Program-made: the position numbers and the translations under genes
Notes under the pieces: generated by a model
Told to the model about the DNA's origin: nothing
Seen by the model: the letters and a program-made list of their open reading frames with translations, nothing else
Databases searched by the model: none
Shown: positions 1 through 64,000 of the stretch, in pieces
Layout: each line of letters opens with the position of its first letter
Position numbering within the stretch: the first letter of the stretch is position 1
Assembly (NCBI GenBank): GCA_905234075.1
Contig: CAJOGI010000001.1
Location: 62,001 to 126,000 of the forward strand
Source: an uncultured Synergistales bacterium
GTDB lineage: Bacteria; Synergistota; Synergistia; Synergistales; Aminobacteriaceae
Reading direction: 5' to 3'
Length of the DNA stretch: 64,000 nt

Positions 1-2
1 GG

Positions 3-323
3 CACAGGCAAATTAGCTTATTGGGAGGTGAGAGCGTACAAAAAGCACAAAAAAATTTGTCTGTTAATTTAGCTCCGGGCGATTTTGCTGAAAATATTTT
101 AATCGAGGGAATTTGTTTATATAAATTACCAGTCGGTACACGCTTGAAAATTGGTACGGCATTGTGTGAAGTAACTCAGATCGGCAAAGAATGCCACTCT
201 GATTGCGCAATTCGCAAATTAACGGGCGATTGCGTTATGCCGCGTGAGGGGGTTTTTGCAAAGGTTCTCGAGGCGGGCGAAGCTAAAGCAGGAGACTTTG
301 TTCAGGTAGGAGTTAGGAATTAG
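3..323 (+). CDS. MOSC domain protein (C-terminal part, cut by window edge)
   Basis: Sulfurase-type MOSC domain linked to molybdenum cofactor handling. The reading frame is open from base 3 and already reads HRQISLL before the first possible start (TTG at 21), which matches the interior of MOSC proteins, so the true start lies outside the window. Family landmarks visible are the PGDFAENI segment, the LPVGTRL strand, and EVTQIGKECHSDCAIRK with the conserved cysteine, followed by GDCVMPREGVF. In related bacteria this domain can stand alone or be fused to MogA; the missing part decides that. It lies 16 bases before modA, so it is probably in the molybdate operon. Its last codons and TAG stop come from a TAGGAGN repeat. 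Confidence 0.88.
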   Translation, partial: HRQISLLGGESVQKAQKNLSVNLAPGDFAENILIEGICLYKLPVGTRLKIGTALCEVTQIGKECHSDCAIRKLTGDCVMPREGVFAKVLEAGEAKAGDFVQVGVRN

Positions 324-329
324 GAGGTA
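303..329 (+). repeat. TAGGAGN dispersed repeat copy 1
   Basis: Units caggtaggagttagga and taggaggtaa. It encodes the end and stop codon of the MOSC gene and also supplies the AGGAGG ribosome binding site of modA, whose ATG follows 13 bases later. Confidence 0.8.
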
Positions 330-339
330 AAAATTAAGA

Positions 340-1116
340 ATGAAAAAAATTTTTTTATTAGTGTTGGTATTTATCGTTGCTTCTGTGAATGTTGCAGGAG
401 CGGAGAAAAAAGATTTAATAGTCTTTGCGGCGGCCTCAATGACCGAAACAATGAACGAGATCAAAAATTTGTATGAAAATGAAAATCCTGATGTTAATGT
501 AATTTTTAATTTCGACTCGTCGGGAACGCTCAAGACTCAAATTCAAGAGGGCGCGGCGTGTGATCTATTCATCTCTGCAGGACAAAAGCAAATGAACCAA
601 CTTGAGGAGCTTGGATTAATTCTCAAAGGCACGCGGATTAATTTGCTTGAAAATAAAATTGCTCTCGTTATTTCTGAGGGAGGCGCAGCAAATATAAAGA
701 GCTTCGATGATTTTGCAAAGGCCCTCGAAAACGAAAAAATTTTATTTACAATGGGCAACAGCGATGTCCCCGTTGGTCAATATACGCAGAAAATTTTTGC
801 TTATTACGGCCTCGACGAAAAAAAATTAGCTCAAGCAGGAAAAATTACATACGGCTCAAACGTCAAAGAAGTTACAACGCAAGTTAAAGAGTCGAGCGTA
901 GATTGCGGCGTTATATACTGCACGGACGCTTACAGCGCAGGCTTAAAAATTATTGATACGGCCACTTCGGAAATGTGCGGTCAGGTAATTTATCCGGCGG
1001 CGGTTATAAAAGACAGCGCGAATATTAAAGAAGCTGAAAAATTTTTGGATTATCTTAAAAAATCAGAGGTCATGAAAATTTTTGCGGCAGTGGGTTTTTC
1101 TCCGGCACAAAATTAA
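340..1116 (+). CDS. modA: Molybdate ABC transporter substrate-binding protein
   Basis: Periplasmic molybdate (possibly tungstate) binding protein of 258 residues. Residues 1-21 form a signal peptide (basic start, hydrophobic core, cleavage near AGA). The mature part opens with LIVFAAASMTETM, the typical ModA first strand with the oxyanion-binding serine. FNFDSSGTLKTQI and CDLFISAG follow, then VPVGQYTQKIF and later YCTDAYSAG, all usual ModA blocks. A repeat-derived AGGAGG precedes the ATG. modB follows 9 bases after the stop and modC overlaps modB, giving a modABC operon. Sulfate or phosphate binding is unlikely given these motifs and the neighbours. Confidence 0.95.
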   Translation: MKKIFLLVLVFIVASVNVAGAEKKDLIVFAAASMTETMNEIKNLYENENPDVNVIFNFDSSGTLKTQIQEGAACDLFISAGQKQMNQLEELGLILKGTRINLLENKIALVISEGGAANIKSFDDFAKALENEKILFTMGNSDVPVGQYTQKIFAYYGLDEKKLAQAGKITYGSNVKEVTTQVKESSVDCGVIYCTDAYSAGLKIIDTATSEMCGQVIYPAAVIKDSANIKEAEKFLDYLKKSEVMKIFAAVGFSPAQN

Positions 1117-1125
1117 AAATTAAAA

Positions 1126-1806
1126 ATGGATTTTTATCCGCTTTATAATTCGTTAAGGATTGCGGCTATTAGCAGCGTTATTGTGTTTTTTGCAGGGATT
1201 GCCGCAGCTTATTACTCTTCGCGGCTTCCAAAATTAGTAAAAGGATTTTTGGACGTTGTTTTGACTTTGCCGCTCGTGCTTCCTCCGACTGTGTGCGGAT
1301 ATTTTTTGATTGTAATTTTTGGATTAAAAAGGCCGCTTGGAAAATTTTTGGCTCATTTTGGAATTAAATTCGTAATGACGTGGTACGGAGGCATAATCGC
1401 GGCGGCGGTCGTTGCTTTTCCTTTGATGTACAGGACTGCACGCGGAGCGTTTGAAAGTTTCGATATGAACTTGGCTTATTCTGCGCAGACTTTGGGACTG
1501 TCCGACACTTATATTTTTTGGCGGATAATGATGCCTGCGTGCCGTCAGGGAATCATCGCCGGAGCTGTTTTATCTTTTGCCCGCGCACTTGGAGAATACG
1601 GAGCTACAAGCATGTTAATCGGCTACACACCGGGACGGACGGCAACAATTTCAACTACAGTTTATCAATTATGGCGCACAAATGACGAGGCCGGAGCTTT
1701 TTTGTGGGTCATGATAAATTTAGCTATCAGTGCCGTTGTTTTACTGCTCGTGAATATGCTTGAGGAGGGGCGCAGAAAAAATCATGAGCCTTTTTATAAA
1801 CATTGA
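1126..1806 (+). CDS. modB: Molybdate ABC transporter permease
   Basis: Inner-membrane permease of 226 residues with about five hydrophobic segments. The cytoplasmic coupling loop is clear: AQTLGLSDTYIFWRIMMPACRQGIIAG, then ALGEYGATSMLIG, which is diagnostic for ModB and related permeases. No strong Shine-Dalgarno is visible in the short AT-rich gap after modA, so translation may be coupled to modA. The end overlaps the beginning of modC by about 23 bases. Confidence 0.94.
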   Translation: MDFYPLYNSLRIAAISSVIVFFAGIAAAYYSSRLPKLVKGFLDVVLTLPLVLPPTVCGYFLIVIFGLKRPLGKFLAHFGIKFVMTWYGGIIAAAVVAFPLMYRTARGAFESFDMNLAYSAQTLGLSDTYIFWRIMMPACRQGIIAGAVLSFARALGEYGATSMLIGYTPGRTATISTTVYQLWRTNDEAGAFLWVMINLAISAVVLLLVNMLEEGRRKNHEPFYKH

Positions 1807-2824
1807 AAAAAATTTTGAAAACTTTTCACTAAAAATTAATCTTGAGAACGATAACAATATTCTTGGTATTCTCGGTGCTTCGGGCTGCGGAAAGAGTATG
1901 ACGCTGAAATGTATCGCAGGCATTGAAAAGCCGGATAAAGGCAAAATTATTCTCGATGATGAAATTTTATTTGACTCGCAAAAAAAAATTAATCTGCCTC
2001 CGCAAAAAAGAAAAGTCGGTTATTTGTTTCAAAATTACGCGCTCTTTCCTAATATGACTGTGAAACAGAATATTTTATGCGGACTTCATGACGAAAAAAA
2101 TATTAAGCTCAAAGAAAAAATTTTTTCTGATACTATCGAACTTTTGAATCTAACAGAATTAATTAATCATAAACCTCATGAATTATCAGGAGGCCAGGCA
2201 CAGCGCACGGCACTCGCAAGAATTTTGGTGAACCGTCCTAAAATTTTAATGCTTGATGAACCCTTTTCAGCTCTCGACAGCCATTTAAGATTAAAACTTC
2301 AGATGAAAATAAAAAATTTATTAAAAAATTACGGGCGCGGAGTTATTCTCGTTACTCACGACAGAAACGAGGCTTACAGAATGTGCAATTACATTGCCGC
2401 TATGGACGACGGAAAAATTTTGACGCTGAAGGATACTCACGAATTTTTTGCAAATCCTGAAAGCGTCCCTGCCGCAATTTTATCAGGCTGTAAAAATATA
2501 GCTCAAGCCGAAAAAATCAGCGACTATAAAATTTACGTCCCAGAATGGAATATAACGCTGTCAACAAAAATAAAAGTTAAAGATAATATTAAAGCTGTAG
2601 GAATACGCGCACATCATTTCAGCAAAGATATAAAAAAGAACCGAAATAAAATTACATTCATTCGAGAAATGGAAGAGCCTTTTGAATATGTAATTGAATT
2701 TCGGTTTGCAGAACAGTCAAAAGAAAGCGAGCCGGTCTGGCTGCGTCTGTCGAAAGATAAAAAGCCCGAAAATTTTTCGGAAGAACTCGGCGTTGAAGAA
2801 GAAAATATTTTACTTTTGTATTAA
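1784..2824 (+). CDS. modC: Molybdate ABC transporter ATP-binding protein
   Basis: ATPase subunit, 346 residues from ATG 1784. This start is preferred over the in-frame start at 1760 because GAGGAGGGG lies at 1762-1770, about 13 bases before it, and the protein then begins MSLFINIEKN like other ModC proteins. Walker A is GASGCGKS (residues 31-38), the signature LSGGQ is at 134-138, and Walker B ILMLDEP at 154-160, followed by the D-loop SALD and the switch histidine in LVTHDR. The roughly 100-residue C-terminal part is a divergent regulatory (Mop/TOBE-like) region. Its end overlaps the end of convergent sbcC by 15 bases. Confidence 0.93.
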   Translation: MSLFINIEKNFENFSLKINLENDNNILGILGASGCGKSMTLKCIAGIEKPDKGKIILDDEILFDSQKKINLPPQKRKVGYLFQNYALFPNMTVKQNILCGLHDEKNIKLKEKIFSDTIELLNLTELINHKPHELSGGQAQRTALARILVNRPKILMLDEPFSALDSHLRLKLQMKIKNLLKNYGRGVILVTHDRNEAYRMCNYIAAMDDGKILTLKDTHEFFANPESVPAAILSGCKNIAQAEKISDYKIYVPEWNITLSTKIKVKDNIKAVGIRAHHFSKDIKKNRNKITFIREMEEPFEYVIEFRFAEQSKESEPVWLRLSKDKKPENFSEELGVEEENILLLY

Positions 2825-5500
2825 GCTGACCCCTGCGCCCTCTATTATGCTAACGCCTTCGTGTTTAGGTATAACGTGAATTTGAACGGCTATACGCTCT
2901 TGAAGTGCCTGAACGTGAGAAATTATGCCGATCATTCTTCCGTCGCGCCTAAGTTCTCCTAGTGCGTCGAGAGCCGTATTTAGCGCGTCTTCGTCGAGAG
3001 AGCCGAAGCCCTCGTCTAAAAATAATGAGTCAATGCGCGATTTATTCCCAGAAATTTTAGAGAGACCGAGCGCAAGCGCGAGACTGATTATAAATCTCTC
3101 ACCGCCGGATAAATTTTCGGTCGGGCGTATCTCTCCGGCCTGTTCCTTATCAATGACGCTGAGCTCAAGTCCGCTGCTCTCCGGCCGTGCCATGAGAACA
3201 TAACGCCCGTTCATTTTTTCGAGCTGTGAGTTGGCTAAGTCGATCATCATGCCAAGCGTTATATTTTGAGCAAAGACGCGGAATTTGTCGCCCTTTGCCG
3301 AGCCTATTAAACTATTCAGCGCGTTCCAGTTTGAAGAAATTTTTTCCTGAGCTTTATATTTTTCGTCTAGCTCCTTTAACTGCGATTTTAATTTCTGCCT
3401 ATCGCTGAGATTTTTCTTGAGCGTAAAAATTTTTTCTTTAAGTGTGTTAATTAATTTCTCGCGCTCTTTGAACTCTGGCAAAAGTTCAGCTAAATTTCTA
3501 GAAGTTATTGCCTTTTCCGATTCGGCTTTTAATTTTTGCTCGAGATTATCTTTAACGCCCTGCAATCTATTTTTTTCGCCATCAAGTTCCTGTTTACGAT
3601 TTTGAAGTTTTTTCAGCTCATCATAGTCAACTTTCGCGGCATTGAAAATTTTTTCGTCCTCAAAATTTTTTTCGTGAAGAGCCGAAATAAAATCGCTTTC
3701 AAGTTTTTTAAGTTCATCTGATAAATTTTCAAGCTCCGAATTTTCGGATAAAAGAGTTTTTTTGTTGGCCTCAATCTGATTTTTCAAAAATTCTCTGCGT
3801 TCTTTGGCACGCTTTATTTTTTCATTGAGGGTCGCCACATCCTGCAGCCAAACATTAATTCTGGGCATTATGTCGGCGACAACTTTTACTGAAATTCCCA
3901 TTTGCTTCATAAGTTCGTCAATTTCAAGCCTTGAAACGGAGCGGCGTTCAGAAATTTTATTAAACTCGCTGATTAAATTATCAAGATTTGTTCTCGCTGA
4001 GCTCTCGATAGATTTCACGGCCGAATAATTTTTGTGAGCCTCGTTAAGTTTTTCGTGAGCCGTCTTTGTCTGCTGTCGTGCAATTTTCAGAGCGTCATCA
4101 AATTTTGAAATATCACCAAAATTTTTTTCTTCTAAAAAATTTGCGCTTGGGTGCTCAGTTGCTCCGCACACGGGGCAGGGCGTTCCGGGCTGTAAATTTC
4201 TTCTGGCATCATCAAAAATTGCTTCTGCTCTCATGCTCACTAATTCTTCAAATTTTTTCGCGGCCTTCGCGTATTCTTCTTGATATTGCGAGTAATTTTT
4301 TTCAGCTGAAGTCAAAGCGGCTTGGGCTGTTTGAAATTTTTTTTCGGCTTCTTTTTTTGCAATTTCGGTATCCTGCTTTTCTTTTGCGATGCTAGAAAAC
4401 AAAATCGCCCGCTCTTTAGCTCTTGCTCCTAAACTTTCCGGAGTTTCGTTTTCAGGGACGTCTTTAGTAATTTTTTTATATATGCTTTCAAGTTCCGGGA
4501 TTTCTTTTTCTTCAGTCTGTGAAAGAATTTCGAGTTCTTGTTCAATTTCGTTTTTTATTTTTTCGACGTGCTCAGAAATTTTTTTGAAATTACTGCGCTG
4601 CGCCTTCAAATTTGAGTAATCTCCAAGCAGCTCTGCGGCTTTCAGGCCCGTTTCAAGTTTTCGCTGATCTGTCGTAAAAATTTCGACGCGCTTTTTATGC
4701 TGCTCAAATTCGTGTTGATTTTCAGCAATATCATTTTCGAGCTTTTGAATATTTTTCAGCCAGTCAATGGCATTTTTAGCTTCGGCCTGTTGATTTTCAG
4801 CTGATAAAAGATTTTTCCCTGCCAAGCTCATAGCGTTGAGTATTTCATCTTCATCATTAAAATCATCGTTAGGTTTTAAGCTGTCGCGCTGAATTTTTAT
4901 ATTATTTAATTCGTTCTGCTCTTGGCCTGCGCGTATATAAACAAGTTTTGAAATTTCGCTGTAAATTTTCGTGCCCGTTAATAATTCTAAGATCTCCGCA
5001 CGTTCGTTTTTATCAGCCTTCAGGAAAGCGTCAAAGCCTCCCTGCTCAAGCATAACGGCCTGCTTAAAGCGTCTAAAGTCAAGGCCGGTTATTTCTTGAA
5101 TTATTTTAGGGGTTTCGCTGACTTTATCTGAAAAAATTTCGCCGCTCTCAGCGTCCGATAGAATATGCTTTTGTTTCTGCAATTTATTTTTTGCTCCGGA
5201 TTTATGCTGACTCCAGAGGCTTATAAATTTTTTTCCTTCGCTCTCAAAAATAACTTTTGCGTAACATTCATCGCTGCGGCGCGACATAATTTCATTCTGT
5301 TTATCGTTAATGCTTACAAGTCTCGGCGTTTGACCGTAAAGAGCGAGGCACACCGCGTCAAAAATTGTAGTCTTTCCCGCGCCGGTAGGGCCGGTTATCG
5401 CAAAAATTCCGTTAGTTTCGTAAAGATTATCAGATAAATCTATCCGCCAGCGTCCGCGCAGTGAGTTAAGATTTTTTAATTCAATTTCTAAAATTTTCAT
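2810..5500 (-). CDS. sbcC: Exonuclease subunit SbcC (Rad50-like SMC ATPase)
   Basis: ATPase of the SbcCD nuclease, which cuts DNA hairpins and protein-blocked ends. 896 residues, slightly shorter than the usual 1000 or so. Walker A is GPTGAGKT at residues 37-44. Two long coiled-coil arms flank a zinc hook CPVC at 442-445 (PGTPCPVCGATEH). The C-terminal lobe has the signature LSGGERF and Walker B SLFLDEGFGSLD with the SbcC HVQAL block near the end. The partner nuclease gene sbcD is not beside it. No clear Shine-Dalgarno precedes the ATG, and the glgB terminator ends about 20 bases upstream, so sbcC either has a very short leader or is leaderless. Confidence 0.93.
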   Translation of the reverse strand: MKILEIELKNLNSLRGRWRIDLSDNLYETNGIFAITGPTGAGKTTIFDAVCLALYGQTPRLVSINDKQNEIMSRRSDECYAKVIFESEGKKFISLWSQHKSGAKNKLQKQKHILSDAESGEIFSDKVSETPKIIQEITGLDFRRFKQAVMLEQGGFDAFLKADKNERAEILELLTGTKIYSEISKLVYIRAGQEQNELNNIKIQRDSLKPNDDFNDEDEILNAMSLAGKNLLSAENQQAEAKNAIDWLKNIQKLENDIAENQHEFEQHKKRVEIFTTDQRKLETGLKAAELLGDYSNLKAQRSNFKKISEHVEKIKNEIEQELEILSQTEEKEIPELESIYKKITKDVPENETPESLGARAKERAILFSSIAKEKQDTEIAKKEAEKKFQTAQAALTSAEKNYSQYQEEYAKAAKKFEELVSMRAEAIFDDARRNLQPGTPCPVCGATEHPSANFLEEKNFGDISKFDDALKIARQQTKTAHEKLNEAHKNYSAVKSIESSARTNLDNLISEFNKISERRSVSRLEIDELMKQMGISVKVVADIMPRINVWLQDVATLNEKIKRAKERREFLKNQIEANKKTLLSENSELENLSDELKKLESDFISALHEKNFEDEKIFNAAKVDYDELKKLQNRKQELDGEKNRLQGVKDNLEQKLKAESEKAITSRNLAELLPEFKEREKLINTLKEKIFTLKKNLSDRQKLKSQLKELDEKYKAQEKISSNWNALNSLIGSAKGDKFRVFAQNITLGMMIDLANSQLEKMNGRYVLMARPESSGLELSVIDKEQAGEIRPTENLSGGERFIISLALALGLSKISGNKSRIDSLFLDEGFGSLDEDALNTALDALGELRRDGRMIGIISHVQALQERIAVQIHVIPKHEGVSIIEGAGVSLIQK

Positions 5501-5515
5501 GATGATAAATAAAAA

Positions 5516-5556
5516 AATAAAAAAAGAGGCTCTATGTTACTCACACAAAGCCTCGT
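5516..5556 (-). terminator. Rho-independent terminator of glgB
   Basis: Reading leftwards after the glgB stop, stem GAGGCT (5554-5549) pairs with AGCCTC (5531-5526) and is followed by a run of seven T and another T-rich stretch. Confidence 0.8.
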
Positions 5557-5566
5557 AAATAAAAAA

Positions 5567-7498
5567 TTAAATTTCGTTTCTCGTGTTGAAGTGGAACATA
5601 ACAATTCCAAGCGGCGGCAGACTAAGCACAAGCGAGTAAGGAAGATTATGGCACTCGACCATCTCTGTTTCCATTCCTCCGCAGTTGCCTATACCGCTTC
5701 CGCCGTACTGCGTCGAGTCGCTGTTGAGAATTTCTTTCCAGAAGCCCATGCGCGGAACGCCGACACGATAGCCGAATCTTGGAACGGGCGTAAAATTCGC
5801 GGCGCATAAAACATATTCTTCGTCGCTCTTGCCCTTGCGCCACCACACTATCACGCTGTCGTGCCAGTCGGAGCAGTCAACCCACCTGAAGCCATCGTTA
5901 GTAAAGTCAAGTTCATGGAGCGGCTTATATTCTTTCAAGGCTTTGTTCAAATCTCTGACCCAGTTTTGAATACCTCTGAAGTCTTCTTTTTGAAGTAAAT
6001 GCCATTCGCACGCGCTGTCGTGATTCCATTCGAGACCCTGAGCAAATTCACCGCCCATGAACAATAATTTTTTGCCCGGATGCGCCCACATGTAGCCGTA
6101 AAGAAGTCTCAAATTTGCGCGCTTCTGCCACCAGTCGCCCGACATTTTATTAATTAATGATCCTTTGCCGTGAACGACCTCATCATGTGAAAGAGGCAGC
6201 ATGAAATTCTCGCTGAACGCGTACCAGATACTGAAGGTTAATTGATTTTGATGCCAGCTCCTGTAAATCGGCTCAAGGCTCATATACTCAAGAGTATCGT
6301 GCATCCAGCCCATGTTCCACTTCATGCCGAAGCCCAAGCCGCCTAAAAATACGGGCCGCGTTACCATAGGCCAGTCGGTACTCTCTTCCGCGATAGTCTG
6401 AATAGTTCCGAAGCGTCCGTATAATTCGCTGTTCATGTCGCGGAGCAGCGATATAGCCTCAAGATTTTCACGGCCTCCGTAAATGTTCGGCACCCATTCG
6501 CCGTTCTTGCGCGAGTAGTCAAGATAGAGCATTGAAGCTACAGCGTCAATTCTTAAGCCGTCCGCGTGATACTGGTCAATCCAGAACGCCGCCGAAGAAA
6601 TTAAATAGCTCCTGACTTCGTTGCGCCCGTAATTGAAAATATAGCTGCCCCAGTCCGGGTGATAGCCCTTGCGCGGGTCTTCGTGTTCATAAAGCGCGGT
6701 GCCGTCATAGCGTGCAAGGCCGAAATCGTCCGTCGGGAAATGGCTTGGGACAAAATCAAGAATGACAGCAATATTTTTCTTGTGTAATTCGTCGATTAAG
6801 TACATTAAATCTTCGGGCGTTCCGTAGCGTGCTGTCGGGGCAAAATATCCTAAAGTCTGATAACCCCATGAGCCGTAAAATGGGTGTTCCATGACGGGCA
6901 GAAATTCAACGGCATTGAAGCCCATGTCCTCGCAGTAGCCCGGAAGCTCTTCGGCCATTTCGCGGTAAGAAAGCGACAGCCCGTCGTCCCAGTGCCTCCG
7001 CCATGAACCTAAATGAACTTCGTAAACGCTCAAAGGCGCGGACATGCTCATAGCTTCACCGCGATGTGCGAGCCATTCGCCGTCGTGCCATTCATATTCG
7101 GGCCAGTGGGTTATTGATGAAGTACGGGGCGGAAGTTCAAAGACACGTGAGAACGGGTCCATCTTGTCTTTATATTCGCCGTGAGAATTTTTGATATGAA
7201 ATTTATATAATTCCCATTTCTTGAGGTCAGGCACAAAACCTTCCCAAATTCCTGAGCCGTCCCAGCGTGCTGCCAACGGGTGTGCGCCGGGATTCCAGCC
7301 GTTGAAATTTCCTATAACGCTTACTTCCTGCGCGTTCGGTGCCCACACTGAAAACGCTACGCCTTCAACGTTGTCCGCAGGGTCTGTAAACTTTTGAGCC
7401 CCCATTTTTTCATAAAGATGATAGTGAGTGCCCTGCTTGAAAAGGAATATATCATAGTCAGTTATCGGTGATACGCCGTGTCTGATGTTACCGGCCAT
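5567..7498 (-). CDS. glgB: 1,4-alpha-glucan branching enzyme
   Basis: GH13 glycogen branching enzyme, 643 residues, which forms alpha-1,6 branches in glycogen. An N-terminal carbohydrate-binding module (FSVWAPNAQEVSVIGNFNGW) is followed by the TIM barrel. Catalytic motifs are visible: LDFVPSHF, GLRIDAVASMLY with the nucleophile Asp, TIAEESTDWP with the acid/base Glu, and LPLSHDEVVHGKGSL with the transition-state Asp. No other glycogen genes are adjacent; the gene has its own promoter (7548-7576), AAGGAGG Shine-Dalgarno and terminator, so it is a single-gene unit. Confidence 0.96.
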   Translation of the reverse strand: MAGNIRHGVSPITDYDIFLFKQGTHYHLYEKMGAQKFTDPADNVEGVAFSVWAPNAQEVSVIGNFNGWNPGAHPLAARWDGSGIWEGFVPDLKKWELYKFHIKNSHGEYKDKMDPFSRVFELPPRTSSITHWPEYEWHDGEWLAHRGEAMSMSAPLSVYEVHLGSWRRHWDDGLSLSYREMAEELPGYCEDMGFNAVEFLPVMEHPFYGSWGYQTLGYFAPTARYGTPEDLMYLIDELHKKNIAVILDFVPSHFPTDDFGLARYDGTALYEHEDPRKGYHPDWGSYIFNYGRNEVRSYLISSAAFWIDQYHADGLRIDAVASMLYLDYSRKNGEWVPNIYGGRENLEAISLLRDMNSELYGRFGTIQTIAEESTDWPMVTRPVFLGGLGFGMKWNMGWMHDTLEYMSLEPIYRSWHQNQLTFSIWYAFSENFMLPLSHDEVVHGKGSLINKMSGDWWQKRANLRLLYGYMWAHPGKKLLFMGGEFAQGLEWNHDSACEWHLLQKEDFRGIQNWVRDLNKALKEYKPLHELDFTNDGFRWVDCSDWHDSVIVWWRKGKSDEEYVLCAANFTPVPRFGYRVGVPRMGFWKEILNSDSTQYGGSGIGNCGGMETEMVECHNLPYSLVLSLPPLGIVMFHFNTRNEI

Positions 7499-7547
7499 TA
7501 AAATGCCTCCTTCGTAGAATAAAATTAAAATTAAAGAACTTGAGAGA

Positions 7548-7576
7548 ATTTTACGGGAAAATCGCGTTTATTTCAA
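7548..7576 (-). promoter_or_regulatory. Housekeeping sigma promoter of glgB
   Basis: On the minus strand TTGAAA (7576-7571) and TAAAAT (7553-7548) are separated by 17 bases. The expected transcript start is near 7541, about 40 bases before the glgB ATG. Confidence 0.65.
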
Positions 7577-7609
7577 TAAAAAATCCCCACAGCATGAAAG
7601 CCGCAGGGA
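7571..7609 (-). terminator. Terminator of the Ig-repeat surface protein gene
   Basis: After the stop at 7634 a 10-pair stem including G-U pairs (7609-7600 with 7593-7584) has a loop of six bases and is followed by TTTTTTATT. The T tract overlaps the -35 of the glgB promoter. Confidence 0.75.
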
Positions 7610-7633
7610 CTCTGTAAAAATAGTTTTAGCGTG

Positions 7634-10600
7634 TTATTTTGAGTGCTTTGTTTTCATGAATGTCAATGCAAGAGCCAAGACACTAAGCCCCGCAAAGCCC
7701 ATATCACAACCGCCGCCGCTGCTGCCTATGCTGCCCGTGCCAGAATTTGAGCCTGAGCTTGAAACAGTAACTTTCAAGTCCGCGCTGTCCTCCAGTCCGT
7801 TCTCGTTATAAGCGTAAACGGTAACGTGATAATCTCCTTCCTTCGCAGTAGAAGCCGCTACGACCGTTACTGTGTTGGTGCTGGGGTCGTTGTCTCTGTC
7901 ATAATTCTGGTTGACTGAAGACAGCTCCGTTGTCGTAAGCTCTGAATAATTCCAGTCGTAAACGTTCGCCGCCTTAAACGTTGCGGATACGCTTCCGCCG
8001 GGTGCAACGCTGACGGACTGATCTCCGCTTATTTCAGGCTTCGCTGACGTTATTGACGACGGATCCACGACATCAATAAAGAGAGGCATAGGTGTCTCGT
8101 TGCCGGTGCTGTCATGTCCGTAAACGGTGAAATAACCGCTGTCGGCCTCTGCAGTGATTACATCGGAAGTCTTTGCAGTGGAAGCAGCCGTCATAAAAAT
8201 TTCGCAGATATTCGAATCATCGGGTTTAGGACGCGCAACAACGGTTAAGAAGCTCGGCGTGTCATTTCCGATTGTCCATGTAACAATGTTCGTGCCGCGT
8301 AAAACTGTCTTTACTGTTCCTCCGGGTACAACAGACTTAAACTGGTCTTTCATTGGAGGAACATCGATTTTCGGAGCGTTCGTGTCCTCCACGATGTTGA
8401 CGGTCAACGTCTTTGAAACGCTGTCGCCCTGATTGTTATAAGCAGTAACCGTTATGTCATCAGAGATACCTTCTGCTAAGAAAGAAGACGCCGTTATAAA
8501 GACCGTACAAATGTTTGTGTCATCTTGATATGACAACTCAACGCCGTCAAGTAAGAACGACGCATTGTCGCACGCCCAGAAGCTGATTCCTTCGCCCTTG
8601 AATACTGCCGATACAGTACCGCCGGGCACAACGTTCACGCTTGAAGGCGCGGTCGTGATTGTAGGTTGCTCACTTGTTCCCTCCGTGATGATACTGACAG
8701 TGAGTTTCGCTGGAGAAGCTACAACTTCGCCGACTTCATTATAAGCATAGATGTCTATTGTTGCTGTAGTATCTTGTGATACTGCTTCGCTTGTCGTAAC
8801 AAGAACTTCACAGCGGTTTGTGTTGGTCGAATAATTAAGCTCAACCGCCGTTACTCCGTCAGGAAGATTTCCGTATCTCCAAGTCTTGACATTCTTTCCT
8901 GTGAAGATAGCCCTTGCAGTTCCTCCGGCTATGACTTCTACTTCTCCGTTTCCGTCAATCGTTGCGGAAGCATATGTCGTAGAAGAACTTTCTTCCGTTA
9001 CCGTAACTGTTAAAGTCGCGCTTACCTCTTCGCCGACTGCGTTATAAGCGTAAATATCTGTAGAATATGTGCCTGCTTCAGCCGTAGAACTCGCGGTAAC
9101 GAGAACTTCACAGCGGTTTGTGTTGGTCGAATAATTAAGCTCAACGGCCTTCAACGCCGATGGAAGATTTCCGTACTTCCAAGCATTTACATTCTTTCCC
9201 GTAAATACAGTCCTTACAGTTCCGCCGGCCTTGACTGTTACTTCCTCATTTTTGTCAATCGTCGCAGCGGCGTATGTATCTGTCGTTACTGTAATTTTTA
9301 ATGTTGAGCTTACCTCTTGTCCGACCTCGTTATAAGCATACATAGGTACGGAGTACGTCCCGGCCGTTGCCGTCGAGCTTGCAGTAACAAGAACTTCACA
9401 GCGGTTCGGGTTGCTTGAATAATCCAGCTCAACGGCTTTCACAGCGGCAGGAAGTTTTCCGTATTTCCAAGCGCGGACATTCGTTCCCGTGAAAACGGCC
9501 TTTACAGTTCCGCCGGCCTTGACTGATACTTCCGCGCTCTTGTCAATCGTTGCGGGGGCGTATGTCTGTGTCGTTACCGTAATTTTTAATGTTGAGCTTA
9601 TCTCCTCGCCGATTGCGTTGTAAGCGTAAATAGTTACAGGGTAAGTGCCGGCCTTCGCATTTGAGCTTGCAGTAACGAGAACTTCACAGCGGTTCGGATT
9701 GCTTGAATAGTTCAGCTCAATATCATGTATATCATCAGAAAAATTCCTGTCATAGTCCCAAGCGCGGATATTCTGTCCCGTGAATACAGCCTTTGCAGTT
9801 CCGCCGGCTATAACGGTTACAGACTCGGCCTCATCGATAACAGGGTTTTTGAAGTCATCAGGGTTGGCCGCGACAATATGCAGATAAGCAGGAGTTGTTA
9901 CAACCTGTCCTACTGCGTTATAAGCGTAAACTTTAATGTCCGCAGTAGTAATCACTGCATCAACGCTTGTATTTGTCATGACATACATTTCACAGCGGTC
10001 AGGGTTATCAGCATACGAACATTCAATTTCACTTATCCAAGCATATTTGGCCATGTCAGAACGGTCAACCGCCCAAGACCTTACGTGCTTGCCCGTGAAT
10101 ACCGCCGTTGCTGTTTTGCCCGGCACAACGCTGATTATCTCGTCTGCATCGATTGTTGCTGCTGTGTGCGCTTCGTTCTGGACAACCTTTATGGTCAATG
10201 TTGCAGGGTCTGACTTCTGGCCGATCGCGTTAAGCGCGTAAATTTTTTTCGTGTAGGTTCCGACTGCTGCATTTTCAGCGGCCGTTACCTTAACGTTACA
10301 GCGGTTAGTACTCTTTGAATAATCAAAAGTAATGTCGCTGATTATGTCGCTTGAAAGTTCGCCGTCATAAATCCAACCCTTTGCGTACTTACCCGTGAAG
10401 GTTGCCGTTGCAACTCCGCCCTGTACGACAGTTACTTCTTCGTCGCTGTCAATCGTGGGTTTCATATGGTCTTCGTTGAGCGTAACATTAACCACTATGT
10501 ATTTCTCCATTATATCTGTTCCGAGTTTACCGGCTCCGTTGAAGCCATAAATGAGAATTTTATGTTCTCCGGCTTTCGCGTCAGGGTTGACATTCACATA

Positions 10601-11692
10601 AGCATAACAGATCTTAGGACTGTTCTTATCGAAACTCAGCCTCACGCTGTCAATGTTACCCTGCAAATTATCCTCATCGTCCCCGCAACCCCAATCTCTA
10701 AGATAATCGGAACCTGTTAATGTTACCATGCCTGTTTCGCCCTGCTTAATTGTAATCGGTGAAGGTACGATTGAATCGACCGTAGCGTTTGAGTGAGCCA
10801 CGTCAGGCGAGAAAAATATTTTCAATGTTTTTTCAGCTCTTGTACCATATGCGTTATAAGCGTATATAGTCAGATCATAATATTCACCGTCCGGATATAA
10901 GGCATCTTGGGGTGTTGTCGTTATGGTAATTGTGCATTTTGTCGGGTCATCTGCATAATCAAACTCAATCCCTTTTATGTAGGTATCCGCATTTCTCTTG
11001 ATCGCATGATTACCGTGATCCCACCTTACGGTGTTCGTGCCAGTGAGGTCTACCGAGACCTTAGAACCCTGCATAATTGTAATCTCGTCAGGGCCACTGA
11101 TTGTCGGTGCTTCTTTACTTGCCACAACCTCAATGGTAAAATTCTGCGTCATCATTTCCGGCGTTACTCCTGCCTGCTGATAACCGCACGAAGGATAGCC
11201 ATTAACCGCAAATTGGTATTTGCCAGCCGGTATGCTGTTATTTACGTTGATATAAAGTTCAACATAGTTATTGTTTGCGTCTTTATGCAATTCTGCATTC
11301 GGACGAGCTAGACGCAAATTATCCTTTATCATCGTCTGTACTCCGGGCGTAACACTTTTAGTCTCACCCCGAAATGTATATGTAAATCCGGCCGTTGAGT
11401 TCAGAGATTGAAGATAGGCAGTGTAATGGAAAGGGTCGGCATAAATATTACTACTATCCCTGTCTATTGCAAAGCCAATGTGAAGACTGCCGCCATGAGC
11501 AACCTCTATTGTGGGGTTATTAATTCGCACTATACCCTTGTAGAATCTTCCGTCGCTCCAAGTTGTAGTCTCGGTAGGATCCTGCATCCATATTCCATAT
11601 ACTTTGGCAGCCGCAAACGACGGAGAGCCCAGCAAAGTCAGCAACGCCGCAAGGAGAAAAACTCCCAATAAGAAAAACTTTTTACTTCTCAT
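7634..11692 (-). CDS. Large exported repeat protein with Synergist-CTERM tail
   Basis: Surface or exported protein of 1352 residues; function unknown. Start ATG 11692 is chosen because AGAGGTGG lies 8 bases upstream, whereas the in-frame GTG at 11704 lies inside that Shine-Dalgarno. Residues 1-28 are a signal peptide ending SFAAA. Then come about eleven tandem Ig-like repeats of 80-95 residues, each opening with a pattern like ATIDKNEEVTVKAGG, followed by VFTG, an aromatic W..G turn, NRCEVLVTAS and IYAYNAVG. The best-conserved repeats are nearly identical at DNA level (about 8.7-9.8 kb). The tail is SSGGGCDMGFAG, a hydrophobic helix and KTKHSK, the Synergist-CTERM sorting signal. A promoter and a terminator frame it as a single transcription unit. 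Confidence 0.85.
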   Translation of the reverse strand: MRSKKFFLLGVFLLAALLTLLGSPSFAAAKVYGIWMQDPTETTTWSDGRFYKGIVRINNPTIEVAHGGSLHIGFAIDRDSSNIYADPFHYTAYLQSLNSTAGFTYTFRGETKSVTPGVQTMIKDNLRLARPNAELHKDANNNYVELYINVNNSIPAGKYQFAVNGYPSCGYQQAGVTPEMMTQNFTIEVVASKEAPTISGPDEITIMQGSKVSVDLTGTNTVRWDHGNHAIKRNADTYIKGIEFDYADDPTKCTITITTTPQDALYPDGEYYDLTIYAYNAYGTRAEKTLKIFFSPDVAHSNATVDSIVPSPITIKQGETGMVTLTGSDYLRDWGCGDDEDNLQGNIDSVRLSFDKNSPKICYAYVNVNPDAKAGEHKILIYGFNGAGKLGTDIMEKYIVVNVTLNEDHMKPTIDSDEEVTVVQGGVATATFTGKYAKGWIYDGELSSDIISDITFDYSKSTNRCNVKVTAAENAAVGTYTKKIYALNAIGQKSDPATLTIKVVQNEAHTAATIDADEIISVVPGKTATAVFTGKHVRSWAVDRSDMAKYAWISEIECSYADNPDRCEMYVMTNTSVDAVITTADIKVYAYNAVGQVVTTPAYLHIVAANPDDFKNPVIDEAESVTVIAGGTAKAVFTGQNIRAWDYDRNFSDDIHDIELNYSSNPNRCEVLVTASSNAKAGTYPVTIYAYNAIGEEISSTLKITVTTQTYAPATIDKSAEVSVKAGGTVKAVFTGTNVRAWKYGKLPAAVKAVELDYSSNPNRCEVLVTASSTATAGTYSVPMYAYNEVGQEVSSTLKITVTTDTYAAATIDKNEEVTVKAGGTVRTVFTGKNVNAWKYGNLPSALKAVELNYSTNTNRCEVLVTASSTAEAGTYSTDIYAYNAVGEEVSATLTVTVTEESSSTTYASATIDGNGEVEVIAGGTARAIFTGKNVKTWRYGNLPDGVTAVELNYSTNTNRCEVLVTTSEAVSQDTTATIDIYAYNEVGEVVASPAKLTVSIITEGTSEQPTITTAPSSVNVVPGGTVSAVFKGEGISFWACDNASFLLDGVELSYQDDTNICTVFITASSFLAEGISDDITVTAYNNQGDSVSKTLTVNIVEDTNAPKIDVPPMKDQFKSVVPGGTVKTVLRGTNIVTWTIGNDTPSFLTVVARPKPDDSNICEIFMTAASTAKTSDVITAEADSGYFTVYGHDSTGNETPMPLFIDVVDPSSITSAKPEISGDQSVSVAPGGSVSATFKAANVYDWNYSELTTTELSSVNQNYDRDNDPSTNTVTVVAASTAKEGDYHVTVYAYNENGLEDSADLKVTVSSSGSNSGTGSIGSSGGGCDMGFAGLSVLALALTFMKTKHSK

Positions 11693-11772
11693 ATAATAAA
11701 CCACCTCTTATGAAAAATTAAAATTAAAATATTTTTTTAAGTTAAGCAGATTTAATTGTAGCTTAAATGCGT

Positions 11773-11801
11773 ATTCTATATTACCCCCCACCTCAAATCA
11801 A
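11773..11801 (-). promoter_or_regulatory. Promoter of the Ig-repeat surface protein gene
   Basis: Minus strand TTGATT (11801-11796), 17-base spacer containing a G run, TAGAAT (11778-11773). It sits just past the stop of the upstream GTPase gene. Confidence 0.5.
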
Positions 11802-11808
11802 GATTCAT

Positions 11809-13965
11809 TCATGAATTAATTTTGTAATTTTCGTAAACAAAAAATTCAGGAGCGATTAAGCCGTACTCTTCGGAAAATTCTTTGATTTTATTTTTGTAAC
11901 TGCCGTTTGAAATTAAAGCCGCGTTCGGAAAAGCCAAAACCCATTTTGAAACCGCAAGCCCCGTTATGTAAGGAGCGCAGGCCAAGTCCGACAGACCCGA
12001 CTCAAGACGCGCAAGGTCAACGCTGACGACAGGGACATACTCATTAAAAAGTTTTTGCCAGTTAATATTATTCTTCAATAAATAATCCGACGGGGCTATC
12101 AAAATATTTTCATCGCTGCTCAACGATGACGAAGTTAATTTTATGCACCCAAACGGCATTAACTCGCTAGTGCAGAGCCATTCAAAAGAACTCGCGCTTC
12201 CTTCGGGCAAAGTTTCGAGCCTTAAATTATGAGAGAGACGCGCAAATAATTTCATGCTCATGTTTCTGTCGGCACTAAGGAGCAGAGCTTTTGTCCTGCC
12301 CTCAAAAATTTTCATAGAGAAAAACCGCGACTTGAAAGAATGTTCACGCATTGAAGTTATTAACGAAGAGAAGAGCGAATAAGAAGTAGGAGGTAGGAGG
12401 CAGGAGGCAGGAGGTAACAGGCAGGCGTTAGGAGGTAGGAGGCAGGAGGTAATGCCTTCACTGGCAGCCGCTAATTGTTTTAATTTTTCGATGATCGCGT
12501 CTAATTTCCATTTTAATAAATCAGTTCTTGAGCGTTCAATAATTTTTAGGGCGCGTTTGGCACGTAAAAATAAGACCCGTTCGCGCGAGTTACGGCCAAG
12601 TTCTTTCAAAAAATTAATTATGCCGTCAATATTTGAATTTTTCCATGCGCTTGAATTTCTGTTGAAAAAATTTTCTACGGCAATCTTCGAGGATAACGCG
12701 ATAACTTCAACTTCAGAGCCGTTAAAATTTTTAATACCATTTTTAATTGCGGCGATGTCGCTTGAAATTTTTTCGTCCGCCGTCCTGATAACTTTTCCGG
12801 CCTCCGTGTCATCGCTCTCTAAATCTACTTGAGTGAGAGCGAAAATTATTTCTTCATTCTTAGCTCCAAGCTCATCAAAAAATTTATAGTCAGAGCCTTT
12901 TAATCTTGAGCGTATCGGAATGACATAAATAATAAAATCAAGTTCCGGCAAAATATTTTTCAAAGCCCCCGCACCCGTGAAAGCGTCCCAGCCCGGAGTG
13001 TCAACGAGGCAGATATTTTCGGGGATTAACGCGCCCGGTATTGTAACCTCGACTCTTGCGGCCTCGTTAATACCTCCTAACTCCTCCCTCCTACCTCCTA
13101 CCTCTTCAATGCGTCCGTCCTGATAAAAAATTTTCGCGGATTTTTTTTCGCCTTCTCTGAAAAAAACAGGGACGTTTTTAATATTTATTTTTTCTCCCGT
13201 GATTGCGTTAATAAGCGCGGATTTTCCGCTTCCTGACAAACCTGCAACGCCGACGTTCAAATATGGAGAGCCCAGCGAACGTTTTAAGGCCCTTAATTGC
13301 GCATCGCCGGTGAGAATATTTAATGCAGCGTCAAGATTTTCATTTAACGAATTAAAAATAAAATCGTTTTGAAGAGAATTTTTTTCTGAAATTTTTAACG
13401 GTGCCGGGAACGGCGAGAAAATTCTCCGGGAAATTTCGTGCCTCAAAATTAAATTTTCCTGCTCTAAATCTTTTTTCAGCGTGATGTCGCTCAGGGTCAT
13501 AACACCGGCAACCCGGACGGCCTCAAGAATTTTTACACGCCCGTAATCGTCAGTGATTTCTATAGTGTCGCCATCGTCAGCATCGGAGAGCCACGCGCTT
13601 AACCCTAAAATTTCACTGCCAAATAATTTCAGCGGCCTGCCGTCGGAATTTCTTTGAATGAAAGCGTCAAGCCTGAAGTTTCTATAAATTCCGTCTCCGC
13701 AATATAATTTCCGGTTAAGCGAGAAAAAATTTTCATGACTGCTGTAAATAATATTTTCAAGTTTAGAAATTTTTGAGTGGTCGGACGGGTGGCAAAGTTC
13801 GTACCATTGGTCTAGAGTTTTCGGACAAGTTGAAATTTCGAGCCTCATAAGGCGTAAAAGTTCAGACGAGAAATAAATATCTCTCGACGGAAAAATTACG
13901 GTCAGTCCCGGCTCGCTCGATGAGTTTATAAAATATTTGCGTTCCCATTCAGAAAATTTAATCAT
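11809..13965 (-). CDS. PAS-domain plus dynamin/HSR1-type GTPase, unusual fusion
   Basis: 718 residues from ATG 13965, preferred over TTG 13995 because AAGGA lies seven bases before it. Residues about 30-120 resemble a PAS_3 sensor (ELCHPSDHSKI, RKLYCGDGIYRNFRLD, LFGSEI) and a second PAS-like edge ends LSDITLKKDLEQEN. A GTPase domain follows: P-loop GLSGSGKSALINA (about 242-254), DTPGW (322-326), TQVD (378-381) in place of NKxD, and SSK (435-437). The C-terminal 180 residues are not recognised. Residues about 287-301 and 506-531 are encoded by TAGGAGN repeats that keep the frame. A signal-responsive membrane or assembly GTPase is an inference only. Confidence 0.75.
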   Translation of the reverse strand: MIKFSEWERKYFINSSSEPGLTVIFPSRDIYFSSELLRLMRLEISTCPKTLDQWYELCHPSDHSKISKLENIIYSSHENFFSLNRKLYCGDGIYRNFRLDAFIQRNSDGRPLKLFGSEILGLSAWLSDADDGDTIEITDDYGRVKILEAVRVAGVMTLSDITLKKDLEQENLILRHEISRRIFSPFPAPLKISEKNSLQNDFIFNSLNENLDAALNILTGDAQLRALKRSLGSPYLNVGVAGLSGSGKSALINAITGEKINIKNVPVFFREGEKKSAKIFYQDGRIEEVGGRREELGGINEAARVEVTIPGALIPENICLVDTPGWDAFTGAGALKNILPELDFIIYVIPIRSRLKGSDYKFFDELGAKNEEIIFALTQVDLESDDTEAGKVIRTADEKISSDIAAIKNGIKNFNGSEVEVIALSSKIAVENFFNRNSSAWKNSNIDGIINFLKELGRNSRERVLFLRAKRALKIIERSRTDLLKWKLDAIIEKLKQLAAASEGITSCLLPPNACLLPPASCLLPPTSYSLFSSLITSMREHSFKSRFFSMKIFEGRTKALLLSADRNMSMKLFARLSHNLRLETLPEGSASSFEWLCTSELMPFGCIKLTSSSLSSDENILIAPSDYLLKNNINWQKLFNEYVPVVSVDLARLESGLSDLACAPYITGLAVSKWVLAFPNAALISNGSYKNKIKEFSEEYGLIAPEFFVYENYKINS
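12385..12450 (+). repeat. TAGGAGN dispersed repeat copy 2, inside the GTPase gene
   Basis: About nine heptamer units such as taggaggcaggaggcagg on the plus strand. Read in the GTPase frame (minus) they encode a Leu-Leu-Pro-Pro-x-Ser-Cys type repeat without a stop. Confidence 0.85.
13071..13106 (-). repeat. TAGGAGN dispersed repeat copy 3, inside the GTPase gene
   Basis: Purine-rich on the minus strand, so in sense orientation relative to the gene and opposite to copy 2. It encodes EEVGGRREELGG in the loop between the P-loop and DTPGW. Confidence 0.85.
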
Positions 13966-14028
13966 TTTTTTGTCCTTAATTGTATAATTCTGCAAATAAT
14001 AACATGAGAAAGGATTTAGTTTTCAATA

Positions 14029-15312
14029 ATGAAAAAACTTACTTGGGGCGGAGTTGACTGTCAGAAATTAGCCGAAGAATACGGAACGCCTTTATACGTT
14101 TTCGACACGGGAATAATAAAATCGCGCTGCCGTGAACTCCGCGAAACTTTCATGGAACGCTGGGAAAATACGACCGTGCGTTACGCAAGCAAAGCATTTT
14201 TAATAAAGGAAATGGCACGCATAATAAAAAGCGAGGGGCTTGGGCTTGATGTCGTGTCGCTCGGAGAACTTTACACGGCATTGAAAGCCGGCTTTCCTCC
14301 TGAAAAAATCGAGATGAACGGAAATGCCAAGAGCAGCGAAGAAATTTCTTTTGCGATTAATTCCGGCGTAGGGCGCATTATAGTTGACCACCCTGACGAA
14401 TTAAAAACCATCGAACATTTTGCAAGCCTGAAAGGAATTAAGCAGAAAATTTTAATCCGTGTTGCTCCCGGCGTTGACGCTCACACGCACGCTTATATAG
14501 CGACGGGACAGACTGACAGCAAATTCGGACTTCCTGTTGATATTTCTGAAGGCTCAATGTTAGCGCACTCGATTCAATATGCAATGAAGAGCGAATATCT
14601 TGACTTGAGGGGCTTGCATTTCCACGTGGGTTCACAGCTCTTTGACCCTGACGACAACGTAAAGGGGCTCGAAAAAACTATCGAGCTTATAAAAAAATTG
14701 AAGGACGCTTTCAATTTTACGACGAAGGAATTAAATTGCGGAGGCGGCTTCGGAGCTGTGATAAATCCTTCAGTTTCTCCCGTGAAGTGCGCGGATTTCA
14801 CCGACCCTATGATGAAATTGCTGTATGAGGACTGCAAAAAATATAATCTTGAAATTCCGCAGATAATCATCGAGCCGGGCCGCTGGGTAATTTCAGAAGC
14901 CGGAATAACTCTATACAAAGTCGAGAACATCAAAGAACTTCCGAAGCTGACATACATAGCCGTTGACGGAGGAATGGCCGACAATCCGCGCTACGCTCTC
15001 TATCAGGCTGAATATGAAGCCGTTAATGTCAACGATATTGAAGCTCCGGTTTACGATCCCGGCGACGGCACAAAATTTTCAGTCGTTGGAAAATGCTGTG
15101 AGAGCGGAGATATTTTGATTGACGACGCAAAACTCCCGAAGCTCAAAGCCGGCGACATAATCGCGCTGTACAATTCCGGCGCATATACTTTCAGCATGTC
15201 GAGCAGGTATAACAGACTTCAAAGACCCGCAGTAGTTTTTGTTGAGGGCGGCCGGGCCCGGCTTGTGTCGAAGCGTCAGACGCTCGACGACATGATCAAA
15301 GACGAAATATAA
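14029..15312 (+). CDS. lysA: Diaminopimelate decarboxylase
   Basis: PLP enzyme that converts meso-diaminopimelate to lysine, 427 residues, the usual length. The PLP lysine is in VRYASKAF (K55). HVGSQLF, NCGGGFG, EPGRWVI and the C-terminal GKCCESGDIL (catalytic Cys) are in order, then GAYTFSMSSRYN. It starts 34 bases from the divergent GTPase gene with a weak AAAGGA upstream. It is followed by a repeat and two hairpins, so it is probably transcribed alone. Alanine-racemase-fold relatives such as carboxynorspermidine decarboxylase are less likely given the GKCCESGD motif. Confidence 0.95.
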   Translation: MKKLTWGGVDCQKLAEEYGTPLYVFDTGIIKSRCRELRETFMERWENTTVRYASKAFLIKEMARIIKSEGLGLDVVSLGELYTALKAGFPPEKIEMNGNAKSSEEISFAINSGVGRIIVDHPDELKTIEHFASLKGIKQKILIRVAPGVDAHTHAYIATGQTDSKFGLPVDISEGSMLAHSIQYAMKSEYLDLRGLHFHVGSQLFDPDDNVKGLEKTIELIKKLKDAFNFTTKELNCGGGFGAVINPSVSPVKCADFTDPMMKLLYEDCKKYNLEIPQIIIEPGRWVISEAGITLYKVENIKELPKLTYIAVDGGMADNPRYALYQAEYEAVNVNDIEAPVYDPGDGTKFSVVGKCCESGDILIDDAKLPKLKAGDIIALYNSGAYTFSMSSRYNRLQRPAVVFVEGGRARLVSKRQTLDDMIKDEI

Positions 15313-15314
15313 AA

Positions 15315-15348
15315 CAGGTAGGAGTTAGGAGGTAGGAGGTAGGAGGTA
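15315..15348 (+). repeat. TAGGAGN dispersed repeat copy 4
   Basis: Starts three bases after the lysA stop: caggtaggagttagga then three further taggaggt-type units and an A run. Confidence 0.85.
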
Positions 15349-15359
15349 AAAAATAAAAA

Positions 15360-15395
15360 GCACTTAAAAAAATCTTTCGCAAAAAATTTGAGTGC
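15360..15395 (-). terminator. Hairpin with minus-strand T run
   Basis: Nine-pair stem (15360-15368 with 15387-15395). Read leftwards it is followed by TTTTTATTTTTT, read rightwards it has no T tract, so it would stop minus-strand transcription although no minus-strand gene lies here. Confidence 0.5.
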
Positions 15396-15467
15396 CTGAA
15401 AAAAAATTTTGAATCCTAATTTTTTAATTTGCTTCGTGAATTTTTATAAAGCTTGAAAATTTTTGAA

Positions 15468-15497
15468 ATTTTTGTAGGTGTAAAAGTAGTTGCAAAA
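15468..15497 (+). repeat. 30-base repeat, copy A
   Basis: Begins ATTTTTGTAGGTG and ends AGTAGTTGCAAAA. It matches the reverse complement of 63230-63259 at 29 of 30 bases. Confidence 0.8.
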
Positions 15498-15498
15498 A

Positions 15499-15526
15499 AA
15501 CAGCTCTCGGTATTTTAAGAGCTGTT
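15499..15526. terminator. Hairpin between lysA and thrS
   Basis: Perfect nine-pair stem AACAGCTCT / AGAGCTGTT with a ten-base loop. Leftward it continues into seven T, rightward into TTTCGTGTTTATT, so it may stop lysA readthrough and also a minus-strand transcript. Confidence 0.55.
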
Positions 15527-15534
15527 TCGTGTTT

Positions 15535-15563
15535 ATTATATCATAGGTGCTTTTAATTTTCAA
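15535..15563 (-). promoter_or_regulatory. Orphan minus-strand promoter
   Basis: TTGAAA (15563-15558), 17 bases, TATAAT (15540-15535) reading leftwards. The predicted start near 15528 lies right at the hairpin 15526-15499 and no minus-strand gene follows. Confidence 0.5.
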
Positions 15564-15649
15564 AAAAATTTCTTAACGCTTGATTTATCAAAAGTGTTAT
15601 ACTTTCTAGAAAAAATTTTATTTCATAAATAAGGCAGGTATTTATTTTT

Positions 15650-17551
15650 ATGTTGCAGTTTAAGAATGGCGATAAGTCTTGCGAATTTGATAAGAATGAA
15701 ATAATTTTGCATGACGTTATAAAATCGCTTGGCCTTGATAATAAAAAAATCATAGCGGCAAAATTTAACGGAGAATTAATGGACTTGTCGCGCTGTGTAA
15801 ATTCCGGCGGCGAGGTCGAAGCAGTTTCAGCCGACAGCCCTGAAGGTTTGGAAATTTTACGCCACAGCACGGCGCACTTAATGGCTCAAGCAATTTTGCG
15901 CTTATATCCCGGTTCTCATTTCGGAGTAGGTCCTGCGATTAAGGACGGATTTTATTATGATGTTGACGCAGCCGGAACAATAACGGAAAACGATTTGCCG
16001 AAAATTGAAGCGGAGATGAGAAAAATTGCAGGCGCGGGCGAAAAAGTTTCAAGAGAAGACATGCCAAAAGACGAGGCATTAAAATTTTTCGCCGAAGATC
16101 CTTACAAGACCGAATTAATTTCAGAGATTGACGCTCCTACAGTTTCTGTTTACAAGCAGGGCGAATACGCGGACCTTTGCAGAGGGCCTCACGTTCCCGA
16201 CGCTTCAAAAATTCATAACTTCAAACTTCTTTCAATCGCCGGAGCTTATTGGCGCGGAAGCGAAAAAAATAAAATGCTCACGAGAATTTACGGCACAGCC
16301 TTCGCAAACCCTGACGAGTTAAAAGCATATATAAAGATGCTTGAGGAGGCCAAGCTGAGAGATCACAGAAAACTTGGAAAAGATTTAGACCTCTTCAGCT
16401 TACACGAAGAAGGTCCGGGCTTCCCGTTCTTCCACCCAAAGGGAATGGCAGTCATGAACACTTTGATTGACTTCTGGCGGCGCGAACACAACAAACGCGG
16501 CTACACTGAAATTAAAACTCCGCAGATTTTAGACCGCGAATTATGGATACGTTCGGGACACTGGGATCACTACAGAGAAAATATGTACTTCACTGAAATT
16601 GACGAGAAGCCTTACGCCATTAAGCCCATGAACTGTCCCGGAAGCATTTTGGTTTATAAGACGCAGTTAAGAAGTTACAGAGACTTGCCGATGAGGCTTA
16701 CCGAGCTTGGCTGTGTTCACAGGCACGAGAGGAGCGGAGTTCTACACGGATTAATGCGCGTGCGCTGCTTCACTCAGGACGATGCCCACACATACATTGA
16801 GCCGACAAAAATTAAAGAAGAAGTTACCGCGATTATGGAGCTTGATAAATATTTTTACACTAATGTTTTCGGCTTCAAATATTCAGTCGAACTTTCAACG
16901 CGCCCGGAAGATTCAATGGGAACTGACGAACAGTGGGAGGCTGCCGAGAACGCATTGAAAGACGCTCTTGAAAGCACAAACACCCCCTACACGATTAATC
17001 CCGGCGACGGAGCTTTCTACGGGCCGAAGATTGATTTTCATCTTGAGGACTGTATCGGCAGAACGTGGCAGTGCGGAACTATTCAGCTTGATTTCCAAAT
17101 GCCCGGACGCTTCGGAGTTACCTACATCGGCGAGGACGGAGCAGAACACACGCCCGTTATGATTCACCGCGTTGTTTTCGGAAGCGTTGAGCGTTTCATG
17201 GGAATTTTGATTGAGCATTACGCCGGAGCTTTTCCGTATTGGCTCGCGCCCGTGCAGGTAAAAATTATCCCTATAGCCGACAATCACGTTGACTACGCTA
17301 AAAAATTGCAGGAGACTTTCTTTAATTGGGGGCTTCGCGTTGAGGTTGACACGCGCTCGGAAAAATTAGGAAAGAAGATCCGCGATGCACAGCTTCAGAA
17401 AGTTCCTTATATGCTCGTCGTGGGAGATAAGGAACAGGCTGAAAACAAAGTCGGGGTCCGCGAACGTTCAAAGGGCGATTTAGGCTCAATGACGCTCGAT
17501 GAATTTAAGAACGTTCTCGATAACGAATTTAACCCTTTGAAAAGCAGGTAG
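15650..17551 (+). CDS. thrS: Threonyl-tRNA synthetase
   Basis: Class II aminoacyl-tRNA synthetase that charges tRNA-Thr, 633 residues. Domains in order: N-terminal TGS-like region (1-60), editing domain with HSTAHLMAQA and YADLCRGPH, the catalytic core with MNCPGSILVY (zinc-binding Cys), RLTELGCVHRHERSGVLHGLMRVR (motif 2 region) and the motif 3 region, then the anticodon domain. AAGGCAGG lies upstream of the ATG. A TATACT box at 15598-15603 could be the -10, but a good -35 is not evident. The last residues KSR and the TAG stop come from a TAGGAGN repeat, the same ending as in iscS. Confidence 0.96.
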   Translation: MLQFKNGDKSCEFDKNEIILHDVIKSLGLDNKKIIAAKFNGELMDLSRCVNSGGEVEAVSADSPEGLEILRHSTAHLMAQAILRLYPGSHFGVGPAIKDGFYYDVDAAGTITENDLPKIEAEMRKIAGAGEKVSREDMPKDEALKFFAEDPYKTELISEIDAPTVSVYKQGEYADLCRGPHVPDASKIHNFKLLSIAGAYWRGSEKNKMLTRIYGTAFANPDELKAYIKMLEEAKLRDHRKLGKDLDLFSLHEEGPGFPFFHPKGMAVMNTLIDFWRREHNKRGYTEIKTPQILDRELWIRSGHWDHYRENMYFTEIDEKPYAIKPMNCPGSILVYKTQLRSYRDLPMRLTELGCVHRHERSGVLHGLMRVRCFTQDDAHTYIEPTKIKEEVTAIMELDKYFYTNVFGFKYSVELSTRPEDSMGTDEQWEAAENALKDALESTNTPYTINPGDGAFYGPKIDFHLEDCIGRTWQCGTIQLDFQMPGRFGVTYIGEDGAEHTPVMIHRVVFGSVERFMGILIEHYAGAFPYWLAPVQVKIIPIADNHVDYAKKLQETFFNWGLRVEVDTRSEKLGKKIRDAQLQKVPYMLVVGDKEQAENKVGVRERSKGDLGSMTLDEFKNVLDNEFNPLKSR

Positions 17552-17577
17552 GAATTAGGAGTTAGGAGGTAGGAGGT
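17545..17577 (+). repeat. TAGGAGN dispersed repeat copy 5
   Basis: Includes the thrS stop codon (aaaagcaggtagg), then gaattagga, gttaggaggt and aggaggtt. A short reverse-orientation piece (aattcctacctt) follows at 17587-17598. Confidence 0.85.
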
Positions 17578-17626
17578 TATGTTGTTAATTCCTACCTTCT
17601 GATTGAAATTAGGAGATAAGGACAAA

Positions 17627-17983
17627 ATGAAAGATAACGTACTCGAAAAAAGCAAAGCCTTTGCAGTGAGAATTATAAGGCTTTATCAATTTTTAACTAA
17701 TAATAAAAAAGAGTATGTTATTTCAAAACAAATTCTGCGCTCCGGCACCAGCATTGGAGCAAACATTACTGAAGCTAAAAGCGGTTTTAGCAAAAAAGAT
17801 TTTGTAGCTAAAATGTATATAGCTTTCAAAGAATGTTCAGAAACTCTTTATTGGCTGGATTTGCTATTTGAAACAGATTATTTAACGAAAGAGCAATATA
17901 ATTCTATTTATTCTGATACAGTTGAGTTAAGAAAAATTCTTTCATCAATCACAAAAACTGCGCGAGAAAATGAAGATAGTTAA
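17627..17983 (+). CDS. Four-helix bundle protein (S23 / 23S rRNA intervening-sequence family)
   Basis: 118 residues from ATG 17627 (AAGGACAAA directly before; the TTG at 17603 is less likely). The family pattern is clear: MKDNVLEKSKAFAVRIIRLY, ILRSGTSIGANITEAKSGFSKKDFVAKM, AFKECSETLYWLDLL, and LRKILSSITKTARE. These proteins form four-helix bundles; they were first noted within rRNA intervening sequences and their function is unsettled. The gene is bracketed by TAGGAGN repeats in opposite orientation and lies between thrS and the rng operon, suggesting a small mobile or cargo unit. Confidence 0.88.
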   Translation: MKDNVLEKSKAFAVRIIRLYQFLTNNKKEYVISKQILRSGTSIGANITEAKSGFSKKDFVAKMYIAFKECSETLYWLDLLFETDYLTKEQYNSIYSDTVELRKILSSITKTARENEDS

Positions 17984-17998
17984 AAATTTTTTGTCTTT

Positions 17999-18031
17999 TA
18001 CCTCCTACTTCCTACCTCCTAACTCCTACCT
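17999..18031 (-). repeat. TAGGAGN dispersed repeat copy 6
   Basis: Pyrimidine-rich on the plus strand (acctcctacttcctacctcc). It is the inverted partner of copy 5 around the four-helix-bundle gene and leaves the next gene without a Shine-Dalgarno. Confidence 0.85.
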
Positions 18032-18042
18032 GATAAAAAATT

Positions 18043-18624
18043 ATGCGAGTTAGATTTATATATTCAAAACGCGGGGGCGCGTGCTTTGTGCCGCATATTG
18101 CCCTCGCGCAGATTTTTTCGCGCACAGCGTCGAGAGCAGGCTTGAAATTAATAATGACGCAGGGATTTTCGCCGCGTGCAAAAATCAGTTTTGCTCCCGA
18201 ACTTCCTGCCGGTGTCGTTGCATTGGCTGAAGCAGTTGACATGTATTTTGATGAAGCTGTCGGCGATGACATTATCCCACGAATGAATGACGCGCTGCCC
18301 GAAGGTTTTAATATTTCGCGTGCAGTTTATCCCGAAGAAAATTCGCCGTCGCTCGGAAAACTCTGCACACATGCTGAATATTTAGTTAGGAGCGTAAAAA
18401 ATTTAGAGCTTCAAACATATTTTAATAATCCATCAATAATTAAAACAAATTATATTGATGAATGGCTCAGACTTATTATTAAAGAGCCTGCCCAAAATCC
18501 CATAGGTGGCTTTGTAAAAACCATGATAAAAGAAAACATAATCGCAGGCTGGCATGAAATTAACATCGTGCGCACTGCGATTGGCCATTATGATGAAATT
18601 TCCGACGCGGTGAAAATGTCATGA
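18043..18624 (+). CDS. Radical-SAM-linked protein (DUF2344 / TIGR03936 family)
   Basis: 193 residues. The N-terminus MRVRFIYSKRGGACFVPHIAL and the following RTASRAGLKLIMTQGFSPRAKISFAPELPAGV are the characteristic blocks of the family that is usually fused to or next to a TIGR03960 radical SAM protein and near RNase E/G. Here the radical SAM partner is absent from the window, but rng follows with a four-base ATGA overlap, as commonly seen. Molecular role unknown; a link to RNA modification is an inference from context. No Shine-Dalgarno is visible before the ATG, where a repeat has been placed. Confidence 0.85.
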   Translation: MRVRFIYSKRGGACFVPHIALAQIFSRTASRAGLKLIMTQGFSPRAKISFAPELPAGVVALAEAVDMYFDEAVGDDIIPRMNDALPEGFNISRAVYPEENSPSLGKLCTHAEYLVRSVKNLELQTYFNNPSIIKTNYIDEWLRLIIKEPAQNPIGGFVKTMIKENIIAGWHEINIVRTAIGHYDEISDAVKMS

Positions 18625-20090
18625 GCGAAGTAAAAATTATCGCGGACCTGAAAGAGCGTGAACAGTCCCGCGTTGCTTTGATTGAGGACGGAAAATTAAC
18701 AGAACTTTTTGTTGAATTTAATTTTGAAGTTTCAAGGACGCAGGGCGATATTTTCAAGGCTCGTGTCGAGACTATAGTCCCGGCAATAAATGCGGCCTTC
18801 GTGTCAATTTCATCTAAGAAGCAAAATAAAAACGAACCTCACAATGCTTTTTTATATCTTAATGAGAATGAACGCACGGCGCAATTAAAATCCGGCAATG
18901 AATTAATCGTGCAGATTATCAAGAACGCCCGGAAAAATAAAGCTCCAAGAGTAACTGCAAAAATATCAGTACCGGGACGCTGGCTCGTGCTCATGCCTGA
19001 CAGCGACGAAATAGGAGTCTCGAGGCGGATTAATGATCCTGAAGAACGAAAAAGATTAAAAAATTTTGCCGAAGAGTTAAGCAAAGAATTAAACGGCTTC
19101 GGAATAATAATTAGGACTGCCGCAGAAGGAATCAGCGAGGAATTTTTGAGGAGCGATTTTGATTCGCTGTTAAGCCTTTGGCGCGACATTGAGGACAAAG
19201 CGAAAAAAAATTCTGCGCCGTGCCTTTTATACCGCGATACCGGGACATTAGGGCGCGTGCTCCGCGATGAAGTCTCCGGCAAAATCGATGAAATTATTAT
19301 TGATGACGCGGAAGAATTTGAAGCCGCAAAAAATTTTGTTGAGAGATTTTTTCCTGAAAAGCCCGACATAAAACTTTACACAGAAATTACGCCTATATTT
19401 GAATATTTTGGAATTGAAAGCGAAATTCAAAAGGCCCTAGAAAAAAAAGTCTGGCTGAGGAGCGGTGCATATCTCGTATTTGATCAGACTGAAGCCCTGA
19501 CCGTAATTGACGTAAACACCGGAAAATTTACAAGCGCACCGGACATGAGGCACACGGTCTTGGCTACAAACTTGGAAGCCGCTGAAGAGATAGCCCGTCA
19601 GTTAAGACTGCGATCAATCGGCGGAATTATCATTGTAGATTTTATCGACATGGATTTTAGAGAAGACAAGGCGGAATTACTGAAGAGCTTTGAAAAATTT
19701 TTGAGCCGCGACAGATTGAAGGCAAAAGTTTTTTCAATAACCCAGCTCGGACTCGTCGAACTGACGCGCAAACGGGAACGCCCGGACTTGAAAAGCATAT
19801 TAACGCGGAACTGTCCTATATGCGAAGATAACGGCTTTGTCGAGCGCGAAGAAAACATCGCAATGAACATAAAAAGATTTATCAGAAAGATAGCAGGCGC
19901 AAATAATTCCGAAGCGTTTTTAATTCAGACATCTAATCACATGGCTTCATATATAAACGAAAAATTTATTGACGAATGGCAAAAAGAATTTAATCGAAAA
20001 ATTTTTATCGAGGGCGTTGCGAGCTTCTCATGGAATAAATACAGGCTTGAATATCAAGGAAGTTTGGAGAAGTTAGAGCTGAGAAGTTAG
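18621..20090 (+). CDS. rng: Ribonuclease G / E family endoribonuclease
   Basis: 489 residues. Single-strand-specific endoribonuclease for rRNA maturation and mRNA decay. The S1 domain is at the N-terminus (GDIFKARVETIVPAINAAFVSI) and the catalytic DNase-I-like domain carries the two metal-binding aspartates in TVIDVNTGKFTS and IIVDFIDMDF. RKRERPDLKSIL and the cysteine pair CPIC (zinc-link like) follow. The length is that of RNase G, without the RNase E scaffold tail. Translation is coupled to the upstream DUF2344 gene. The stop codon lies in GAAGTTAGGAAT, a degenerate trace of the TAGGAGN repeat. Confidence 0.94.
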   Translation: MSEVKIIADLKEREQSRVALIEDGKLTELFVEFNFEVSRTQGDIFKARVETIVPAINAAFVSISSKKQNKNEPHNAFLYLNENERTAQLKSGNELIVQIIKNARKNKAPRVTAKISVPGRWLVLMPDSDEIGVSRRINDPEERKRLKNFAEELSKELNGFGIIIRTAAEGISEEFLRSDFDSLLSLWRDIEDKAKKNSAPCLLYRDTGTLGRVLRDEVSGKIDEIIIDDAEEFEAAKNFVERFFPEKPDIKLYTEITPIFEYFGIESEIQKALEKKVWLRSGAYLVFDQTEALTVIDVNTGKFTSAPDMRHTVLATNLEAAEEIARQLRLRSIGGIIIVDFIDMDFREDKAELLKSFEKFLSRDRLKAKVFSITQLGLVELTRKRERPDLKSILTRNCPICEDNGFVEREENIAMNIKRFIRKIAGANNSEAFLIQTSNHMASYINEKFIDEWQKEFNRKIFIEGVASFSWNKYRLEYQGSLEKLELRS

Positions 20091-20113
20091 GAATGTGAGG
20101 AGACAGCTGCCTG

Positions 20114-20494
20114 TTACGCGAGCTCTACTACTGTGGCGCGAAGCTTTTCGACTTGTTTTGTGAGGGCCTCAACTTTTTTCTTGAGGATAATATTTTCAAT
20201 CTCAGGAGACATTTCTTTTTTATTGCTTTTCTTAGCTGTTGGAGTTGTTTGAAGGTCTTTTGAAGCTGTTTTGCGCCCTCTCCTTACTCGTCCGGCAGTC
20301 TTTTTTGTTTTCCTTGACGCTCTGGGAGCCGCCTTTTCATGATTATGAGCTTCCCTTTGAAGTGCTGCGACGGTCTGCCAGCTTATTCCCAACTCTTCAG
20401 CTGCTGTCATGATACCAACTGCTTCGGCTCTTGCTAAAACCACTGCGCGTTCGCTCGCTGTGAAGTCCCTTGTTCTTTTCTTGGTGGTTGGCAT
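20114..20494 (-). CDS. Small basic HTH / histone-H1-like protein, unknown
   Basis: 126 residues with AAGGAGAG well placed before the ATG. Residues about 12-45 (FTASERAVVLARAEAVGIMTAAEELGI then SWQTVAALQRE) look like a homeodomain-type helix-turn-helix as in transposase or GcrA-like N-termini. Residues 50-95 are rich in Lys, Arg, Ala, Thr and Pro, like a histone H1 tail. The last 30 residues (LKKKVEALTKQVEKL) have heptad leucines and should form a coiled coil. This suggests a nucleoid or regulatory DNA-binding dimer; no named family was recognised. It is convergent with rng. Confidence 0.65.
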   Translation of the reverse strand: MPTTKKRTRDFTASERAVVLARAEAVGIMTAAEELGISWQTVAALQREAHNHEKAAPRASRKTKKTAGRVRRGRKTASKDLQTTPTAKKSNKKEMSPEIENIILKKKVEALTKQVEKLRATVVELA

Positions 20495-20611
20495 AAAAAA
20501 ATCTCTCCTTAAATTTATAAATTTTTGTATGTTGCATAAATTGCTACAATTCTAGCATTACTAAATTAAGATTTCTATGTATCATTCAGAAAAATTATTT
20601 ATGATTTTCTC

Positions 20612-20640
20612 TTGAAAAAGTTTGCATTATTAAATATGAT
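20612..20640 (+). promoter_or_regulatory. Promoter of the second surface protein gene
   Basis: TTGAAA (20612-20617), 17 bases, TATGAT (20635-20640); predicted start near 20647. A second extended -10 (TGCTACAAT, 20542-20550) lies further upstream. Confidence 0.6.
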
Positions 20641-20684
20641 AAAATTGTTTTCAATATTTTAAATTTACGAAAGGAAGGTTTCAC

Positions 20685-22253
20685 GTGCGTAATAACTTCA
20701 AATTCTTCTTTACGCTAATTTTTATTGTATTATTAAATTCTTTTATGGCAGGCAGTACAGGCTGGGCAGAGACTTATTCAAGCACCACAGGGGGTACTCA
20801 CGCAATTACAGCAAGCGGCACAACAGTAACTTATACTAACCCGACAGTTACAAAAACCGGCGATGTCTCCGGCCAAAGCGATGATTATGACTGGAAGGGA
20901 ACTAACGCAGCAGTGTGGGCAGGCAACGGAGCAAATCTGACAATTACAGGCGGAACAATTAATTCAAACGCTAAATACGGCAACGCAGTTTTTTCATACG
21001 GCGGAACAAACAGCAACACTAATAACAATCAGGGCGACGGCACGACGGTTACTATTTCCGACGCAACGATAACGACGACCTCAAATAATTCCGGCGGAAT
21101 TATGACAACGGGCGGCGGAATTATGAACGCTACGAACTTAACTATCAAAACTTCGGGCGGATCGTCTGCGGCTATTCGTTCGGACAGCGGCGGCGGAACA
21201 GTTACGGTTTCGGGCGGAACCTATGAGACTTCCGGGACAGGCTCGCCTGCAATTTATTCAACGGCAGCAATAACAGTGGCGGATGCGGATTTAACCGCAA
21301 CAAATTCTCAGGGCGTAGTCATTGAAGGCGGCAACTCCGTAACTTTAACGTCATGCAAAATCAACGCCAACCATGCCACCAAGAACGGCCAAGACTCAAC
21401 GCGCCAAGCTGTTTTATTGTATAAGTCAATGTCAAAGGACGCTTCAAGCGGAACATCAGCCTTCACTATGACGAACGGCTCAATAACGAACACTATAGGA
21501 GATATTTTCTGTGTAACTAACACGACAAGCACAATTAATCTGACTAACGTAACGATCACGAATAATGACACGTCGGGATATTTTTTAAGAGCGGAAGGGC
21601 AAAATTGGGGGACTTCAGGATCAAACGGCGGAGCAGTAACCTTTACGGCGAGCAATCAGAATATTTCAGGCAATATTATTCTTGACAGTTACTCATCGCT
21701 CACAATGACTTTGAAAGACAATTCAACTTTCAAGGGCGCAATTTCTCTTGAGAGTTCTTCCTCATCTTCGTCTGTCAATACCAGCGCATCTGTAGCAAAT
21801 GTATCTATAACGGTCGAAGACGGCTCAAAGTTGACTCTAACTGGGGATTCTTCAGTTGCGTCAATAACTGTCGCAAATGCAAACGATGTTGATTATGGAG
21901 AATATACACTTAACGTAAACGGCACAAGCTACAACGCAAGCAATCCCGTCAGCGGCACAGCAGGAGATACGACCAGCAATCAAACCACCACCGATACAGA
22001 CACCGGCACTAACACTAATACGAACACGAACACCGGCACTGATACGCAGACCAACACGGAGACTAATACAAACACAGGCACGCAGACGAACACTCAAACA
22101 AACACAAACACAAATACGAATACTAACACTAACACGAACAACAACAGCACGGGCACGACTACTTCTGTCGGCAGCAGCAGTAGCGGCTGTAATGCAGGCT
22201 TCGGTTTAGCGGCGTTGGCGATTTTAGCTTTAGCAAAAAAAATTAGGAGCTAA
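20685..22253 (+). CDS. Exported beta-helix-like protein with Synergist-CTERM tail
   Basis: 522 residues, GTG start at 20685 with AAGGAAGG upstream. Signal peptide residues 1-28 (cleavage after GWA). Residues 30-430 are rich in Thr, Ser, Asn and Gly with repeated ITGGTI / VTVSGGTYET / LTLTSCKI rungs, typical of right-handed parallel beta-helix or pectate-lyase-like surface proteins. Residues about 438-495 are a Thr-Asn-rich linker (TNTNTNTN) encoded by a near-microsatellite. The tail GSSSSGCNAGFG, hydrophobic helix and KKIRS fits Synergist-CTERM. Adhesion is a guess; no catalytic residues are recognised. The final IRS and stop derive from a repeat-like attaggagctaa. Confidence 0.8.
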   Translation: MRNNFKFFFTLIFIVLLNSFMAGSTGWAETYSSTTGGTHAITASGTTVTYTNPTVTKTGDVSGQSDDYDWKGTNAAVWAGNGANLTITGGTINSNAKYGNAVFSYGGTNSNTNNNQGDGTTVTISDATITTTSNNSGGIMTTGGGIMNATNLTIKTSGGSSAAIRSDSGGGTVTVSGGTYETSGTGSPAIYSTAAITVADADLTATNSQGVVIEGGNSVTLTSCKINANHATKNGQDSTRQAVLLYKSMSKDASSGTSAFTMTNGSITNTIGDIFCVTNTTSTINLTNVTITNNDTSGYFLRAEGQNWGTSGSNGGAVTFTASNQNISGNIILDSYSSLTMTLKDNSTFKGAISLESSSSSSSVNTSASVANVSITVEDGSKLTLTGDSSVASITVANANDVDYGEYTLNVNGTSYNASNPVSGTAGDTTSNQTTTDTDTGTNTNTNTNTGTDTQTNTETNTNTGTQTNTQTNTNTNTNTNTNTNNNSTGTTTSVGSSSSGCNAGFGLAALAILALAKKIRS

Positions 22254-22260
22254 GAAAAAA

Positions 22261-22285
22261 ATTCCTAACTCCTAATTCCTAACTC
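22261..22285 (-). repeat. TAGGAGN dispersed repeat copy 7
   Basis: Pyrimidine-rich on plus (attcctaactcctaattcc). With aattaggag at 22242-22250 it makes a nine-pair inverted repeat between the convergent surface-protein and guaA genes, possibly serving as a weak terminator. Confidence 0.75.
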
Positions 22286-22297
22286 TTTATTAAAAAA

Positions 22298-23854
22298 TTA
22301 TTCCCATTCAATCGTTGCGGGCGGCTTTGAAGTTACATCAAGAACAACTCGGTTAATGCCTTTCACTTCGTTGCAAATTCTTTTTGAAATTTTATCGAGG
22401 ACATCAAAATCAATTCTTGACCACTCCGCCGTCATAGCGTCTTGTGAATTAATTGCACGCAAAGCTATAACTTCGTTGTAAGTTCTTGAGTCTCCCATGA
22501 CACCGACAGACTTAACCGGCAATAAAACGCAGAACGCCTGCCAGATATTTTTATAAAGCCCGGCGAGTTTTAATTCCTCTCTGAAAATTGCGTCTGCCTC
22601 GCGCAAAACATCGAGCCTTTGCTTTGTAATCTCTCCTAAGCAGCGCACAGCAAGTCCCGGACCGGGAAAAGGCTGACGCGAAATAATTTCTTCGGGCATT
22701 CCGATAATTTTACCTAACTCTCTGACTTCATCTTTGAATAAATCTCTCAACGGCTCAAGCAGTTTCAAATTCATTTTTTCGGGAAGTCCGCCGACGTTGT
22801 GATGAGATTTAATTAACGCCGCGCCCTTTTTGCCTTTAATTCCGCTTTCAATGACATCAGGATAAATTGTCCCCTGCAAAAGCCATTCAGCACCGTGAAT
22901 TTTTTTTGCCTCTTCCTCAAAAACTTCAATAAAGAGCCGTCCGATGATTTTTCTTTTTTGTTCCGGGTCTGTAACTCCTGCAAGCTCGCTCAAAAATTTT
23001 TCCGAAGCGTCAACGTAAATTACATTGAGGCCAAGTGCTTTATACTGCTCCATGACCTGTTCAGGCTCGTGAAGTCTCATTAAGCCGTGATTTACAAAAA
23101 CGCACTGTAAATTTTCGCCGATAGCCTTATTCACAAGCACAGCCGAGACGCTCGAATCGACTCCGCCCGAAAGACCGCAGACAACTTTTTTATCGCCGAC
23201 TTTATTTTTTATGTCGCTGATAGTGCTTTCAACCCAGTCCGATAAATTCCAATCGCCGGAACAGCCGCAAATATCAAAGATAAAATTTCTCAAAATTTTT
23301 TCGCCGTTTTCAGTGTGTACGACTTCGGGGTGAAACTGGAGGCCGAAAAATTTTTTATTAATATTTTCGATTGACGAGATCACTCCGCCTTCGGTTAATG
23401 ATGTCGCAATAAAACCTTCGGGAAGTTTTGAGACGTTATCGCCGTGACTCATAAGCACGTGAATTTCGTCAGGAATTTCTCTTAACAATACGGAATTTTT
23501 TTCGTTCTTTTTGATTAAAGTTACGCCGTATTCTGACGCTCTGCCGGAGCTGACGACACCGCCGGAAAATTTCGCCATTAACTGCATACCGTAGCAAATG
23601 CCAAGAACGGGGCAGGCAGATTCAAAAATTTTTTCGTCAATCATAATTGCGTCGGGGTCATTTACGCTGTCAGGTCCGCCGGAAATTATTATTCCCTTAG
23701 GCGAATAAGACGCGACTGTCTCCGCCGACACGTCCCAATTTAGAATGACGCTGTGTATTTTCATTTCTCTGAGCCGCCGCGCTATCAGCTGCGTGAATTG
23801 AGAGCCGCAGTTAATAATTATTATATTTTCGTTAGTTAAAAAATTTTTTTCCAT
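22298..23854 (-). CDS. guaA: GMP synthase (glutamine-hydrolysing)
   Basis: 518 residues, converts XMP to GMP. The N-terminal class I glutamine amidotransferase has ISGGPDSV, nucleophile C87 in GICYGMQLM and the His/Glu pair in LQFHPEV. The ATP-pyrophosphatase domain has the P-loop GLSGGVDSSV, and the C-terminal dimerisation domain ends VLDVTSKPPATIEWE, the standard end. It begins three bases after iscU, so it is the last gene of an iscS-iscU-guaA transcript. Confidence 0.97.
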   Translation of the reverse strand: MEKNFLTNENIIIINCGSQFTQLIARRLREMKIHSVILNWDVSAETVASYSPKGIIISGGPDSVNDPDAIMIDEKIFESACPVLGICYGMQLMAKFSGGVVSSGRASEYGVTLIKKNEKNSVLLREIPDEIHVLMSHGDNVSKLPEGFIATSLTEGGVISSIENINKKFFGLQFHPEVVHTENGEKILRNFIFDICGCSGDWNLSDWVESTISDIKNKVGDKKVVCGLSGGVDSSVSAVLVNKAIGENLQCVFVNHGLMRLHEPEQVMEQYKALGLNVIYVDASEKFLSELAGVTDPEQKRKIIGRLFIEVFEEEAKKIHGAEWLLQGTIYPDVIESGIKGKKGAALIKSHHNVGGLPEKMNLKLLEPLRDLFKDEVRELGKIIGMPEEIISRQPFPGPGLAVRCLGEITKQRLDVLREADAIFREELKLAGLYKNIWQAFCVLLPVKSVGVMGDSRTYNEVIALRAINSQDAMTAEWSRIDFDVLDKISKRICNEVKGINRVVLDVTSKPPATIEWE

Positions 23855-23857
23855 TAC

Positions 23858-24274
23858 TCACTCCTCGTGATGTTCCATTGGTATAGTTTTCATTCCATGC
23901 TTTTGACGATAATCGTTCAGAGCTGTGTGAATGGCCTCTTCAGCAAGAACAGAGCAGTGCATTTTTATCGGCGGCAGTCCGTCAAGAGCTTCAGCCACCG
24001 CGCTGTTTGTTAAATTCCATGCGTCCTCAATCGTACGGCCCTTAATCAATTCCGTAGCCATGCTTGACGACGCTATAGCTGACGCACAGCCGAACGTCTT
24101 GAATTTGACATCTTCGATTATATTTGTGTCAGGGTTGACCTTCAAATAAATTTTCATGATGTCCCCGCATTTCGGATTTCCTGCTTCTCCTATGCCGTCC
24201 GCGTCAGGAATTTCGCCGACGTTTCTTGGATTAATAAAATGATCCATTACTTTCTGACTGTAATCTAATGCCAT
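23858..24274 (-). CDS. iscU: Fe-S cluster scaffold protein IscU/NifU N-domain
   Basis: 138 residues. Scaffold on which Fe-S clusters are built with sulfur from the adjacent cysteine desulfurase. The three ligand cysteines are C36 (NPKCGD), C63 (FGCASA) and C107 (MHCSVLAEEA), and GCASAIASSSMATELIKG is the family signature. The short His/Glu-rich end (MEHHEE) is frequent in NifU-like proteins of anaerobes. AAGGAG precedes the ATG. It lies 81 bases after iscS, the gap being filled by a TAGGAGN repeat. Confidence 0.95.
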   Translation of the reverse strand: MALDYSQKVMDHFINPRNVGEIPDADGIGEAGNPKCGDIMKIYLKVNPDTNIIEDVKFKTFGCASAIASSSMATELIKGRTIEDAWNLTNSAVAEALDGLPPIKMHCSVLAEEAIHTALNDYRQKHGMKTIPMEHHEE

Positions 24275-24330
24275 ATTTTTATTTCTCCTTTTTGATTTTA
24301 TTAAATCTTTTACTTCAGGAAATTTTTTTA

Positions 24331-24365
24331 CTTCCTAACTCCTACCTCCTAACTCCTACCTGCTT
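24331..24365 (-). repeat. TAGGAGN dispersed repeat copy 8
   Basis: In the coding direction it reads aaaagcaggtaggagttagg and further units then an A run. It supplies the last codons and TAG stop of iscS. Confidence 0.85.
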
Positions 24366-25546
24366 TTCAAGTATTCTTCCCATAACGGGGACATTTCACG
24401 CCGTCTCGCAACTATCTCCGGCAGGACTTCAAGAACATAATCAATCTGTTCGTCAGTCGTGAGTCTTCCGAGCGTAAATCTTAAAGAACCGTGAGCCATC
24501 TCGTGCTTGAGGCCAAGTGCCAATAACACGTGAGACGGGTCTAAACTTTCTGAAGAACACGCGCTGCCCGTTGAGGCTGAAATTCCTTTTGCGTCAAGGT
24601 CTAATAACAAAGTCTCGCCCTCAACGCCGATAAAACTGAAATTAATGTTATTGGGAAGTCTTTTATCGCCTTTTGAAATATCCGGGCCGTTTAATTTAGC
24701 GTGAGGAATTTTCTGGAGAAGCCCTGCGATTAATTTATCCCGTCTTGCGGAATTTATTTTTTTATCCTCCTCAAGCCTGCTCTTAAAAATTTCCATCGCC
24801 TCGCCGAAGCCGACAATGCCTGCAATGTTTTCCGTGCTTGCCCTGCGGCCTTTCTCCTGCGCTCCGCCGTGAACAAAATTTTCCGGGCGTAAACCTTTTC
24901 TCAAATATAAAGCTCCGACGCCTTTCGGGCCGTACATTTTATGGGCGGACATTGAAAGCATATCAATATTCATCGCTTTAACGTCAATGTCAAGATGCGC
25001 GGCAGCCTGCACTGCGTCAGTGTGGAAAGGAATTTTTTTCTCCCTGCAAAGTGCGCCGATCTCCGCGACGGGCTCAATAGTTCCGACCTCGTTATTAGCA
25101 AACATAATCGAGACTAGAGCGGTCTTATCTGTGATAGCGTTCTTAACGTCTTCGACGCTCACAAAGCCCTCAGCGTCAACAGGAAGATATGTAACTTCAA
25201 CTCCCTCGACTTTTTTAAGATATTCAGCCGTGTGTAAAATTGCGTGATGTTCAATTTGAGTCGTGATTAAATGATTTTTTCCGGCAATCTTAGCTTTTTC
25301 GAGCGTCCCTTTTAATGCCCAGTTGTCCGCCTCAGTTCCTGACCCCGTGAAAAAAATTTCTGAAGGGTCAGCGTTCAGTGCTGCGGCAACCTGACCTCGT
25401 GCCTTTTCAATCGCGGCACGGCTCTTGCGTGAAAATGAATACACGCTCGACGGATTACCGAAATTTTCGCTGAAGTACGGCATCATCGCCTTCAAAACTT
25501 CCGGACTTGTCGGCGTTGTCGCTGTGTGATCCATATAAACAAACAT
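24356..25546 (-). CDS. iscS: Cysteine desulfurase (IscS/NifS type)
   Basis: 396 residues. PLP enzyme taking sulfur (or selenium) from cysteine. DHTATTPT opens the protein, TGSGTEADNWAL binds PLP phosphate, the PLP lysine is K203 in SMSAHKMYGPKG, and the mobile-loop cysteine is in ASTGSACSSES. AAGGAGG lies upstream of the ATG, and a promoter with an extended -10 is at 25584-25613. No iscR regulator is adjacent. With selABD in the window, IscS could also feed selenium to SelD, which is an inference. The C-terminus LKSR and stop are repeat-derived. Confidence 0.95.
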   Translation of the reverse strand: MFVYMDHTATTPTSPEVLKAMMPYFSENFGNPSSVYSFSRKSRAAIEKARGQVAAALNADPSEIFFTGSGTEADNWALKGTLEKAKIAGKNHLITTQIEHHAILHTAEYLKKVEGVEVTYLPVDAEGFVSVEDVKNAITDKTALVSIMFANNEVGTIEPVAEIGALCREKKIPFHTDAVQAAAHLDIDVKAMNIDMLSMSAHKMYGPKGVGALYLRKGLRPENFVHGGAQEKGRRASTENIAGIVGFGEAMEIFKSRLEEDKKINSARRDKLIAGLLQKIPHAKLNGPDISKGDKRLPNNINFSFIGVEGETLLLDLDAKGISASTGSACSSESLDPSHVLLALGLKHEMAHGSLRFTLGRLTTDEQIDYVLEVLPEIVARRREMSPLWEEYLKSR

Positions 25547-25583
25547 GTATAAATAATCCTCCTTCTACTCCTTCGGTAGGTTA

Positions 25584-25613
25584 ATTGTAGCATAATAAAA
25601 ACCTTAGGCGCAA
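25584..25613 (-). promoter_or_regulatory. Promoter of iscS-iscU-guaA
   Basis: TTGCGC (25613-25608), 18 bases, TACAAT (25589-25584) with a TGC extension before the -10. Confidence 0.5.
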
Positions 25614-25642
25614 TTTGTTCCCCCTCTACGTATTTTTAACTA

Positions 25643-25671
25643 TTGTCTTTTTTTTATTTCGGGTCTATTAT
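25643..25671 (+). promoter_or_regulatory. Promoter of groES-groEL
   Basis: TTGTCT (25643-25648), 17 bases, TATTAT (25666-25671); predicted start near 25678, just ahead of the CIRCE element. Confidence 0.65.
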
Positions 25672-25687
25672 TTGCCGCGTTGCTTAG

Positions 25688-25714
25688 TTAGCACTCTTTA
25701 ATGTTGAGTGCCAT
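25688..25714 (+). promoter_or_regulatory. CIRCE heat-shock operator (HrcA binding site)
   Basis: TTAGCACTC, nine-base spacer, GAGTGCCAT. The left half is the exact consensus; the right half differs from GAGTGCTAA at two or three outer bases. It lies in the leader between the groESL promoter and groES, so HrcA repression is expected. hrcA itself is not in the window. Confidence 0.88.
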
Positions 25715-25735
25715 TAAAAATTTTTAGGAGGTTTA

Positions 25736-26032
25736 ATGATTATGAAACTCAAGCCGCTTGGCGATAGAATAGTTGTAAAAGTTTTAAGTGAAGAGAAAAA
25801 AACGAAGGGCGGAATAGTTCTTCCCGACACAGCAAAAGAGAAACCGACAGAGGGCGAAGTTCTCGCGGTAGGTACAGGGAAAATTCTTGACAATGGAACA
25901 AAGCAGCCTGTTGAAGTCAAGGTCGGAGATCATATCATTTTCAGCAAGTATGCCGGCACAGAAGTTAAAGTTGACGGCGAAGAGCTTGTAATTTTCAGCG
26001 AGCGCGATGTGCTTGCAATCATTGAGAAATAG
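25736..26032 (+). CDS. groES: Co-chaperonin GroES
   Basis: 98 residues from ATG 25736; a second ATG at 25742 gives [14 protein letters not shown], the typical beginning, and AGGAGG (25726-25731) is four bases from the first and ten from the second, so either may be used. The mobile loop [24 protein letters not shown] and the roof region [16 protein letters not shown] are standard. It forms the heptameric lid of GroEL. First gene of a CIRCE-regulated operon with groEL 28 bases downstream. Confidence 0.97.
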
Positions 26033-26045
26033 TTAGAGAGAGTAA

Positions 26046-27695
<1,650 letters not shown>

Positions 27696-27770
27696 CAGGT
27701 AGGAGTTAGGAGTTAGCCTGCCTCTGCCTGACGGACAGACAGGTGCCGGACAGGCAGGGAGGTAGGAAGT
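27696..27770 (+). repeat. TAGGAGN dispersed repeat copy 9, interrupted by a palindromic insert
   Basis: caggtaggagttaggagtta begins right after the groEL stop. It is broken by about 42 bases with inverted ends (CCTGCC at 27717-27722, GGCAGG at 27753-27758), then resumes with gaggtaggaagtaaaa. Confidence 0.85.
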
Positions 27771-27810
27771 AAAAGCCCGGCTCCTCAATCCCAAATAAAT
27801 TAAGAAAATA

Positions 27811-27848
27811 AAAATCCCCGTGAGAATTTATCCCGCGAGGATTTTTTT
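27811..27848 (+). terminator. Terminator of groES-groEL
   Basis: AAAATCC (27811-27817) pairs with GGATTTT (27839-27845), extended inside by CGTG/CGCG, and followed by a T run. Confidence 0.8.
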
Positions 27849-28061
27849 ATATGGCGGTCGCAGTTAAAAATTTTTCGCCGAAAATTTCAAATTTGTGCTT
27901 GCAAAATGAAAAAATTTAATTAAAATTTTCACTCATGACGTTTTTACTTACAGCGTTAAAAATTTTTTTATCTTAGTTTTAATAGGAGGACAGAGTTTTC
28001 ACAAAATGCGCTTGACAAAAAGTAAACTTCGTGAAAAATTTTCACAGCACAGCACCTCTGA
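27849..28061 (+). promoter_or_regulatory. Leader of the third surface protein gene
   Basis: Possible promoter TTGCAA (27899-27904), 16 bases, TAAAAT (27921-27926). AGGAGGA at 27984-27990 precedes ATG 28006, but that frame ends at 28098. TTTTCAC (27996-28002) is repeated in the 15-base palindrome GTGAAAAATTTTCAC (28031-28045), which looks like an operator or an alternative hairpin. TTGACA at 28012-28017 lacks a good -10. Confidence 0.4.
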
Positions 28062-31022
28062 TTGTCTTTTTTTTCGATTAAATTTCTTTCAAATCTGAAT
28101 TTTTATCCCTGCGTAAGAAATAAATTTTTTGCTTTTCTGCTCACGTTGGCAATGGCGGTCGGGCTGTTGTCGGGGACGGCAAATGCGGCTGAGACATGGG
28201 GCGAGAATAAAACAATCTCCAGCACTCAACAGATTACCGGCGGTGTAAACGTTACTGCCGACATCACCCTGACAATCCCCACAGGTGTTACTCTGACCGT
28301 CAACGGCGTTATCAATGCGAACGGCAAGACCCTGACAGTTAGCGGCGACGGTACGTTGATTGTTAGGGGCACAAACGGCACAGACGGCACAGACAGCACA
28401 ATCGCCACAGGCGGCGGTTACGGCTTCACTGGAAACATGATTGTCAATGGTACTACTGTTGTTCAGGTAACTGGCGGCAATGGCGGCAATAGCAGCAACA
28501 GCACTGGCGGCAAGGGCGGCTATGGCATTTCCGGAAACATCACCGTCAATAGCGGTTCAGTTGAAGTAACAGGCGGCAAGGGCGGCGATGGCAGCAATGG
28601 CAACAATGGCGGCAGTGGCGGTAACGGTATTTACGGAAATATCACCGTCAGTAGCGGTTCAGTTAAAGTAACAGGCGGCGACGGCGGCAATGGCTATAGC
28701 GTCAACGGCGGTAACGGCGGCAATGGCGGCAAAGGCATTTCCGGAAACATCACCGTCAATAGCGGTTCAGTTAATGCAACAGGCGGCAAAGGCGGCAATA
28801 GCGGCAACGGCAAAGGCGGCGATGGCGGCAACGGCATTCAAGGAAATATCACCGTAAATAGCGGTTCAGTTAAAGTAACAGGCGGCTATAGAGGCAATGG
28901 CGGCACTGGCTCCAATGGCAGCAACGGTCAAGCTGTAGCAGGAACAATCACCGCTTCAAAGGCTCAGGAAAGCGACGACGGCAGCACTTGGACGCCTCTT
29001 TCCGGACCAGGAAAACGATACGTTAAAATCGAAATTACTCCCGTAACAGGTGTGTCCCTCGACAAGACCGCAATTACTAATTTACCCTTAGGCGATACGG
29101 TAACGTTGACAGCAACCGTCAGCCCTGACAATGCCACAAGCAAGGCCGTAACATGGACGACGAGCGATGAAAATATAGTATCAGTTGACCAAAGCGGAGA
29201 TGTTACGGCAATGGGAGTCGGAACGGCAACGATCACAGCAACGGCCACCAACGGAACAACCGCAGCATCAGACGACAAAACAGCAACGTGTACAGTTACG
29301 GTAATAAAAAATCCCACGATTACATTTGACGCTAACGGCGGTTCGGGCTCAATGAATGTGCAGACAATTTCTTATGATGTAGCAACGACCTTGACGGCAA
29401 ACGCTTTCACCCGCACGGGCTACACCTTTAACGGCTGGAATACGAAAGCCGACGGCACGGGAACAAGTTATGCGGACGGAGCTTCAATCAAATTAACCGC
29501 AGATACAACGCTTTATGCACAGTGGACGGCGAACACCTACACCGTTAAATTTAACGGCAACGGCGGCACGGGCTCAATGAGCGATCAGGTTTTTACTTAC
29601 GACACCGAAGGAACATTGAGCGATAATAAATTCACTCGTGCAGGTTATACTTTTAACGGCTGGAAGGACAATGACGGCAACAAAACTTATAATGACGGTG
29701 CGTCTGTCAAGAATCTCACGGCAACGAACGGCGCAGCAATAACTCTTTATGCTCAATGGAAAGTTAATCAATACACGCTGACGTTTAACACAAACGGAGG
29801 CTCTGCAATTTCAGCAATAACGCAGGATTACGGCACAGCAGTAACTGCTCCGGCAAATCCGACTAAAGAAGGCTATACGTTCAACGGCTGGGACAAAGAA
29901 ATTCCCTCGACAATGCCTGCTGAAAATTTGACCTTCACAGCTCAATGGAAAGAAAACGAAAAAACGCCGGACACAGACCCAGAATCTGACGATAAACAAG
30001 CAACTGAAGAGTCAGCAGACAAAACGCCTGAAAGCAAAACTGCGAACGCTGAAGCAGTTTCAACAATGAGCAATGAAGAATTAAAACAGACTTTTGAGAA
30101 TAAAACTGCAATCACTCTCACAGGCAACATCAGTAACGAGAATTTATCTTCAGTCATTGAAAAAATTGCGAATGTTACGGAAGTTAAGACGCTGGATTTG
30201 TCGAAACTTGGAGGCGTTACCGAAGTCAAGCTGAAAGAGACTACCGCTGTGGAAACACTAAGCGTTGCGGGAAACCAAACGATAACAAAAGTCGAAGTTC
30301 AAAATAACACGTCATTGAAGTCAATCAATTTATCTTCAAGCAAAGTAGAAACGATTGACGCTAAGGGCTGTACTGAATTAACGGAGGTTATTTTAACGAG
30401 CTGCGACGAGCTTCAGAAACTTGATGTCAGTGAAACTCTGATAACAAAACTTGACACTAGCAACTGTGAAAAACTTTCATCAATTAACTGCAACTCATGC
30501 GATATTTCGGAACTAAATATTGACGGCTGTAAAAAACTTGCTGACTTGAACTGCGCGAATAATAGCTTAACGAGGCTCGATGTGTCGGGCTTTGCGTTAA
30601 ACAGTCTTGAATGTGAGCATCAAACAGTAAAAGGCTTCATAAAAAGAGCGTCATTTAACATTCTTGATATTTTATTGAGAAGGCTTGAGGCGTTCGTAAC
30701 GTCTGACGCAAATGATGATTCAGGTTACGTTGCCAACGTCAAAGATATTAAGGGCGTTGACGAAAACGGCAATGAATTTTCACCGGCAAGCTACAAAGAA
30801 GAGACAGGCGAAGTTGTATTTTCAAAAGCTCCTGCGAACATAAAATACAATTACATAACAGGCTTTTCTGATATAAGCATGGACGTAACGGTCGAGACCA
30901 GCGGCGAATCACAGCAAATTAATTCTCTCGGCAGCAGCGGCGGAGGCTGTGATATGGGCTTTGCGGGGCTTGGTGTCTTGGCTCTTGCATTAACATTCAT
31001 GAAAAAAAATCACTCAAAGTAA
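28062..31022 (+). CDS. Exported multi-domain surface protein (Big_2, InlB B-repeats, LRR) with Synergist-CTERM tail
   Basis: 986 residues if begun at TTG 28062, a start without a Shine-Dalgarno. A signal peptide is clear (RNKFFAFLLTLAMAVGLLSG, cleavage near ANAA). Five Gly/Asn-rich repeats with GNITVNSGSVKVTGG follow (about 125-290), then a Big_2 Ig-like domain (VTGVSLDKTAIT onward), three Listeria-Bacteroides type B-repeats (each ending GYTFNGW ... YAQW), an acidic Thr/Glu linker, a leucine-rich-repeat-like region (LKSINLSSSKVETIDAKGC), and the tail SSGGGCDMGFAG plus helix plus KKNHSK. Adhesion or host interaction is an inference. The SD-linked ATG at 28006 is in another frame; adding one base to the T8 run at 28067-28074 would join them. 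Confidence 0.8.
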   Translation: MSFFSIKFLSNLNFYPCVRNKFFAFLLTLAMAVGLLSGTANAAETWGENKTISSTQQITGGVNVTADITLTIPTGVTLTVNGVINANGKTLTVSGDGTLIVRGTNGTDGTDSTIATGGGYGFTGNMIVNGTTVVQVTGGNGGNSSNSTGGKGGYGISGNITVNSGSVEVTGGKGGDGSNGNNGGSGGNGIYGNITVSSGSVKVTGGDGGNGYSVNGGNGGNGGKGISGNITVNSGSVNATGGKGGNSGNGKGGDGGNGIQGNITVNSGSVKVTGGYRGNGGTGSNGSNGQAVAGTITASKAQESDDGSTWTPLSGPGKRYVKIEITPVTGVSLDKTAITNLPLGDTVTLTATVSPDNATSKAVTWTTSDENIVSVDQSGDVTAMGVGTATITATATNGTTAASDDKTATCTVTVIKNPTITFDANGGSGSMNVQTISYDVATTLTANAFTRTGYTFNGWNTKADGTGTSYADGASIKLTADTTLYAQWTANTYTVKFNGNGGTGSMSDQVFTYDTEGTLSDNKFTRAGYTFNGWKDNDGNKTYNDGASVKNLTATNGAAITLYAQWKVNQYTLTFNTNGGSAISAITQDYGTAVTAPANPTKEGYTFNGWDKEIPSTMPAENLTFTAQWKENEKTPDTDPESDDKQATEESADKTPESKTANAEAVSTMSNEELKQTFENKTAITLTGNISNENLSSVIEKIANVTEVKTLDLSKLGGVTEVKLKETTAVETLSVAGNQTITKVEVQNNTSLKSINLSSSKVETIDAKGCTELTEVILTSCDELQKLDVSETLITKLDTSNCEKLSSINCNSCDISELNIDGCKKLADLNCANNSLTRLDVSGFALNSLECEHQTVKGFIKRASFNILDILLRRLEAFVTSDANDDSGYVANVKDIKGVDENGNEFSPASYKEETGEVVFSKAPANIKYNYITGFSDISMDVTVETSGESQQINSLGSSGGGCDMGFAGLGVLALALTFMKKNHSK

Positions 31023-31030
31023 AAAGTTAA

Positions 31031-31090
31031 AGTTAGGAATTAATACTCCTACCTCCTACTTCCTACCTCCTAACTCCTACCTCTTACTTG
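31031..31090 (-). repeat. TAGGAGN dispersed repeat copy 10
   Basis: A short plus-strand unit (agttaggaattaa) is followed by a long pyrimidine-rich run, so the ends can pair. It lies after the third surface protein gene. Confidence 0.8.
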
Positions 31091-31139
31091 CTTTCCCTGC
31101 TTGCTGTGATTAAACGAAATTATTAATTAAAAAATAACG

Positions 31140-31174
31140 GGCGCATTTCATTTAAGAGGTGCGCTCTTTTTTTT
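31140..31174 (+). terminator. Terminator of the third surface protein gene
   Basis: GGCGCA (31140-31145) pairs with TGCGCT (31160-31165), with further G-U and A-U pairs inside, followed by a run of eight T after one C. Confidence 0.7.
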
Positions 31175-31227
31175 GCGTTATAATTTTTCATAATTTTTAA
31201 TTTTTTTCAGAAGGGAAGAAAAATATT

Positions 31228-31716
31228 TTGCAGCAGCTTTACGCATCGTGGCGCATGTCATATATCGAAGCTCCCAAGCATGAGGGCTGTATCTTCTGCG
31301 ATTTTCCGGCAGAACATAAAGACGACGAGCATTTTATCGTTCACAGGGGAAAAACCTGCTTCGTAATTATGAATTTATATCCTTATAATCCCGGACATTT
31401 AATGGTCATTCCGTACAGGCATACAAATATTTATGAAGAGCTGACGGACGAAGAGGCTCTCGAAATGCACAAACTGACTTCAAAAGCCGTGCGCGTCTTG
31501 AAAAAAGTCATGAACCCGGCCGGCTTCAACATGGGAATAAATTTAGGAGAGACCGCCGGAGCAGGAGTTGCCGGTCATCTTCACAGACACATAGTACCGC
31601 GCTGGAACGGCGATAATAATTTTATGCCGGTGCTTGGAGATACGCGGGTTTTGTCCGACGCTATCGAAAACTCGTGGCGGCGTATTAAAGAAGTTTGGGA
31701 TCAAGAAAGCGAATAG
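31228..31716 (+). CDS. HIT family protein (Ap4A phosphorylase-like)
   Basis: 162 residues, TTG start with GAAGGGAAG upstream. Nucleotide hydrolase or transferase of the histidine triad superfamily: HLHRHIVPRW carries His117, His119 and His121, and CIFC (21-24) with a later His suggests the zinc site of the Ap4A phosphorylase branch. NLYPYNPGHLMVIPYRH is the conserved strand. Exact nucleotide substrate cannot be read from the sequence. It is followed by yigZ after a short repeat. Confidence 0.92.
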   Translation: MQQLYASWRMSYIEAPKHEGCIFCDFPAEHKDDEHFIVHRGKTCFVIMNLYPYNPGHLMVIPYRHTNIYEELTDEEALEMHKLTSKAVRVLKKVMNPAGFNMGINLGETAGAGVAGHLHRHIVPRWNGDNNFMPVLGDTRVLSDAIENSWRRIKEVWDQESE

Positions 31717-31738
31717 CAGGCAGGAATTAGGAGGCAAG
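31717..31738 (+). repeat. TAGGAGN dispersed repeat copy 11
   Basis: caggcaggaattaggaggca right after the HIT gene stop; AGGAGG acts as ribosome binding site for the next gene. Confidence 0.75.
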
Positions 31739-31739
31739 G

Positions 31740-32336
31740 ATGAAAACTTTTCTCCTTATTCCCGAAAAATCCGTAACTTACGAAGAAAAAATAAAACGCT
31801 CGGTTTTTATTGCGTCGCTTGAGCCGTGCAATAATGAGAACGAAGCAAGAAATTTTTTGGCACGGATAATCTCTCAGCACCGGGACGCTACTCACAACTG
31901 CCGGGCATATATTATTGACGGCGTTGAATATTCTTCAGACGACGGCGAACCTTCGGGCACAGCAGGCAAACCGATTTTGAACGCGATAAAAAAATCCGGG
32001 CTTGAGAACGTAATGATTATAGTTACAAGGTATTTCGGAGGGGTCAAGCTCGGAACACGAGGGCTTATTGACGCTTACGGCGGAGTTTCTGAAAAGGCTC
32101 TCGAAATGGCTGGAAGGGTCGAAAAAATTTTAACGAAGCCGATAAAAATTTCGCTCGAATATAATTCGATGGGAATGATTACAAAAATTTTAGACGCTCA
32201 CGGCGCAAAAAATCTTCAGTGGGAATATGCTGAAGACGTGAAAGTTAAGGCCGATATACCCGTCAATTTTTTTGAAAATCTTGTGAATGAGTGTGAGGAA
32301 CTCAAAGCAAGAAAACTTATTAAAGAAAGGACATGA
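31740..32336 (+). CDS. YigZ / IMPACT family protein
   Basis: 198 residues. The UPF0029 N-domain shows RSVFIASLEPCNNENEARNFL, TNCRAYII-like THNCRAYIIDG, SDDGEPSGTAGKPIL and VTRYFGGVKLGTRGLIDAYGG, the family signature; a C-terminal DUF1949 domain follows. Eukaryotic IMPACT modulates translation control; the bacterial role is unclear. The stop overlaps the Shine-Dalgarno zone of pilT. Confidence 0.93.
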   Translation: MKTFLLIPEKSVTYEEKIKRSVFIASLEPCNNENEARNFLARIISQHRDATHNCRAYIIDGVEYSSDDGEPSGTAGKPILNAIKKSGLENVMIIVTRYFGGVKLGTRGLIDAYGGVSEKALEMAGRVEKILTKPIKISLEYNSMGMITKILDAHGAKNLQWEYAEDVKVKADIPVNFFENLVNECEELKARKLIKERT

Positions 32337-32342
32337 AATACT

Positions 32343-33422
32343 TTGCAGGACTTCACGAATTTAGCATTGAAGAATTTGATACAAATAGCAATCGACAGCG
32401 GCGCAAGCGACATTCATATAAGTTCCGGGACTTTGCCGGCTCTGCGCGTACACGGAGAATTAAATTACGTAAAATCATCTGAAATTTTCACGAGGGAAGC
32501 CCTTGAAAAATTTATCAATGAAATTTTGACATCGGCACAGCTCGAAAAATTTATCCGCACCGGCGATTTAGATTTTGCTTTCACGTTCGGCGCACAGCGT
32601 TTCAGAGGGAGCCTTTACCGCGAAATGCGCGGCTTGTCTTTAACATTCAGGCTTGTCCCTTCGGTAATCCGCTCTCTTGATGAGCTTGGCCTGCCGGAAA
32701 TCTTAAAGACAATGGCATATAAACATCGCGGATTATTTTTAGCAACAGGCCCGACCGGTCACGGAAAAAGCTCAACGCTTGCGGCAATCATCAGCGAAAT
32801 TAATCGCAATATAAAATCTCACATAGTTACGATAGAAGACCCGATAGAGTATGTTCACACGCCTGCGCTGTCGGTCATTCATCAAAGAGAAGTCGGAGCG
32901 GACACGGAAAATTTTGCATCGGGCATTAGGCACGTTCTGCGCCAAGACCCTGACGTTATTATGATAGGAGAAATGCGCGACCTTGAAACAATTTCAGCGG
33001 CAATCACGGCGGCAGAGACGGGGCATTTAGTTTTCGGCACTCTTCACACTCAGGACGCTTCGCAGTCTATTGAAAGAATTGTCGATGTTTTTCCGCCTCA
33101 TCAGCAAAATCAAATTAGGCTTCAGCTCTCGTATACTTTGCTTGGAATTTGTTCACAGCAGTTAATACCTACGCAGGGAGTTAAAGGCCGTGTGTGCGCT
33201 ACGGAAATTTTGATTACGACTCCGGCAGTACGCTCTTCAATCCGCGAGGGAAAAATAAGCAGTATAAGAAATGCAATGCTTACGGGAATGTCCTTCGGTA
33301 TGCACACTATGGAGCAGGATTTGTCGCGGCTGTTCCGTGAAGGCAGAATTTCTCAAAGCACCGCAAAAGATTTTGCCTACGACAGGACGGAAATAGAAAG
33401 ATTAATAAGCACGACTATTTAA
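32343..33422 (+). CDS. pilT: PilT-type twitching/secretion ATPase
   Basis: 359 residues, TTG start with AAAGGA upstream. Hexameric retraction ATPase for type IV pili. Walker A is GPTGHGKS (136-143), with His in place of the usual Ser; the Asp box is TIEDPIEYVH, Walker B is DPDVIMIGEMRD, and the His box ETGHLVFGTLHTQ. The C-terminal end has the PilT-like GMHTMEQDLSRLFREGRIS. Other pilus genes are absent nearby, so the pilus it serves is encoded elsewhere, or it has another role. Confidence 0.92.
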   Translation: MQDFTNLALKNLIQIAIDSGASDIHISSGTLPALRVHGELNYVKSSEIFTREALEKFINEILTSAQLEKFIRTGDLDFAFTFGAQRFRGSLYREMRGLSLTFRLVPSVIRSLDELGLPEILKTMAYKHRGLFLATGPTGHGKSSTLAAIISEINRNIKSHIVTIEDPIEYVHTPALSVIHQREVGADTENFASGIRHVLRQDPDVIMIGEMRDLETISAAITAAETGHLVFGTLHTQDASQSIERIVDVFPPHQQNQIRLQLSYTLLGICSQQLIPTQGVKGRVCATEILITTPAVRSSIREGKISSIRNAMLTGMSFGMHTMEQDLSRLFREGRISQSTAKDFAYDRTEIERLISTTI

Positions 33423-33478
33423 GATATAATCAGCTCACCGCAATTTAATTTTCTTATACGAACGGAGGTTTTTTTCTA

Positions 33479-34501
33479 ATGGCATTATTTGCGCGTGATA
33501 AAAATCTTGCTATGGAGCTTGTGCGCTCCGCAGAAGCCGCTGTAATGGCATCGGGCCGCTGGTTTGGTCTCGGCGATAAAAACGAGGTTGACCGCGCCGC
33601 AGTTGAGGCAATGCGCTATGTTCTTCATGGTGTCGCAATGCGCGGCGTTGTAGTAATCGGCGAGGGAGAAAAGGACGAAGCCCCGATGTTATTCAACGGC
33701 GAAGAGGTCGGAACAGGCGAAGGCCCGGAAATGGATATCGCTGTCGATCCCATTGACGGCACCCGCTTAATGGCTCAAGGCCAGCCCGGGGCAATAAGCG
33801 TAATTGCAGCCGCTCCGCGTCATTCAATGTTCAGCCCCGATAATTTATTTTATCTCAATAAAATTGTAACGGGCCCTGAGGCCGCAAATTATATTGACAT
33901 TCAAGCTCCCATTGAGTTTAACGTCAGGATTGTTGCAAAGGCGAAGGGCAAAGCAATTCATGAAACAACGGTTGTAATGCTCGACAGGCCGAGAAATAAT
34001 GAAATGCTTGCAAAAGTACGCGCTATGGGCGCACGAATAAGACTAATAGGCGACGGCGACGTTGCAGGCGCGTTAATGACATCGCTGCCCGGTCATGAAA
34101 CTGCTGATTTACTGCTTGGCATCGGAGGCTCTCCGGAAGCTGTAATAACCGCGTGCGCTATGAAATGTCTCGGAGCTAATATGCAGTGCCAGCCCTATTT
34201 CAGAAATGAGGACGACGAAGCAAGGGCAAGGGAACGCGGCCTCACACGCGACACTGTTTTAACGATTGATGATTTAGTGAAAAGCGATAATGTTTTCTTT
34301 GCGGCGGCTGGAGCCTCTGACGGAGATTTATTGCAGGGCGTTCACTATCACGGCGAGCATATCGAGACTAATTCGCTTTGCATGAGGGGAAGTTCCGGAA
34401 CTATAAGATTTATTTCTGCTGTACATTCACAAAAAAAACTTGCGGAAATGGGCGGAAATATTGCCTATGACCCGACAGTAAAAGAGGAGCTTGGTTTATA
34501 A
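33479..34501 (+). CDS. glpX: Fructose-1,6-bisphosphatase class II
   Basis: 340 residues. Gluconeogenic phosphatase producing fructose-6-phosphate. Metal-binding motifs [12 protein letters not shown] and [21 protein letters not shown], and LRGSSGT-like [11 protein letters not shown] identify the GlpX class. CGGAGG precedes the ATG. The dedA-like gene begins right after the stop, so they may be cotranscribed. Confidence 0.95.
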
Positions 34502-34502
34502 A

Positions 34503-35114
34503 ATGAATTTGATTAGCGCACTTACTGAATGGCTCGTGAGTACGATCGGGAGCATGGGCTATACGGGAATAATATCGTTGATGTTTCTTGAGTCTTCTTT
34601 CTTTCCTTTTCCAAGCGAGGTCGTAATGCCCCCTGCCGGTTATCTTGCGTGGAAGGGCGAAATGTCATTGACGCTCGTGTTAATTTCCGGGATTGCCGGG
34701 AGCCTTTTGGGTGCTCTGTTTAATTATTGGGTCGCCGTGAAATTCGGACGGCCGTTTTTTTTGCGCTACGGAAAATATTTTTTCATATCCCCCGAGTCCA
34801 TTCAAAAGGCCGATGACTTTTTCAAGAAGCACGGACACATAAGCACATTAGTCGGCAGACTGCTGCCCGTCATAAGACAATATATTTCACTTCCTGCCGG
34901 CATTGCAAGAATGCCCATGAAAACTTTTATGCTTTTCACGACAATAGGCGCGGGCTCTTGGGTTTTTGTTTTGACGTTCGCAGGCTATTTACTCGGAGAG
35001 CATCAGGAATTATTAAAAGAATATCTGCACGTAATAACTTTAGGCTGTGTCGCGGCGGCTTTTATAATCGGCGGAGCTTATTACGTATTTATTAAGAGGA
35101 GAAAAAAATCATGA
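34503..35114 (+). CDS. DedA/SNARE-associated family membrane protein
   Basis: 203 residues from ATG 34503 (GAGGAG 13 bases before; TTG 34491 is less likely). Inner-membrane protein with about five hydrophobic segments. Family blocks: [46 protein letters not shown], and [21 protein letters not shown] with the functionally important Arg residues. DedA proteins act in lipid-carrier or phospholipid flipping and envelope homeostasis. Its end overlaps the comM-like ATG. Confidence 0.92.
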
Positions 35115-36610
35115 GCGGCATTCTTGGCGTAACGCTTCGAGGAATGGAAGCCCTTTCGGTTGAGGTTGAAGTCGAAATTACTGGAGGGCTTTTTAATATT
35201 TCGATAGTGGGTATGCCCGACGTTGCAATCAGGGAATCACGCGAGAGAGTCCGTGCGGCTCTTCGTTCGCTGGGACTTACATTAAAGGGGCGAATATCCG
35301 TCAATCTTGCTCCGGCTGATATTCCAAAAGAGGGCGCGTTGCTTGATCTTCCGATAGCTTTAGGAATGATGAAGTCTGCCGGAGTCCTCAAGAACTGCCC
35401 GAAAGCTTTATACATGGGCGAGCTTGCACTTGACGGAAGATTAAGAAGAGTGCGCGGTGCCGTTCCTGCGGCGTTCTTAGCAAGAGAGCTAAATATTCCG
35501 CTTTATGTTCCTGTTGAAAATGCCGAAGAAGTGGCTTTAGTTCAAGGTGTCGAAGCTTACTGCGCCGACAATCTGTCAGAACTTGCAATGATGCTGACGG
35601 GTGCTGAAAAGCCGCGTCCCGTTCCGCCTGCTTATATCCCGGACTTAAATATTAATGCCGACCCGGATTTTGCAGATATTAAAGGGCAGGCCGCTGCAAA
35701 GAGAGCAGCAGAGATCGCAGCTGCGGGCCATCATAATTTATTATTAGTGGGCTCTCCGGGCAGCGGAAAGACTCTAATCGCAAAAGCACTAGCAGGAATT
35801 TTGCCGCCACTGAGCGATGAGGAACTGGTCGAGACTCTTTTGGTGCGCAGTACGCTCGGACTTGACACGAAGCCGACACGCGAGAGACCTTTTAGAACAG
35901 TTCACTTTACAGCAAGCACCGTCTCAATATGCGGCGGAGGAAATAATCTGCGTCCCGGCGAAGTTTCTCTAGCTCATCGAGGCGTTTTGTTTTTAGACGA
36001 ATACACGGAATTTAGGCGAGACTTAACAGAAAGTCTGCGTGCTCCTATTGAGGACGGCTTTATAACGGTGAGCAGGGCATCAGGAACCGTGAAATATCCT
36101 TCGCGTGTTTTATTAGTATTGGCAGCTAATCCATGCGCCTGCGGCTATTACGGCGACCCCGTCATGAAGTGCAAATGCTCAGCTCTCGACATTGAAAGAT
36201 ATAAAAGAAAATTATCAGGCCCGATAATGGACAGAATTGATTTACAGATAAATGTGCCTAGATTAACGCCCGAAGAATTATTATCTATCACAAGCAAAGG
36301 CGGTGCGCCTGAGCCAAGCTCGACAATAAGGGAGCGCGTAGTTAAGGCTAGGAAAATTCAGTTAGAACGCTGGAAAGAATATAATTTAACGTGCAACGCC
36401 GAAATTCCTGAGAAACTCGTTAAAAAATGCCTCACCCTTCAAGAGGATACAAGAAATTATCTTGCGACTATGGCTGCAAAAATAAATTTATCTGGAAGAG
36501 GCTTGAGCCGGGTCTTGAAGGTCTCGCGGACCATAGCAGACTTGGCCGGAGAAGAAATAATTTCTAAAAAGCATTTAGCTGAAGCCTTAATGTACCGCCA
36601 AGAACATTGA
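35111..36610 (+). CDS. comM: Mg-chelatase-like AAA+ ATPase, YifB/ComM family
   Basis: 499 residues. N-terminal Lon-S5-like ChlI domain ([26 protein letters not shown]), AAA+ core with Walker [23 protein letters not shown], Walker [12 protein letters not shown], the [10 protein letters not shown] cysteines, and a C-terminal Mg-chelatase region ([20 protein letters not shown]). ComM is a branch-migration helicase used in natural transformation in gamma-proteobacteria. Coupled by ATGA to the dedA-like gene. Confidence 0.93.
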
Positions 36611-36648
36611 AAAAATTAGGGGTGAAAATTTTTGCGTTCACTCCTAAT
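36609..36648 (-). terminator. Terminator of wzz-like gene (bidirectional hairpin)
   Basis: Twelve-pair stem with one wobble (36615-36626 with 36637-36648). Leftward it is followed by TTTTTT; it also faces the end of the comM-like gene. Confidence 0.7.
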
Positions 36649-36661
36649 TAATTAATGTTAA

Positions 36662-37945
36662 TTAATATTCGTTGTCGTCATCGTCTTCATCGTCGTCTTT
36701 TTTCTTTTTTTGCTTCTTTGATTCTTTTACAACAAATTTTCCGCTTATCCAGCCGGTCGGTAAAAAGAACCCGATGAACACACCTATTAAACTGATTCTT
36801 GTTCGGCTCGGGCCGTCTCGGAAGTCAGGCGGCATCGCCGGATCTACTACCGTTATTGTTGAGAAGTCTGAAATTTCTCCAAGCCTTGCCGATTCAAACT
36901 GGCTGAACATAAATTCATATTTAGCTTCGGCAACTTTCAAAGCTCTCAAGTAATGCTGATATTCGACGCTGATTTCAGGAATTTCTCCGACTGATATCAT
37001 AGTATTTTTATTTTCGTTCGTCAGGGGTACGGCTCTCCCTGTGTCTGTACGCTTCTGTTCCTCTTCGAGTTTGCTGAGTTCCTTTTGCATCGCGGAGAGT
37101 TCCGACTGTGCTAATTTAAGCATGGGATTATCACGACGCGCATAACTTTTCATTGATGATATTTCGATATTTTTTGCCGCTATCTGCGAACGAAGATTTT
37201 TTATTGCATCAAGCAGTGCCTTAGCCTGTTCTTCCATGACGATAACGCCGCTTGACTGTTGATACTTCATCATGGCCTCTTCTGCGTCGGAGAGTTCTTT
37301 CTGAACTTCCATAAGCTGAGTTTCATAAAAAGCTCTTTTCTGTTGGGCCTGCGATAAAGACATCTCCGTCATTTTTTTCTGAAGTTCATCAATAAAAGCG
37401 TTGACGATATCGGCGGCCTTTTGAGGATCTTTATCGACATATGAGAGCGTTATTATGCCGCTTCCTTTCGTGTCGCTTTCAGCCTCAAAATTTTTTAGAA
37501 CGGCCTTTCTTGCGTTAATGCGATATTCCTGCTTCATTTCTTCCATTAAGTTAAACTTATCTATAATCGCATCGACGACTGAATTTCCCTTCATAACGTC
37601 AATCATGACGGCCCCAGAGCCGCCTGCGCCTTCGGGGACTGATATTCCCATCATGCTGGCAATTCCGCCGTACTGCGACATAAGCCCGGAGAGTCTTCCG
37701 CCGCCTCCGCCTCCTCCTGCAGGCATTATTCTTGCTTCTGCCTTATAAATAAACGGCAGTTGAAGAGCGTAAGCAGCTCCGAGCCCGCCTCCGATTATCA
37801 TCAAAAATAATATGAGCCATTTCTTTTTCCAGATAGCTTTGAAAAGTTCAATTAAATCTATTTCAACTTCATCTTCGTCATTATAGCGGGGCTGTTGAAC
37901 GTATATATACTGTGGCTGCTGCTGAGGTAAATTATTTTCCGACAT
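36662..37945 (-). CDS. Wzz/chain-length determinant family protein
   Basis: 427 residues. Polysaccharide co-polymerase type inner-membrane protein. First membrane helix at about 42-62 (KKWLILFLMIIGGGLGAAYAL), a long periplasmic coiled coil (about 190-310), a Pro-rich segment before a second helix at about 388-407 (LIGVFIGFFLPTGWI), and a cytoplasmic tail of Lys then Asp/Glu. The Pro-Gln-rich N-terminus and poly-Gly loop (AGGGGGGGRL) are unusual. It has no tyrosine kinase domain, and no glycan genes are adjacent, so the pathway served (O-antigen or capsule) is unknown. Confidence 0.88.
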   Translation of the reverse strand: MSENNLPQQQPQYIYVQQPRYNDEDEVEIDLIELFKAIWKKKWLILFLMIIGGGLGAAYALQLPFIYKAEARIMPAGGGGGGGRLSGLMSQYGGIASMMGISVPEGAGGSGAVMIDVMKGNSVVDAIIDKFNLMEEMKQEYRINARKAVLKNFEAESDTKGSGIITLSYVDKDPQKAADIVNAFIDELQKKMTEMSLSQAQQKRAFYETQLMEVQKELSDAEEAMMKYQQSSGVIVMEEQAKALLDAIKNLRSQIAAKNIEISSMKSYARRDNPMLKLAQSELSAMQKELSKLEEEQKRTDTGRAVPLTNENKNTMISVGEIPEISVEYQHYLRALKVAEAKYEFMFSQFESARLGEISDFSTITVVDPAMPPDFRDGPSRTRISLIGVFIGFFLPTGWISGKFVVKESKKQKKKKDDDEDDDDNEY

Positions 37946-38000
37946 CTATTAAATCAAATTCCCTTCATGTAAAAATTTTTTTCAATAATATCACAAAGAG

Positions 38001-38025
38001 AGTTAGTGGTTAGGAGTTAGGAATT
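38001..38025 (+). repeat. TAGGAGN dispersed repeat copy 12
   Basis: agttagtggttaggagttag then gaatta on the plus strand, between the wzz-like gene and the racemase gene, antisense to both. Confidence 0.7.
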
Positions 38026-38031
38026 AAAAAA

Positions 38032-38736
38032 TTAAAGCTCGTACAAAAATTTTATGCAGGCATCGCTCAGGGCCTTGAGGCTTGATACCTGACGCTCTAA
38101 AGGCAGGCCGGAGGCTTCGTAAGCTAACGGAAGTTCCGTGCAGCCCATTGTTACAGGGACATCGCGCTCGTGCCAAAGTTCATTGACAACACCGCGCATA
38201 ATTTCGCCTGCGGTTTTCATTTCGCCCGATTTTACGTAGCGTATGCAGGATTGAATTTTTTCCTGCTGGTCTTCCGAAGGCTTTAAGAAATGATAACGCT
38301 TCTCCGCCGCACATGACGGATATATTAAACTTTTTTGAGTTCCGTCGGTTGCCAAGAGCCACGAACAATTTCCCTTGCTCAATTCTTTTGCGGCATCGAC
38401 TGTAACTTCAACGATATGAATCAACGGCACGGGAATTTCACCGCGAAATCTGTCAATGAAATAATGCGCCGTGTTGCATGGAACTGCGAGGACATCTGCT
38501 CCCCATTCGACGAGCTGTAACAAATTTTTTCGGATCACAGGCAGAGGATCAGGGCCAAGCCCCATTAAACCATCGCTGCGGTCGGGCGTGTCAGGGTCAG
38601 AGAGCATTATTATTTTCGGGTGCTGTGAATCGTCCTTCGCCGGAGCATCACGCGCTAAAATTCTTAGAAATTCAGCGCAGGCCGCCGGACCCATTCCTCC
38701 GAGTACGCCTAAAATTTTTTCCGGGCGTGTCAGCAT
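38032..38736 (-). CDS. Aspartate/glutamate racemase family protein
   Basis: 234 residues from ATG 38736, chosen because AAGGGAG lies eight bases before it; the ATG at 38754 has none. Two-Cys racemase fold: ILGVLGGMGPAACAEF at the start, AVPCNTAHYF with the first catalytic Cys, and VTMGCTELPLA with the second. This fits aspartate racemase (YgeA-like) more than MurI. It would produce D-Asp or act on another acidic amino acid. Likely the last gene after mnmG and the DciA-like gene. Confidence 0.9.
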   Translation of the reverse strand: MLTRPEKILGVLGGMGPAACAEFLRILARDAPAKDDSQHPKIIMLSDPDTPDRSDGLMGLGPDPLPVIRKNLLQLVEWGADVLAVPCNTAHYFIDRFRGEIPVPLIHIVEVTVDAAKELSKGNCSWLLATDGTQKSLIYPSCAAEKRYHFLKPSEDQQEKIQSCIRYVKSGEMKTAGEIMRGVVNELWHERDVPVTMGCTELPLAYEASGLPLERQVSSLKALSDACIKFLYEL

Positions 38737-38794
38737 ATAAAAAACTCCCTTCATGTTTTAAATTTATTTTTTGGATTAGTGAAAAAATTATACG

Positions 38795-39283
38795 TTAATT
38801 TTTATGATTTTTGTTTGGAAATCTTTTTTCAAGAAAAATTTTTAAGTGTGAAATTGCATAATTAATATCTTTCGGCAAATCCTCCGGTGCGTCTGTCATT
38901 AATTTTTCTAGTTCGTCATCAGAAACTCCTGTGCATTTATTAATTTTTGGGTCTGAAAGAGATTTTTTATTTTTATTAATTTCTTCCGGCTGTTCAAAAG
39001 TAATATTTAGATTAAATTCTCCGTCAGACTCGTAATCAAAACGCAATAAAGCCCTCAAAATATTTCCTTTCATTTTTGCTAACATGTCGTAGGCTTTTTT
39101 GTTGTCAACTGCGACTGAAATTTCATTTATGCCGAGATTATAAGGCGTTGAGTGACGGGCAAGCGCGGGACTGACCACACTCGCCCATGATTTTTTCAGA
39201 GATTCGAGAATCTTTACGCGCTTTGCCGCTTGGGGAAATAAAATTTCCGCGTCTAAAGAAAATTTTCCGTCCTCATTAAGCAT
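38795..39283 (-). CDS. DUF721 / DciA-like protein
   Basis: 162 residues. The N-terminal half shows the DUF721 pattern LKKSWASVVSPALARHSTPYNL, then ISVAVDNKKAYDML. DUF721 includes DciA, the loader of the replicative helicase in bacteria lacking DnaC/DnaI. The second half is Lys/Asp-rich and not conserved. It starts three bases after mnmG. A DciA role is likely from family membership but cannot be proved here. Confidence 0.75.
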   Translation of the reverse strand: MLNEDGKFSLDAEILFPQAAKRVKILESLKKSWASVVSPALARHSTPYNLGINEISVAVDNKKAYDMLAKMKGNILRALLRFDYESDGEFNLNITFEQPEEINKNKKSLSDPKINKCTGVSDDELEKLMTDAPEDLPKDINYAISHLKIFLEKRFPNKNHKN

Positions 39284-39286
39284 TTT

Positions 39287-41176
39287 TTATTTTTCTTTGT
39301 TTTTAGTTCGTTCGCTGCGTGAAAGAATTACCGAAATTAATTGCACGTCCGCAGGAGTTACTCCGGAAATTCTCAAAGCGTGGCCAAGCGAATCGGGTCT
39401 GAAATGTTTTAATTTTTGAAGGCTCTCGGCTCTCAAGCCGACGACATCATCATAATTAAAATCTTCGGGAATTTTTGCGCCGTCGAGATTTTTCATTTTT
39501 TCCGCAACTCTTGCTTCCCTTTCAAGATAGCCGGTGTAGCGCAATTCTGTTTCTATGTGCGAAATTTCTTCGGAAGTTAAAATTTTTTCACTCGGCGAAA
39601 TTTTTGATATAAGCCCGTAATTAACTCCGCGATGTTTTAAGAACTCCGCAAGCGTCATGGTGTCCGCTAAAATTTCTGATTGATATTCTTCGCAAAGTTC
39701 TTTTATTTTTTCTGACGGTGAAATTTTTTGGGATTTTAACCGCGAAATTTCTTGAGCTTCGTTATTAAATCTTCTCTCTAAAAATTCCCATTTAGCGTCA
39801 TCAATCAATCCTGCCCTGCGTCCGTATTTTGAAAGTCTGTGCGCTGCATTGTCCCACCGCAATAATAATCTATGCTCGCAGCGGCTCGTCAGCATTCTGT
39901 AGGGTTCGTCGGTGCTTTTCGTTGTTAAGTCGTCAACGAGAACTCCCAAATAACCTTCGTCGCGTCCCAAAATCAGCGGCTCTTTCTCAAGCACGTACAT
40001 AGCCGCGTTAATTCCTGCTAAAAGTCCCTGAGCGGCTGCCTCTTCATAGCCTGATGTCCCGTTGACTTGGCCTGCGCAGAAAAATCCGGGAATATTTTTA
40101 TTTTCGAGAGTGTGTTTTAATTGATCCGGCAATAAATAAATATATTCAATTCCGTAGCCGGGTTTTATTATTTTTGCGTGCTCACAGCCCGGCAAAGAAT
40201 GAATCATTTTAACTTGAACGTCATAGGGCAGACTTGTTGAAAAATTCTGCACGTAAACTTCATTCGTATTTAACGACACCGGCTCAAAAACTATAGGGTG
40301 CGTGATGTGGTCGGGGAAGCGCAGAAATTTATCCTCTATCGAAGGACAGTAGCGCGGCCCGTGTGCTTTAACGTCGCCCGTAACAAGAGGAGAACGTTTT
40401 ATATTTTGCGACAAAATTTCGTAAGTCTCTTCCGTCGTCCGCGAAAAATAACAAGCATATTTTGACGGATCGTAAATTTTTCCTTCGCCCCATAAATCAA
40501 AACATAACGGCTCTTTTTCAGATAACTGCGGCACAGCCCGTGATAAATCTATCGTATTAATATTTAATCGCGGTGTTGTATCCGTTCGCATGAGGCCGGT
40601 CTTAATTCCTAAATTCTCTAAAGATTTCGGGAGGCTTTCGGAATTATTCTGCCCCATTGGACCGGACTTGAAAGACTTATCGCCGACAAAGACGCGCCCG
40701 TTCAAATAAACTCCTCCGCATAAAACTATAGCTTTCGCGTCATATTTTGCCCCGTGCCGGGTGAGAACGCCGGAAATTTTTCCGCTTGACGTTAAAATTT
40801 CTATGGCCTCGTCCTGATTAATTTCTAAATTTTCTTGAGTCGTCAATAATTTTCTGTAGTAAGTCCCGTAAAGTCCCGGATCGCATTGCGCCCTCAAAGC
40901 CCTGACTGCCGCGCCCTTTGAAGTGTTCAGCCAGCGTATCATTAACGTTGAAGCGTCTGCCGCACGAGCCTGTTCTCCTCCCAATGCGCTGACCTCGCGG
41001 ACTAAATGTCCCTTAGCCGGCCCGCCTATTGAAGGGTTGCACGGCATTAAAGCGGTGTTATCGACGCTTAAATTCAGCATCAAAGTTTTACAGCCTGCCC
41101 TCGAACTTGCGAGAGCCGCCTCACAGCCGGCATGACCTCCGCCGATCACGATAACATCATAAAAATCATAAAACAG
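39287..41176 (-). CDS. mnmG: tRNA uridine-5-carboxymethylaminomethyl synthesis enzyme MnmG
   Basis: 629 residues if begun at CTG 41176. FAD enzyme that with MnmE modifies the wobble uridine of tRNAs. VIVIGGGHAGCEAALASSRAG is the FAD motif; GPAKGHLVREVSALGG, RTDTTPRLN and GYEEAAAQGLLAGINA are standard. The first common start codon (GTG 41149) would delete the first beta-strand. CTG 41176 follows AAGGAGG by nine bases and gives FYDFYDVIVIGGG, so it is the best start; otherwise one T is missing from the T run after ATG 41164, which would restore MIFYDVIVIGGG. Confidence 0.93.
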   Translation of the reverse strand: MFYDFYDVIVIGGGHAGCEAALASSRAGCKTLMLNLSVDNTALMPCNPSIGGPAKGHLVREVSALGGEQARAADASTLMIRWLNTSKGAAVRALRAQCDPGLYGTYYRKLLTTQENLEINQDEAIEILTSSGKISGVLTRHGAKYDAKAIVLCGGVYLNGRVFVGDKSFKSGPMGQNNSESLPKSLENLGIKTGLMRTDTTPRLNINTIDLSRAVPQLSEKEPLCFDLWGEGKIYDPSKYACYFSRTTEETYEILSQNIKRSPLVTGDVKAHGPRYCPSIEDKFLRFPDHITHPIVFEPVSLNTNEVYVQNFSTSLPYDVQVKMIHSLPGCEHAKIIKPGYGIEYIYLLPDQLKHTLENKNIPGFFCAGQVNGTSGYEEAAAQGLLAGINAAMYVLEKEPLILGRDEGYLGVLVDDLTTKSTDEPYRMLTSRCEHRLLLRWDNAAHRLSKYGRRAGLIDDAKWEFLERRFNNEAQEISRLKSQKISPSEKIKELCEEYQSEILADTMTLAEFLKHRGVNYGLISKISPSEKILTSEEISHIETELRYTGYLEREARVAEKMKNLDGAKIPEDFNYDDVVGLRAESLQKLKHFRPDSLGHALRISGVTPADVQLISVILSRSERTKNKEK

Positions 41177-41219
41177 AAAAAATCCCCTCCTTAAATTTTA
41201 TTTCAATTATAAACTCGCG

Positions 41220-41262
41220 AGCATAAAAGTAGTTACAAAAAACCGCCGGTCTCCCGACGGCT
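41220..41262 (-). terminator. Terminator of rpoB-rpoC
   Basis: Leftward after the rpoC stop: CCGTCGG, loop GAGA, CCGGCGG, then TTTTTTG. It is followed by GTAACTACTTTTA, which resembles half of the 30-base repeat. Confidence 0.8.
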
Positions 41263-41283
41263 CTTTAATTTCTAAAAAATTCA

Positions 41284-44200
41284 CTATTCCTTAAAAATAT
41301 CTTTGCTCTGAAGAAATTTTTCCTTCTTCTTAAAATCTCTGGGCTTGCGGTTATTAGGCGCGTTCCAAATGCGTCTGTCCCCCGGTGCCTCCTTAGGTTT
41401 AGGCTCGGTCTTTGGCCTAAATGCATCAGAACCGGTCCCGGCAGGAATTAAATGCCCTATTATGACATTTTCTTTCAGACCGCTTAACGGATCAAGCTCG
41501 CCTTTAACTGCCGCACCGGCTAAGACTTGGGCAGTCTGCTGGAACGAAGCAGCACTCAGGAAACTATCGGTAGCCAATGCCGCCTTAGTGATGCCGTGAA
41601 TGAAGGGTTTGCACTCAGGAAGCTCGCGGAACTTCTGAACGAAAGTATATTCTCTTATCATATGACAGACTTCCATTCTTGATGTCGCTGCCCTGATGTA
41701 AATATCAACAGGATTTTCGGCCATAAGTTCCTCAATAATTTTTCCTTTAAGTTCAAGTCCGCCATAAAATTTAGGCAAAGGCTCTGGAATTTCTTCGGTC
41801 TCTCCTGATTCCTTCGTTTCTTCAGATTCTTTATTCTCTTCTGATGTTTCCGTTTTGGCTTCAGAATTTTCTGCGGCAGGCTCAGTCGTTTCCGCAGGAG
41901 CTTCAGATACTTCAGAGGCTTTGCTCTCACTGTCCTGCGCAGTCTGTTCGCTCTGAATTTCCTGATTTCCGCTGGCCTCGACATTTGCAGCTTCAGCTTC
42001 TGTTTCAGTTTTAGCTTCTTCTGTCTCTGTCTCCGCAGGGGTTTCCTCTAAAATTTCCGGCTCCGGGATTTCCGGGAAAACAGCTTTAACGAGAATTTTA
42101 TTTCTAAGTTTAGGCGTGATAGCTTTCGTCATTATTTCAACACGTCTTAAAATAATCGTTGCCTCGCTGTCTTCAACTTCAATTTCTTCTATGCTTCCGT
42201 CTGCTATAGCGTCAATGACTTCCTCGCTGACATAGCGGCCTGCTGCCTCGCCGTTCTCATAAATTTCTCTGCCGAGCAAATCTTTATCCATGAGGAATTT
42301 TTTAACGGCTTCGGCTACGTTGATATGCTCAACGGAACTCCAGACTTTTACGTCCCTCGTACCGCAGTTCACTATTTTTTCAGCGTAAACCTCATCGATA
42401 AAAGTGTCATGAGGAACAGCTATTCTAGTTCCTACGGTAACGTCTTCAGCGCACCATTTTACATTCGTTATAGAATTTAGCAAATCCCTGTCCCTGACAC
42501 GAATAATCGAAGGCGGCATGGCCGTAATGCGTTTCAAATCGATAGGCCCGAGCTTAGTTCCCTTGCTCATACTGCCTTTTTGCATTTTTACGGCGCGTAC
42601 AAGTCTCATGCCGAGAAGTTTTTTTCTGAAGGTCGTTTTTCCAATCATAACGTCAACTTCAATGCCTTGATGTTCAACGGTGAACATTTTTACTTCTACG
42701 CCCGGTGTCAATAATTTTGTAATTGTTTCTTTCGTGAGAGGCTGCCCGACAGCTTCAACAATGCCCTCTTCTGGTTTATCAATAGCTAAAAGAGTATCTC
42801 CGGCAAATCTCTGTACGGTATTATTAGTCCTGTTGTGGTTGTCATGCCTAATATCCCTTTCGATTTTTTTAACATCATCTTCCCAGACCATATCACCCGC
42901 AACAAAATTAGTGTCGCCTTCCTCAATAACTTTGACTTTGTTAAGCGGAGCAACTTTTCGCAGAATAACTTCAATGTGTTTATTATTAATGCTGACACCT
43001 TGAGAGTTATATACGTTTTGAATTTCATCGACTAACATTCTCTGCACCGCGTCAATTCCGCTGACCTCGAGTAATTGCTGAGGGTCTATGCTTCCTTCAG
43101 TCAGAGCCGTAAGTTTTTCGACTTCCATTCCGATTTCAATTCCTTCTTTGATTTCCTGGCCGGAAGGAATTGCATGAGTGAGCGTATTGCCTTCGTCGTC
43201 CTCTACAATTACTTTGCGCTTGCCTTCGGTAACTATATCTTTTATATGACCGTCGAGCCCTGCAAGAATACAGACCTTTCTCGGCCTTCTTACTTCAAAC
43301 AACTGCTCAATTCTTGGAAGACCCTGCGTAATATCTTCAGCCGAACGGACTCCGCCCGTATGGAACGTTCTCATCGTGAGCTGGGTGCCGGGTTCGCCGA
43401 TCGACTGAGCCGCAACAACTCCAACGGCCTCGCCGATAGGAACAAGTTTACGCGATGATAAGTCATGACCGTAGCACTTCTGGCACACGCCTTTTTTCAA
43501 GTCGCACGCAAGGGGGCTTCGTACCCACACTTCATCAAAACCGGCAGCCTCAATTTTTTTCGCTATAGCTTCCGTGATAATCTCTCCGGATTTGATAAAA
43601 ACTTCTCCGTCTTTTTCAATGTCATTCAAGGCAGTACGTCCGGCAATTCTTTCGGCTATGCCGATCATTACTTTTCCTTCGCTCAAAAGAGGCTGAATAC
43701 AAATTCCCTTCTGAGTTCCGCAGTCATGTGCTGTGATGATTAAGTCCTGAGCAACGTCAACAAGCCTTCGCGTTAAATATCCTGATTTTGCTGTTCTTAA
43801 AGCAGTGTCGGCAAGTCCCTTTCTTGCGCCGTGAGTCGAAATGAAATACTCAAGCATATTCATTCCCTCGCGGAAATTTGCCGTAATCGGGTAGTCAATC
43901 GTCTTTCCTGTAGGGTCGGCCATAAGACCTCTAATGCCGGCCATTTGTCCCATTTGACCTAACGAACCTCGCGCTCCGCTTTCGACCATCATTCGGACGG
44001 GGTTATCAAGGCTCATATGCTCTTTTATTTTTTCGGCTATATTGCGCGTTGCATCTCCCCATAGCTTGCTTTTCTGGTCTAAATATTCGTCATGAGTTAA
44101 TAAACCCATTTCGTAATTTTCTTTTGCTATGTCGTCTTCGGCCTGAGTCTCCTGCGTGATTATTGTTTTTTCGTCAGGTATCCTGACTGCCTGAACGCCG

Positions 44201-46644
44201 AAACTAATTCCGCTTCTTGCCGCCCAGTGATAGCCGAGCGATTTAATCTGATCAAGCATTTCAACAACGCCGGGGCGGTCAACTTTATCATAAGCGTCGT
44301 CGAGAAGTTTTCCGATTTTCTTTTTGCCAAGCTGTTCATTAACAAAGCGCAGGGTCTTCGCGATTTTGTCATTGAACATTACACGGCCCGGACTTGTCTC
44401 AAAAAATACAATATGCGGCTCGCCTTCAACGTCCTCAGGGCCGTTTACAATTACAGCGTCATTGCCTTTCGTGTATTTTCTGCGGCCTTTAGGATAGCCC
44501 CAAAGCTCCGGATTTTCTTTCAGCCATATCCTTGCGTTTACGTGGACAGTGCCGTGAGAAATCGCCGACAAAACGTCTTCCATGCTAGTGAAGCACATTC
44601 CGTCGCCTTTTAAGCCTTCGCGCATGTCAGTCAGATAATAAACGCCCAAAACTATATCCTGAGTAGGAGTTACGACGGGACGGCCGCTGGCCGGTGAGAG
44701 CAGATTATTTGCCGATAACATTAACAATCTCGCTTCAGCCTGCGCTTCAATGCTTAAAGGAACGTGAACAGCCATTTGATCGCCGTCAAAGTCCGCGTTA
44801 AAAGCTGTGCAGACCATCGGGTGAAGTCGTATAGCCTTCCCTTCCATTAAGACCGGCTCAAATGCTTGAATACCAAGTCTGTGCAGAGTAGGGGCGCGGT
44901 TTAACATAACGGGGTGGTCTTTGATGATGTTCTCAAGAATTTCCCAGACCTCCGCGCCGCTCTTCTCGATTCTTCTTTTCGCGTGCTTGACGTTCAAAGC
45001 CATTCCGCTTTCAACAAGCCTGCGGATTACAAACGGCTTGAAAAGTTCTAACGCCATCTGCTTGGGAAGTCCGCACTGATAAATTTTTAACTGCGGCCCG
45101 ATAACGATAACCGAACGCCCTGAATAGTCAACGCGCTTTCCTAATAAATTCTGACGGAAGCGGCCCTTCTTGCCCCGTAATAAATCAGTGAGGCTCTTCA
45201 GCGGCCTGTTGCCTGCTCCGAGAACTGCCTTGCCGACCCTGCCGTTATCAATCAGAGCGTCAACACATTCCTGCAACATTCGTTTTTCATTTCTGACGAT
45301 AATTTCAGGAGCGTTGAGATCCTGCAATTTCTTTAATCTATTATTTCTATTTATGACGCGGCGGTATAAATCATTCAAATCGCTTGTTGCAAAGCGTCCG
45401 CCGTCAAGCTGGACTAACGGTCTTAAATCCGGCGGAATTACCGGCAGAACGTTCAAAATCATTGACTGCGGCTTTGACTCGCTCTTTCTGAAATCTTCAA
45501 CAACCTGAAGACGCTTTATTAATTTTCTCTTTTTCTGTCCGGTAGTGTCGGCAATCTGTTCCCTTAAAGAATCAGCGAGCAGATCTAAATCAAGTTTGCG
45601 GATTAATGACTGAACACCGTCAGCACCTATACCGGCAGTAAATTTTTCGTCATAAAGTCTGCAAATTCTCTGCTGATGCTCAAAAATTACATCGCCCTGA
45701 TTAAACGGCGACATTCCTGCTTCAATGACTAAATGATTGGGATCATCAATAACTTTTTCATGGCGCATGACCCTGAATTTTCCGGGATACTGCTGCTCAA
45801 GCGTAGTAAGTTCGCTGCGCGATAAAATCTGTCCTTTCACATAAGGCAGCTTAACCGCGCCGGTAACGATAAAAGCATCACTGTTACCGACCTTTGCGCG
45901 TTTGGCATCGTCATCGGCCTGTGAGGCAGGAACAATCGCGCCGGCATCAAGTCCTAATTCGTCATCATCTTCACTCAAGACGAAAGCGGGCTCGACCTTC
46001 AGACTATCATCGCCGTAATCAGTTTTGAATTTTGCCACTTGAGTAGCTGAAATTATATCGCCGACGTTTACGGGAACGTTTTCAATTCCGTCAAGCTGAA
46101 AAGCTTCTTCGTATTCAAAACCTACGGGCTGGTAATGCGCATGAATTTTTAACTCGCTGTCAAAAATAACCGAACCCTTCTCGATAATGTCAGGCCGTGC
46201 AGTTGCTGTAACTTTATAGCCTTTTTCAGTCTTTCTTGAAGGAGCGAAATAAATAACTTTTTCTAAATCCTTCGCGCTTGTGCCCAGTAAGAGGCTCAAA
46301 CGGCTGGGAATGCCCCTTAAATACCATATATGAACGACGGGGACAGCTAAATCGATGTGTCCCATTCTTTCGCGTCTTACTCTGTTGTCAGTAACTTCAA
46401 CGCCGCAATGCTCGCATACAACGCCCTTAAATTTTGGCCCTGAGCGTTTATATTTTCCGCAGCGGCATTCATAACTTCGAGTAGGCCCAAAAATTTTTTC
46501 ACAGAACAAGCCGTCGACCTCAGGCCTTAAAGTCCTGTAATTTATTGTTTCCGGCTTGAGTACTTCTCCTTTTGAGATTGCGTGTATTCTGTCAGGAGTG
46601 GCTAATTTTATTCTGACTCCCGTAATTTCTTTTCTTCTTGCCAA
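41284..46644 (-). CDS. rpoC: DNA-directed RNA polymerase subunit beta'
   Basis: 1786 residues, far above the 1200-1400 usual. TTG start, two bases after the rpoB stop, with GGAG upstream. Zinc-ribbon cysteines C60, C62, C77, C80; the catalytic NADFDGDQ is at 616-623 (458-465 in E. coli), showing an extra ~150 residues between about 130 and 330, as in other bacteria with barrel-sandwich insertions. The second zinc site is near [15 protein letters not shown]; trigger-loop and bridge-helix regions are intact ([21 protein letters not shown]). Residues about 1525-1621 are a Glu/Thr/Ala/Ser-rich acidic linker placed before the conserved C-terminal segment. Confidence 0.98.
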
Positions 46645-46646
46645 GT

Positions 46647-49600
46647 TTAGTTTTCCCCCTCTCCGTTATCTGTCGTGTCTGTTGAGTCTTCCGCGCCGGG
46701 CTTGCTTGGCTCACTTTCAAATATATTTGCTGCGACTTCGGCCAAGTCGGGCGATGTTTCCGGCGTTGCAGGTGCTTTTGTAATATCGACATTCTGAGCG
46801 TTCCTACGTGTTTTCTTCACTTTCCTAAGAGGCTGGAAAATTTCCGGAGACTTACTTGCCGGCACTGGTTTCTCATCTTCTTCAAGAGGAATGTCGCCTT
46901 GTGTGCCGTCGTCAAAAGTAACTTCAACGTCGAGGCCAAGCCCCTGCAATTCTTTCACAAGAACTCTGAAGCTCTCAGGGACGCCTGGCTTGACGAGGCT
47001 TTGACCTTTGACAATTCTTTCATAAGTCTTATCTCGTCCGCGAATATCGTCCGATTTTACGGTTAAAATTTCCTGCAAAACGTTAGCCGCTCCATAGCCT
47101 TCAAGTGCCCAGACTTCCATTTCTCCGAAACGCTGACCGCCGAACTGCGCTTTGCCTCCCAAAGGCTGCTGTGTTATCAAACTGTACGGCCCTGTAGAGC
47201 GTGCGTGAATTTTATCATCAACAAGGTGATTTAATTTCAGCATGTACATGCACCCGATAGTAACTTTCTTGTCCATCGGGCGGCCTGTTCTGCCGTCTTT
47301 GATAGTAATCATTCCGTCTTCAGTTAAGTCTTTATATTTAGCGGCAGCGATTTTTCGCATCTCTGCAAAAATTTCATTCTCGTTTGCTCCTTCAAAAACG
47401 GGCGTGGACACGTGCCAGCCGTTGTTAAGAGCAACAAAGCCCATAATAGTCTCAAGGACTTGGCCTAAATTCATTCGGCTGGGAACTCCCAAAGGATTTA
47501 ATACCACGTCAACGGGCGTTCCGTCCGGCAAATAGGGCATGTCCTCAACGGGAAGAATACGGCTGACAACGCCTTTATTTCCATGACGGCCCGCCATTTT
47601 ATCGCCTACTGTTATTTTTCTTCGCTGAGCAACGTAAACTTTTATAGAGCATATAACACCAGAGCTTAAAGCTTCAGGGCTGCTCTGCCTGTCCATTTTC
47701 TTTATGGCAACGACTTTTCCCCATGACCCGTTTGGAAGTTTTAATGAATTATCACGGACTTCACGGGCTTTTTCGCCGAAAATCGCACGCAGTAATTTTT
47801 CTTCGGGAGTCTGATCAGACTCGCCCTTAGGCGTAACTTTTCCGACTAAAATATCCCCTGCCGTAACCTCTGCGCCTATTCTAATAATGCCGTCATCGCC
47901 GAGATTTCTAAGCATATCCTCGCCGACGTTCGGAATATCTCTGGTAATTTCTTCCGCGCCTAACTTAGTTTCACGTGCTTCTATTTCATATTCTTCGATG
48001 TGAATCGATGAAAATTTATCTTCTTTGACGAGATTTTCACTCAATAATATTGCGTCCTCAAAGTTATAGCCTTCCCATGGGACAAAAGCAACGAGAACAT
48101 TATGGCCGAGTGCAAGCTCGCCGTTTTCAATCGCTTGACCATCAGCAATGATTTCGCCTTTTGAAATTTCTTGCCCCTTACGGACAAGCGGCCTTTGATG
48201 AATTAAAGTTGACTGGTTGGAACGGCGGAACTTAATCATTTCGTAAGTTCTTTCGCGTCCGCGCTTATTCCGGATTTTTATTCTATCTGCGTCAACGTAA
48301 GTAACAACACCGCCGTCTTTAGCGGCAATGCACGAGCCTGAATCGCTGGCTATTCTGTGTTCAATTCCTGTACCCACTAACGGAGCTTCAGGCATTAAAA
48401 GGGGCACTGCCTGACGCTGCATGTTAGAGCCCATTAATGCTCTGTTAGCGTCATCGTGCTCAAGAAATGGGATTAAAGCTGTTGACGGTGAAACAATCTG
48501 ACGCGGCGAAACGTCCATGTAGTCAACTTCCTGCTTAGAAACTGTAACTATACCGTCGCCATGACGTGTCGGGCATGTCTCGCCGGCAATAGTAACTCCG
48601 TCAGCCTCAAGAGGCGTGTTTGCCATTGCTACATAGCTTTTATCTTCGTCATCTGCTGATAATAATACAGTCTCATTCGTTAATTTTCCGTCCTTGACTT
48701 TTCGGCGCGGTGTTACAAGAAAGCCGTGAGAATTTAGTGTGGCGTATGTAGTTAATGACGAAACAAGACCGATATTCGGCCCTTCAGGCGTTTCAATCGG
48801 GCAGACTCTGCCGTAGTGCGTATAATGAACGTCTCTAGCCTCAAAGCCTGCTCTTTCCCTGCTCAAACCGCCCGGTCCGAGTGCTGAAAGCCTGCGCCTG
48901 TGAGTAACTTCTGCTAACGGGTTCGTCTGATCCATAAACTGCGAGAGCTGGCCTGAACCGAAAAATTCACGCAGACACGCAGCTATAGGCCGGACATTAA
49001 TTAATTCACGTCCTGTAACTTCATCAAGATTAGGAATTGTCGTCATACGTTCGCGGACTATTCGTTCCATTCGTAAAAGACCTATTCTAACCTGATTTTG
49101 AAGCAGCTCGCCTATCGAACGCACACGCCTGTTTCCTAAGTGGTCTATGTCGTCGCTGACTCTATCCTCATCTCTTGCCATAGCAAACATTTCTTTCATG
49201 ATTGCTACAACGTCATCGAGGGTTAATAATTTTTCTTCTTCAGATACGTCCATATTCAAACGCCTGTTTAATTTATAGCGTCCTACTCTGCCAAGAGTGT
49301 AGCGTCGGGGGTCCTGTAATAAACTTCTAAAAAAATCTCTGGCGTTTTCAATTCGAGCCAGCTCGTTAGGTCTTAACCTCTTAAAAATATCCTGAATGGC
49401 CTCGTCAGGACTTTTAGTTTTTTCTCTATCAAGAGTACGCGCAAGCCCAGAGTCCATTTCATATACACTAATCCCTGCGCTGGAGTCAGGGTTAGCCTTG
49501 TAAAGATTTGCAAGTATATCCTCGTCTATTATGGAGCCTTTAGCAACGATTAAATCGCCGTCCTCGTTATAGACATCTTCTGCGGACATACAGCCTTTTA

Positions 49601-50291
49601 ATTCATTGTCATAATTTCTAAAAACCGTCTGAACACCGAGCAGTTCCAAAATTTCTTCATTATCCCTTGCACCTAATGCTTTTAATAATAAAGTTACCGG
49701 CAGACGTTTTCTATTGTCTATATTGACAGTTATTATTTCTTTTTCAGATTCAGGCATGGCAAAATCAAGCCACGCGCCCCTGTCAGGAATTAATTTTGCC
49801 GAGCATGTATCGCCCGTTCGTGTAAAATAAACCCCGGCAGAGCGTGCAAGCTGATTGATTACCACACGTTCAGTTCCGTTTATTATAAAAGTTCCTCGTT
49901 CTGTCATAACGGGGAAATCCCCTAAGAAAATTTCCCTTGCTTCTTTTCTTACCTGCGTCTTTGTGTTTGTCAGCCTTATAACGGCTTTAATGGGCCGTGC
50001 CCACGTCATATCTTTTTGTCGTGCTTCTTCTTCTGTAATTTTTGGCTTATCTATTGAATAACTTATAAATTCTAGAGCAAAATTCCCGTCGTAGCTTTCT
50101 ATCGGGAAAACCTCTTCTAATAATTCCTGAAGACCCTGCGAAACTCTTTCTTCAGCCGGCACACTATCCTGATAGAACCAGTGATAAGAATCTCTTTGCA
50201 CCTCTATCATATCAGGCATATCACTTACGTCACGAGCGCGTCCGAAAGTGTATCGCTTTCGGGTTTTACTGATTGGAACAAACTCAGGCAT
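46647..50291 (-). CDS. rpoB: DNA-directed RNA polymerase subunit beta
   Basis: 1214 residues from ATG 50291 (GGGGAGG six bases before; the in-frame start at 50330 is upstream of the expected leader). The rifampicin region [32 protein letters not shown] is wild type in form. [39 protein letters not shown] and the C-terminal [15 protein letters not shown] are all present. The end has a Glu/Pro/Thr-rich tail. It has its own promoter rather than following rplJL. Confidence 0.98.
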
Positions 50292-50336
50292 GTTGTACCT
50301 CCCCTGACAGTCTGGTTTATTTTTGTGCAATGATGA

Positions 50337-50365
50337 ATGATAACAAATGAAAATAATACTGTCAA
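50337..50365 (-). promoter_or_regulatory. Strong promoter of rpoB-rpoC
   Basis: TTGACA (50365-50360), 17 bases, TATCAT (50342-50337). The predicted start near 50330 leaves a leader of about 39 bases. Confidence 0.85.
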
Positions 50366-50401
50366 GAAAAAAAATCCCGAAGGCTTAAAATAACCTCCGG
50401 G
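50366..50401 (-). terminator. Terminator of grdA
   Basis: CCTCCGGG-type stem (50401-50394 with 50383-50376, coding side CCCGGAGG/CCTTCGGG) followed by eight T, ending directly at the -35 of the rpoB promoter. Confidence 0.85.
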
Positions 50402-50417
50402 CAATTAATTTCAATGC

Positions 50418-50894
50418 TTATTCAATAGCGTTTTTGCTGTACTGCTCGCGCATACCTTTCACTGCTTCGGCAAGCGCGTCGGGGTCAAGCACCATCTCCA
50501 TCATAGAAATCTGCTCTTCCCAAGCTGCGGGGTCGCATTCGGCTCTGATTATCGGGTCAAAAATATGATATACAGGGAGTTCCAACGAAACTCCGGCGAG
50601 CGGGCCTGCATATGTCGGATCGCCTGCTGTAACTGTCTCGGCGTAAATCTCCGCGCCTTCCGCGTCAGAGGAGCCAAGTATTACAACGCAGTCCGTTCCG
50701 TATTTTTCTCCAGCATCTTTAACGCGCTGCTGGTTCTGCAAGTCCATCGCACCTGCGGCCGTTCAGACAAAACACTCAGTGGCCGAGAAAATAATCTCCG
50801 CGCCGCTGTCCTTCAAACATGCTTCCATTGCAGGTCCCGGCACGCCGTCGCGCTCACCGAGAAGCAATAATTTTTTTCCTGCTAATTTTCCCAT
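50418..50894 (-). CDS. grdA: Glycine/sarcosine/betaine reductase protein A, selenoprotein
   Basis: 158 residues including selenocysteine at position 44, encoded by an in-frame TGA at 50765-50763. Protein A carries the carboxymethyl-selenoether intermediate from protein B to protein C in glycine reductase, giving acetyl phosphate. ATG 50894 with AAGGAAGG upstream yields [39 protein letters not shown] and the long conserved remainder, exactly the GrdA pattern with Sec44. Automated ORF calling stops at the TGA and starts at an internal Met. grdB, grdE, grdC and grdD are not in the window. trxA is upstream on the same strand. Confidence 0.96.
50738..50756 (-). promoter_or_regulatory. Candidate SECIS hairpin of grdA
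   Basis: Six bases after the TGA, GCAGGT (50756-50751) pairs with ACTTGC (50743-50738) over a seven-base loop GCGATGG. Bacterial SECIS elements sit just downstream of the UGA; the identity of this stem is an inference. Confidence 0.5.
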
Positions 50895-51014
50895 GTTTGA
50901 CACCTTCCTTCCTTTCTTGAAATTAAAAATAAAAATTAGTTAATGTAAAACCATTTTAACTGATTTTATTTTTTACAGTTTGTCGAGATTTTAGAATGTA
51001 GAAAGATTTTTTTT

Positions 51015-51049
51015 AACTTCCTACTTCCTACCTCCTAACTCCTACCTGC
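51015..51049 (-). repeat. TAGGAGN dispersed repeat copy 13
   Basis: Coding-direction aaaagcaggtaggagttagg and further units, directly after the trxA stop, in the trxA-grdA gap. Confidence 0.85.
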
Positions 51050-51053
51050 TTTT

Positions 51054-51392
51054 TTAAGCGCAGAGTTCGTCAACTTTCGCGGTAATTTCTTCGATAGTTA
51101 AATCATTGCCGCCGAGTCTGGCAACTTCCGCGCCGTCTTTGAAAAATAAGAATGTCGGCTGAGCCATCACCGCCGGTCTGACCATCATAGCGACTCTTCT
51201 ATTTTTTGACGTATCGACTGAACAGAATTTGAACTTGCCCTCGTATTTAGGATTTTCAGCAAGTTCGTGATACTTCGGCATGAGTGCCAAACAAGGCCCG
51301 CACTTCGGCCCCCAGAAGTCGAGGACTGCCGGGACAGGAGAATTTTTGAACTCCTCCTCAAAATTTTCTTTCGTAATTTCGATTATTGCCAT
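51054..51392 (-). CDS. trxA: Thioredoxin
   Basis: 112 residues from ATG 51392 (MAIIEITKENFEEEF; AGGTG upstream), preferred over the longer N-terminus from 51431. Active site is WGPKCGPC, with Lys before the first Cys where most thioredoxins have Trp; this Lys-containing form is common among thioredoxins linked to glycine reductase. The cis-Pro loop is AQPTFLFFKDG. It probably reduces the oxidised form of protein A/B together with TrxB, encoded 5 kb away. It is followed by grdA on the same strand after 159 bases. Confidence 0.93.
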   Translation of the reverse strand: MAIIEITKENFEEEFKNSPVPAVLDFWGPKCGPCLALMPKYHELAENPKYEGKFKFCSVDTSKNRRVAMMVRPAVMAQPTFLFFKDGAEVARLGGNDLTIEEITAKVDELCA

Positions 51393-51494
51393 TTTATTTT
51401 TCACCTCGTTTTTAATATTAATATTATACATTAATATTTTTCTGCCGATGTTATAATTAATTCACAGTCATTAAAAAAAACGTGAGAAATATAA

Positions 51495-51525
51495 TTTTGG
51501 GGACTACAGTGGGGACTACAAAAAA
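51495..51525 (+). repeat. Tandem GGGGACTACA repeat, related to the 30-base repeat
   Basis: ttttggggactacagtggggactacaaaaa-type arrangement: GGGGACTACA occurs twice 12 bases apart, between TTTT and A-run. TGAGAAA (51483-51489) and TTTCTCA (51533-51539) flank it as a perfect inverted repeat. It lies between divergent trxA and selA. Confidence 0.6.
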
Positions 51526-51680
51526 ATAAATTTTTCTCAGTACTTCAAATATTTTACAAAAAAATTTTTCAGAATAAAAAATTTTTTTCGCGGCTCTTTC
51601 AAAAAATTATTTTTCTCATAAAATTATTTCGAGGCAAGTTATAATATTAACGAAATATTTTCAGAAGGGGAAAAATTTTT

Positions 51681-53078
51681 ATGTCAGACACTGGGGAAAA
51701 AGGGCAGAGGTTAAAAAAAATTCCGGCAATGGACATAATTTTGAATGCCGACTGGCTTCAGTCGTGGCTGGAAAAATTAGGACGCATGAGAGTGAAGCGG
51801 GTAATTAATGGCGAACTCTCTCAAATTCGTAAAGATATTCTCGAAAATAATTTTGAATTTAATTTCGATGAGTTCAAAGCGTCATGCCTGAGTGCTTTGA
51901 CTTTTTCTTCACGTCCCAGTTTAAGGCGCATCATAAATGCGACGGGCGTTGTAATTCATACAAATTTAGGCCGTTCGCTGATAGCTGACGAAGCAATAGA
52001 AGCTATGACCGAAGCCGCCGCTCATTACTCAAATCTAGAATATGATTTGAAAATCGGAGCAAGGGGCCAAAGAAATTCTCACATTGAAGATTTATTATGT
52101 TCGTTGACCGGAGCAGAGGCCGCTTTTGTAGTAAATAATAATGCCGGAGCAGTCCTGCTTGCGTTAAGCGCGTTGGCTAAAAATTCTGAAGTTGTTATGT
52201 CTCGCGGCGAGCTTGTAGAAATCGGCGGCTCTTTCAGAATCCCTGACATTATGGAATTATCCGGCGCAAAATTAATTGAAACAGGAACAACAAACAGAAC
52301 GCATCTTTTTGATTACGAAAGAGCTGTCACCGAAAAAACGTCCATGCTGTTAAAAATTCACCCGTCAAATTTCAAAATTACAGGCTTCACAGCAGCACCT
52401 GAGCGCAAAGATTTAGCCAAATTAGCGCATGAGAATAATTTAATTTTTATGGAGGACGCCGGCAGCGGTTTATTAGTGAGTCCCGATGTTATAAATCTTC
52501 CTGCAAATTCAAACGAGGTAACAATAAAATCATGCTTGGAACACGGAGTGGACATTGTAACTTTTTCAGGCGATAAAATTTTGGGAGGCCCTCAAATCGG
52601 CGGCATAGTCGGAAAGAAAAAATACATTGATAAAATAAAAAAATATCCAATGGCACGTGCCTTGAGAGTCGATAAGTTTACATTAGCGGCCTTTGAAGCA
52701 ACATTAAGGCTTTATGCTAGAGAAAACTATGACGAAATACCGACGCTGCGAATGATACGCCGAACTCATGATGAACTTAAAGAGCAGGCTGAAATTTTAG
52801 CCGGTAAATTATCAGTAAAAATTGAAGCCGATATAAAAATAATTGAGCTTTACGATACGACCGGCGGCGGCTCATGCCCGGAGATCGAATTAAAAGGCTA
52901 TGGAGTTTCGATAAAACATAAATACGGCGCGGCACATATACAAAAAATTTTGCGCAATAATGACGTTCCAATTTTATGCGGAGCTCGTGATGATGAAATT
53001 ATTTTGCACGTCAGGACCCTCAAAGACGACGACGACGAAATAATTATTAGCGCACTGGAGAGGATATTAAATGCGTGA
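51681..53078 (+). CDS. selA: L-seryl-tRNA(Sec) selenium transferase
   Basis: 465 residues. PLP enzyme that converts Ser-tRNA(Sec) to Sec-tRNA(Sec) using selenophosphate. Family blocks: RRIINATGVVIHTNLGRSL, AAFVVNNNAGAVLLAL, MSRGELVEIGGSFRIP, and the PLP lysine in TFSGDKILGGPQ, then GGGSCPEIEL near the end. AGAAGGGG precedes the ATG. It overlaps selB by eight bases, so translation is coupled. First gene of a plus-strand selA-selB-selD run. Confidence 0.97.
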   Translation: MSDTGEKGQRLKKIPAMDIILNADWLQSWLEKLGRMRVKRVINGELSQIRKDILENNFEFNFDEFKASCLSALTFSSRPSLRRIINATGVVIHTNLGRSLIADEAIEAMTEAAAHYSNLEYDLKIGARGQRNSHIEDLLCSLTGAEAAFVVNNNAGAVLLALSALAKNSEVVMSRGELVEIGGSFRIPDIMELSGAKLIETGTTNRTHLFDYERAVTEKTSMLLKIHPSNFKITGFTAAPERKDLAKLAHENNLIFMEDAGSGLLVSPDVINLPANSNEVTIKSCLEHGVDIVTFSGDKILGGPQIGGIVGKKKYIDKIKKYPMARALRVDKFTLAAFEATLRLYARENYDEIPTLRMIRRTHDELKEQAEILAGKLSVKIEADIKIIELYDTTGGGSCPEIELKGYGVSIKHKYGAAHIQKILRNNDVPILCGARDDEIILHVRTLKDDDDEIIISALERILNA

Positions 53079-54945
53079 AATTTCGTTGGTGCTTGGGACA
53101 GCGGGGCATATCGATCACGGCAAGACGGCCTTAATAAACGCTCTAACAGGAATAAATTGCGACAGGTTAATCGAGGAAAAGAAGCGCGGTATTACAATCG
53201 AGTTAGGTTTTGCTCCGTTAAAAATTGACGATGATAGAGTTGTCAGTGTTATAGATGTTCCGGGACATGAAAAATTTATCCGTCAAATGGTAGCAGGAGC
53301 GTCCGGGATCGATGCGGCCTTGTTGGTAATTGCGGCCGATGAAAGCGTAATGCCTCAAACGCGCGAACACTTAGCTATAATGGAACTTTTAGGAGTTCAT
53401 GACGGCCTTATAGCAATAACCAAAATTGACAGAATAAAAGATGACGAAGGCATGTTGGATTTAGTTGTTGATGACGTGAAAGAATTTGTAAAGGGAACAT
53501 TTTTAGAAGGAAAAGCAATCGTCCCTGTCTCGTCAATAACCGGCGAAAATCTCGATATACTTCGTAATGAGATAAAAAAATTAATAGATAGAGTAAAAGT
53601 CAGAGCAAGAAGCGGAGCTTTTTTCCTGCCTGTAGACAGAGCATTTATAATCTCCGGGTTTGGCACTGTTATCACCGGCACAGCTTATCACGGAACGGCG
53701 CATCCAAATGATAAAATTGAAGTGCTGCCGTCCGGGCGCGATGGCCGGATCAGAACGCTGCAAGTGCATAGCAGGACAGTTGAGAGCGCGTATGCAGGCC
53801 AAAGGGTTGCGGTCAATTTAGCAGGGATTGATATTGATGAAATTTCACGCGGCGATGTTGTATGCTGCAAAGGAATTTTTAAGCCTACAAAATGCTTTGA
53901 AGCATTGATAAGTATATTGCCAGAGATAAAAGAACCGTTAAGGCATTGGCAAAGAGTACACGTCTGCACGGGGACATCGGAAGTTTTGGCGCGAGTATCA
54001 TTGCTTACCGCAAAACAAATAAATCCCGGCGAAAAAGTACCGGCACAATTAGTCCTAGAAGAGCCTATAGTCTGCACATACGGTCAGAGATTTATAATAA
54101 GATTCTACAGTCCTTTAATTACAATCGGCGGCGGCGAGATAATCTTCCCATATTCGTATAAGCCAAGAGGCGCAAGCGCACGAGCAAAAATTTTAGGGCG
54201 TATAGAAAATTTAATTAATGCAAAAAATAATCCTGAAAAAAGATTTGAATATTTAATCAACGAAGCTGGAAGCATTGATAAATCTGACGCTGTACTTTTA
54301 ATTCAAGACGTTCAATATAACGCTGACAGCATAGCTAAAAATTTAATTTCAAAGAAAAAAATAATTGAACTCGATAATAATTATGTATCTCAAAATCATT
54401 GCAATAACTTGTTAAATGGGCTTGTAAAGTTCGTAAAAGATTATCAGATTAAATACAAATCTGAAGCAGGTATGCCGATTGAAAATGCAAATATATCGCG
54501 TTCATTGATTAATATTGCAATTCAAAAAAAGATATTGATATTGGAGAATAATAAACTTCATACGCCTGATTTTGTGCAGGAGAATGACGAAATTTTTAAT
54601 GCACAAAAGACAAAAGTTAATGATATTTGCAAAAAAAATAAGTGGCAGCTGCTTACTATTGATGAACTGAAAAAAATGCTTAATATTCCAGAAAAATCTT
54701 TCATAAAGCTAATTCAAGCGATGAAGAACGCAGGCGAGCTTGCATTAATTCCCGGCAATTATGTTTTAATTTCAGCGATTGAAAATGAGATGAGGGATAT
54801 TTTGCGCAAATTAGGAAGTCAGGTAACTTTGGCACAGGTGCGCGATGCGACAGGAAGCACTCGAAAATTTATCTTGCCTATACTTGAATATTTTGACAGT
54901 AAAGGTTATACCAGAAGGGCAGGTGATGTGCGTGTCGTGCTGTAA
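53071..54945 (+). CDS. selB: Selenocysteine-specific elongation factor SelB
   Basis: 624 residues. GTPase that delivers Sec-tRNA to UGA codons next to a SECIS. G1 is GHIDHGKT (12-19), then IDVPGHEKFIRQM and TKID. Three beta-barrel domains follow, and the C-terminal 250 residues hold the winged-helix repeats that bind SECIS RNA, ending TLAQVRDATGSTRKFILPILEYFDSKGYTRR. It overlaps both selA and selD. Confidence 0.97.
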   Translation: MREISLVLGTAGHIDHGKTALINALTGINCDRLIEEKKRGITIELGFAPLKIDDDRVVSVIDVPGHEKFIRQMVAGASGIDAALLVIAADESVMPQTREHLAIMELLGVHDGLIAITKIDRIKDDEGMLDLVVDDVKEFVKGTFLEGKAIVPVSSITGENLDILRNEIKKLIDRVKVRARSGAFFLPVDRAFIISGFGTVITGTAYHGTAHPNDKIEVLPSGRDGRIRTLQVHSRTVESAYAGQRVAVNLAGIDIDEISRGDVVCCKGIFKPTKCFEALISILPEIKEPLRHWQRVHVCTGTSEVLARVSLLTAKQINPGEKVPAQLVLEEPIVCTYGQRFIIRFYSPLITIGGGEIIFPYSYKPRGASARAKILGRIENLINAKNNPEKRFEYLINEAGSIDKSDAVLLIQDVQYNADSIAKNLISKKKIIELDNNYVSQNHCNNLLNGLVKFVKDYQIKYKSEAGMPIENANISRSLINIAIQKKILILENNKLHTPDFVQENDEIFNAQKTKVNDICKKNKWQLLTIDELKKMLNIPEKSFIKLIQAMKNAGELALIPGNYVLISAIENEMRDILRKLGSQVTLAQVRDATGSTRKFILPILEYFDSKGYTRRAGDVRVVL

Positions 54946-55993
54946 CACACAACTTGAGAAAAAAAGATTGACAGAGCTTTCTCATACCAGCGGGTGAGCA
55001 GCAAAGATAGGTCCGGCGGATCTACAAAAAGTTTTATCAAATATTCCTCAAGTTTACGGCGATAGAATTTTAGCGTCATGGAACGGGAACGAGGACGCGG
55101 CAATATTTGAACTTGATGATAAGCGTTACGGGATTTTGACAGTTGATTTCATCACGCCTGTTGTTGATGATGCTTTCACGTGGGGGCAAATTGCTGCGGC
55201 TAATTCGATAAGCGATGTGTTTGCAATGGGCGGACGGCCTATAGTCGCGCTTAATGTTGTATGCTTTCCTACAAAATATTTAGAGCTTGACATTTTGAAA
55301 AATATTTTAGAAGGAGGCTTTGATTGCGTCAGAAAGTCTGGTGCTTTCTTGGTCGGCGGTCATAGCGTCCAAGATGATGAACCAAAATACGGCCTTGTTG
55401 TATACGGCGAAGTCGATAAAAATAAATTATGGCGGACTTCAGGCGCAAAGCCCGGCGATAAATTAATTCTCACAAAGCCAATCGGAACAGGCATAGCGAT
55501 TACGGCAATAAAAGCAGGAATGATCGAGGACGAGGCAACACGAATAGAAGCAACGGAGAGTATGAAGACACTAAATATTCTTGACCTGCCTGATGATTTA
55601 CATAAAAGTGTTCATGCGGCTACGGACGTAACAGGCTTCGGCCTTGCAGGTCATCTCGCGGACATGTTGAGCAATGATACAAATTGCGATTTATTTCTAT
55701 CGTCTATTCCGGCTATAACAGGCGTTAAAGACCTTGCTGACATGGGATTAGTGCCGGAAGGATCGTATAGAAACCAAGCCGCTTACGAAAAATTTATTGA
55801 TGTTGATGAAAAAAAATTTGCTCAATCTGATTTAGATATGTTGTACGATGCTCAGACTTCAGGAGGGCTTTTATTGGCCGTAAATCCTGAGTTTGCAGAT
55901 AAATTATTAAATTATATTAGGAGTAAAGGCTTTGAACAAGCCGCGATAATCGGCGAATTTAAGGCTGGAACTGATAAAATAAAAATTTTGTAG
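54926..55993 (+). CDS. selD: Selenophosphate synthetase SelD, itself a selenoprotein
   Basis: 355 residues including Sec at position 24 (TGA 54995-54997). ATP-dependent synthesis of selenophosphate from selenide. ATG 54926 (AAGGGCAGG before) overlaps selB by 20 bases and gives MCVSCC at the start, then LTELSHTSG-U-AAKIGPADL, where other SelD proteins have Cys or Sec in the glycine-rich loop. EDAAIFELDD, LTVDFITPVVDD, ANSISDVFAMGG and DVTGFGLAGHL are the usual blocks. ORF callers begin at 55136 because of the TGA. Using selenocysteine to make the selenium donor makes the operon self-dependent. Confidence 0.96.
55008..55024 (+). promoter_or_regulatory. Candidate SECIS hairpin of selD
   Basis: Ten bases after the TGA, TAGGTCC (55008-55014) pairs with GGATCTA (55018-55024) over the loop GGC. 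Confidence 0.5.
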
Positions 55994-56005
55994 GAGGTAT
56001 CATTT

Positions 56006-56800
56006 ATGAAGAAATTTATTTCCTTACTGTTGGTAGTTCTGTTTTTTGTTGTTCCTGCTTTTTCTCAAGAAGAGGCAAAGAGCGATAAATTGTTTCAGGT
56101 TGCCTTGCTTCAATCGCTTATGCAGGGCGAATATGACGGTGTAATCACCGTAGGCGACTTGAAAAATTACGGCGATACAGGCATAGGAACATTCCAATCA
56201 GTAAACGGAGAACTGATAGCCCTTGACGGCAAGGTATATCAGGCAATTTGGGACGGAAGCGTCAAGGTTGCGCCTGATGATGAGACAGTGCCTTTTGCTA
56301 ACGTAACTTTCTTTGATGCCGACGTTCAGCAGGAGCATGTTCAAGCCGCGTCAATCGAAGAGCTCAAGCAAATTTTGGATAAAATAGCGGCTAATCAAGG
56401 CATAAATCAATTTTATATGGCTAAAGTAACCGGGACGATGCCTTCAATCCTTGTTCGCAGCGAATTGGCGCAAAAGGAGCCGTATAAAACGCTTGACAAA
56501 GCTCTCAAGACTGACCAGCGCGAGTTTTCTTACAAAGATATTAAAGGAACTGTGGTCGCTTTATATTGTCCCAATTACATGGACGGCTTAAATAGTCCGG
56601 GCTGGCATTTGCATTTTGTTTCAGATGACGGCACAAAAGGCGGCCATGTTCTGGATCTCAGCGTAAATGACGGGACTGCTGAACTGGACATTATAAGCGA
56701 ATTTGCGATGATTGTCCCCAACCGCGCAAGTTTTAATAATAAAAATTTGGCGGAAGACATGAAAGAAGCAATAGAAAAAGTAGAGGTTAAAGGTAAATAA
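56006..56800 (+). CDS. budA: Exported alpha-acetolactate decarboxylase
   Basis: 264 residues. Converts acetolactate to acetoin. Residues 1-20 form a signal peptide (ending AFS-Q). The mature part has LFQVALLQSLMQGEYDGVITVGDL and GIGTFQSVNGELIALDGKVYQ, and the zinc ligands His201, His203 (WHLHFVSDDG) and His214 (GGHVLD). TAGGAGG precedes the ATG 12 bases after the selD stop, and trxB follows after 27 bases, so it appears to be within the selABD-trxB run. No acetolactate synthase is nearby, so the physiological reason for this placement is unclear. Confidence 0.94.
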   Translation: MKKFISLLLVVLFFVVPAFSQEEAKSDKLFQVALLQSLMQGEYDGVITVGDLKNYGDTGIGTFQSVNGELIALDGKVYQAIWDGSVKVAPDDETVPFANVTFFDADVQQEHVQAASIEELKQILDKIAANQGINQFYMAKVTGTMPSILVRSELAQKEPYKTLDKALKTDQREFSYKDIKGTVVALYCPNYMDGLNSPGWHLHFVSDDGTKGGHVLDLSVNDGTAELDIISEFAMIVPNRASFNNKNLAEDMKEAIEKVEVKGK

Positions 56801-56827
56801 AATTAAAGAAGGGAATTTTTTATAATC

Positions 56828-58030
56828 ATGGAAAAGCATGAACTTGTAATAATTGGTGCTGGGCCTGCCGGTATGTCAGCAGCGATTTATGGAAGACGCG
56901 CAGGGCTTGATGTTCTTGTGCTTGAGAGAGCTGCAACGGGCGGTCAGATTAACATTACTGACGAAATCGAAAATTATCCCGGTGTTGCTCACGCTACAGG
57001 ACCTGAACTTGGCGAGATGTTGAAAAATCATGCTCTTAAATTCAACACTGAGATAAGAATGGTTGACTCAAGCAAAGTTGAATTAAGAGGCGACAAAAAA
57101 ATTGTCATCACCAAAAAGGGCGGAGCTACAAACGAAATCGAAGCTGAAGCAATAATCGTTGCGACGGGCGCACACTTCAGGAGATTAGGCTGTGAGGGCG
57201 AAGCTGAACACATAGGTCAGGGCGTGAGTTTCTGCGCTGTATGCGACGGAGCTTTCTTTGAAGATTTAGAAGTCGCGGTTGTCGGCGGCGGCAATACGGC
57301 AGTCGAAGAGGGCGGATATTTAACAAAATTCGCGTCAAAGGTTTATATAATTCATCGACGTGATGAGTTTAGAGCTGACAGAGCCGCAATCGCTCAGGCC
57401 CTTGCAAATCCCAAAATAGAGCCTATATATAATACTGTCGTTGAAAAAATCGAAGGCGACGGCATGGTCGAAAATCTTGTCTTAAAGAACGTGAGGACGG
57501 GCGAAATTTCTAATCTTGCTGTTGCGGGCGTGTTTATGTTTGTCGGACAAGAACCCGATGATGAGTGCGTGCGCGGCCTCGTGAAAGCTGAAAAAGGCGG
57601 CTGGATTATTACTAATGACCACATGGAAACTTCAGTTGAGGGAATTTTTGCGGCAGGAGATGTCAGAAGCAAATATCTGCGTCAAGTAATAACTGCGGCG
57701 GCTGACGGTGCTGTAGCGGCTATGGCGGCATCATCATACATCAATGAACAGCTGCATTTACGTTCAACACTGTTAGAGCCTGACGAAGTTAAAGCGTTCT
57801 TCTATTCAAGCATTGATGAAGCTCAAGTGAAGTTGTCCAATGTTGTTGAAAGTGCCGCGAAAGCTAAAGGCGTGAAAGTTCCAGTCATTGACGGCTACAG
57901 AAACGCAAGAATGACGGAAAAGCTCGGTCTTGCCGATAAACTTCCGGCCATAGCTGAAATTAAAAAAGGCGTTGTAGAAAAAATTACTACGCTGAACTCT
58001 GAAAGCGACGTTGAAAACGCGTTACGATAA
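56828..58030 (+). CDS. trxB: Thioredoxin reductase with C-terminal thioredoxin-like extension
   Basis: 400 residues, about 85-90 longer than standard TrxB. FAD motif IIGAGPAGMSAAIYGRRAG, redox centre CAVC (136-139), NADPH motif VVGGGNTAVEEG with HRRDEFRA, and FAD motif GIFAAGDVRSKYLRQV. Residues about 315-400 look like a thioredoxin fold (VKAFFYSSIDEA, VPVIDGYRNARMTEKLGLADKLPAIAEIKKG) but lack the CxxC. It would reduce TrxA for glycine reductase. Whether the extension docks thioredoxin or another partner is unknown. Confidence 0.93.
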   Translation: MEKHELVIIGAGPAGMSAAIYGRRAGLDVLVLERAATGGQINITDEIENYPGVAHATGPELGEMLKNHALKFNTEIRMVDSSKVELRGDKKIVITKKGGATNEIEAEAIIVATGAHFRRLGCEGEAEHIGQGVSFCAVCDGAFFEDLEVAVVGGGNTAVEEGGYLTKFASKVYIIHRRDEFRADRAAIAQALANPKIEPIYNTVVEKIEGDGMVENLVLKNVRTGEISNLAVAGVFMFVGQEPDDECVRGLVKAEKGGWIITNDHMETSVEGIFAAGDVRSKYLRQVITAAADGAVAAMAASSYINEQLHLRSTLLEPDEVKAFFYSSIDEAQVKLSNVVESAAKAKGVKVPVIDGYRNARMTEKLGLADKLPAIAEIKKGVVEKITTLNSESDVENALR

Positions 58031-58056
58031 AAAAAACGGCCTGCCCTAAGGCAGGC
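58031..58056 (-). terminator. Terminator of ilvE-ispE
   Basis: GCCTGCC (58039-58045), loop CTAA, GGCAGGC (58050-58056). Leftward it continues CGTTTTTTTT, so it fits the minus-strand ispE end and abuts the trxB stop. Confidence 0.8.
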
Positions 58057-58066
58057 TGACTCCTCA

Positions 58067-58864
58067 CTAAAAATACAAAACGTTTTTAATATAGCTCGGC
58101 CATTTAATTAATTTCGGTGCAGAGTTAAAGACTCCGAATGCCGAGCTCCCTGAACCCGTTACTCCCCAAGCGTCAGCTCCGGCCTTATCAAAAATTGAAA
58201 ATAATTCGTTATATTTCGGGTGTTCCTTTATTAAGACTTTTATAAAATCATTAGGCAGAAGTCCGACTTTTTTCCCTGCGTTCGCGTAATACATGTCGCG
58301 CATTTCCGTTCGAGCTAATAAAGTGTCAACCCCGTAGCCTATAGCGTCAAGTTCTTTATATGCGTTCGCTGTGTCTGTCTGCCAGTCGGGAATAACTATA
58401 ATTCCATGAGGGATGTTTACGTCTTTTTTAGCAGGCTCAATATGTTCTCCAATTCCTGAGACTATAGCCATATTAAAATTTGAGCATAAAAAAGGGACAT
58501 CGGCTCCGACTTTCGCGGCAATTTTTTCAGCTCCCAGCCACCATAAAACAGCGGCAGCATTTCCTGAACCTGCTCCAAGTCCCGAACCGGGCGGAATACT
58601 TTTATGAATTTTTACGTTCAGATACGGAATTTTGAAGCCTTCTTCGCGTGCAATTCTTAGAGCTTTGATAATTATATTTTCGCCTTTTATAGGAATGTTT
58701 GCATTTACAACGTCAATTCTTGCCGTTGATTCTGAAATATAAAGAACATCGCCGGAGGGAATTTTTAAGAAGGTCGAAACGATATTATGATAACCGTCTG
58801 ACCTCCTATTAATAACCCTTAACGTTAAATTTAATTTTGCAAACGTAGGAAGAATTATACGCAT
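58067..58864 (-). CDS. ispE: 4-diphosphocytidyl-2-C-methyl-D-erythritol kinase
   Basis: 265 residues. GHMP kinase of the MEP isoprenoid pathway. FAKLNLTLRVINRRSDGYHNI is the substrate-binding start, IPPGSGLGAGSGNAAAVL the ATP-binding GHMP motif 2, and WGVTGSGSSAFGVF motif 3. Slightly short of the usual 280-290. Its start overlaps the end of ilvE by ten bases. Confidence 0.94.
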   Translation of the reverse strand: MRIILPTFAKLNLTLRVINRRSDGYHNIVSTFLKIPSGDVLYISESTARIDVVNANIPIKGENIIIKALRIAREEGFKIPYLNVKIHKSIPPGSGLGAGSGNAAAVLWWLGAEKIAAKVGADVPFLCSNFNMAIVSGIGEHIEPAKKDVNIPHGIIVIPDWQTDTANAYKELDAIGYGVDTLLARTEMRDMYYANAGKKVGLLPNDFIKVLIKEHPKYNELFSIFDKAGADAWGVTGSGSSAFGVFNSAPKLIKWPSYIKNVLYF

Positions 58865-59919
58865 TCAGTCCACCCAAAAGGATCAGGACGCTTGCCCCAC
58901 TGAATGCCCGTGAGTTCGTCATATAATTTCTGCGCAATCGGCCCGATTTTGAAGTCATTGACAGTATATTTCTTGTCGTTGTAGAAAAGTTCTCCGATCG
59001 GCGAAATTACAGCTGCTGTTCCCGTTCCGAAGGCTTCTTCAAGTTTTCCGCTCTCTGCCGCGCCGATTAACTCGTCAACGCTCAATAATCTTTCTTCAGC
59101 AGGAACGCCCCAGCTTCTTAAAACTTCGAGGCATGATTTACGGGTAATGCCGCCTAGTATTGAGCCGTTCTCAAGCGTAGGAGTTACGACAGTGCCGTCA
59201 ATTTTGAACATTACGTTCATTGCTCCGACTTCTTCAATATATTTTCTGTGGACTCCGTCGAGCCACAGGACCTGCGAATATCCTTTTTCCATTGCCCGGT
59301 CGCCTGCTCTGTTGCTTGCCGCATAATTTCCTCCGCATTTCGTGTAGCCCGTGCCGCCGCGTACCGCTCTTACGTCTTCAGTTTCAAGCATGATTTTTAC
59401 GGGCTTAATTCCTTCAGCAAAGTAACTTGCGCTCGGTGAAAGAATTATCATGAATTTTGCCTCGTGTATTCCGTGAAGAGCAAGCTCCGGGTCGAGCGAA
59501 AATAAGAACGGGCGAATATAAAGCGATGTTCCTTCAGCGTGAGGCACCCAATTTTTATCGACTTTAACAACTTCTCTGACAGCTTCAAGGAAAATGTCAT
59601 TAGGAATTTCCGGAAGTCCGATTCTTTCTGCGGAAATGTTAATTCTTTTTGCGTTTTCCATCGGCCTGAAAAGATGAATTGAGCCGTCAGCCCAGCGGTA
59701 TGCTTTCATGCCTTCAAAAACTTCGTTGGCATAGTGAAGAACGCTCGCGGCCGGGTTAATTTCTATAGGGCCGTAAGGAATTATTCTCGCGTTGTGCCAT
59801 TTTTTTGCGTCTGTGTAGTCCATTACGAACATGTGATCAGAAAAAACTGAACCGAAACCTAATTTGTCCTCTGGCGGCAGATGGCCGGGATTAGGGTTTT
59901 TTGTGAAACTAATCTGCAT
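58855..59919 (-). CDS. ilvE: Branched-chain amino acid aminotransferase
   Basis: 354 residues, the class IIA (BCAT2-like) length. PLP lysine in GTGYTKCGGNYAAS; LHYANEVFEGMKAYR, LYIRPFLFS, EVGAMNVMF and GTGTAAVISPIG are standard blocks. It makes or breaks down valine, leucine and isoleucine. AAGGAGG precedes the ATG. Upstream is the MgtC-like gene separated by a repeat. Confidence 0.96.
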   Translation of the reverse strand: MQISFTKNPNPGHLPPEDKLGFGSVFSDHMFVMDYTDAKKWHNARIIPYGPIEINPAASVLHYANEVFEGMKAYRWADGSIHLFRPMENAKRINISAERIGLPEIPNDIFLEAVREVVKVDKNWVPHAEGTSLYIRPFLFSLDPELALHGIHEAKFMIILSPSASYFAEGIKPVKIMLETEDVRAVRGGTGYTKCGGNYAASNRAGDRAMEKGYSQVLWLDGVHRKYIEEVGAMNVMFKIDGTVVTPTLENGSILGGITRKSCLEVLRSWGVPAEERLLSVDELIGAAESGKLEEAFGTGTAAVISPIGELFYNDKKYTVNDFKIGPIAQKLYDELTGIQWGKRPDPFGWTECV

Positions 59920-59974
59920 AAAAATTTTTCCTCCTTCTAAACTTGCTTAGGAAGCAGATAGCAGTTTTTCTTTC

Positions 59975-60006
59975 AACTCCTACCTCCTAACTCCTAACTC
60001 CTACCT
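59975..60006 (-). repeat. TAGGAGN dispersed repeat copy 14
   Basis: Coding direction caggtaggagttaggagtta and further units begin five bases after the MgtC-like gene stop. Confidence 0.85.
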
Positions 60007-60010
60007 GAAA

Positions 60011-60742
60011 TTATATTTCTTCAATATGATGAATATAATCAAGAGTGCGTAGTGCTTCAATAATATCACGATGTCTTTTATATTTCTTGAAATCTCTCTG
60101 CGAAATTGTAATTGAAACAGAATAAACGCTCAAACCTGAATTAAGGTACGCAGGATTTGATTCAATGTCATCAATTTTTAAGCCTAATTTACGGATTGTC
60201 GTAACAAAATCCTGAAGGTTATATGTATTTTTTAATTCCAGAAGAATCTCAAAATGATTAGACCTGTCTTTCAAAATAGTTTCAATTAACGGAAGCTGTG
60301 AAATGCTGCACAACAGCGCAATAAAAGAAAGCAAAGCTATCGTGTAAAGTCCTGCGCCTGTTGCAAGTCCTATAATTCCGCAGGCCCACAGCCCGGCCGA
60401 AGTTGTCAGACCTTTAATCTGGCTTTTTGAGCTGAATAAAATCGAATTGCCGCTTATCATTGCGATTGAAACGACAGAAGCCGCAGAGATTACAGGGAAG
60501 CCGTGTTCTGTTCTAGCAAGTATTGAAAGGTCAACCATCGCAGACACAGCCGAAGCAAGCGAGATAATTATAAAAGTTCTAAGTCCTGCGGAATGTCTTT
60601 TGCTTGAACGTTCACAGCCGACAAGAGCCGAAAACATTAAAACTAAACAGATTCTAAACAAAACAGAATAAAAATTAATTCCCATTGCCCATTCGCCTAA
60701 ATATTCGATTAAGGGGTCTTTAAAAATGAGCGGAGTTTCCAT
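60011..60742 (-). CDS. MgtC/SapB family membrane protein
   Basis: 243 residues. Four to five N-terminal membrane segments with the family motif LVGCERSSKRHSAGLRTF and KGLTTSAGLWACGIIGLATGAGLY, followed by a cytoplasmic C-terminal domain resembling an ACT-like fold. MgtC proteins affect magnesium homeostasis, ATP synthase or envelope stress depending on the organism; the exact role here is not readable. AGGAGGTGA lies before the ATG. Confidence 0.92.
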   Translation of the reverse strand: METPLIFKDPLIEYLGEWAMGINFYSVLFRICLVLMFSALVGCERSSKRHSAGLRTFIIISLASAVSAMVDLSILARTEHGFPVISAASVVSIAMISGNSILFSSKSQIKGLTTSAGLWACGIIGLATGAGLYTIALLSFIALLCSISQLPLIETILKDRSNHFEILLELKNTYNLQDFVTTIRKLGLKIDDIESNPAYLNSGLSVYSVSITISQRDFKKYKRHRDIIEALRTLDYIHHIEEI

Positions 60743-60950
60743 AAAAAAATCACCTCCTAAAAAAATTAATTAAAATTTTAATTAAAAATAAAAACAAAAA
60801 AATTTAATTCGCAAAAAAAAATTTATAAAAAACAAAAATTAAAATAAAAAAATTAAAAAATTAATCTGCAAAAAAAAAAATAAAAAAGCAAAAAAAAATT
60901 TTTTATGAAATTTTTTACGAAAAAATAAAACAAAAAATAAAAAATAAAAT
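60743..60950. other. Very A/T-rich spacer
   Basis: About 200 bases of nearly pure A and T with long A runs, between the MgtC-like gene and the phage-type gene pair. No coding frame or clear hairpin was seen. Confidence 0.7.
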
Positions 60951-61559
60951 TTATGCGTTTAACTGTTTGAGATTTTCTGTGATTATTTTGTCATTCTCAA
61001 CGTTAAAAATTTCGCGTTTGAATTTTTTATTTCCTTTTTTCAGCGCATACACTTCTTCTTCGGACGGAAAATAAGAACAGACTTTTACTTTTCCGTTTTC
61101 ACCGTTCCAAGATGCGCATTTTTCGCCGATTTTATAAAATTTTTGAAACTCTGCGGCCTTGAAATTTTCGTTGAAATCATCGATAGACCAGTAAAGCTTT
61201 TCCCAGCCTCCCATTTTTTCAATCGCAAAATGAATTGCCGGTGATGGAAATCTTATAGCTTTTCGGAGTTTATATTTTTGTTTCGCTTTCATGACCAGCG
61301 ACCACGCAAGGGCGGCTCTTTCGTCGGGAGTTCCCTCAATTTGGCGGACTATATCGGCGAGCATCGGGAAAAATTTTTCGGCTCTGCAATGAGCGTTGAC
61401 TGCGCTTGCAATTACCTCAAGGGGATATTGCATGAGGTTTGCGAATAAAATTTTTTTCATGCGCTCTAAATCTTTTCCGCCTGGCATGATTGTCAGGTCA
61501 TTCACCGCGTCCATGATGTCATCAAAAGCCCGGCGGTCGTTCTCCGTCACGAGCTTCAC
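60951..61559 (-). CDS. Phage-type protein, DUF6475-like
   Basis: 202 residues, GTG start with GGAGAAGG upstream. ENDRRAFDDIMDAVNDL, FFPMLADIVRQIEGTPDERAALAW, and the block FPSPAIHFAIEKMGGWEKLYW followed by EFQKFYKI match the DUF6475 family found in prophage replication modules. Its function is not established; a helicase-loader-like place in the module is an inference. It overlaps the preceding phage gene by 38 bases. Confidence 0.7.
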   Translation of the reverse strand: MKLVTENDRRAFDDIMDAVNDLTIMPGGKDLERMKKILFANLMQYPLEVIASAVNAHCRAEKFFPMLADIVRQIEGTPDERAALAWSLVMKAKQKYKLRKAIRFPSPAIHFAIEKMGGWEKLYWSIDDFNENFKAAEFQKFYKIGEKCASWNGENGKVKVCSYFPSEEEVYALKKGNKKFKREIFNVENDKIITENLKQLNA

Positions 61560-62520
61560 CTTCTCCGGTCATGCTGTATTCAGCGTCGATTGCGTGAGAA
61601 TTTTGGCTGTGCTGTTCAAGAATTTCGGCGATTGATTTCACGGGTTTTTGAATTTTCTCGTGCCTGTTGTCGTATCGGCCTTCAAGCAGCTTGACAAGAT
61701 TATTTTCATTCAGCAGCCAGTCGAGAGTGAACCAGTTTCGCTCTTGGACGCTGTTTTTCAAGAACTCAGACGAGCTTACGCGGTCAAAAACTTTTTGCCA
61801 CCAGAGAAATTTTTTCCTCTCGGCCGAAGTATCCAGCAGGGTTTGCAATGCCTTTTCACGCGACGGAGTTTTTTTCAGCACGTGAGAAAATCCCAGCGGT
61901 GCCAGCTTTTCGTTCCAGAGCTGGACAATTTCGCCGAGATTAATTTCTTCGCCCTTAGCCGCAGCAGCTTTTTTCGGGGCGGGCGGGGCGGGGGTCGGTT
62001 CTGTCGCTGTTGTGTGCTGTTGTGTTGGTTCTGTTCTGTTGTGTTCTGTTGTGTTCTGTTGTGTTGTGTAGCCCTGTGACTCACGCGCTACACTCTTGCT
62101 TGTCACGCGTGACTCACGCGCTACATGTTTCGATTTTTTTTCTTCAGTATTATTTTTTCTTCCTTTTGCCTGACGCTGACGGTTTTTCTCGCGCTTCTCA
62201 ACGAGTCTTCCGCTGTACATTTCCCAATCGTGAACAAACATTCCTGACTCATTTTTTTCTATAAAGCCGTACGAACCTCCCGGTCCACATTCAATCATGG
62301 CCTTCAAAAATTCTTCAGGATCTCCGTCCCACTGCGCGGCATCAGCTAAATCATCAGCATCGTATCGTGATAAATCTCCGTTTTCGGCATAGTCTAACGC
62401 CCACCACCAGAACATAAATAAATGACCGACCGCCTGCGGTATTGAAATTTTCAACATTCTCGCAAAGCGTTTCGTTTTCGGGTGTCTCGGTAATTCCTGA
62501 TGAGCTTCAATCCATGCCAT
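61522..62520 (-). CDS. Phage-type replication initiator/replisome organiser-like protein
   Basis: 332 residues. N-terminal 120 residues (WIEAHQELPRHPKTKRFARML, then VGHLFMFWWWALDYAENGDLSRYDADDLADAAQW) resemble the winged-helix N-domain of phage replisome organisers. A Thr/Gln/Pro-rich linker with repeated VARES and TTQQNTTEHN units follows, then a C-terminal Trp-rich region (FLWWQKVFDRVSSSEFL and NWFTLDWLLNENNLVKLLEGRYDN) typical of DnaD/phage replication proteins. With the next gene it forms an isolated two-gene prophage remnant; no integrase, capsid or att site was found. Confidence 0.72.
   Translation of the reverse strand: MAWIEAHQELPRHPKTKRFARMLKISIPQAVGHLFMFWWWALDYAENGDLSRYDADDLADAAQWDGDPEEFLKAMIECGPGGSYGFIEKNESGMFVHDWEMYSGRLVEKREKNRQRQAKGRKNNTEEKKSKHVARESRVTSKSVARESQGYTTQQNTTEHNRTEPTQQHTTATEPTPAPPAPKKAAAAKGEEINLGEIVQLWNEKLAPLGFSHVLKKTPSREKALQTLLDTSAERKKFLWWQKVFDRVSSSEFLKNSVQERNWFTLDWLLNENNLVKLLEGRYDNRHEKIQKPVKSIAEILEQHSQNSHAIDAEYSMTGEGEARDGERPPGF
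62006..62125. repeat. Microsatellite and 17-base direct repeat in the phage-type gene
   Basis: gttctgttgt units repeat at about 62006-62068. GTGACTCACGCGCTACA occurs at 62076-62092 and 62109-62125, 33 bases (11 codons) apart, so the frame is kept. Confidence 0.85.
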
Positions 62521-62640
62521 AATATTTTATTCTCCTGTTTTTTAATTTTTATTTTTTTTTAACTTAGCTGATTTAGAGAATATTATAACGGGGCAAAAAA
62601 TTTACAACAGCGTAACAATAACGATTTTATTTTTCCTTTT

Positions 62641-63093
62641 CTAATGCAGTGCTTTTTCCAGAGCCGCCAGACCTTCCTGAGCCTTAGTAGAGCTCACTAT
62701 GCAGATCGCGCTCTCTGAAGTTGAGTTAATAATTTCAATGTTCACGTTGACGGAAGCAAGAGCCGTAAAAATCTTCGCAAGTATTTGAGCTGCGTCCGAC
62801 GGTGAATTAAGCCCGACCGTAATCGCCGCGACTTCTGTAGCGAAAGAAACGCCCTGACCGCCGACGTGTTCAGAAATTTTACGGCACACCGGGATAACTT
62901 CGTCGAGTCTTTCTTTTTCAATTAAAAATGAAAGATCCGACCGTCCGCCCCTCATTGTGTTTTGAGTTACCATGCTGACGTTAATTGAAAGCTCTGAGAG
63001 CCTGTTAAAAATTTCGGCGGCAATTCCAGGAATGTTCGGAACTCCGAGAAAAACAACATGAACGCATTTATCATTAAAAATTATTTTGCTCAT
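62641..63093 (-). CDS. ACT-domain protein (aspartokinase regulatory-subunit-like)
   Basis: 150 residues with two ACT-like halves: VFLGVPNIPGIAAEIFNRLSELSINVSMV, then DLSFLIEKERL, and ITVGLNSPSDAAQILAKIFTALASVNVNIEIINST with ICIVSSTKAQEGLAAL at the end. This is the layout of the aspartokinase C-terminal regulatory module standing alone. It may bind lysine or threonine and regulate a separate kinase, an inference. AAGGAAAA lies before the ATG. Confidence 0.82.
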   Translation of the reverse strand: MSKIIFNDKCVHVVFLGVPNIPGIAAEIFNRLSELSINVSMVTQNTMRGGRSDLSFLIEKERLDEVIPVCRKISEHVGGQGVSFATEVAAITVGLNSPSDAAQILAKIFTALASVNVNIEIINSTSESAICIVSSTKAQEGLAALEKALH

Positions 63094-63229
63094 AAAAAAA
63101 TTTTCCTTCCCTGTCCTTAAAAAATAAATCTTAAAAATAAAATTAAAATCTTGAAATTTTTTTCTTCAATTATAAATTATTTATGCTAAAATTTATCCGC
63201 TTCAAAAATTTTCCCGGATCTGATAGAAA

Positions 63230-63259
63230 TTTTGCAACTACATTTACACCTACAAAAAT
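63230..63259 (-). repeat. 30-base repeat, copy B
   Basis: Reverse complement matches 15468-15497 at 29 of 30 bases. It begins TTTTGCAACTACATTTAC on the plus strand. Confidence 0.8.
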
Positions 63260-63368
63260 CTTAAAATTTTTCAGCGTCAATAATTTTTCACAAAGAACTT
63301 TTCAAAAATAGAATCGCAAAAAATTTTTCGCGCAATTTTTTTTAAGAGAGAAAATTTTTTTTGTCCTA

Positions 63369-63377
63369 TGCTAAAAT
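63369..63377 (+). promoter_or_regulatory. Extended -10 promoter of the Mnh operon
   Basis: TGCTAAAAT with no good -35. The predicted start near 63384 gives a leader of about 50 bases to ATG 63434. It overlaps the alternative ATG at 63368, which argues against that start. Confidence 0.4.
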
Positions 63378-63433
63378 TAATTTCAACTTTCAAATCCAAA
63401 AAAATTTTTCAAATTTTAAGACTGGAGGAAAAA

Positions 63434-63910
63434 ATGATCCTCGTATATTTTTCTTTATGGATAATATTTAATGGAAGAGTTACGCTCGAAATAGTTATTG
63501 TCGGCGCGTTGATTTCTTTCGTGCTCGACATGTTCGTGAAAAAAATTTTGAAAATAAAATTAAACGGCACGTTTTTTTTCAATATGTTGAAACTTTTTCC
63601 GGACGCTTTATTTTATGTTATTGTCCTTCTCTTTGAAATTATAAAGGCAAATTTATCAATAACTAAATTAATTTTTGCGCCCCAGATTGAAGTTGAGCCG
63701 TGTCTTGTGAGATTTAATACGCCGTTAAAGACTCAAGCCGCCAGAGTAGCCCTTGCAAATTCAATCACGCTTACGCCGGGAACAATTACAGTCTCGCTTG
63801 AAGGAAATGAATTTTTAGTTCACGCTCTTAATAAAGAAATAGCGGGCGGATTAGAAAATTCTCTTTTTGAGAGAATATTAAAAAGAATGGAGAGAAGAAT
63901 AAATGCCTGA
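63434..63910 (+). CDS. mnhE: Na+/H+ antiporter subunit E (MnhE/MrpE)
   Basis: 158 residues from ATG 63434 (GGAGGAAAAA directly before), the usual MrpE length; the longer frame from 63368 overlaps a likely -10. Two to three membrane segments at the start (MILVYFSLWIIFNG, IVGALISFVLDMF), then FPDALFYVIVLLFEIIKANLSITKLIF and the signature LANSITLTPGTITVSLEGNEFLVHALN. It is part of the multi-subunit cation/proton antiporter. The next gene overlaps it by eight bases. Confidence 0.92.
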   Translation: MILVYFSLWIIFNGRVTLEIVIVGALISFVLDMFVKKILKIKLNGTFFFNMLKLFPDALFYVIVLLFEIIKANLSITKLIFAPQIEVEPCLVRFNTPLKTQAARVALANSITLTPGTITVSLEGNEFLVHALNKEIAGGLENSLFERILKRMERRINA

Positions 63911-64000
63911 TGAAAATTTAATTCAACATTATATTCTTATCGTGGCCGCGATATTTTTATCGGCATCGATTTTTATCTGTCTGATGAGAGCGACACTCGG
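63903..64000 (+). CDS. mnhF: Na+/H+ antiporter subunit F (MnhF/MrpF), cut by window edge
   Basis: ATG 63903 overlaps the end of mnhE. The visible 32 residues have a hydrophobic helix (YILIVAAIFLSASIFICLMR) then ATLG, as at the start of MrpF, which normally continues into a GPTxxDR motif. The rest lies outside the window. Confidence 0.75.
   Translation, partial: MPDENLIQHYILIVAAIFLSASIFICLMRATL

Follow-up and report, generated by a model that had tools for sequence, protein, structure and literature searches.

TAGGAGN heptamer arrays scattered through a rumen Synergistaceae genome as probable ends of a small selfish element carrying an IVP gene

The TAGGAGN arrays dispersed through the genome of a rumen Synergistaceae (a MAG, here G000) are probably copies of the termini of a small selfish element, since they resemble the mirrored arrays that flank a small IVP gene in many bacteria. 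The complete form would comprise a heptamer array with its G-rich strand inward, a gene encoding a four-helix-bundle protein of the IVP/S23 type and the same array inverted, whereas solo arrays would be copies from which the gene was lost or in which it was never present, retained where they are least harmful. Copies with an inverted partner would represent MITE-like hairpins, and the others single arms. The 'four helix bundle protein' family is widespread and best known from the 23S rRNA intervening sequence (IVS), and we know of no established origin for dispersed bacterial heptamer arrays; the present reading joins these two old puzzles. If IVP genes and heptamer arms indeed belong together, a common hypothetical gene gains a testable role, and the pair would constitute a new type of minimal mobile element of ~490 bp, devoid of a transposase of its own, that can provide its host with stop codons and ribosome-binding sites.

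Heptamer arrays and a complete element in the window

Arrays of 7-base units are present at all 14 places that an earlier note had listed in the 64,000-nucleotide stretch analyzed here (the window), with coordinates agreeing to within a few bases (Table 1). With at most one mismatch, TAGGAGNTAGGAG matches the window 35 times, compared with 0.06 expected from shuffles, and covers 13 of the 14 places; the array at 31717 is more degenerate, has no TAGGAGNTAGGAG match and was found with a looser three-unit pattern. By gene calls from a simple custom script, not a standard gene finder, nine arrays (307, 15312, 17542, 22262-, 24332-, 27693, 31714, 51018- and 59970-) are sense to a gene and start at or just past its stop codon; for 307-326 and 17542-17575, a TAG of the array itself is that stop codon. 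Three further arrays (17995-, 31046- and 38004) lie antisense, 8-23 nt from a stop, and the remaining two (12380 and 13074-) reside inside a dynamin-like gene. The array at 22261..22288 is followed by C-rich units, so that a hairpin could form between the two. The recurrent edges described earlier also hold in a base-by-base sample of the genome (776 kb of 1,838 kb), where the most frequent left edge is CAGG, at 49 of 124 arrays, and the most frequent right edge is GTAAA, at 20.

The arrays at 17545(+) and 17999(-) are the inverted arms of one 488-bp unit around a PF05635 gene, and the gene stopped by the TAG of the left arm encodes a class II (threonyl-type) tRNA synthetase. The encoded IVP matches PF05635 with an E-value of 1.3e-30 (106 bits, cut-off 33.8), the sole match to this family in G000, and the structure 2rld with an E-value of 7.6e-40; a collection of viral contigs yielded no relative. 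The complete unit is missing from the orthologous site in G007, where the flanks are 91-93% identical, as well as in G025, G008 and G014. A short array-like stretch occupies this site in G008, and thus the motif is not wholly missing there in every relative.

Table 1. Heptamer arrays and the IVP gene in the window
Feature	Position	Strand	Context
TAGGAGN array	303..332	+	Third unit contains the TAG (321-323) that stops the upstream gene; the gene at 340 has the last AGGAGG as its nearest Shine-Dalgarno word
Degenerate 10-unit array	12380..12451	+	Within, and antisense to, a dynamin-like GTPase gene (Pfam PF00350/PF01926); array also in G007
Array	13071..13107	-	Within, and sense to, the same dynamin-like GTPase gene; faces the array at 12380
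Array	15312..15352	+	Immediately past a PLP decarboxylase stop codon
Left G-rich arm	17545..17577	+	Contains a stop TAG (17549-17551)
PF05635 gene (23S rRNA IVP, four-helix bundle)	17627..17983	+	118 aa from ATG
Right C-rich inverted arm	17999..18032	-	Terminates in CCTACCTG
Array	22261..22288	-	Convergent genes on either side; sense to gene 22298-23854(-)
Array	24329..24365	-	Overlaps the stop of gene 24356-25546(-)
Array	27696..27790	+	Immediately past the stop of a cpn60 chaperonin gene; interrupted by insertion of a CCTGCC..GGCAGG palindrome
Array	31031..31087	-	Antisense to a gene whose end is at 31022; G007 has the same array
Short degenerate array	31714..31737	+	Located at stop codon 31716; also serves the gene at 31740 as its nearest Shine-Dalgarno word
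Degenerate array	38001..38027	+	Antisense, near the stop of gene 38032-38754(-)
Array	51015..51051	-	2 nt past the stop of gene 51054-51431(-)
Array	59970..60010	-	Immediately past the stop of gene 60011-60742(-)

Period-7 arms around IVP genes in other bacteria

Period-7 arrays, mostly inverted, surround IVP genes in several phyla. A lag-7 self-match was observed on both flanks at 21 of 50 genome IVP loci, compared with 1 of 1520 pseudo-elements and with 0-2 of 50 at other lags; the 29 loci that failed the both-flank test count against the IVP element. Synergistota contributed 26 matches over the cut-off, of which the 24 with a stored locus were used, and arrays surround the IVP gene at 12 of these 24, a set not chosen by motif. 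In a second set with 50 matches over the cut-off, 26 were used, excluding 21 without a stored locus, the partial matches L191 and L194, and L175, which is the same place as L146. Among annotated plasmid loci (14 of 25 records, hand-chosen for spread), 13 bear period-7 arrays on both flanks, and none do so at other lags. The arms are inverted at 26 of the 34 two-armed loci (13 plasmid and 21 genome), direct at five and unclear at three, ruling out that they are always inverted.

Among the genomes reached with CAGGTAGGAGTTAGGAG, some have arms of the TTAGGAG type at the IVP gene, with loci from Butyricicoccus (L174), WOR-3 (L195), Treponema (L180), Bacteroidetes (L198) and a cyanobacterium (L186). 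Arm type tracks the tree of IVP proteins, which excludes one of the 50 (75 aa), with four changes compared with a shuffled mean of 7.6, and none of 500 shuffles was as low. Genomes reached with CAGGTAGGAGTTAGGAG carry an IVP gene over the cut-off in 12 of 19 cases, compared with 17 of 185 in Synergistota, the sole base rate; this count excludes RGIG3568 (G007), which is the source of many 17-mer matches and is IVP-less by profile search. The 17-mer matches in unrelated genomes might be due to chance, given the size of the collection, but several lie within longer arrays and 12 of the 19 genomes carry an IVP gene. That every IVP carrier has dispersed arrays is unsupported by most genome samples: those of G004, G048, G178, G072 and G197 contain no excess of arrays over the control and that of G115 a slight one at best, while the G199 and G039 samples each have one motif in excess.

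It is conceivable, and we suggest so tentatively, that members of the IVP/S23 family are sequence-specific partners of heptamer arrays, each with arms in its own 'dialect', which read the 7-nt period, as a ring if they resemble 2rld, and spread the array. As the weakest step of the mechanism, the IVP protein would bind the heptamer array in the form of DNA or of an RNA hairpin and thereby drive or protect its spread, with strand transfer perhaps being provided by host replication through template switching.

Gains and losses among relatives

Recent insertions can be polarized at three positions where an array is present only in G000, namely C1:155107, C1:156466 (which precedes a gene for an FtsX permease, according to Pfam) and C2:203347. 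Additional sites differ between relatives: the array at 24329 has a version in G007, G025 and G014, with none seen in G006, G012, G013 or G015, and the cpn60 stop is followed by other arrays in G025 and G014, with none in G013, G012, G006 or G015. At the end of a ComM-like gene, G014 contains the arms together with an IVP gene, G007 the arms without it, and G000 a worn hairpin. Six genomes of the genus are rich in arrays, and of these just G000 and G014 show an intact IVP gene; the copy in G025 is broken, and none was seen in G007, G008 and G094, which are 74-80% complete.

A search of G000 for two mobilizer families, Y1 transposase (PF01797) and reverse transcriptase (PF00078), gave no match to either, and G007 and G014 also have no PF01797 match. 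Target-site duplication as a general signature was rejected, the 124 arrays giving 14 duplications of at least 7 nt compared with 12.5 in permuted pairs. Convincing direct repeats are observed solely at C2:203347 (10 bp, TGCGCGGAAT) and C1:34701 (8 bp, TTTATTTT).

These observations bear on a rather unlikely alternative, in which the arrays are a self-spreading satellite generated by replication slippage and template switching alone, with IVP genes being passengers or favored by array-rich sites. Consistent with such a satellite, unit number varies at 22 of 59 comparable sites, G000 lacks both mobilizer matches, arrays are many in three genomes where no IVP gene was seen, dispersal is uneven among IVP carriers, and some two-armed loci have direct arms. 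In addition, the three polarized insertions are single arms, with neither a gene nor a second full arm. These single arms also argue against the IVP element, as do the direct arms, the uneven dispersal, the array-rich genomes in which no IVP gene was seen, the array-like stretch in G008 and the lack of excess target-site duplications. At C2:203347 and C1:156466, however, G007 and G025 show no seed heptamer at the position of the G000 array. Moreover, two-sided and usually inverted period-7 arms recur at IVP genes of unrelated bacteria with a different heptamer each time, which is unexpected for a passenger.

Placement of arrays at gene ends

The relaxed three-unit pattern yields 445 matches in the genome, compared with one for the reversed pattern (overlapping matches within an array counted separately), with TAGGAGT, TAGGAGG, TAGGAAT and TAGGAAG as the commonest units. 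Of the 112 intergenic arrays in the 776-kb sample, 75 have the stop codon of a sense gene within 20 nt, compared with 11.4 expected, which strongly supports the sense-strand position at gene ends that had been proposed from the window. Both outcomes that the earlier note had set against its own claim, random placement and no enrichment elsewhere in the genome, were tested, and the claim stands. Of the three roles it offered, namely ribosome capture or recycling at gene ends, two-tier G-quadruplexes and a spreading small element, the set is partly supported: the last is well supported by the polarized lineage-specific insertions and the cognate gene-bearing form.

For the selfish element, the bias would arise in two steps, with insertion at intergenic or stop-proximal sites followed by purifying selection that retains copies mainly behind stop codons and in sense orientation. 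Some arrays contain the stop codon or Shine-Dalgarno word of a neighbor, and a TAG every 7 nt places stops in all three frames; sense copies past stops may therefore be tolerated because the array brings its own stops and its own Shine-Dalgarno. Antisense copies would be disfavored because the mRNA would then carry CCUCC, which might block a Shine-Dalgarno sequence.

The same placement would be expected if the arrays were a selected cis-element of translation that stops ribosomes in all frames and reloads them on AGGAGG to translate the following gene. In its favor, G000 and G014 bear distinct, separate arrays at the stop of one permease gene, and 10 of the 124 arrays contain the Shine-Dalgarno word best placed for the following gene. 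We nevertheless consider such an element very unlikely. These Shine-Dalgarno words account neither for arrays without a close downstream gene nor for inverted partners; a start codon on the same strand follows within 40 nt for just 21 of 124 arrays, and convergent genes flank 10 of the 59 intergenic arrays in the first 388 kb. Furthermore, many relatives in the genus have no arrays, and sister species keep the unit number in just 26 of 59 comparable arrays.

An inverted partner is present within 130 nt downstream of 42 of the 124 arrays, a count to which at least four hairpins contribute both arms as separate arrays, and upstream of three; the identical loose search at array-free gene ends found 35 of 551. 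The partner-bearing arrays, approximately a third, could form hairpins with a loop that is often T-rich or A-rich; the inverted partner is often worn. The remainder resemble single arms, most with 3 to 6 units. A role of the arrays at 3' ends in transcription termination, RNase III cleavage or the formation of two-tier G-quadruplexes is highly improbable: such potential hairpins, the excision of the Coxiella IVS by RNase III (PMC4990558) and the G-quadruplexes formed in vitro by Xanthomonas and Nostoc heptamer oligonucleotides (PMC4692102) are in its favor, but the unit has GG tracts and no GGG, Rfam gives no match at gathering score anywhere in the window, and some arrays separate co-directional genes that in relatives overlap, or almost overlap, by stop and start codon, a position at which a terminator would be expected to do harm.

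Comparison with known systems

In REP/RAYT systems (REPtrons), a short repeat flanks a single gene in inverted orientation and further copies of it are scattered in intergenic regions, an arrangement that is found here as well. The IVP is, however, not a Y1 (HUH) transposase, G000 has no PF01797 match, and the repeat is a heptamer array rather than a palindrome. If IVP proteins are indeed partners of the arrays, the element would constitute a transposase-free selfish system resembling a REPtron. With regard to MITEs, 42 of 124 arrays have an inverted partner and the remainder resemble single arms; target-site duplications show no excess. Avd of diversity-generating retroelements is a relative of IVP, and G000 has no reverse-transcriptase match by PF00078.

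Dispersed heptamers have been described in several bacteria. The GGGNATC heptamers of Xanthomonas and Nostoc share with the present arrays the period of 7, the preference for four units, the intergenic location, the proximity to sense stops (there within 50 bp, and also upstream on the antisense strand) and the occurrence singly or as inverted pairs; they contain GGG where ours contain GG, and the available part of that study revealed no link to IVP genes (PMC4692102). The TAACTGA heptamers of Beggiatoaceae also form dispersed intergenic arrays, mostly just upstream of start codons in contrast to those of G000 just past stop codons, and the author suggests a repeat-binding protein as the possible mobile part (PMC4679880). 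In Geobacter metallireducens, 49 copies of a four-unit heptanucleotide element were described as putative regulatory elements, with no mention of four-helix or S23 found in the accessible part of that paper (PMC2700814). Among the literature matches listed, with subscription papers mostly outside the search, IVP genes and heptamer arrays are linked nowhere beyond the Coxiella IVS.

A close parallel is the 23S rRNA IVS itself, where an IVP gene of ~120 aa lies between terminal inverted repeats and, in Coxiella, the S23p ORF is also preceded by heptameric direct repeats (PMC4990558), as an IVP gene lies between heptamer arms here. The present element differs in that it adjoins the stop of a tRNA synthetase gene, between protein genes rather than within 23S rRNA, and in that gene-less array copies are scattered through the genome. 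Should the partnership of IVP proteins and heptamer arrays be true, a single origin would account both for the heptamer repeats that are unexplained in several phyla and for the intervening sequences of 23S rRNA.

Heptamer arrays in the window and across the genus

The earlier note had described tandem arrays of TAGGAGN-type heptamer units in the window, and arrays are indeed present at the places it gave. Their number is far beyond chance, with 35 matches to TAGGAGNTAGGAG at up to one mismatch against 0.06 expected. A genome-wide count of the pattern BAGGARNBAGGARNBAGGAR in 43 genomes of the genus, with the same pattern reversed as a control, yields 445 matches (control 1) in G000, the genome holding the window (1.84 Mb, 18 contigs, 100% complete), and 380 (control 0) in G007, a close relative with 91–97% DNA identity in long matches. 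High counts are also observed for G014 (316; control 12), G025 (244; control 3), G094 (241; control 0) and G008 (85; control 0). Since the remaining 37 of the 43 genomes have only 0 to 33 matches each, the repeat appears to have bloomed in part of one genus.

In a 776-kb sample of G000 (C1:1-328000, all of C2 and C4:1-120000), we find 124 arrays, comprising 3 units in 21 cases, 4 in 43, 5 in 45, 6 in 14 and 10 in one, with 112 being intergenic and 12 located within called genes. The arrays are biased towards stop codons in the sense direction: 75 of the 112 intergenic arrays lie within 20 nt of a stop codon sense to the G-rich strand, compared with 11.4 expected from random intergenic placement with random strand. 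The corresponding values are 12 (9.9 expected) for antisense stops, 6 (10.1) for sense starts and 5 (13.9) for antisense starts. In 10 of the 124 cases, the next gene has its best-placed Shine-Dalgarno word inside the array. The sense bias could come from selection alone, because an antisense array would put CCUCC into the mRNA.

Arrays and other repeats in the window
Feature	Position	Observation
Inward-facing arrays	17545(+) and 17999(-)	enclose PF05635 gene (23S rRNA intervening-sequence protein, IVP; four-helix bundle)
Arrays	303-323; 17545-17551	contain the stop codon of the preceding gene
Two inward-facing arrays	12380-13107	within one dynamin-like gene
Second dispersed repeat	15360-15560	AT-rich, about 100-200 bp, directly behind an array
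REP-like palindromes (CCTGCC..GGCAGG)	27717-27765	within heptamer array
Nine-base repeats (GGCGGCAAT and similar)	28368-28924	within large gene, perhaps, as a guess, encoding a surface protein

Both arrays of the dynamin-like gene, which are translated if the gene call is right, are present in G007, and related arrays are found in G014. The AT-rich repeat has 30 BLAST pieces, including itself, in the 776 kb of G000, many matches in G007 and no Rfam match at the gathering score. REP-like palindromes also occur within the array that G007 has at the 31717 site, as if the heptamer arrays were targets for another repeat.

A probably gained IVP element

The gene between the inward-facing arrays is the only PF05635 match in G000, and the closest solved structure to its protein is 2rld, an entry with five chains. 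Upstream lies a class II tRNA synthetase gene with a threonyl/alanyl SAD domain, which in G007 passes through AAA AAC TAA AAATTG to the next gene and in G000 reads AAA AGC AGG TAG.., with the array, the IVP gene and the inverted array ..CCTACCTGA TAAAAAATT. The unit is also absent at the orthologous site in G025, G014 and G008, the last having a short array-like stretch (GCAGGATTGAGGAATGAG) there. Given its absence from G007, G025, G008 and G014, the unit was most likely gained by G000, immediately before the old stop codon.

Solo arrays as proposed gene-less copies

A C-rich inverted partner is located within 130 nt downstream of 42 of the 124 arrays and within 120 nt upstream of 3, so that the G-rich arm almost always leads, which is the geometry of the IVP element minus its gene. 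Applied to array-free gene ends, the loose search used here finds 35 partners in 551. The end of a ComM-like gene (Mg-chelatase family) bears arms plus an IVP gene in G014, arms separated by a few bases in G007 and a worn hairpin in G000. At C1:166066, a short loop joins the arms in G000, and a small ORF lies between them in G007. Small ORFs beside or between the arrays at C1:161100 and C1:166066 in G007 (locus L236), with none in G000, resemble by eye RelB/RelE-type toxin-antitoxin genes.

Between G000 and G007, 59 of the 124 arrays are comparable: G007 lacks 7 of them or has them in reduced form, unit number differs in 22 and is equal in 26, and 4 have large indels. In the reverse direction, 7 of 58 comparable arrays (110 in total) are missing or reduced. 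Three clean G000-only arrays were checked against G007, G025, G008, G014, G013 and G012. Those at C2:203347 and C1:155107 are absent from all six, the junction sequence of the latter differing in G008 and G013, and that at C1:156466 has no counterpart in the relatives other than a different array in G014, located after the same stop codon. At C1:156466 and C2:203347, the next gene as called (an FtsX permease and an RsmB-like gene, respectively) also acquires a Shine-Dalgarno word from the new array, along with a new start. Overall, target-site duplications show no excess.

Gained units, array arms, the stop-proximal sense bias and the arrays serving as Shine-Dalgarno sites are observed. For the mechanism, we prefer a hypothetical step in which the IVP protein would bind the repeated heptamers; the main rival is movement of the arrays by host template switching. 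Y1 transposase and reverse transcriptase, the two families searched, have no match in G000.

Period-7 arms around other IVP genes

In 21 of 50 IVP loci (24 from Synergistota and 26 from genomes reached through a 17-mer motif search), each of the two flanks matches itself at lag 7, versus 1 of 1520 pseudo-elements, and 0–2 of the 50 pass at control lags 4–6 and 8–13. Within Synergistota 12 of 24 pass, and several failing loci (L160, L167, L161, L163 and L169) have no array whatever. On annotated plasmids, where 14 of 25 IVP records found were examined, 13 of 14 loci pass at lag 7 and 0 of 14 at other lags. Among the 34 passing loci, 26 have inverted arms, 5 have direct arms and 3 are unclear in this respect, and the heptamer varies between loci (AGTGGNN, GGAAACC, GGGTCNC, AATTCGN and others). 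TTAGGAG-type arms accompany IVP genes in Butyricicoccus, WOR-3, Treponema, Bacteroidetes and one cyanobacterium, and track the IVP tree beyond chance (4 changes versus a shuffled mean of 7.6), with the arm label being analyst-assigned and the genomes carrying such arms selected via the motif. Period-7 arms are a tendency of the IVP family, extending beyond the G000 locus. Armed IVP genes on plasmids were also seen within defence operons (L286, L295, L296 and L299), between hsdS-type and hsdR, drmD and pglX, or cas2 and cas1, and before cas1.

Comparison with known heptamer systems

Among the literature matches listed, none links heptamer arrays with IVP genes. Heptamer arrays are described near stops in Xanthomonas and Nostoc (PMC4692102), near starts in Beggiatoaceae (PMC4679880) and as elements in Geobacter metallireducens (PMC2700814), with no origin given in the retrieved portions of these papers. 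The 23S rRNA intervening sequence of Coxiella, as described in PMC4990558, carries inverted repeats at its termini, with heptameric repeats ahead of the S23p ORF, a layout that fits the IVP element of G000.

Follow-up and report, generated by a model that had tools for sequence, protein, structure and literature searches.

How is a surface protein to be synthesized when the start codon that follows a ribosome binding site, and the signal peptide with which the protein begins, lie in different reading frames? The question is posed by a locus in a 64,000-nucleotide stretch of DNA (the window, G000:C1:62001-126000) from a rumen-type Synergistaceae bacterium whose 1.84 Mb genome is in 18 contigs. 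A sequence-only reading had drawn attention to the ribosome-binding-site letters AGGAGGA, to an ATG whose frame soon closes, to a run of eight Ts at which one extra T would fuse that frame to the signal-peptide frame, and to a TTG as the only nearby start in the latter frame; all of these are present as described, and no start further upstream shares the signal-peptide frame. It proposed slipped-strand on/off switching, or else a sequencing or assembly error, and missed a match to a second promoter, a CACAG repeat and a second copy of the leader on C2 of the same genome.

The gene and its start region

The protein is a member of the Synerg-CTERM surface proteins, with a C-terminal match to TIGR04564 that is above the cut-off. 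(Elsewhere in the window, at 20685-22253, is another secreted protein with a GTG start, whose Synerg-CTERM-like end at 19.8 bits is just under the same cut-off.) The relevant features, all on the + strand, are as follows.

27899-27926, +, upstream promoter match P1, TTGCAA-N16-TAAAAT, 9 of 12 positions
27984-27990, +, Shine-Dalgarno-like AGGAGGA, ending 15 nt before ATG 28006
28006-28098, +, leader frame from ATG 28006 to TGA 28096-28098, crossing T8 and what is left of the CACAG repeat; in G007:C10 the signal peptide is in this frame
28012-28039, +, nested sigma-70-like promoter match P2, TTGACA (28012-28017), N16, AAAAAT (28034-28039), 10 of 12 positions, ending 3 nt before the repeat
28031-28033, +, alternative start GTG; in G009:C126 and G025:C17 its counterpart shares the signal-peptide frame
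28043-28055, +, CACAG tract CACAGCACAGCAC of 2.6 units, against 4 to 11 units in relatives; the family's slippage tract
28059-28061, +, TGA in the signal-peptide frame, between the repeat and T8
28062-28064, +, TTG, sole start in frame with the protein
28067-28074, +, T8 tract (T9, T9, T7 and T9 in homologues)
28109-28120, +, CTG CGT AAG AAA (ATG in the C2 copy), possibly left over from an older start, out of the signal-peptide frame
28119-28187, +, signal peptide core NKFFAFLLTLAMAVGLLSGTANA, from the translation, by inspection
28062-31022, +, surface protein frame, 986 aa, with Big_2, three List_Bact/Flg_new repeats, LRR and a C-terminal Synerg-CTERM
30936-31019, +, Synerg-CTERM sorting signal TIGR04564, 22.7 bits (cut-off 22.5)

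RNA initiated at P1 would include the Shine-Dalgarno-like sequence, the ATG, the repeat and the gene, and is the presumptive working mRNA, while RNA from P2 would be without the ATG 28006 start. A near-consensus sigma-70 promoter over the leader start, at a fixed distance before the CACAG tract, is seen in both the window and its relatives. The sequence CACAGCACAG is expected by chance 0.03 times in the window. No terminator was found at 27600-28200, and the element has no Rfam match.

Two simple choices of start do not suffice. As a plain start, ATG 28006 is rejected as a full account, given that its 15 nt spacing is long for a Shine-Dalgarno and that it stands just 5′ of the -35 hexamer, within a promoter-repeat element that is conserved. 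The TTG of TTGACA is rejected as a start since its frame is closed in relatives, e.g. L080 and L085.

A cassette before surface genes

The same architecture precedes surface genes in about half of 43 genus genomes (these genus-mates being Synergistaceae/Synergistales metagenome assemblies, mostly from ruminant sources), and is also present in Clostridia, Lactococcus and Treponema. TTGAC followed by a gap and at least two CACAG units was found in 20 of the 43, a count to which chance may have contributed some few of the two-unit matches, and 0 times in the reversed control. Tracts of at least four units are in 15 of the 43, with none in the window's own genome. Promoter frequencies were taken from tract-chosen sets only, the Clostridia examples having been selected with TTGAC in the pattern. 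Among 22 loci picked by their tract only, 20 have TTGAC correctly spaced (expected 0.31) and 20 a -10 hexamer (expected 0.04); 21 have an ATG whose frame stays open as far as the repeat (expected 9.3), and 10 an open ATG or GTG accompanied by a Shine-Dalgarno (expected 1.4). Of 31 loci of relatives, 17 have an extended -10 located 5′ of the element (expected 1.0), so that upstream RNA can carry the Shine-Dalgarno, ATG and repeat, while the second promoter overlies the start.

The genes served include those for MBOAT, UbiA, polysaccharide pyruvyl transferase, GT8, GT11, ABC export, Poly_export and LRR proteins. Contigs of genus-mates break within the CACAG tract at L044, L046, L082-L085, L087, L089, L092 and L009, which suggests that several tract-bearing loci per genome are hidden by the assemblies. 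In the class of G072 just one locus with a tract of at least five units was found in a sample of 291 genomes, and there the cassette is thus sporadic. In two Lachnospiraceae-type genomes the Rfam Clostridiales-1 RNA (RF01699) is just 3′ of the cassette (L203:1993-2204, + strand, and L180:1638-1794, - strand).

Three outcomes of the open frame

Typically, one of the three phases after the repeat fuses to the protein, reaches the gene's start codon, or passes a terminator. In the fused layout the protein frame has no stop across the repeat, and L089, L097 and L099 have no start codon after it, so that translation must come through the repeat. The second layout is one of coupling: of the 16 genus loci in which the gene possesses a start codon of its own, 10 have one and only one frame extending from the repeat to within -10 to +15 nt of that codon, compared with a mean of 2.7 expected from shuffling (0 of 1000 shuffles), though some loci are mutually related and the independent count is smaller, about 7 of 12. 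In the third, attenuator, layout a strong terminator-like hairpin is between repeat and gene (14 of 15 Clostridia, Lactococcus and Treponema loci), and usually one frame stops at, in or past the hairpin; this layout, of the type known for pil1 (see below), is also present in G400, G372 and G394. That the element functions as a promoter only, with translation irrelevant, is rejected for the family on account of the several genes without a start after the repeat and of the frame that reaches the gene start far above chance.

Three sister species of another Synergistales genus, which came to light later and played no part in forming the idea, have near-identical flanks with tracts of 27, 41 and 61 nt that represent all three phases, and their leader frames end respectively at +101 (past the terminator), +0 and +4. 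These leaders (L302, L303 and L304), which precede an ABC-2 transporter gene, constitute a natural allelic series.

Homologues of the window leader

The second whole-leader copy, at G000:C2:304546 (L002, L047), is 89% identical to that of the window and precedes a surface gene whose middle is missing and which is split over two frames, ending in a Synerg-CTERM-like tail. Alignment of the two from the ATG to the signal peptide shows two length differences, five bases in the CACAGCACAG stretch and one T (T8 versus T9), a total of six, so that the two copies share their frame offset. Repeat and T-run lengths are 13 nt and T8 in the window, 15 nt and T9 in the C2 copy, 15 nt and T7 in G007:C10, and 53 nt and T9 in G025:C17, with an interrupted repeat of 9 units and T9 in G009:C126; 53 nt is the longest CACAG tract at the homologous place in related leaders of other species. 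The frame from the signal peptide back through the repeat is open in all four homologues of the window leader. In G007:C10 the homologous ATG is in frame with the signal peptide, and in two others the homologous GTG is. With one genome per species compared, both ON (G007:C10, from its ATG, and L091) and OFF states (the window, the C2 copy, L096-L099 and others) are represented.

The window copy

The window copy belongs to the fused layout. With T8 its signal-peptide frame is in phase with TGA 28059-28061, whereas none of the four homologues has an in-frame TGA between repeat and signal peptide. As that TGA is between the repeat and the T run, no number of CACAG units opens the frame, and the gene as assembled should be OFF whatever that number; to reopen the signal-peptide frame back through the repeat, the T run itself would have to change. 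The earlier suggestion of slipped-strand switching is upheld in part by the comparison with homologues, the family-wide switch being the CACAG tract rather than the T run. The latter is a real determinant of frame in the window copy, where T8 meets the TGA and the T7 and T9 homologues are open, even though a T8 by itself is ordinary (30 A/T runs of at least 8 are in the window, mostly within intact ORFs).

The reading that accounts best for these features, and that we regard as somewhat probable, is that the window has a copy of a genus-wide slipped-strand start cassette for surface genes, OFF as assembled. Transcription would begin upstream at P1, and a ribosome would start at the ATG or GTG near 28006-28033, read the CACAG repeat and, if the frames agree, go on to translate the surface protein from its signal peptide. 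The frame would be set by gain or loss of CACAG units and, in the window copy, by the number of Ts as well. There the repeat would have been worn to 2.6 units, with T8 aligning the signal-peptide frame with the TGA to give the OFF state. A tandem repeat is indeed between start codon and gene body, longer in homologues. Counting against this explanation are the Shine-Dalgarno spacing, the lack of the start on P2 RNA and the short tract. The pentanucleotide is probably too short to be very mutable, a repeat long enough for hypermutability being absent, with just the 2.6 units and T8 here and no tract of at least four units in the genome; CACAG switching of the window gene may accordingly have ended, while the T8 may still be switchable.

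The same facts bear on a decaying relic, in which the repeat has been lost, the shift at T8 is fixed and the gene is silent or becoming a pseudogene. The worn tract, the lack of longer ones in the genome and the closure by TGA of every repeat phase are as such a relic would have them, and the C2 copy, off by the same amount and internally broken, fits decay too; relic status is nonetheless unlikely given that the 986-aa frame, sorting signal included, is intact and that the architecture is kept in homologues. A sequencing or assembly error, the real tract being T9 or T7 and the frame continuous, gains something from the window being alone among five homologues in having T8 while the others are open. 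It is weakened, to the point of being improbable, by the location of most other A/T runs of at least 8 in the window well inside intact ORFs, which makes a systematic homopolymer miscount unlikely. T runs of 8 to 9 can give transcript slippage, and TTG 28062 is in frame; the protein might be made at T8 regardless, from that TTG or because RNA polymerase slips or ribosomes shift frame on the T run. We consider this very doubtful, since the TTG has no Shine-Dalgarno and is out of frame in every one of the four homologues, the latter speaking against its being the natural start.

Relation to known switches

In Neisseria opa genes a CTCTT pentanucleotide slips near the end of the signal-peptide coding region of surface proteins. 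The cassette described here would likewise slip at a pentanucleotide near that place; it differs in unit and position, and opa has no nested promoter and encodes unrelated proteins.

Frame switching of methyltransferase genes by CACAG/ACAGC is already known. Such repeats are in the methyltransferase gene mod of P. haemolytica (Ryan and Lo 1999, as cited in PMC5149525), and Bibersteinia trehalosi HsdM has an MPN(STAQH)n repeat (PMC4996451). The pentanucleotide and the encoded (STAQH)n are the same here, as would be the restriction of the ON state to a repeat in frame with the ATG. In Pasteurellaceae, however, the repeat is inside a restriction-modification gene, whereas here it precedes surface genes and is accompanied by a nested promoter.

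The pil1 and pil3 loci of Streptococcus gallolyticus have a GCAGA pentanucleotide in a translated leader with Shine-Dalgarno and ATG (Danne et al. 2014, PMC3894217). For pil1, mutation showed that a frame change lengthens the leader so that the ribosome disrupts a terminator before the surface operon (PMC3894217). The Clostridia, Lactococcus, Treponema and sister-genus Synergistales CACAG loci resemble pil1/pil3 in layout. Differences are the CACAG unit and the second promoter nested over the leader start and, in the genus of the window, an open frame that usually ends at the gene's start codon or fuses to the protein, mostly without a recognisable terminator. The window copy, being fused, does not have the pil1 arrangement of leader ORF and then terminator.

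More broadly, it is possible, and is proposed tentatively, that a cassette of upstream promoter, Shine-Dalgarno and ATG, nested sigma-70 promoter, CACAG tract and one open phase is common to Synergistota, Bacillota and Spirochaetota before surface genes, and that in Synergistaceae the end of the leader is coupled to the start codon of the gene itself, a variation undescribed for pil1. The mostly open-access literature that was searched yielded no account of CACAG cassettes in front of surface genes, nor of any in Synergistota.

Significance

Genes of this kind are easily mis-annotated as having a TTG start or as broken. What appeared to be a frameshift at T8 becomes a member of a widespread and scarcely described class of switch, before surface polysaccharide and adhesin-like genes of uncultured gut bacteria, and the frame rule by which ON or OFF can be read from metagenomes is directly testable.
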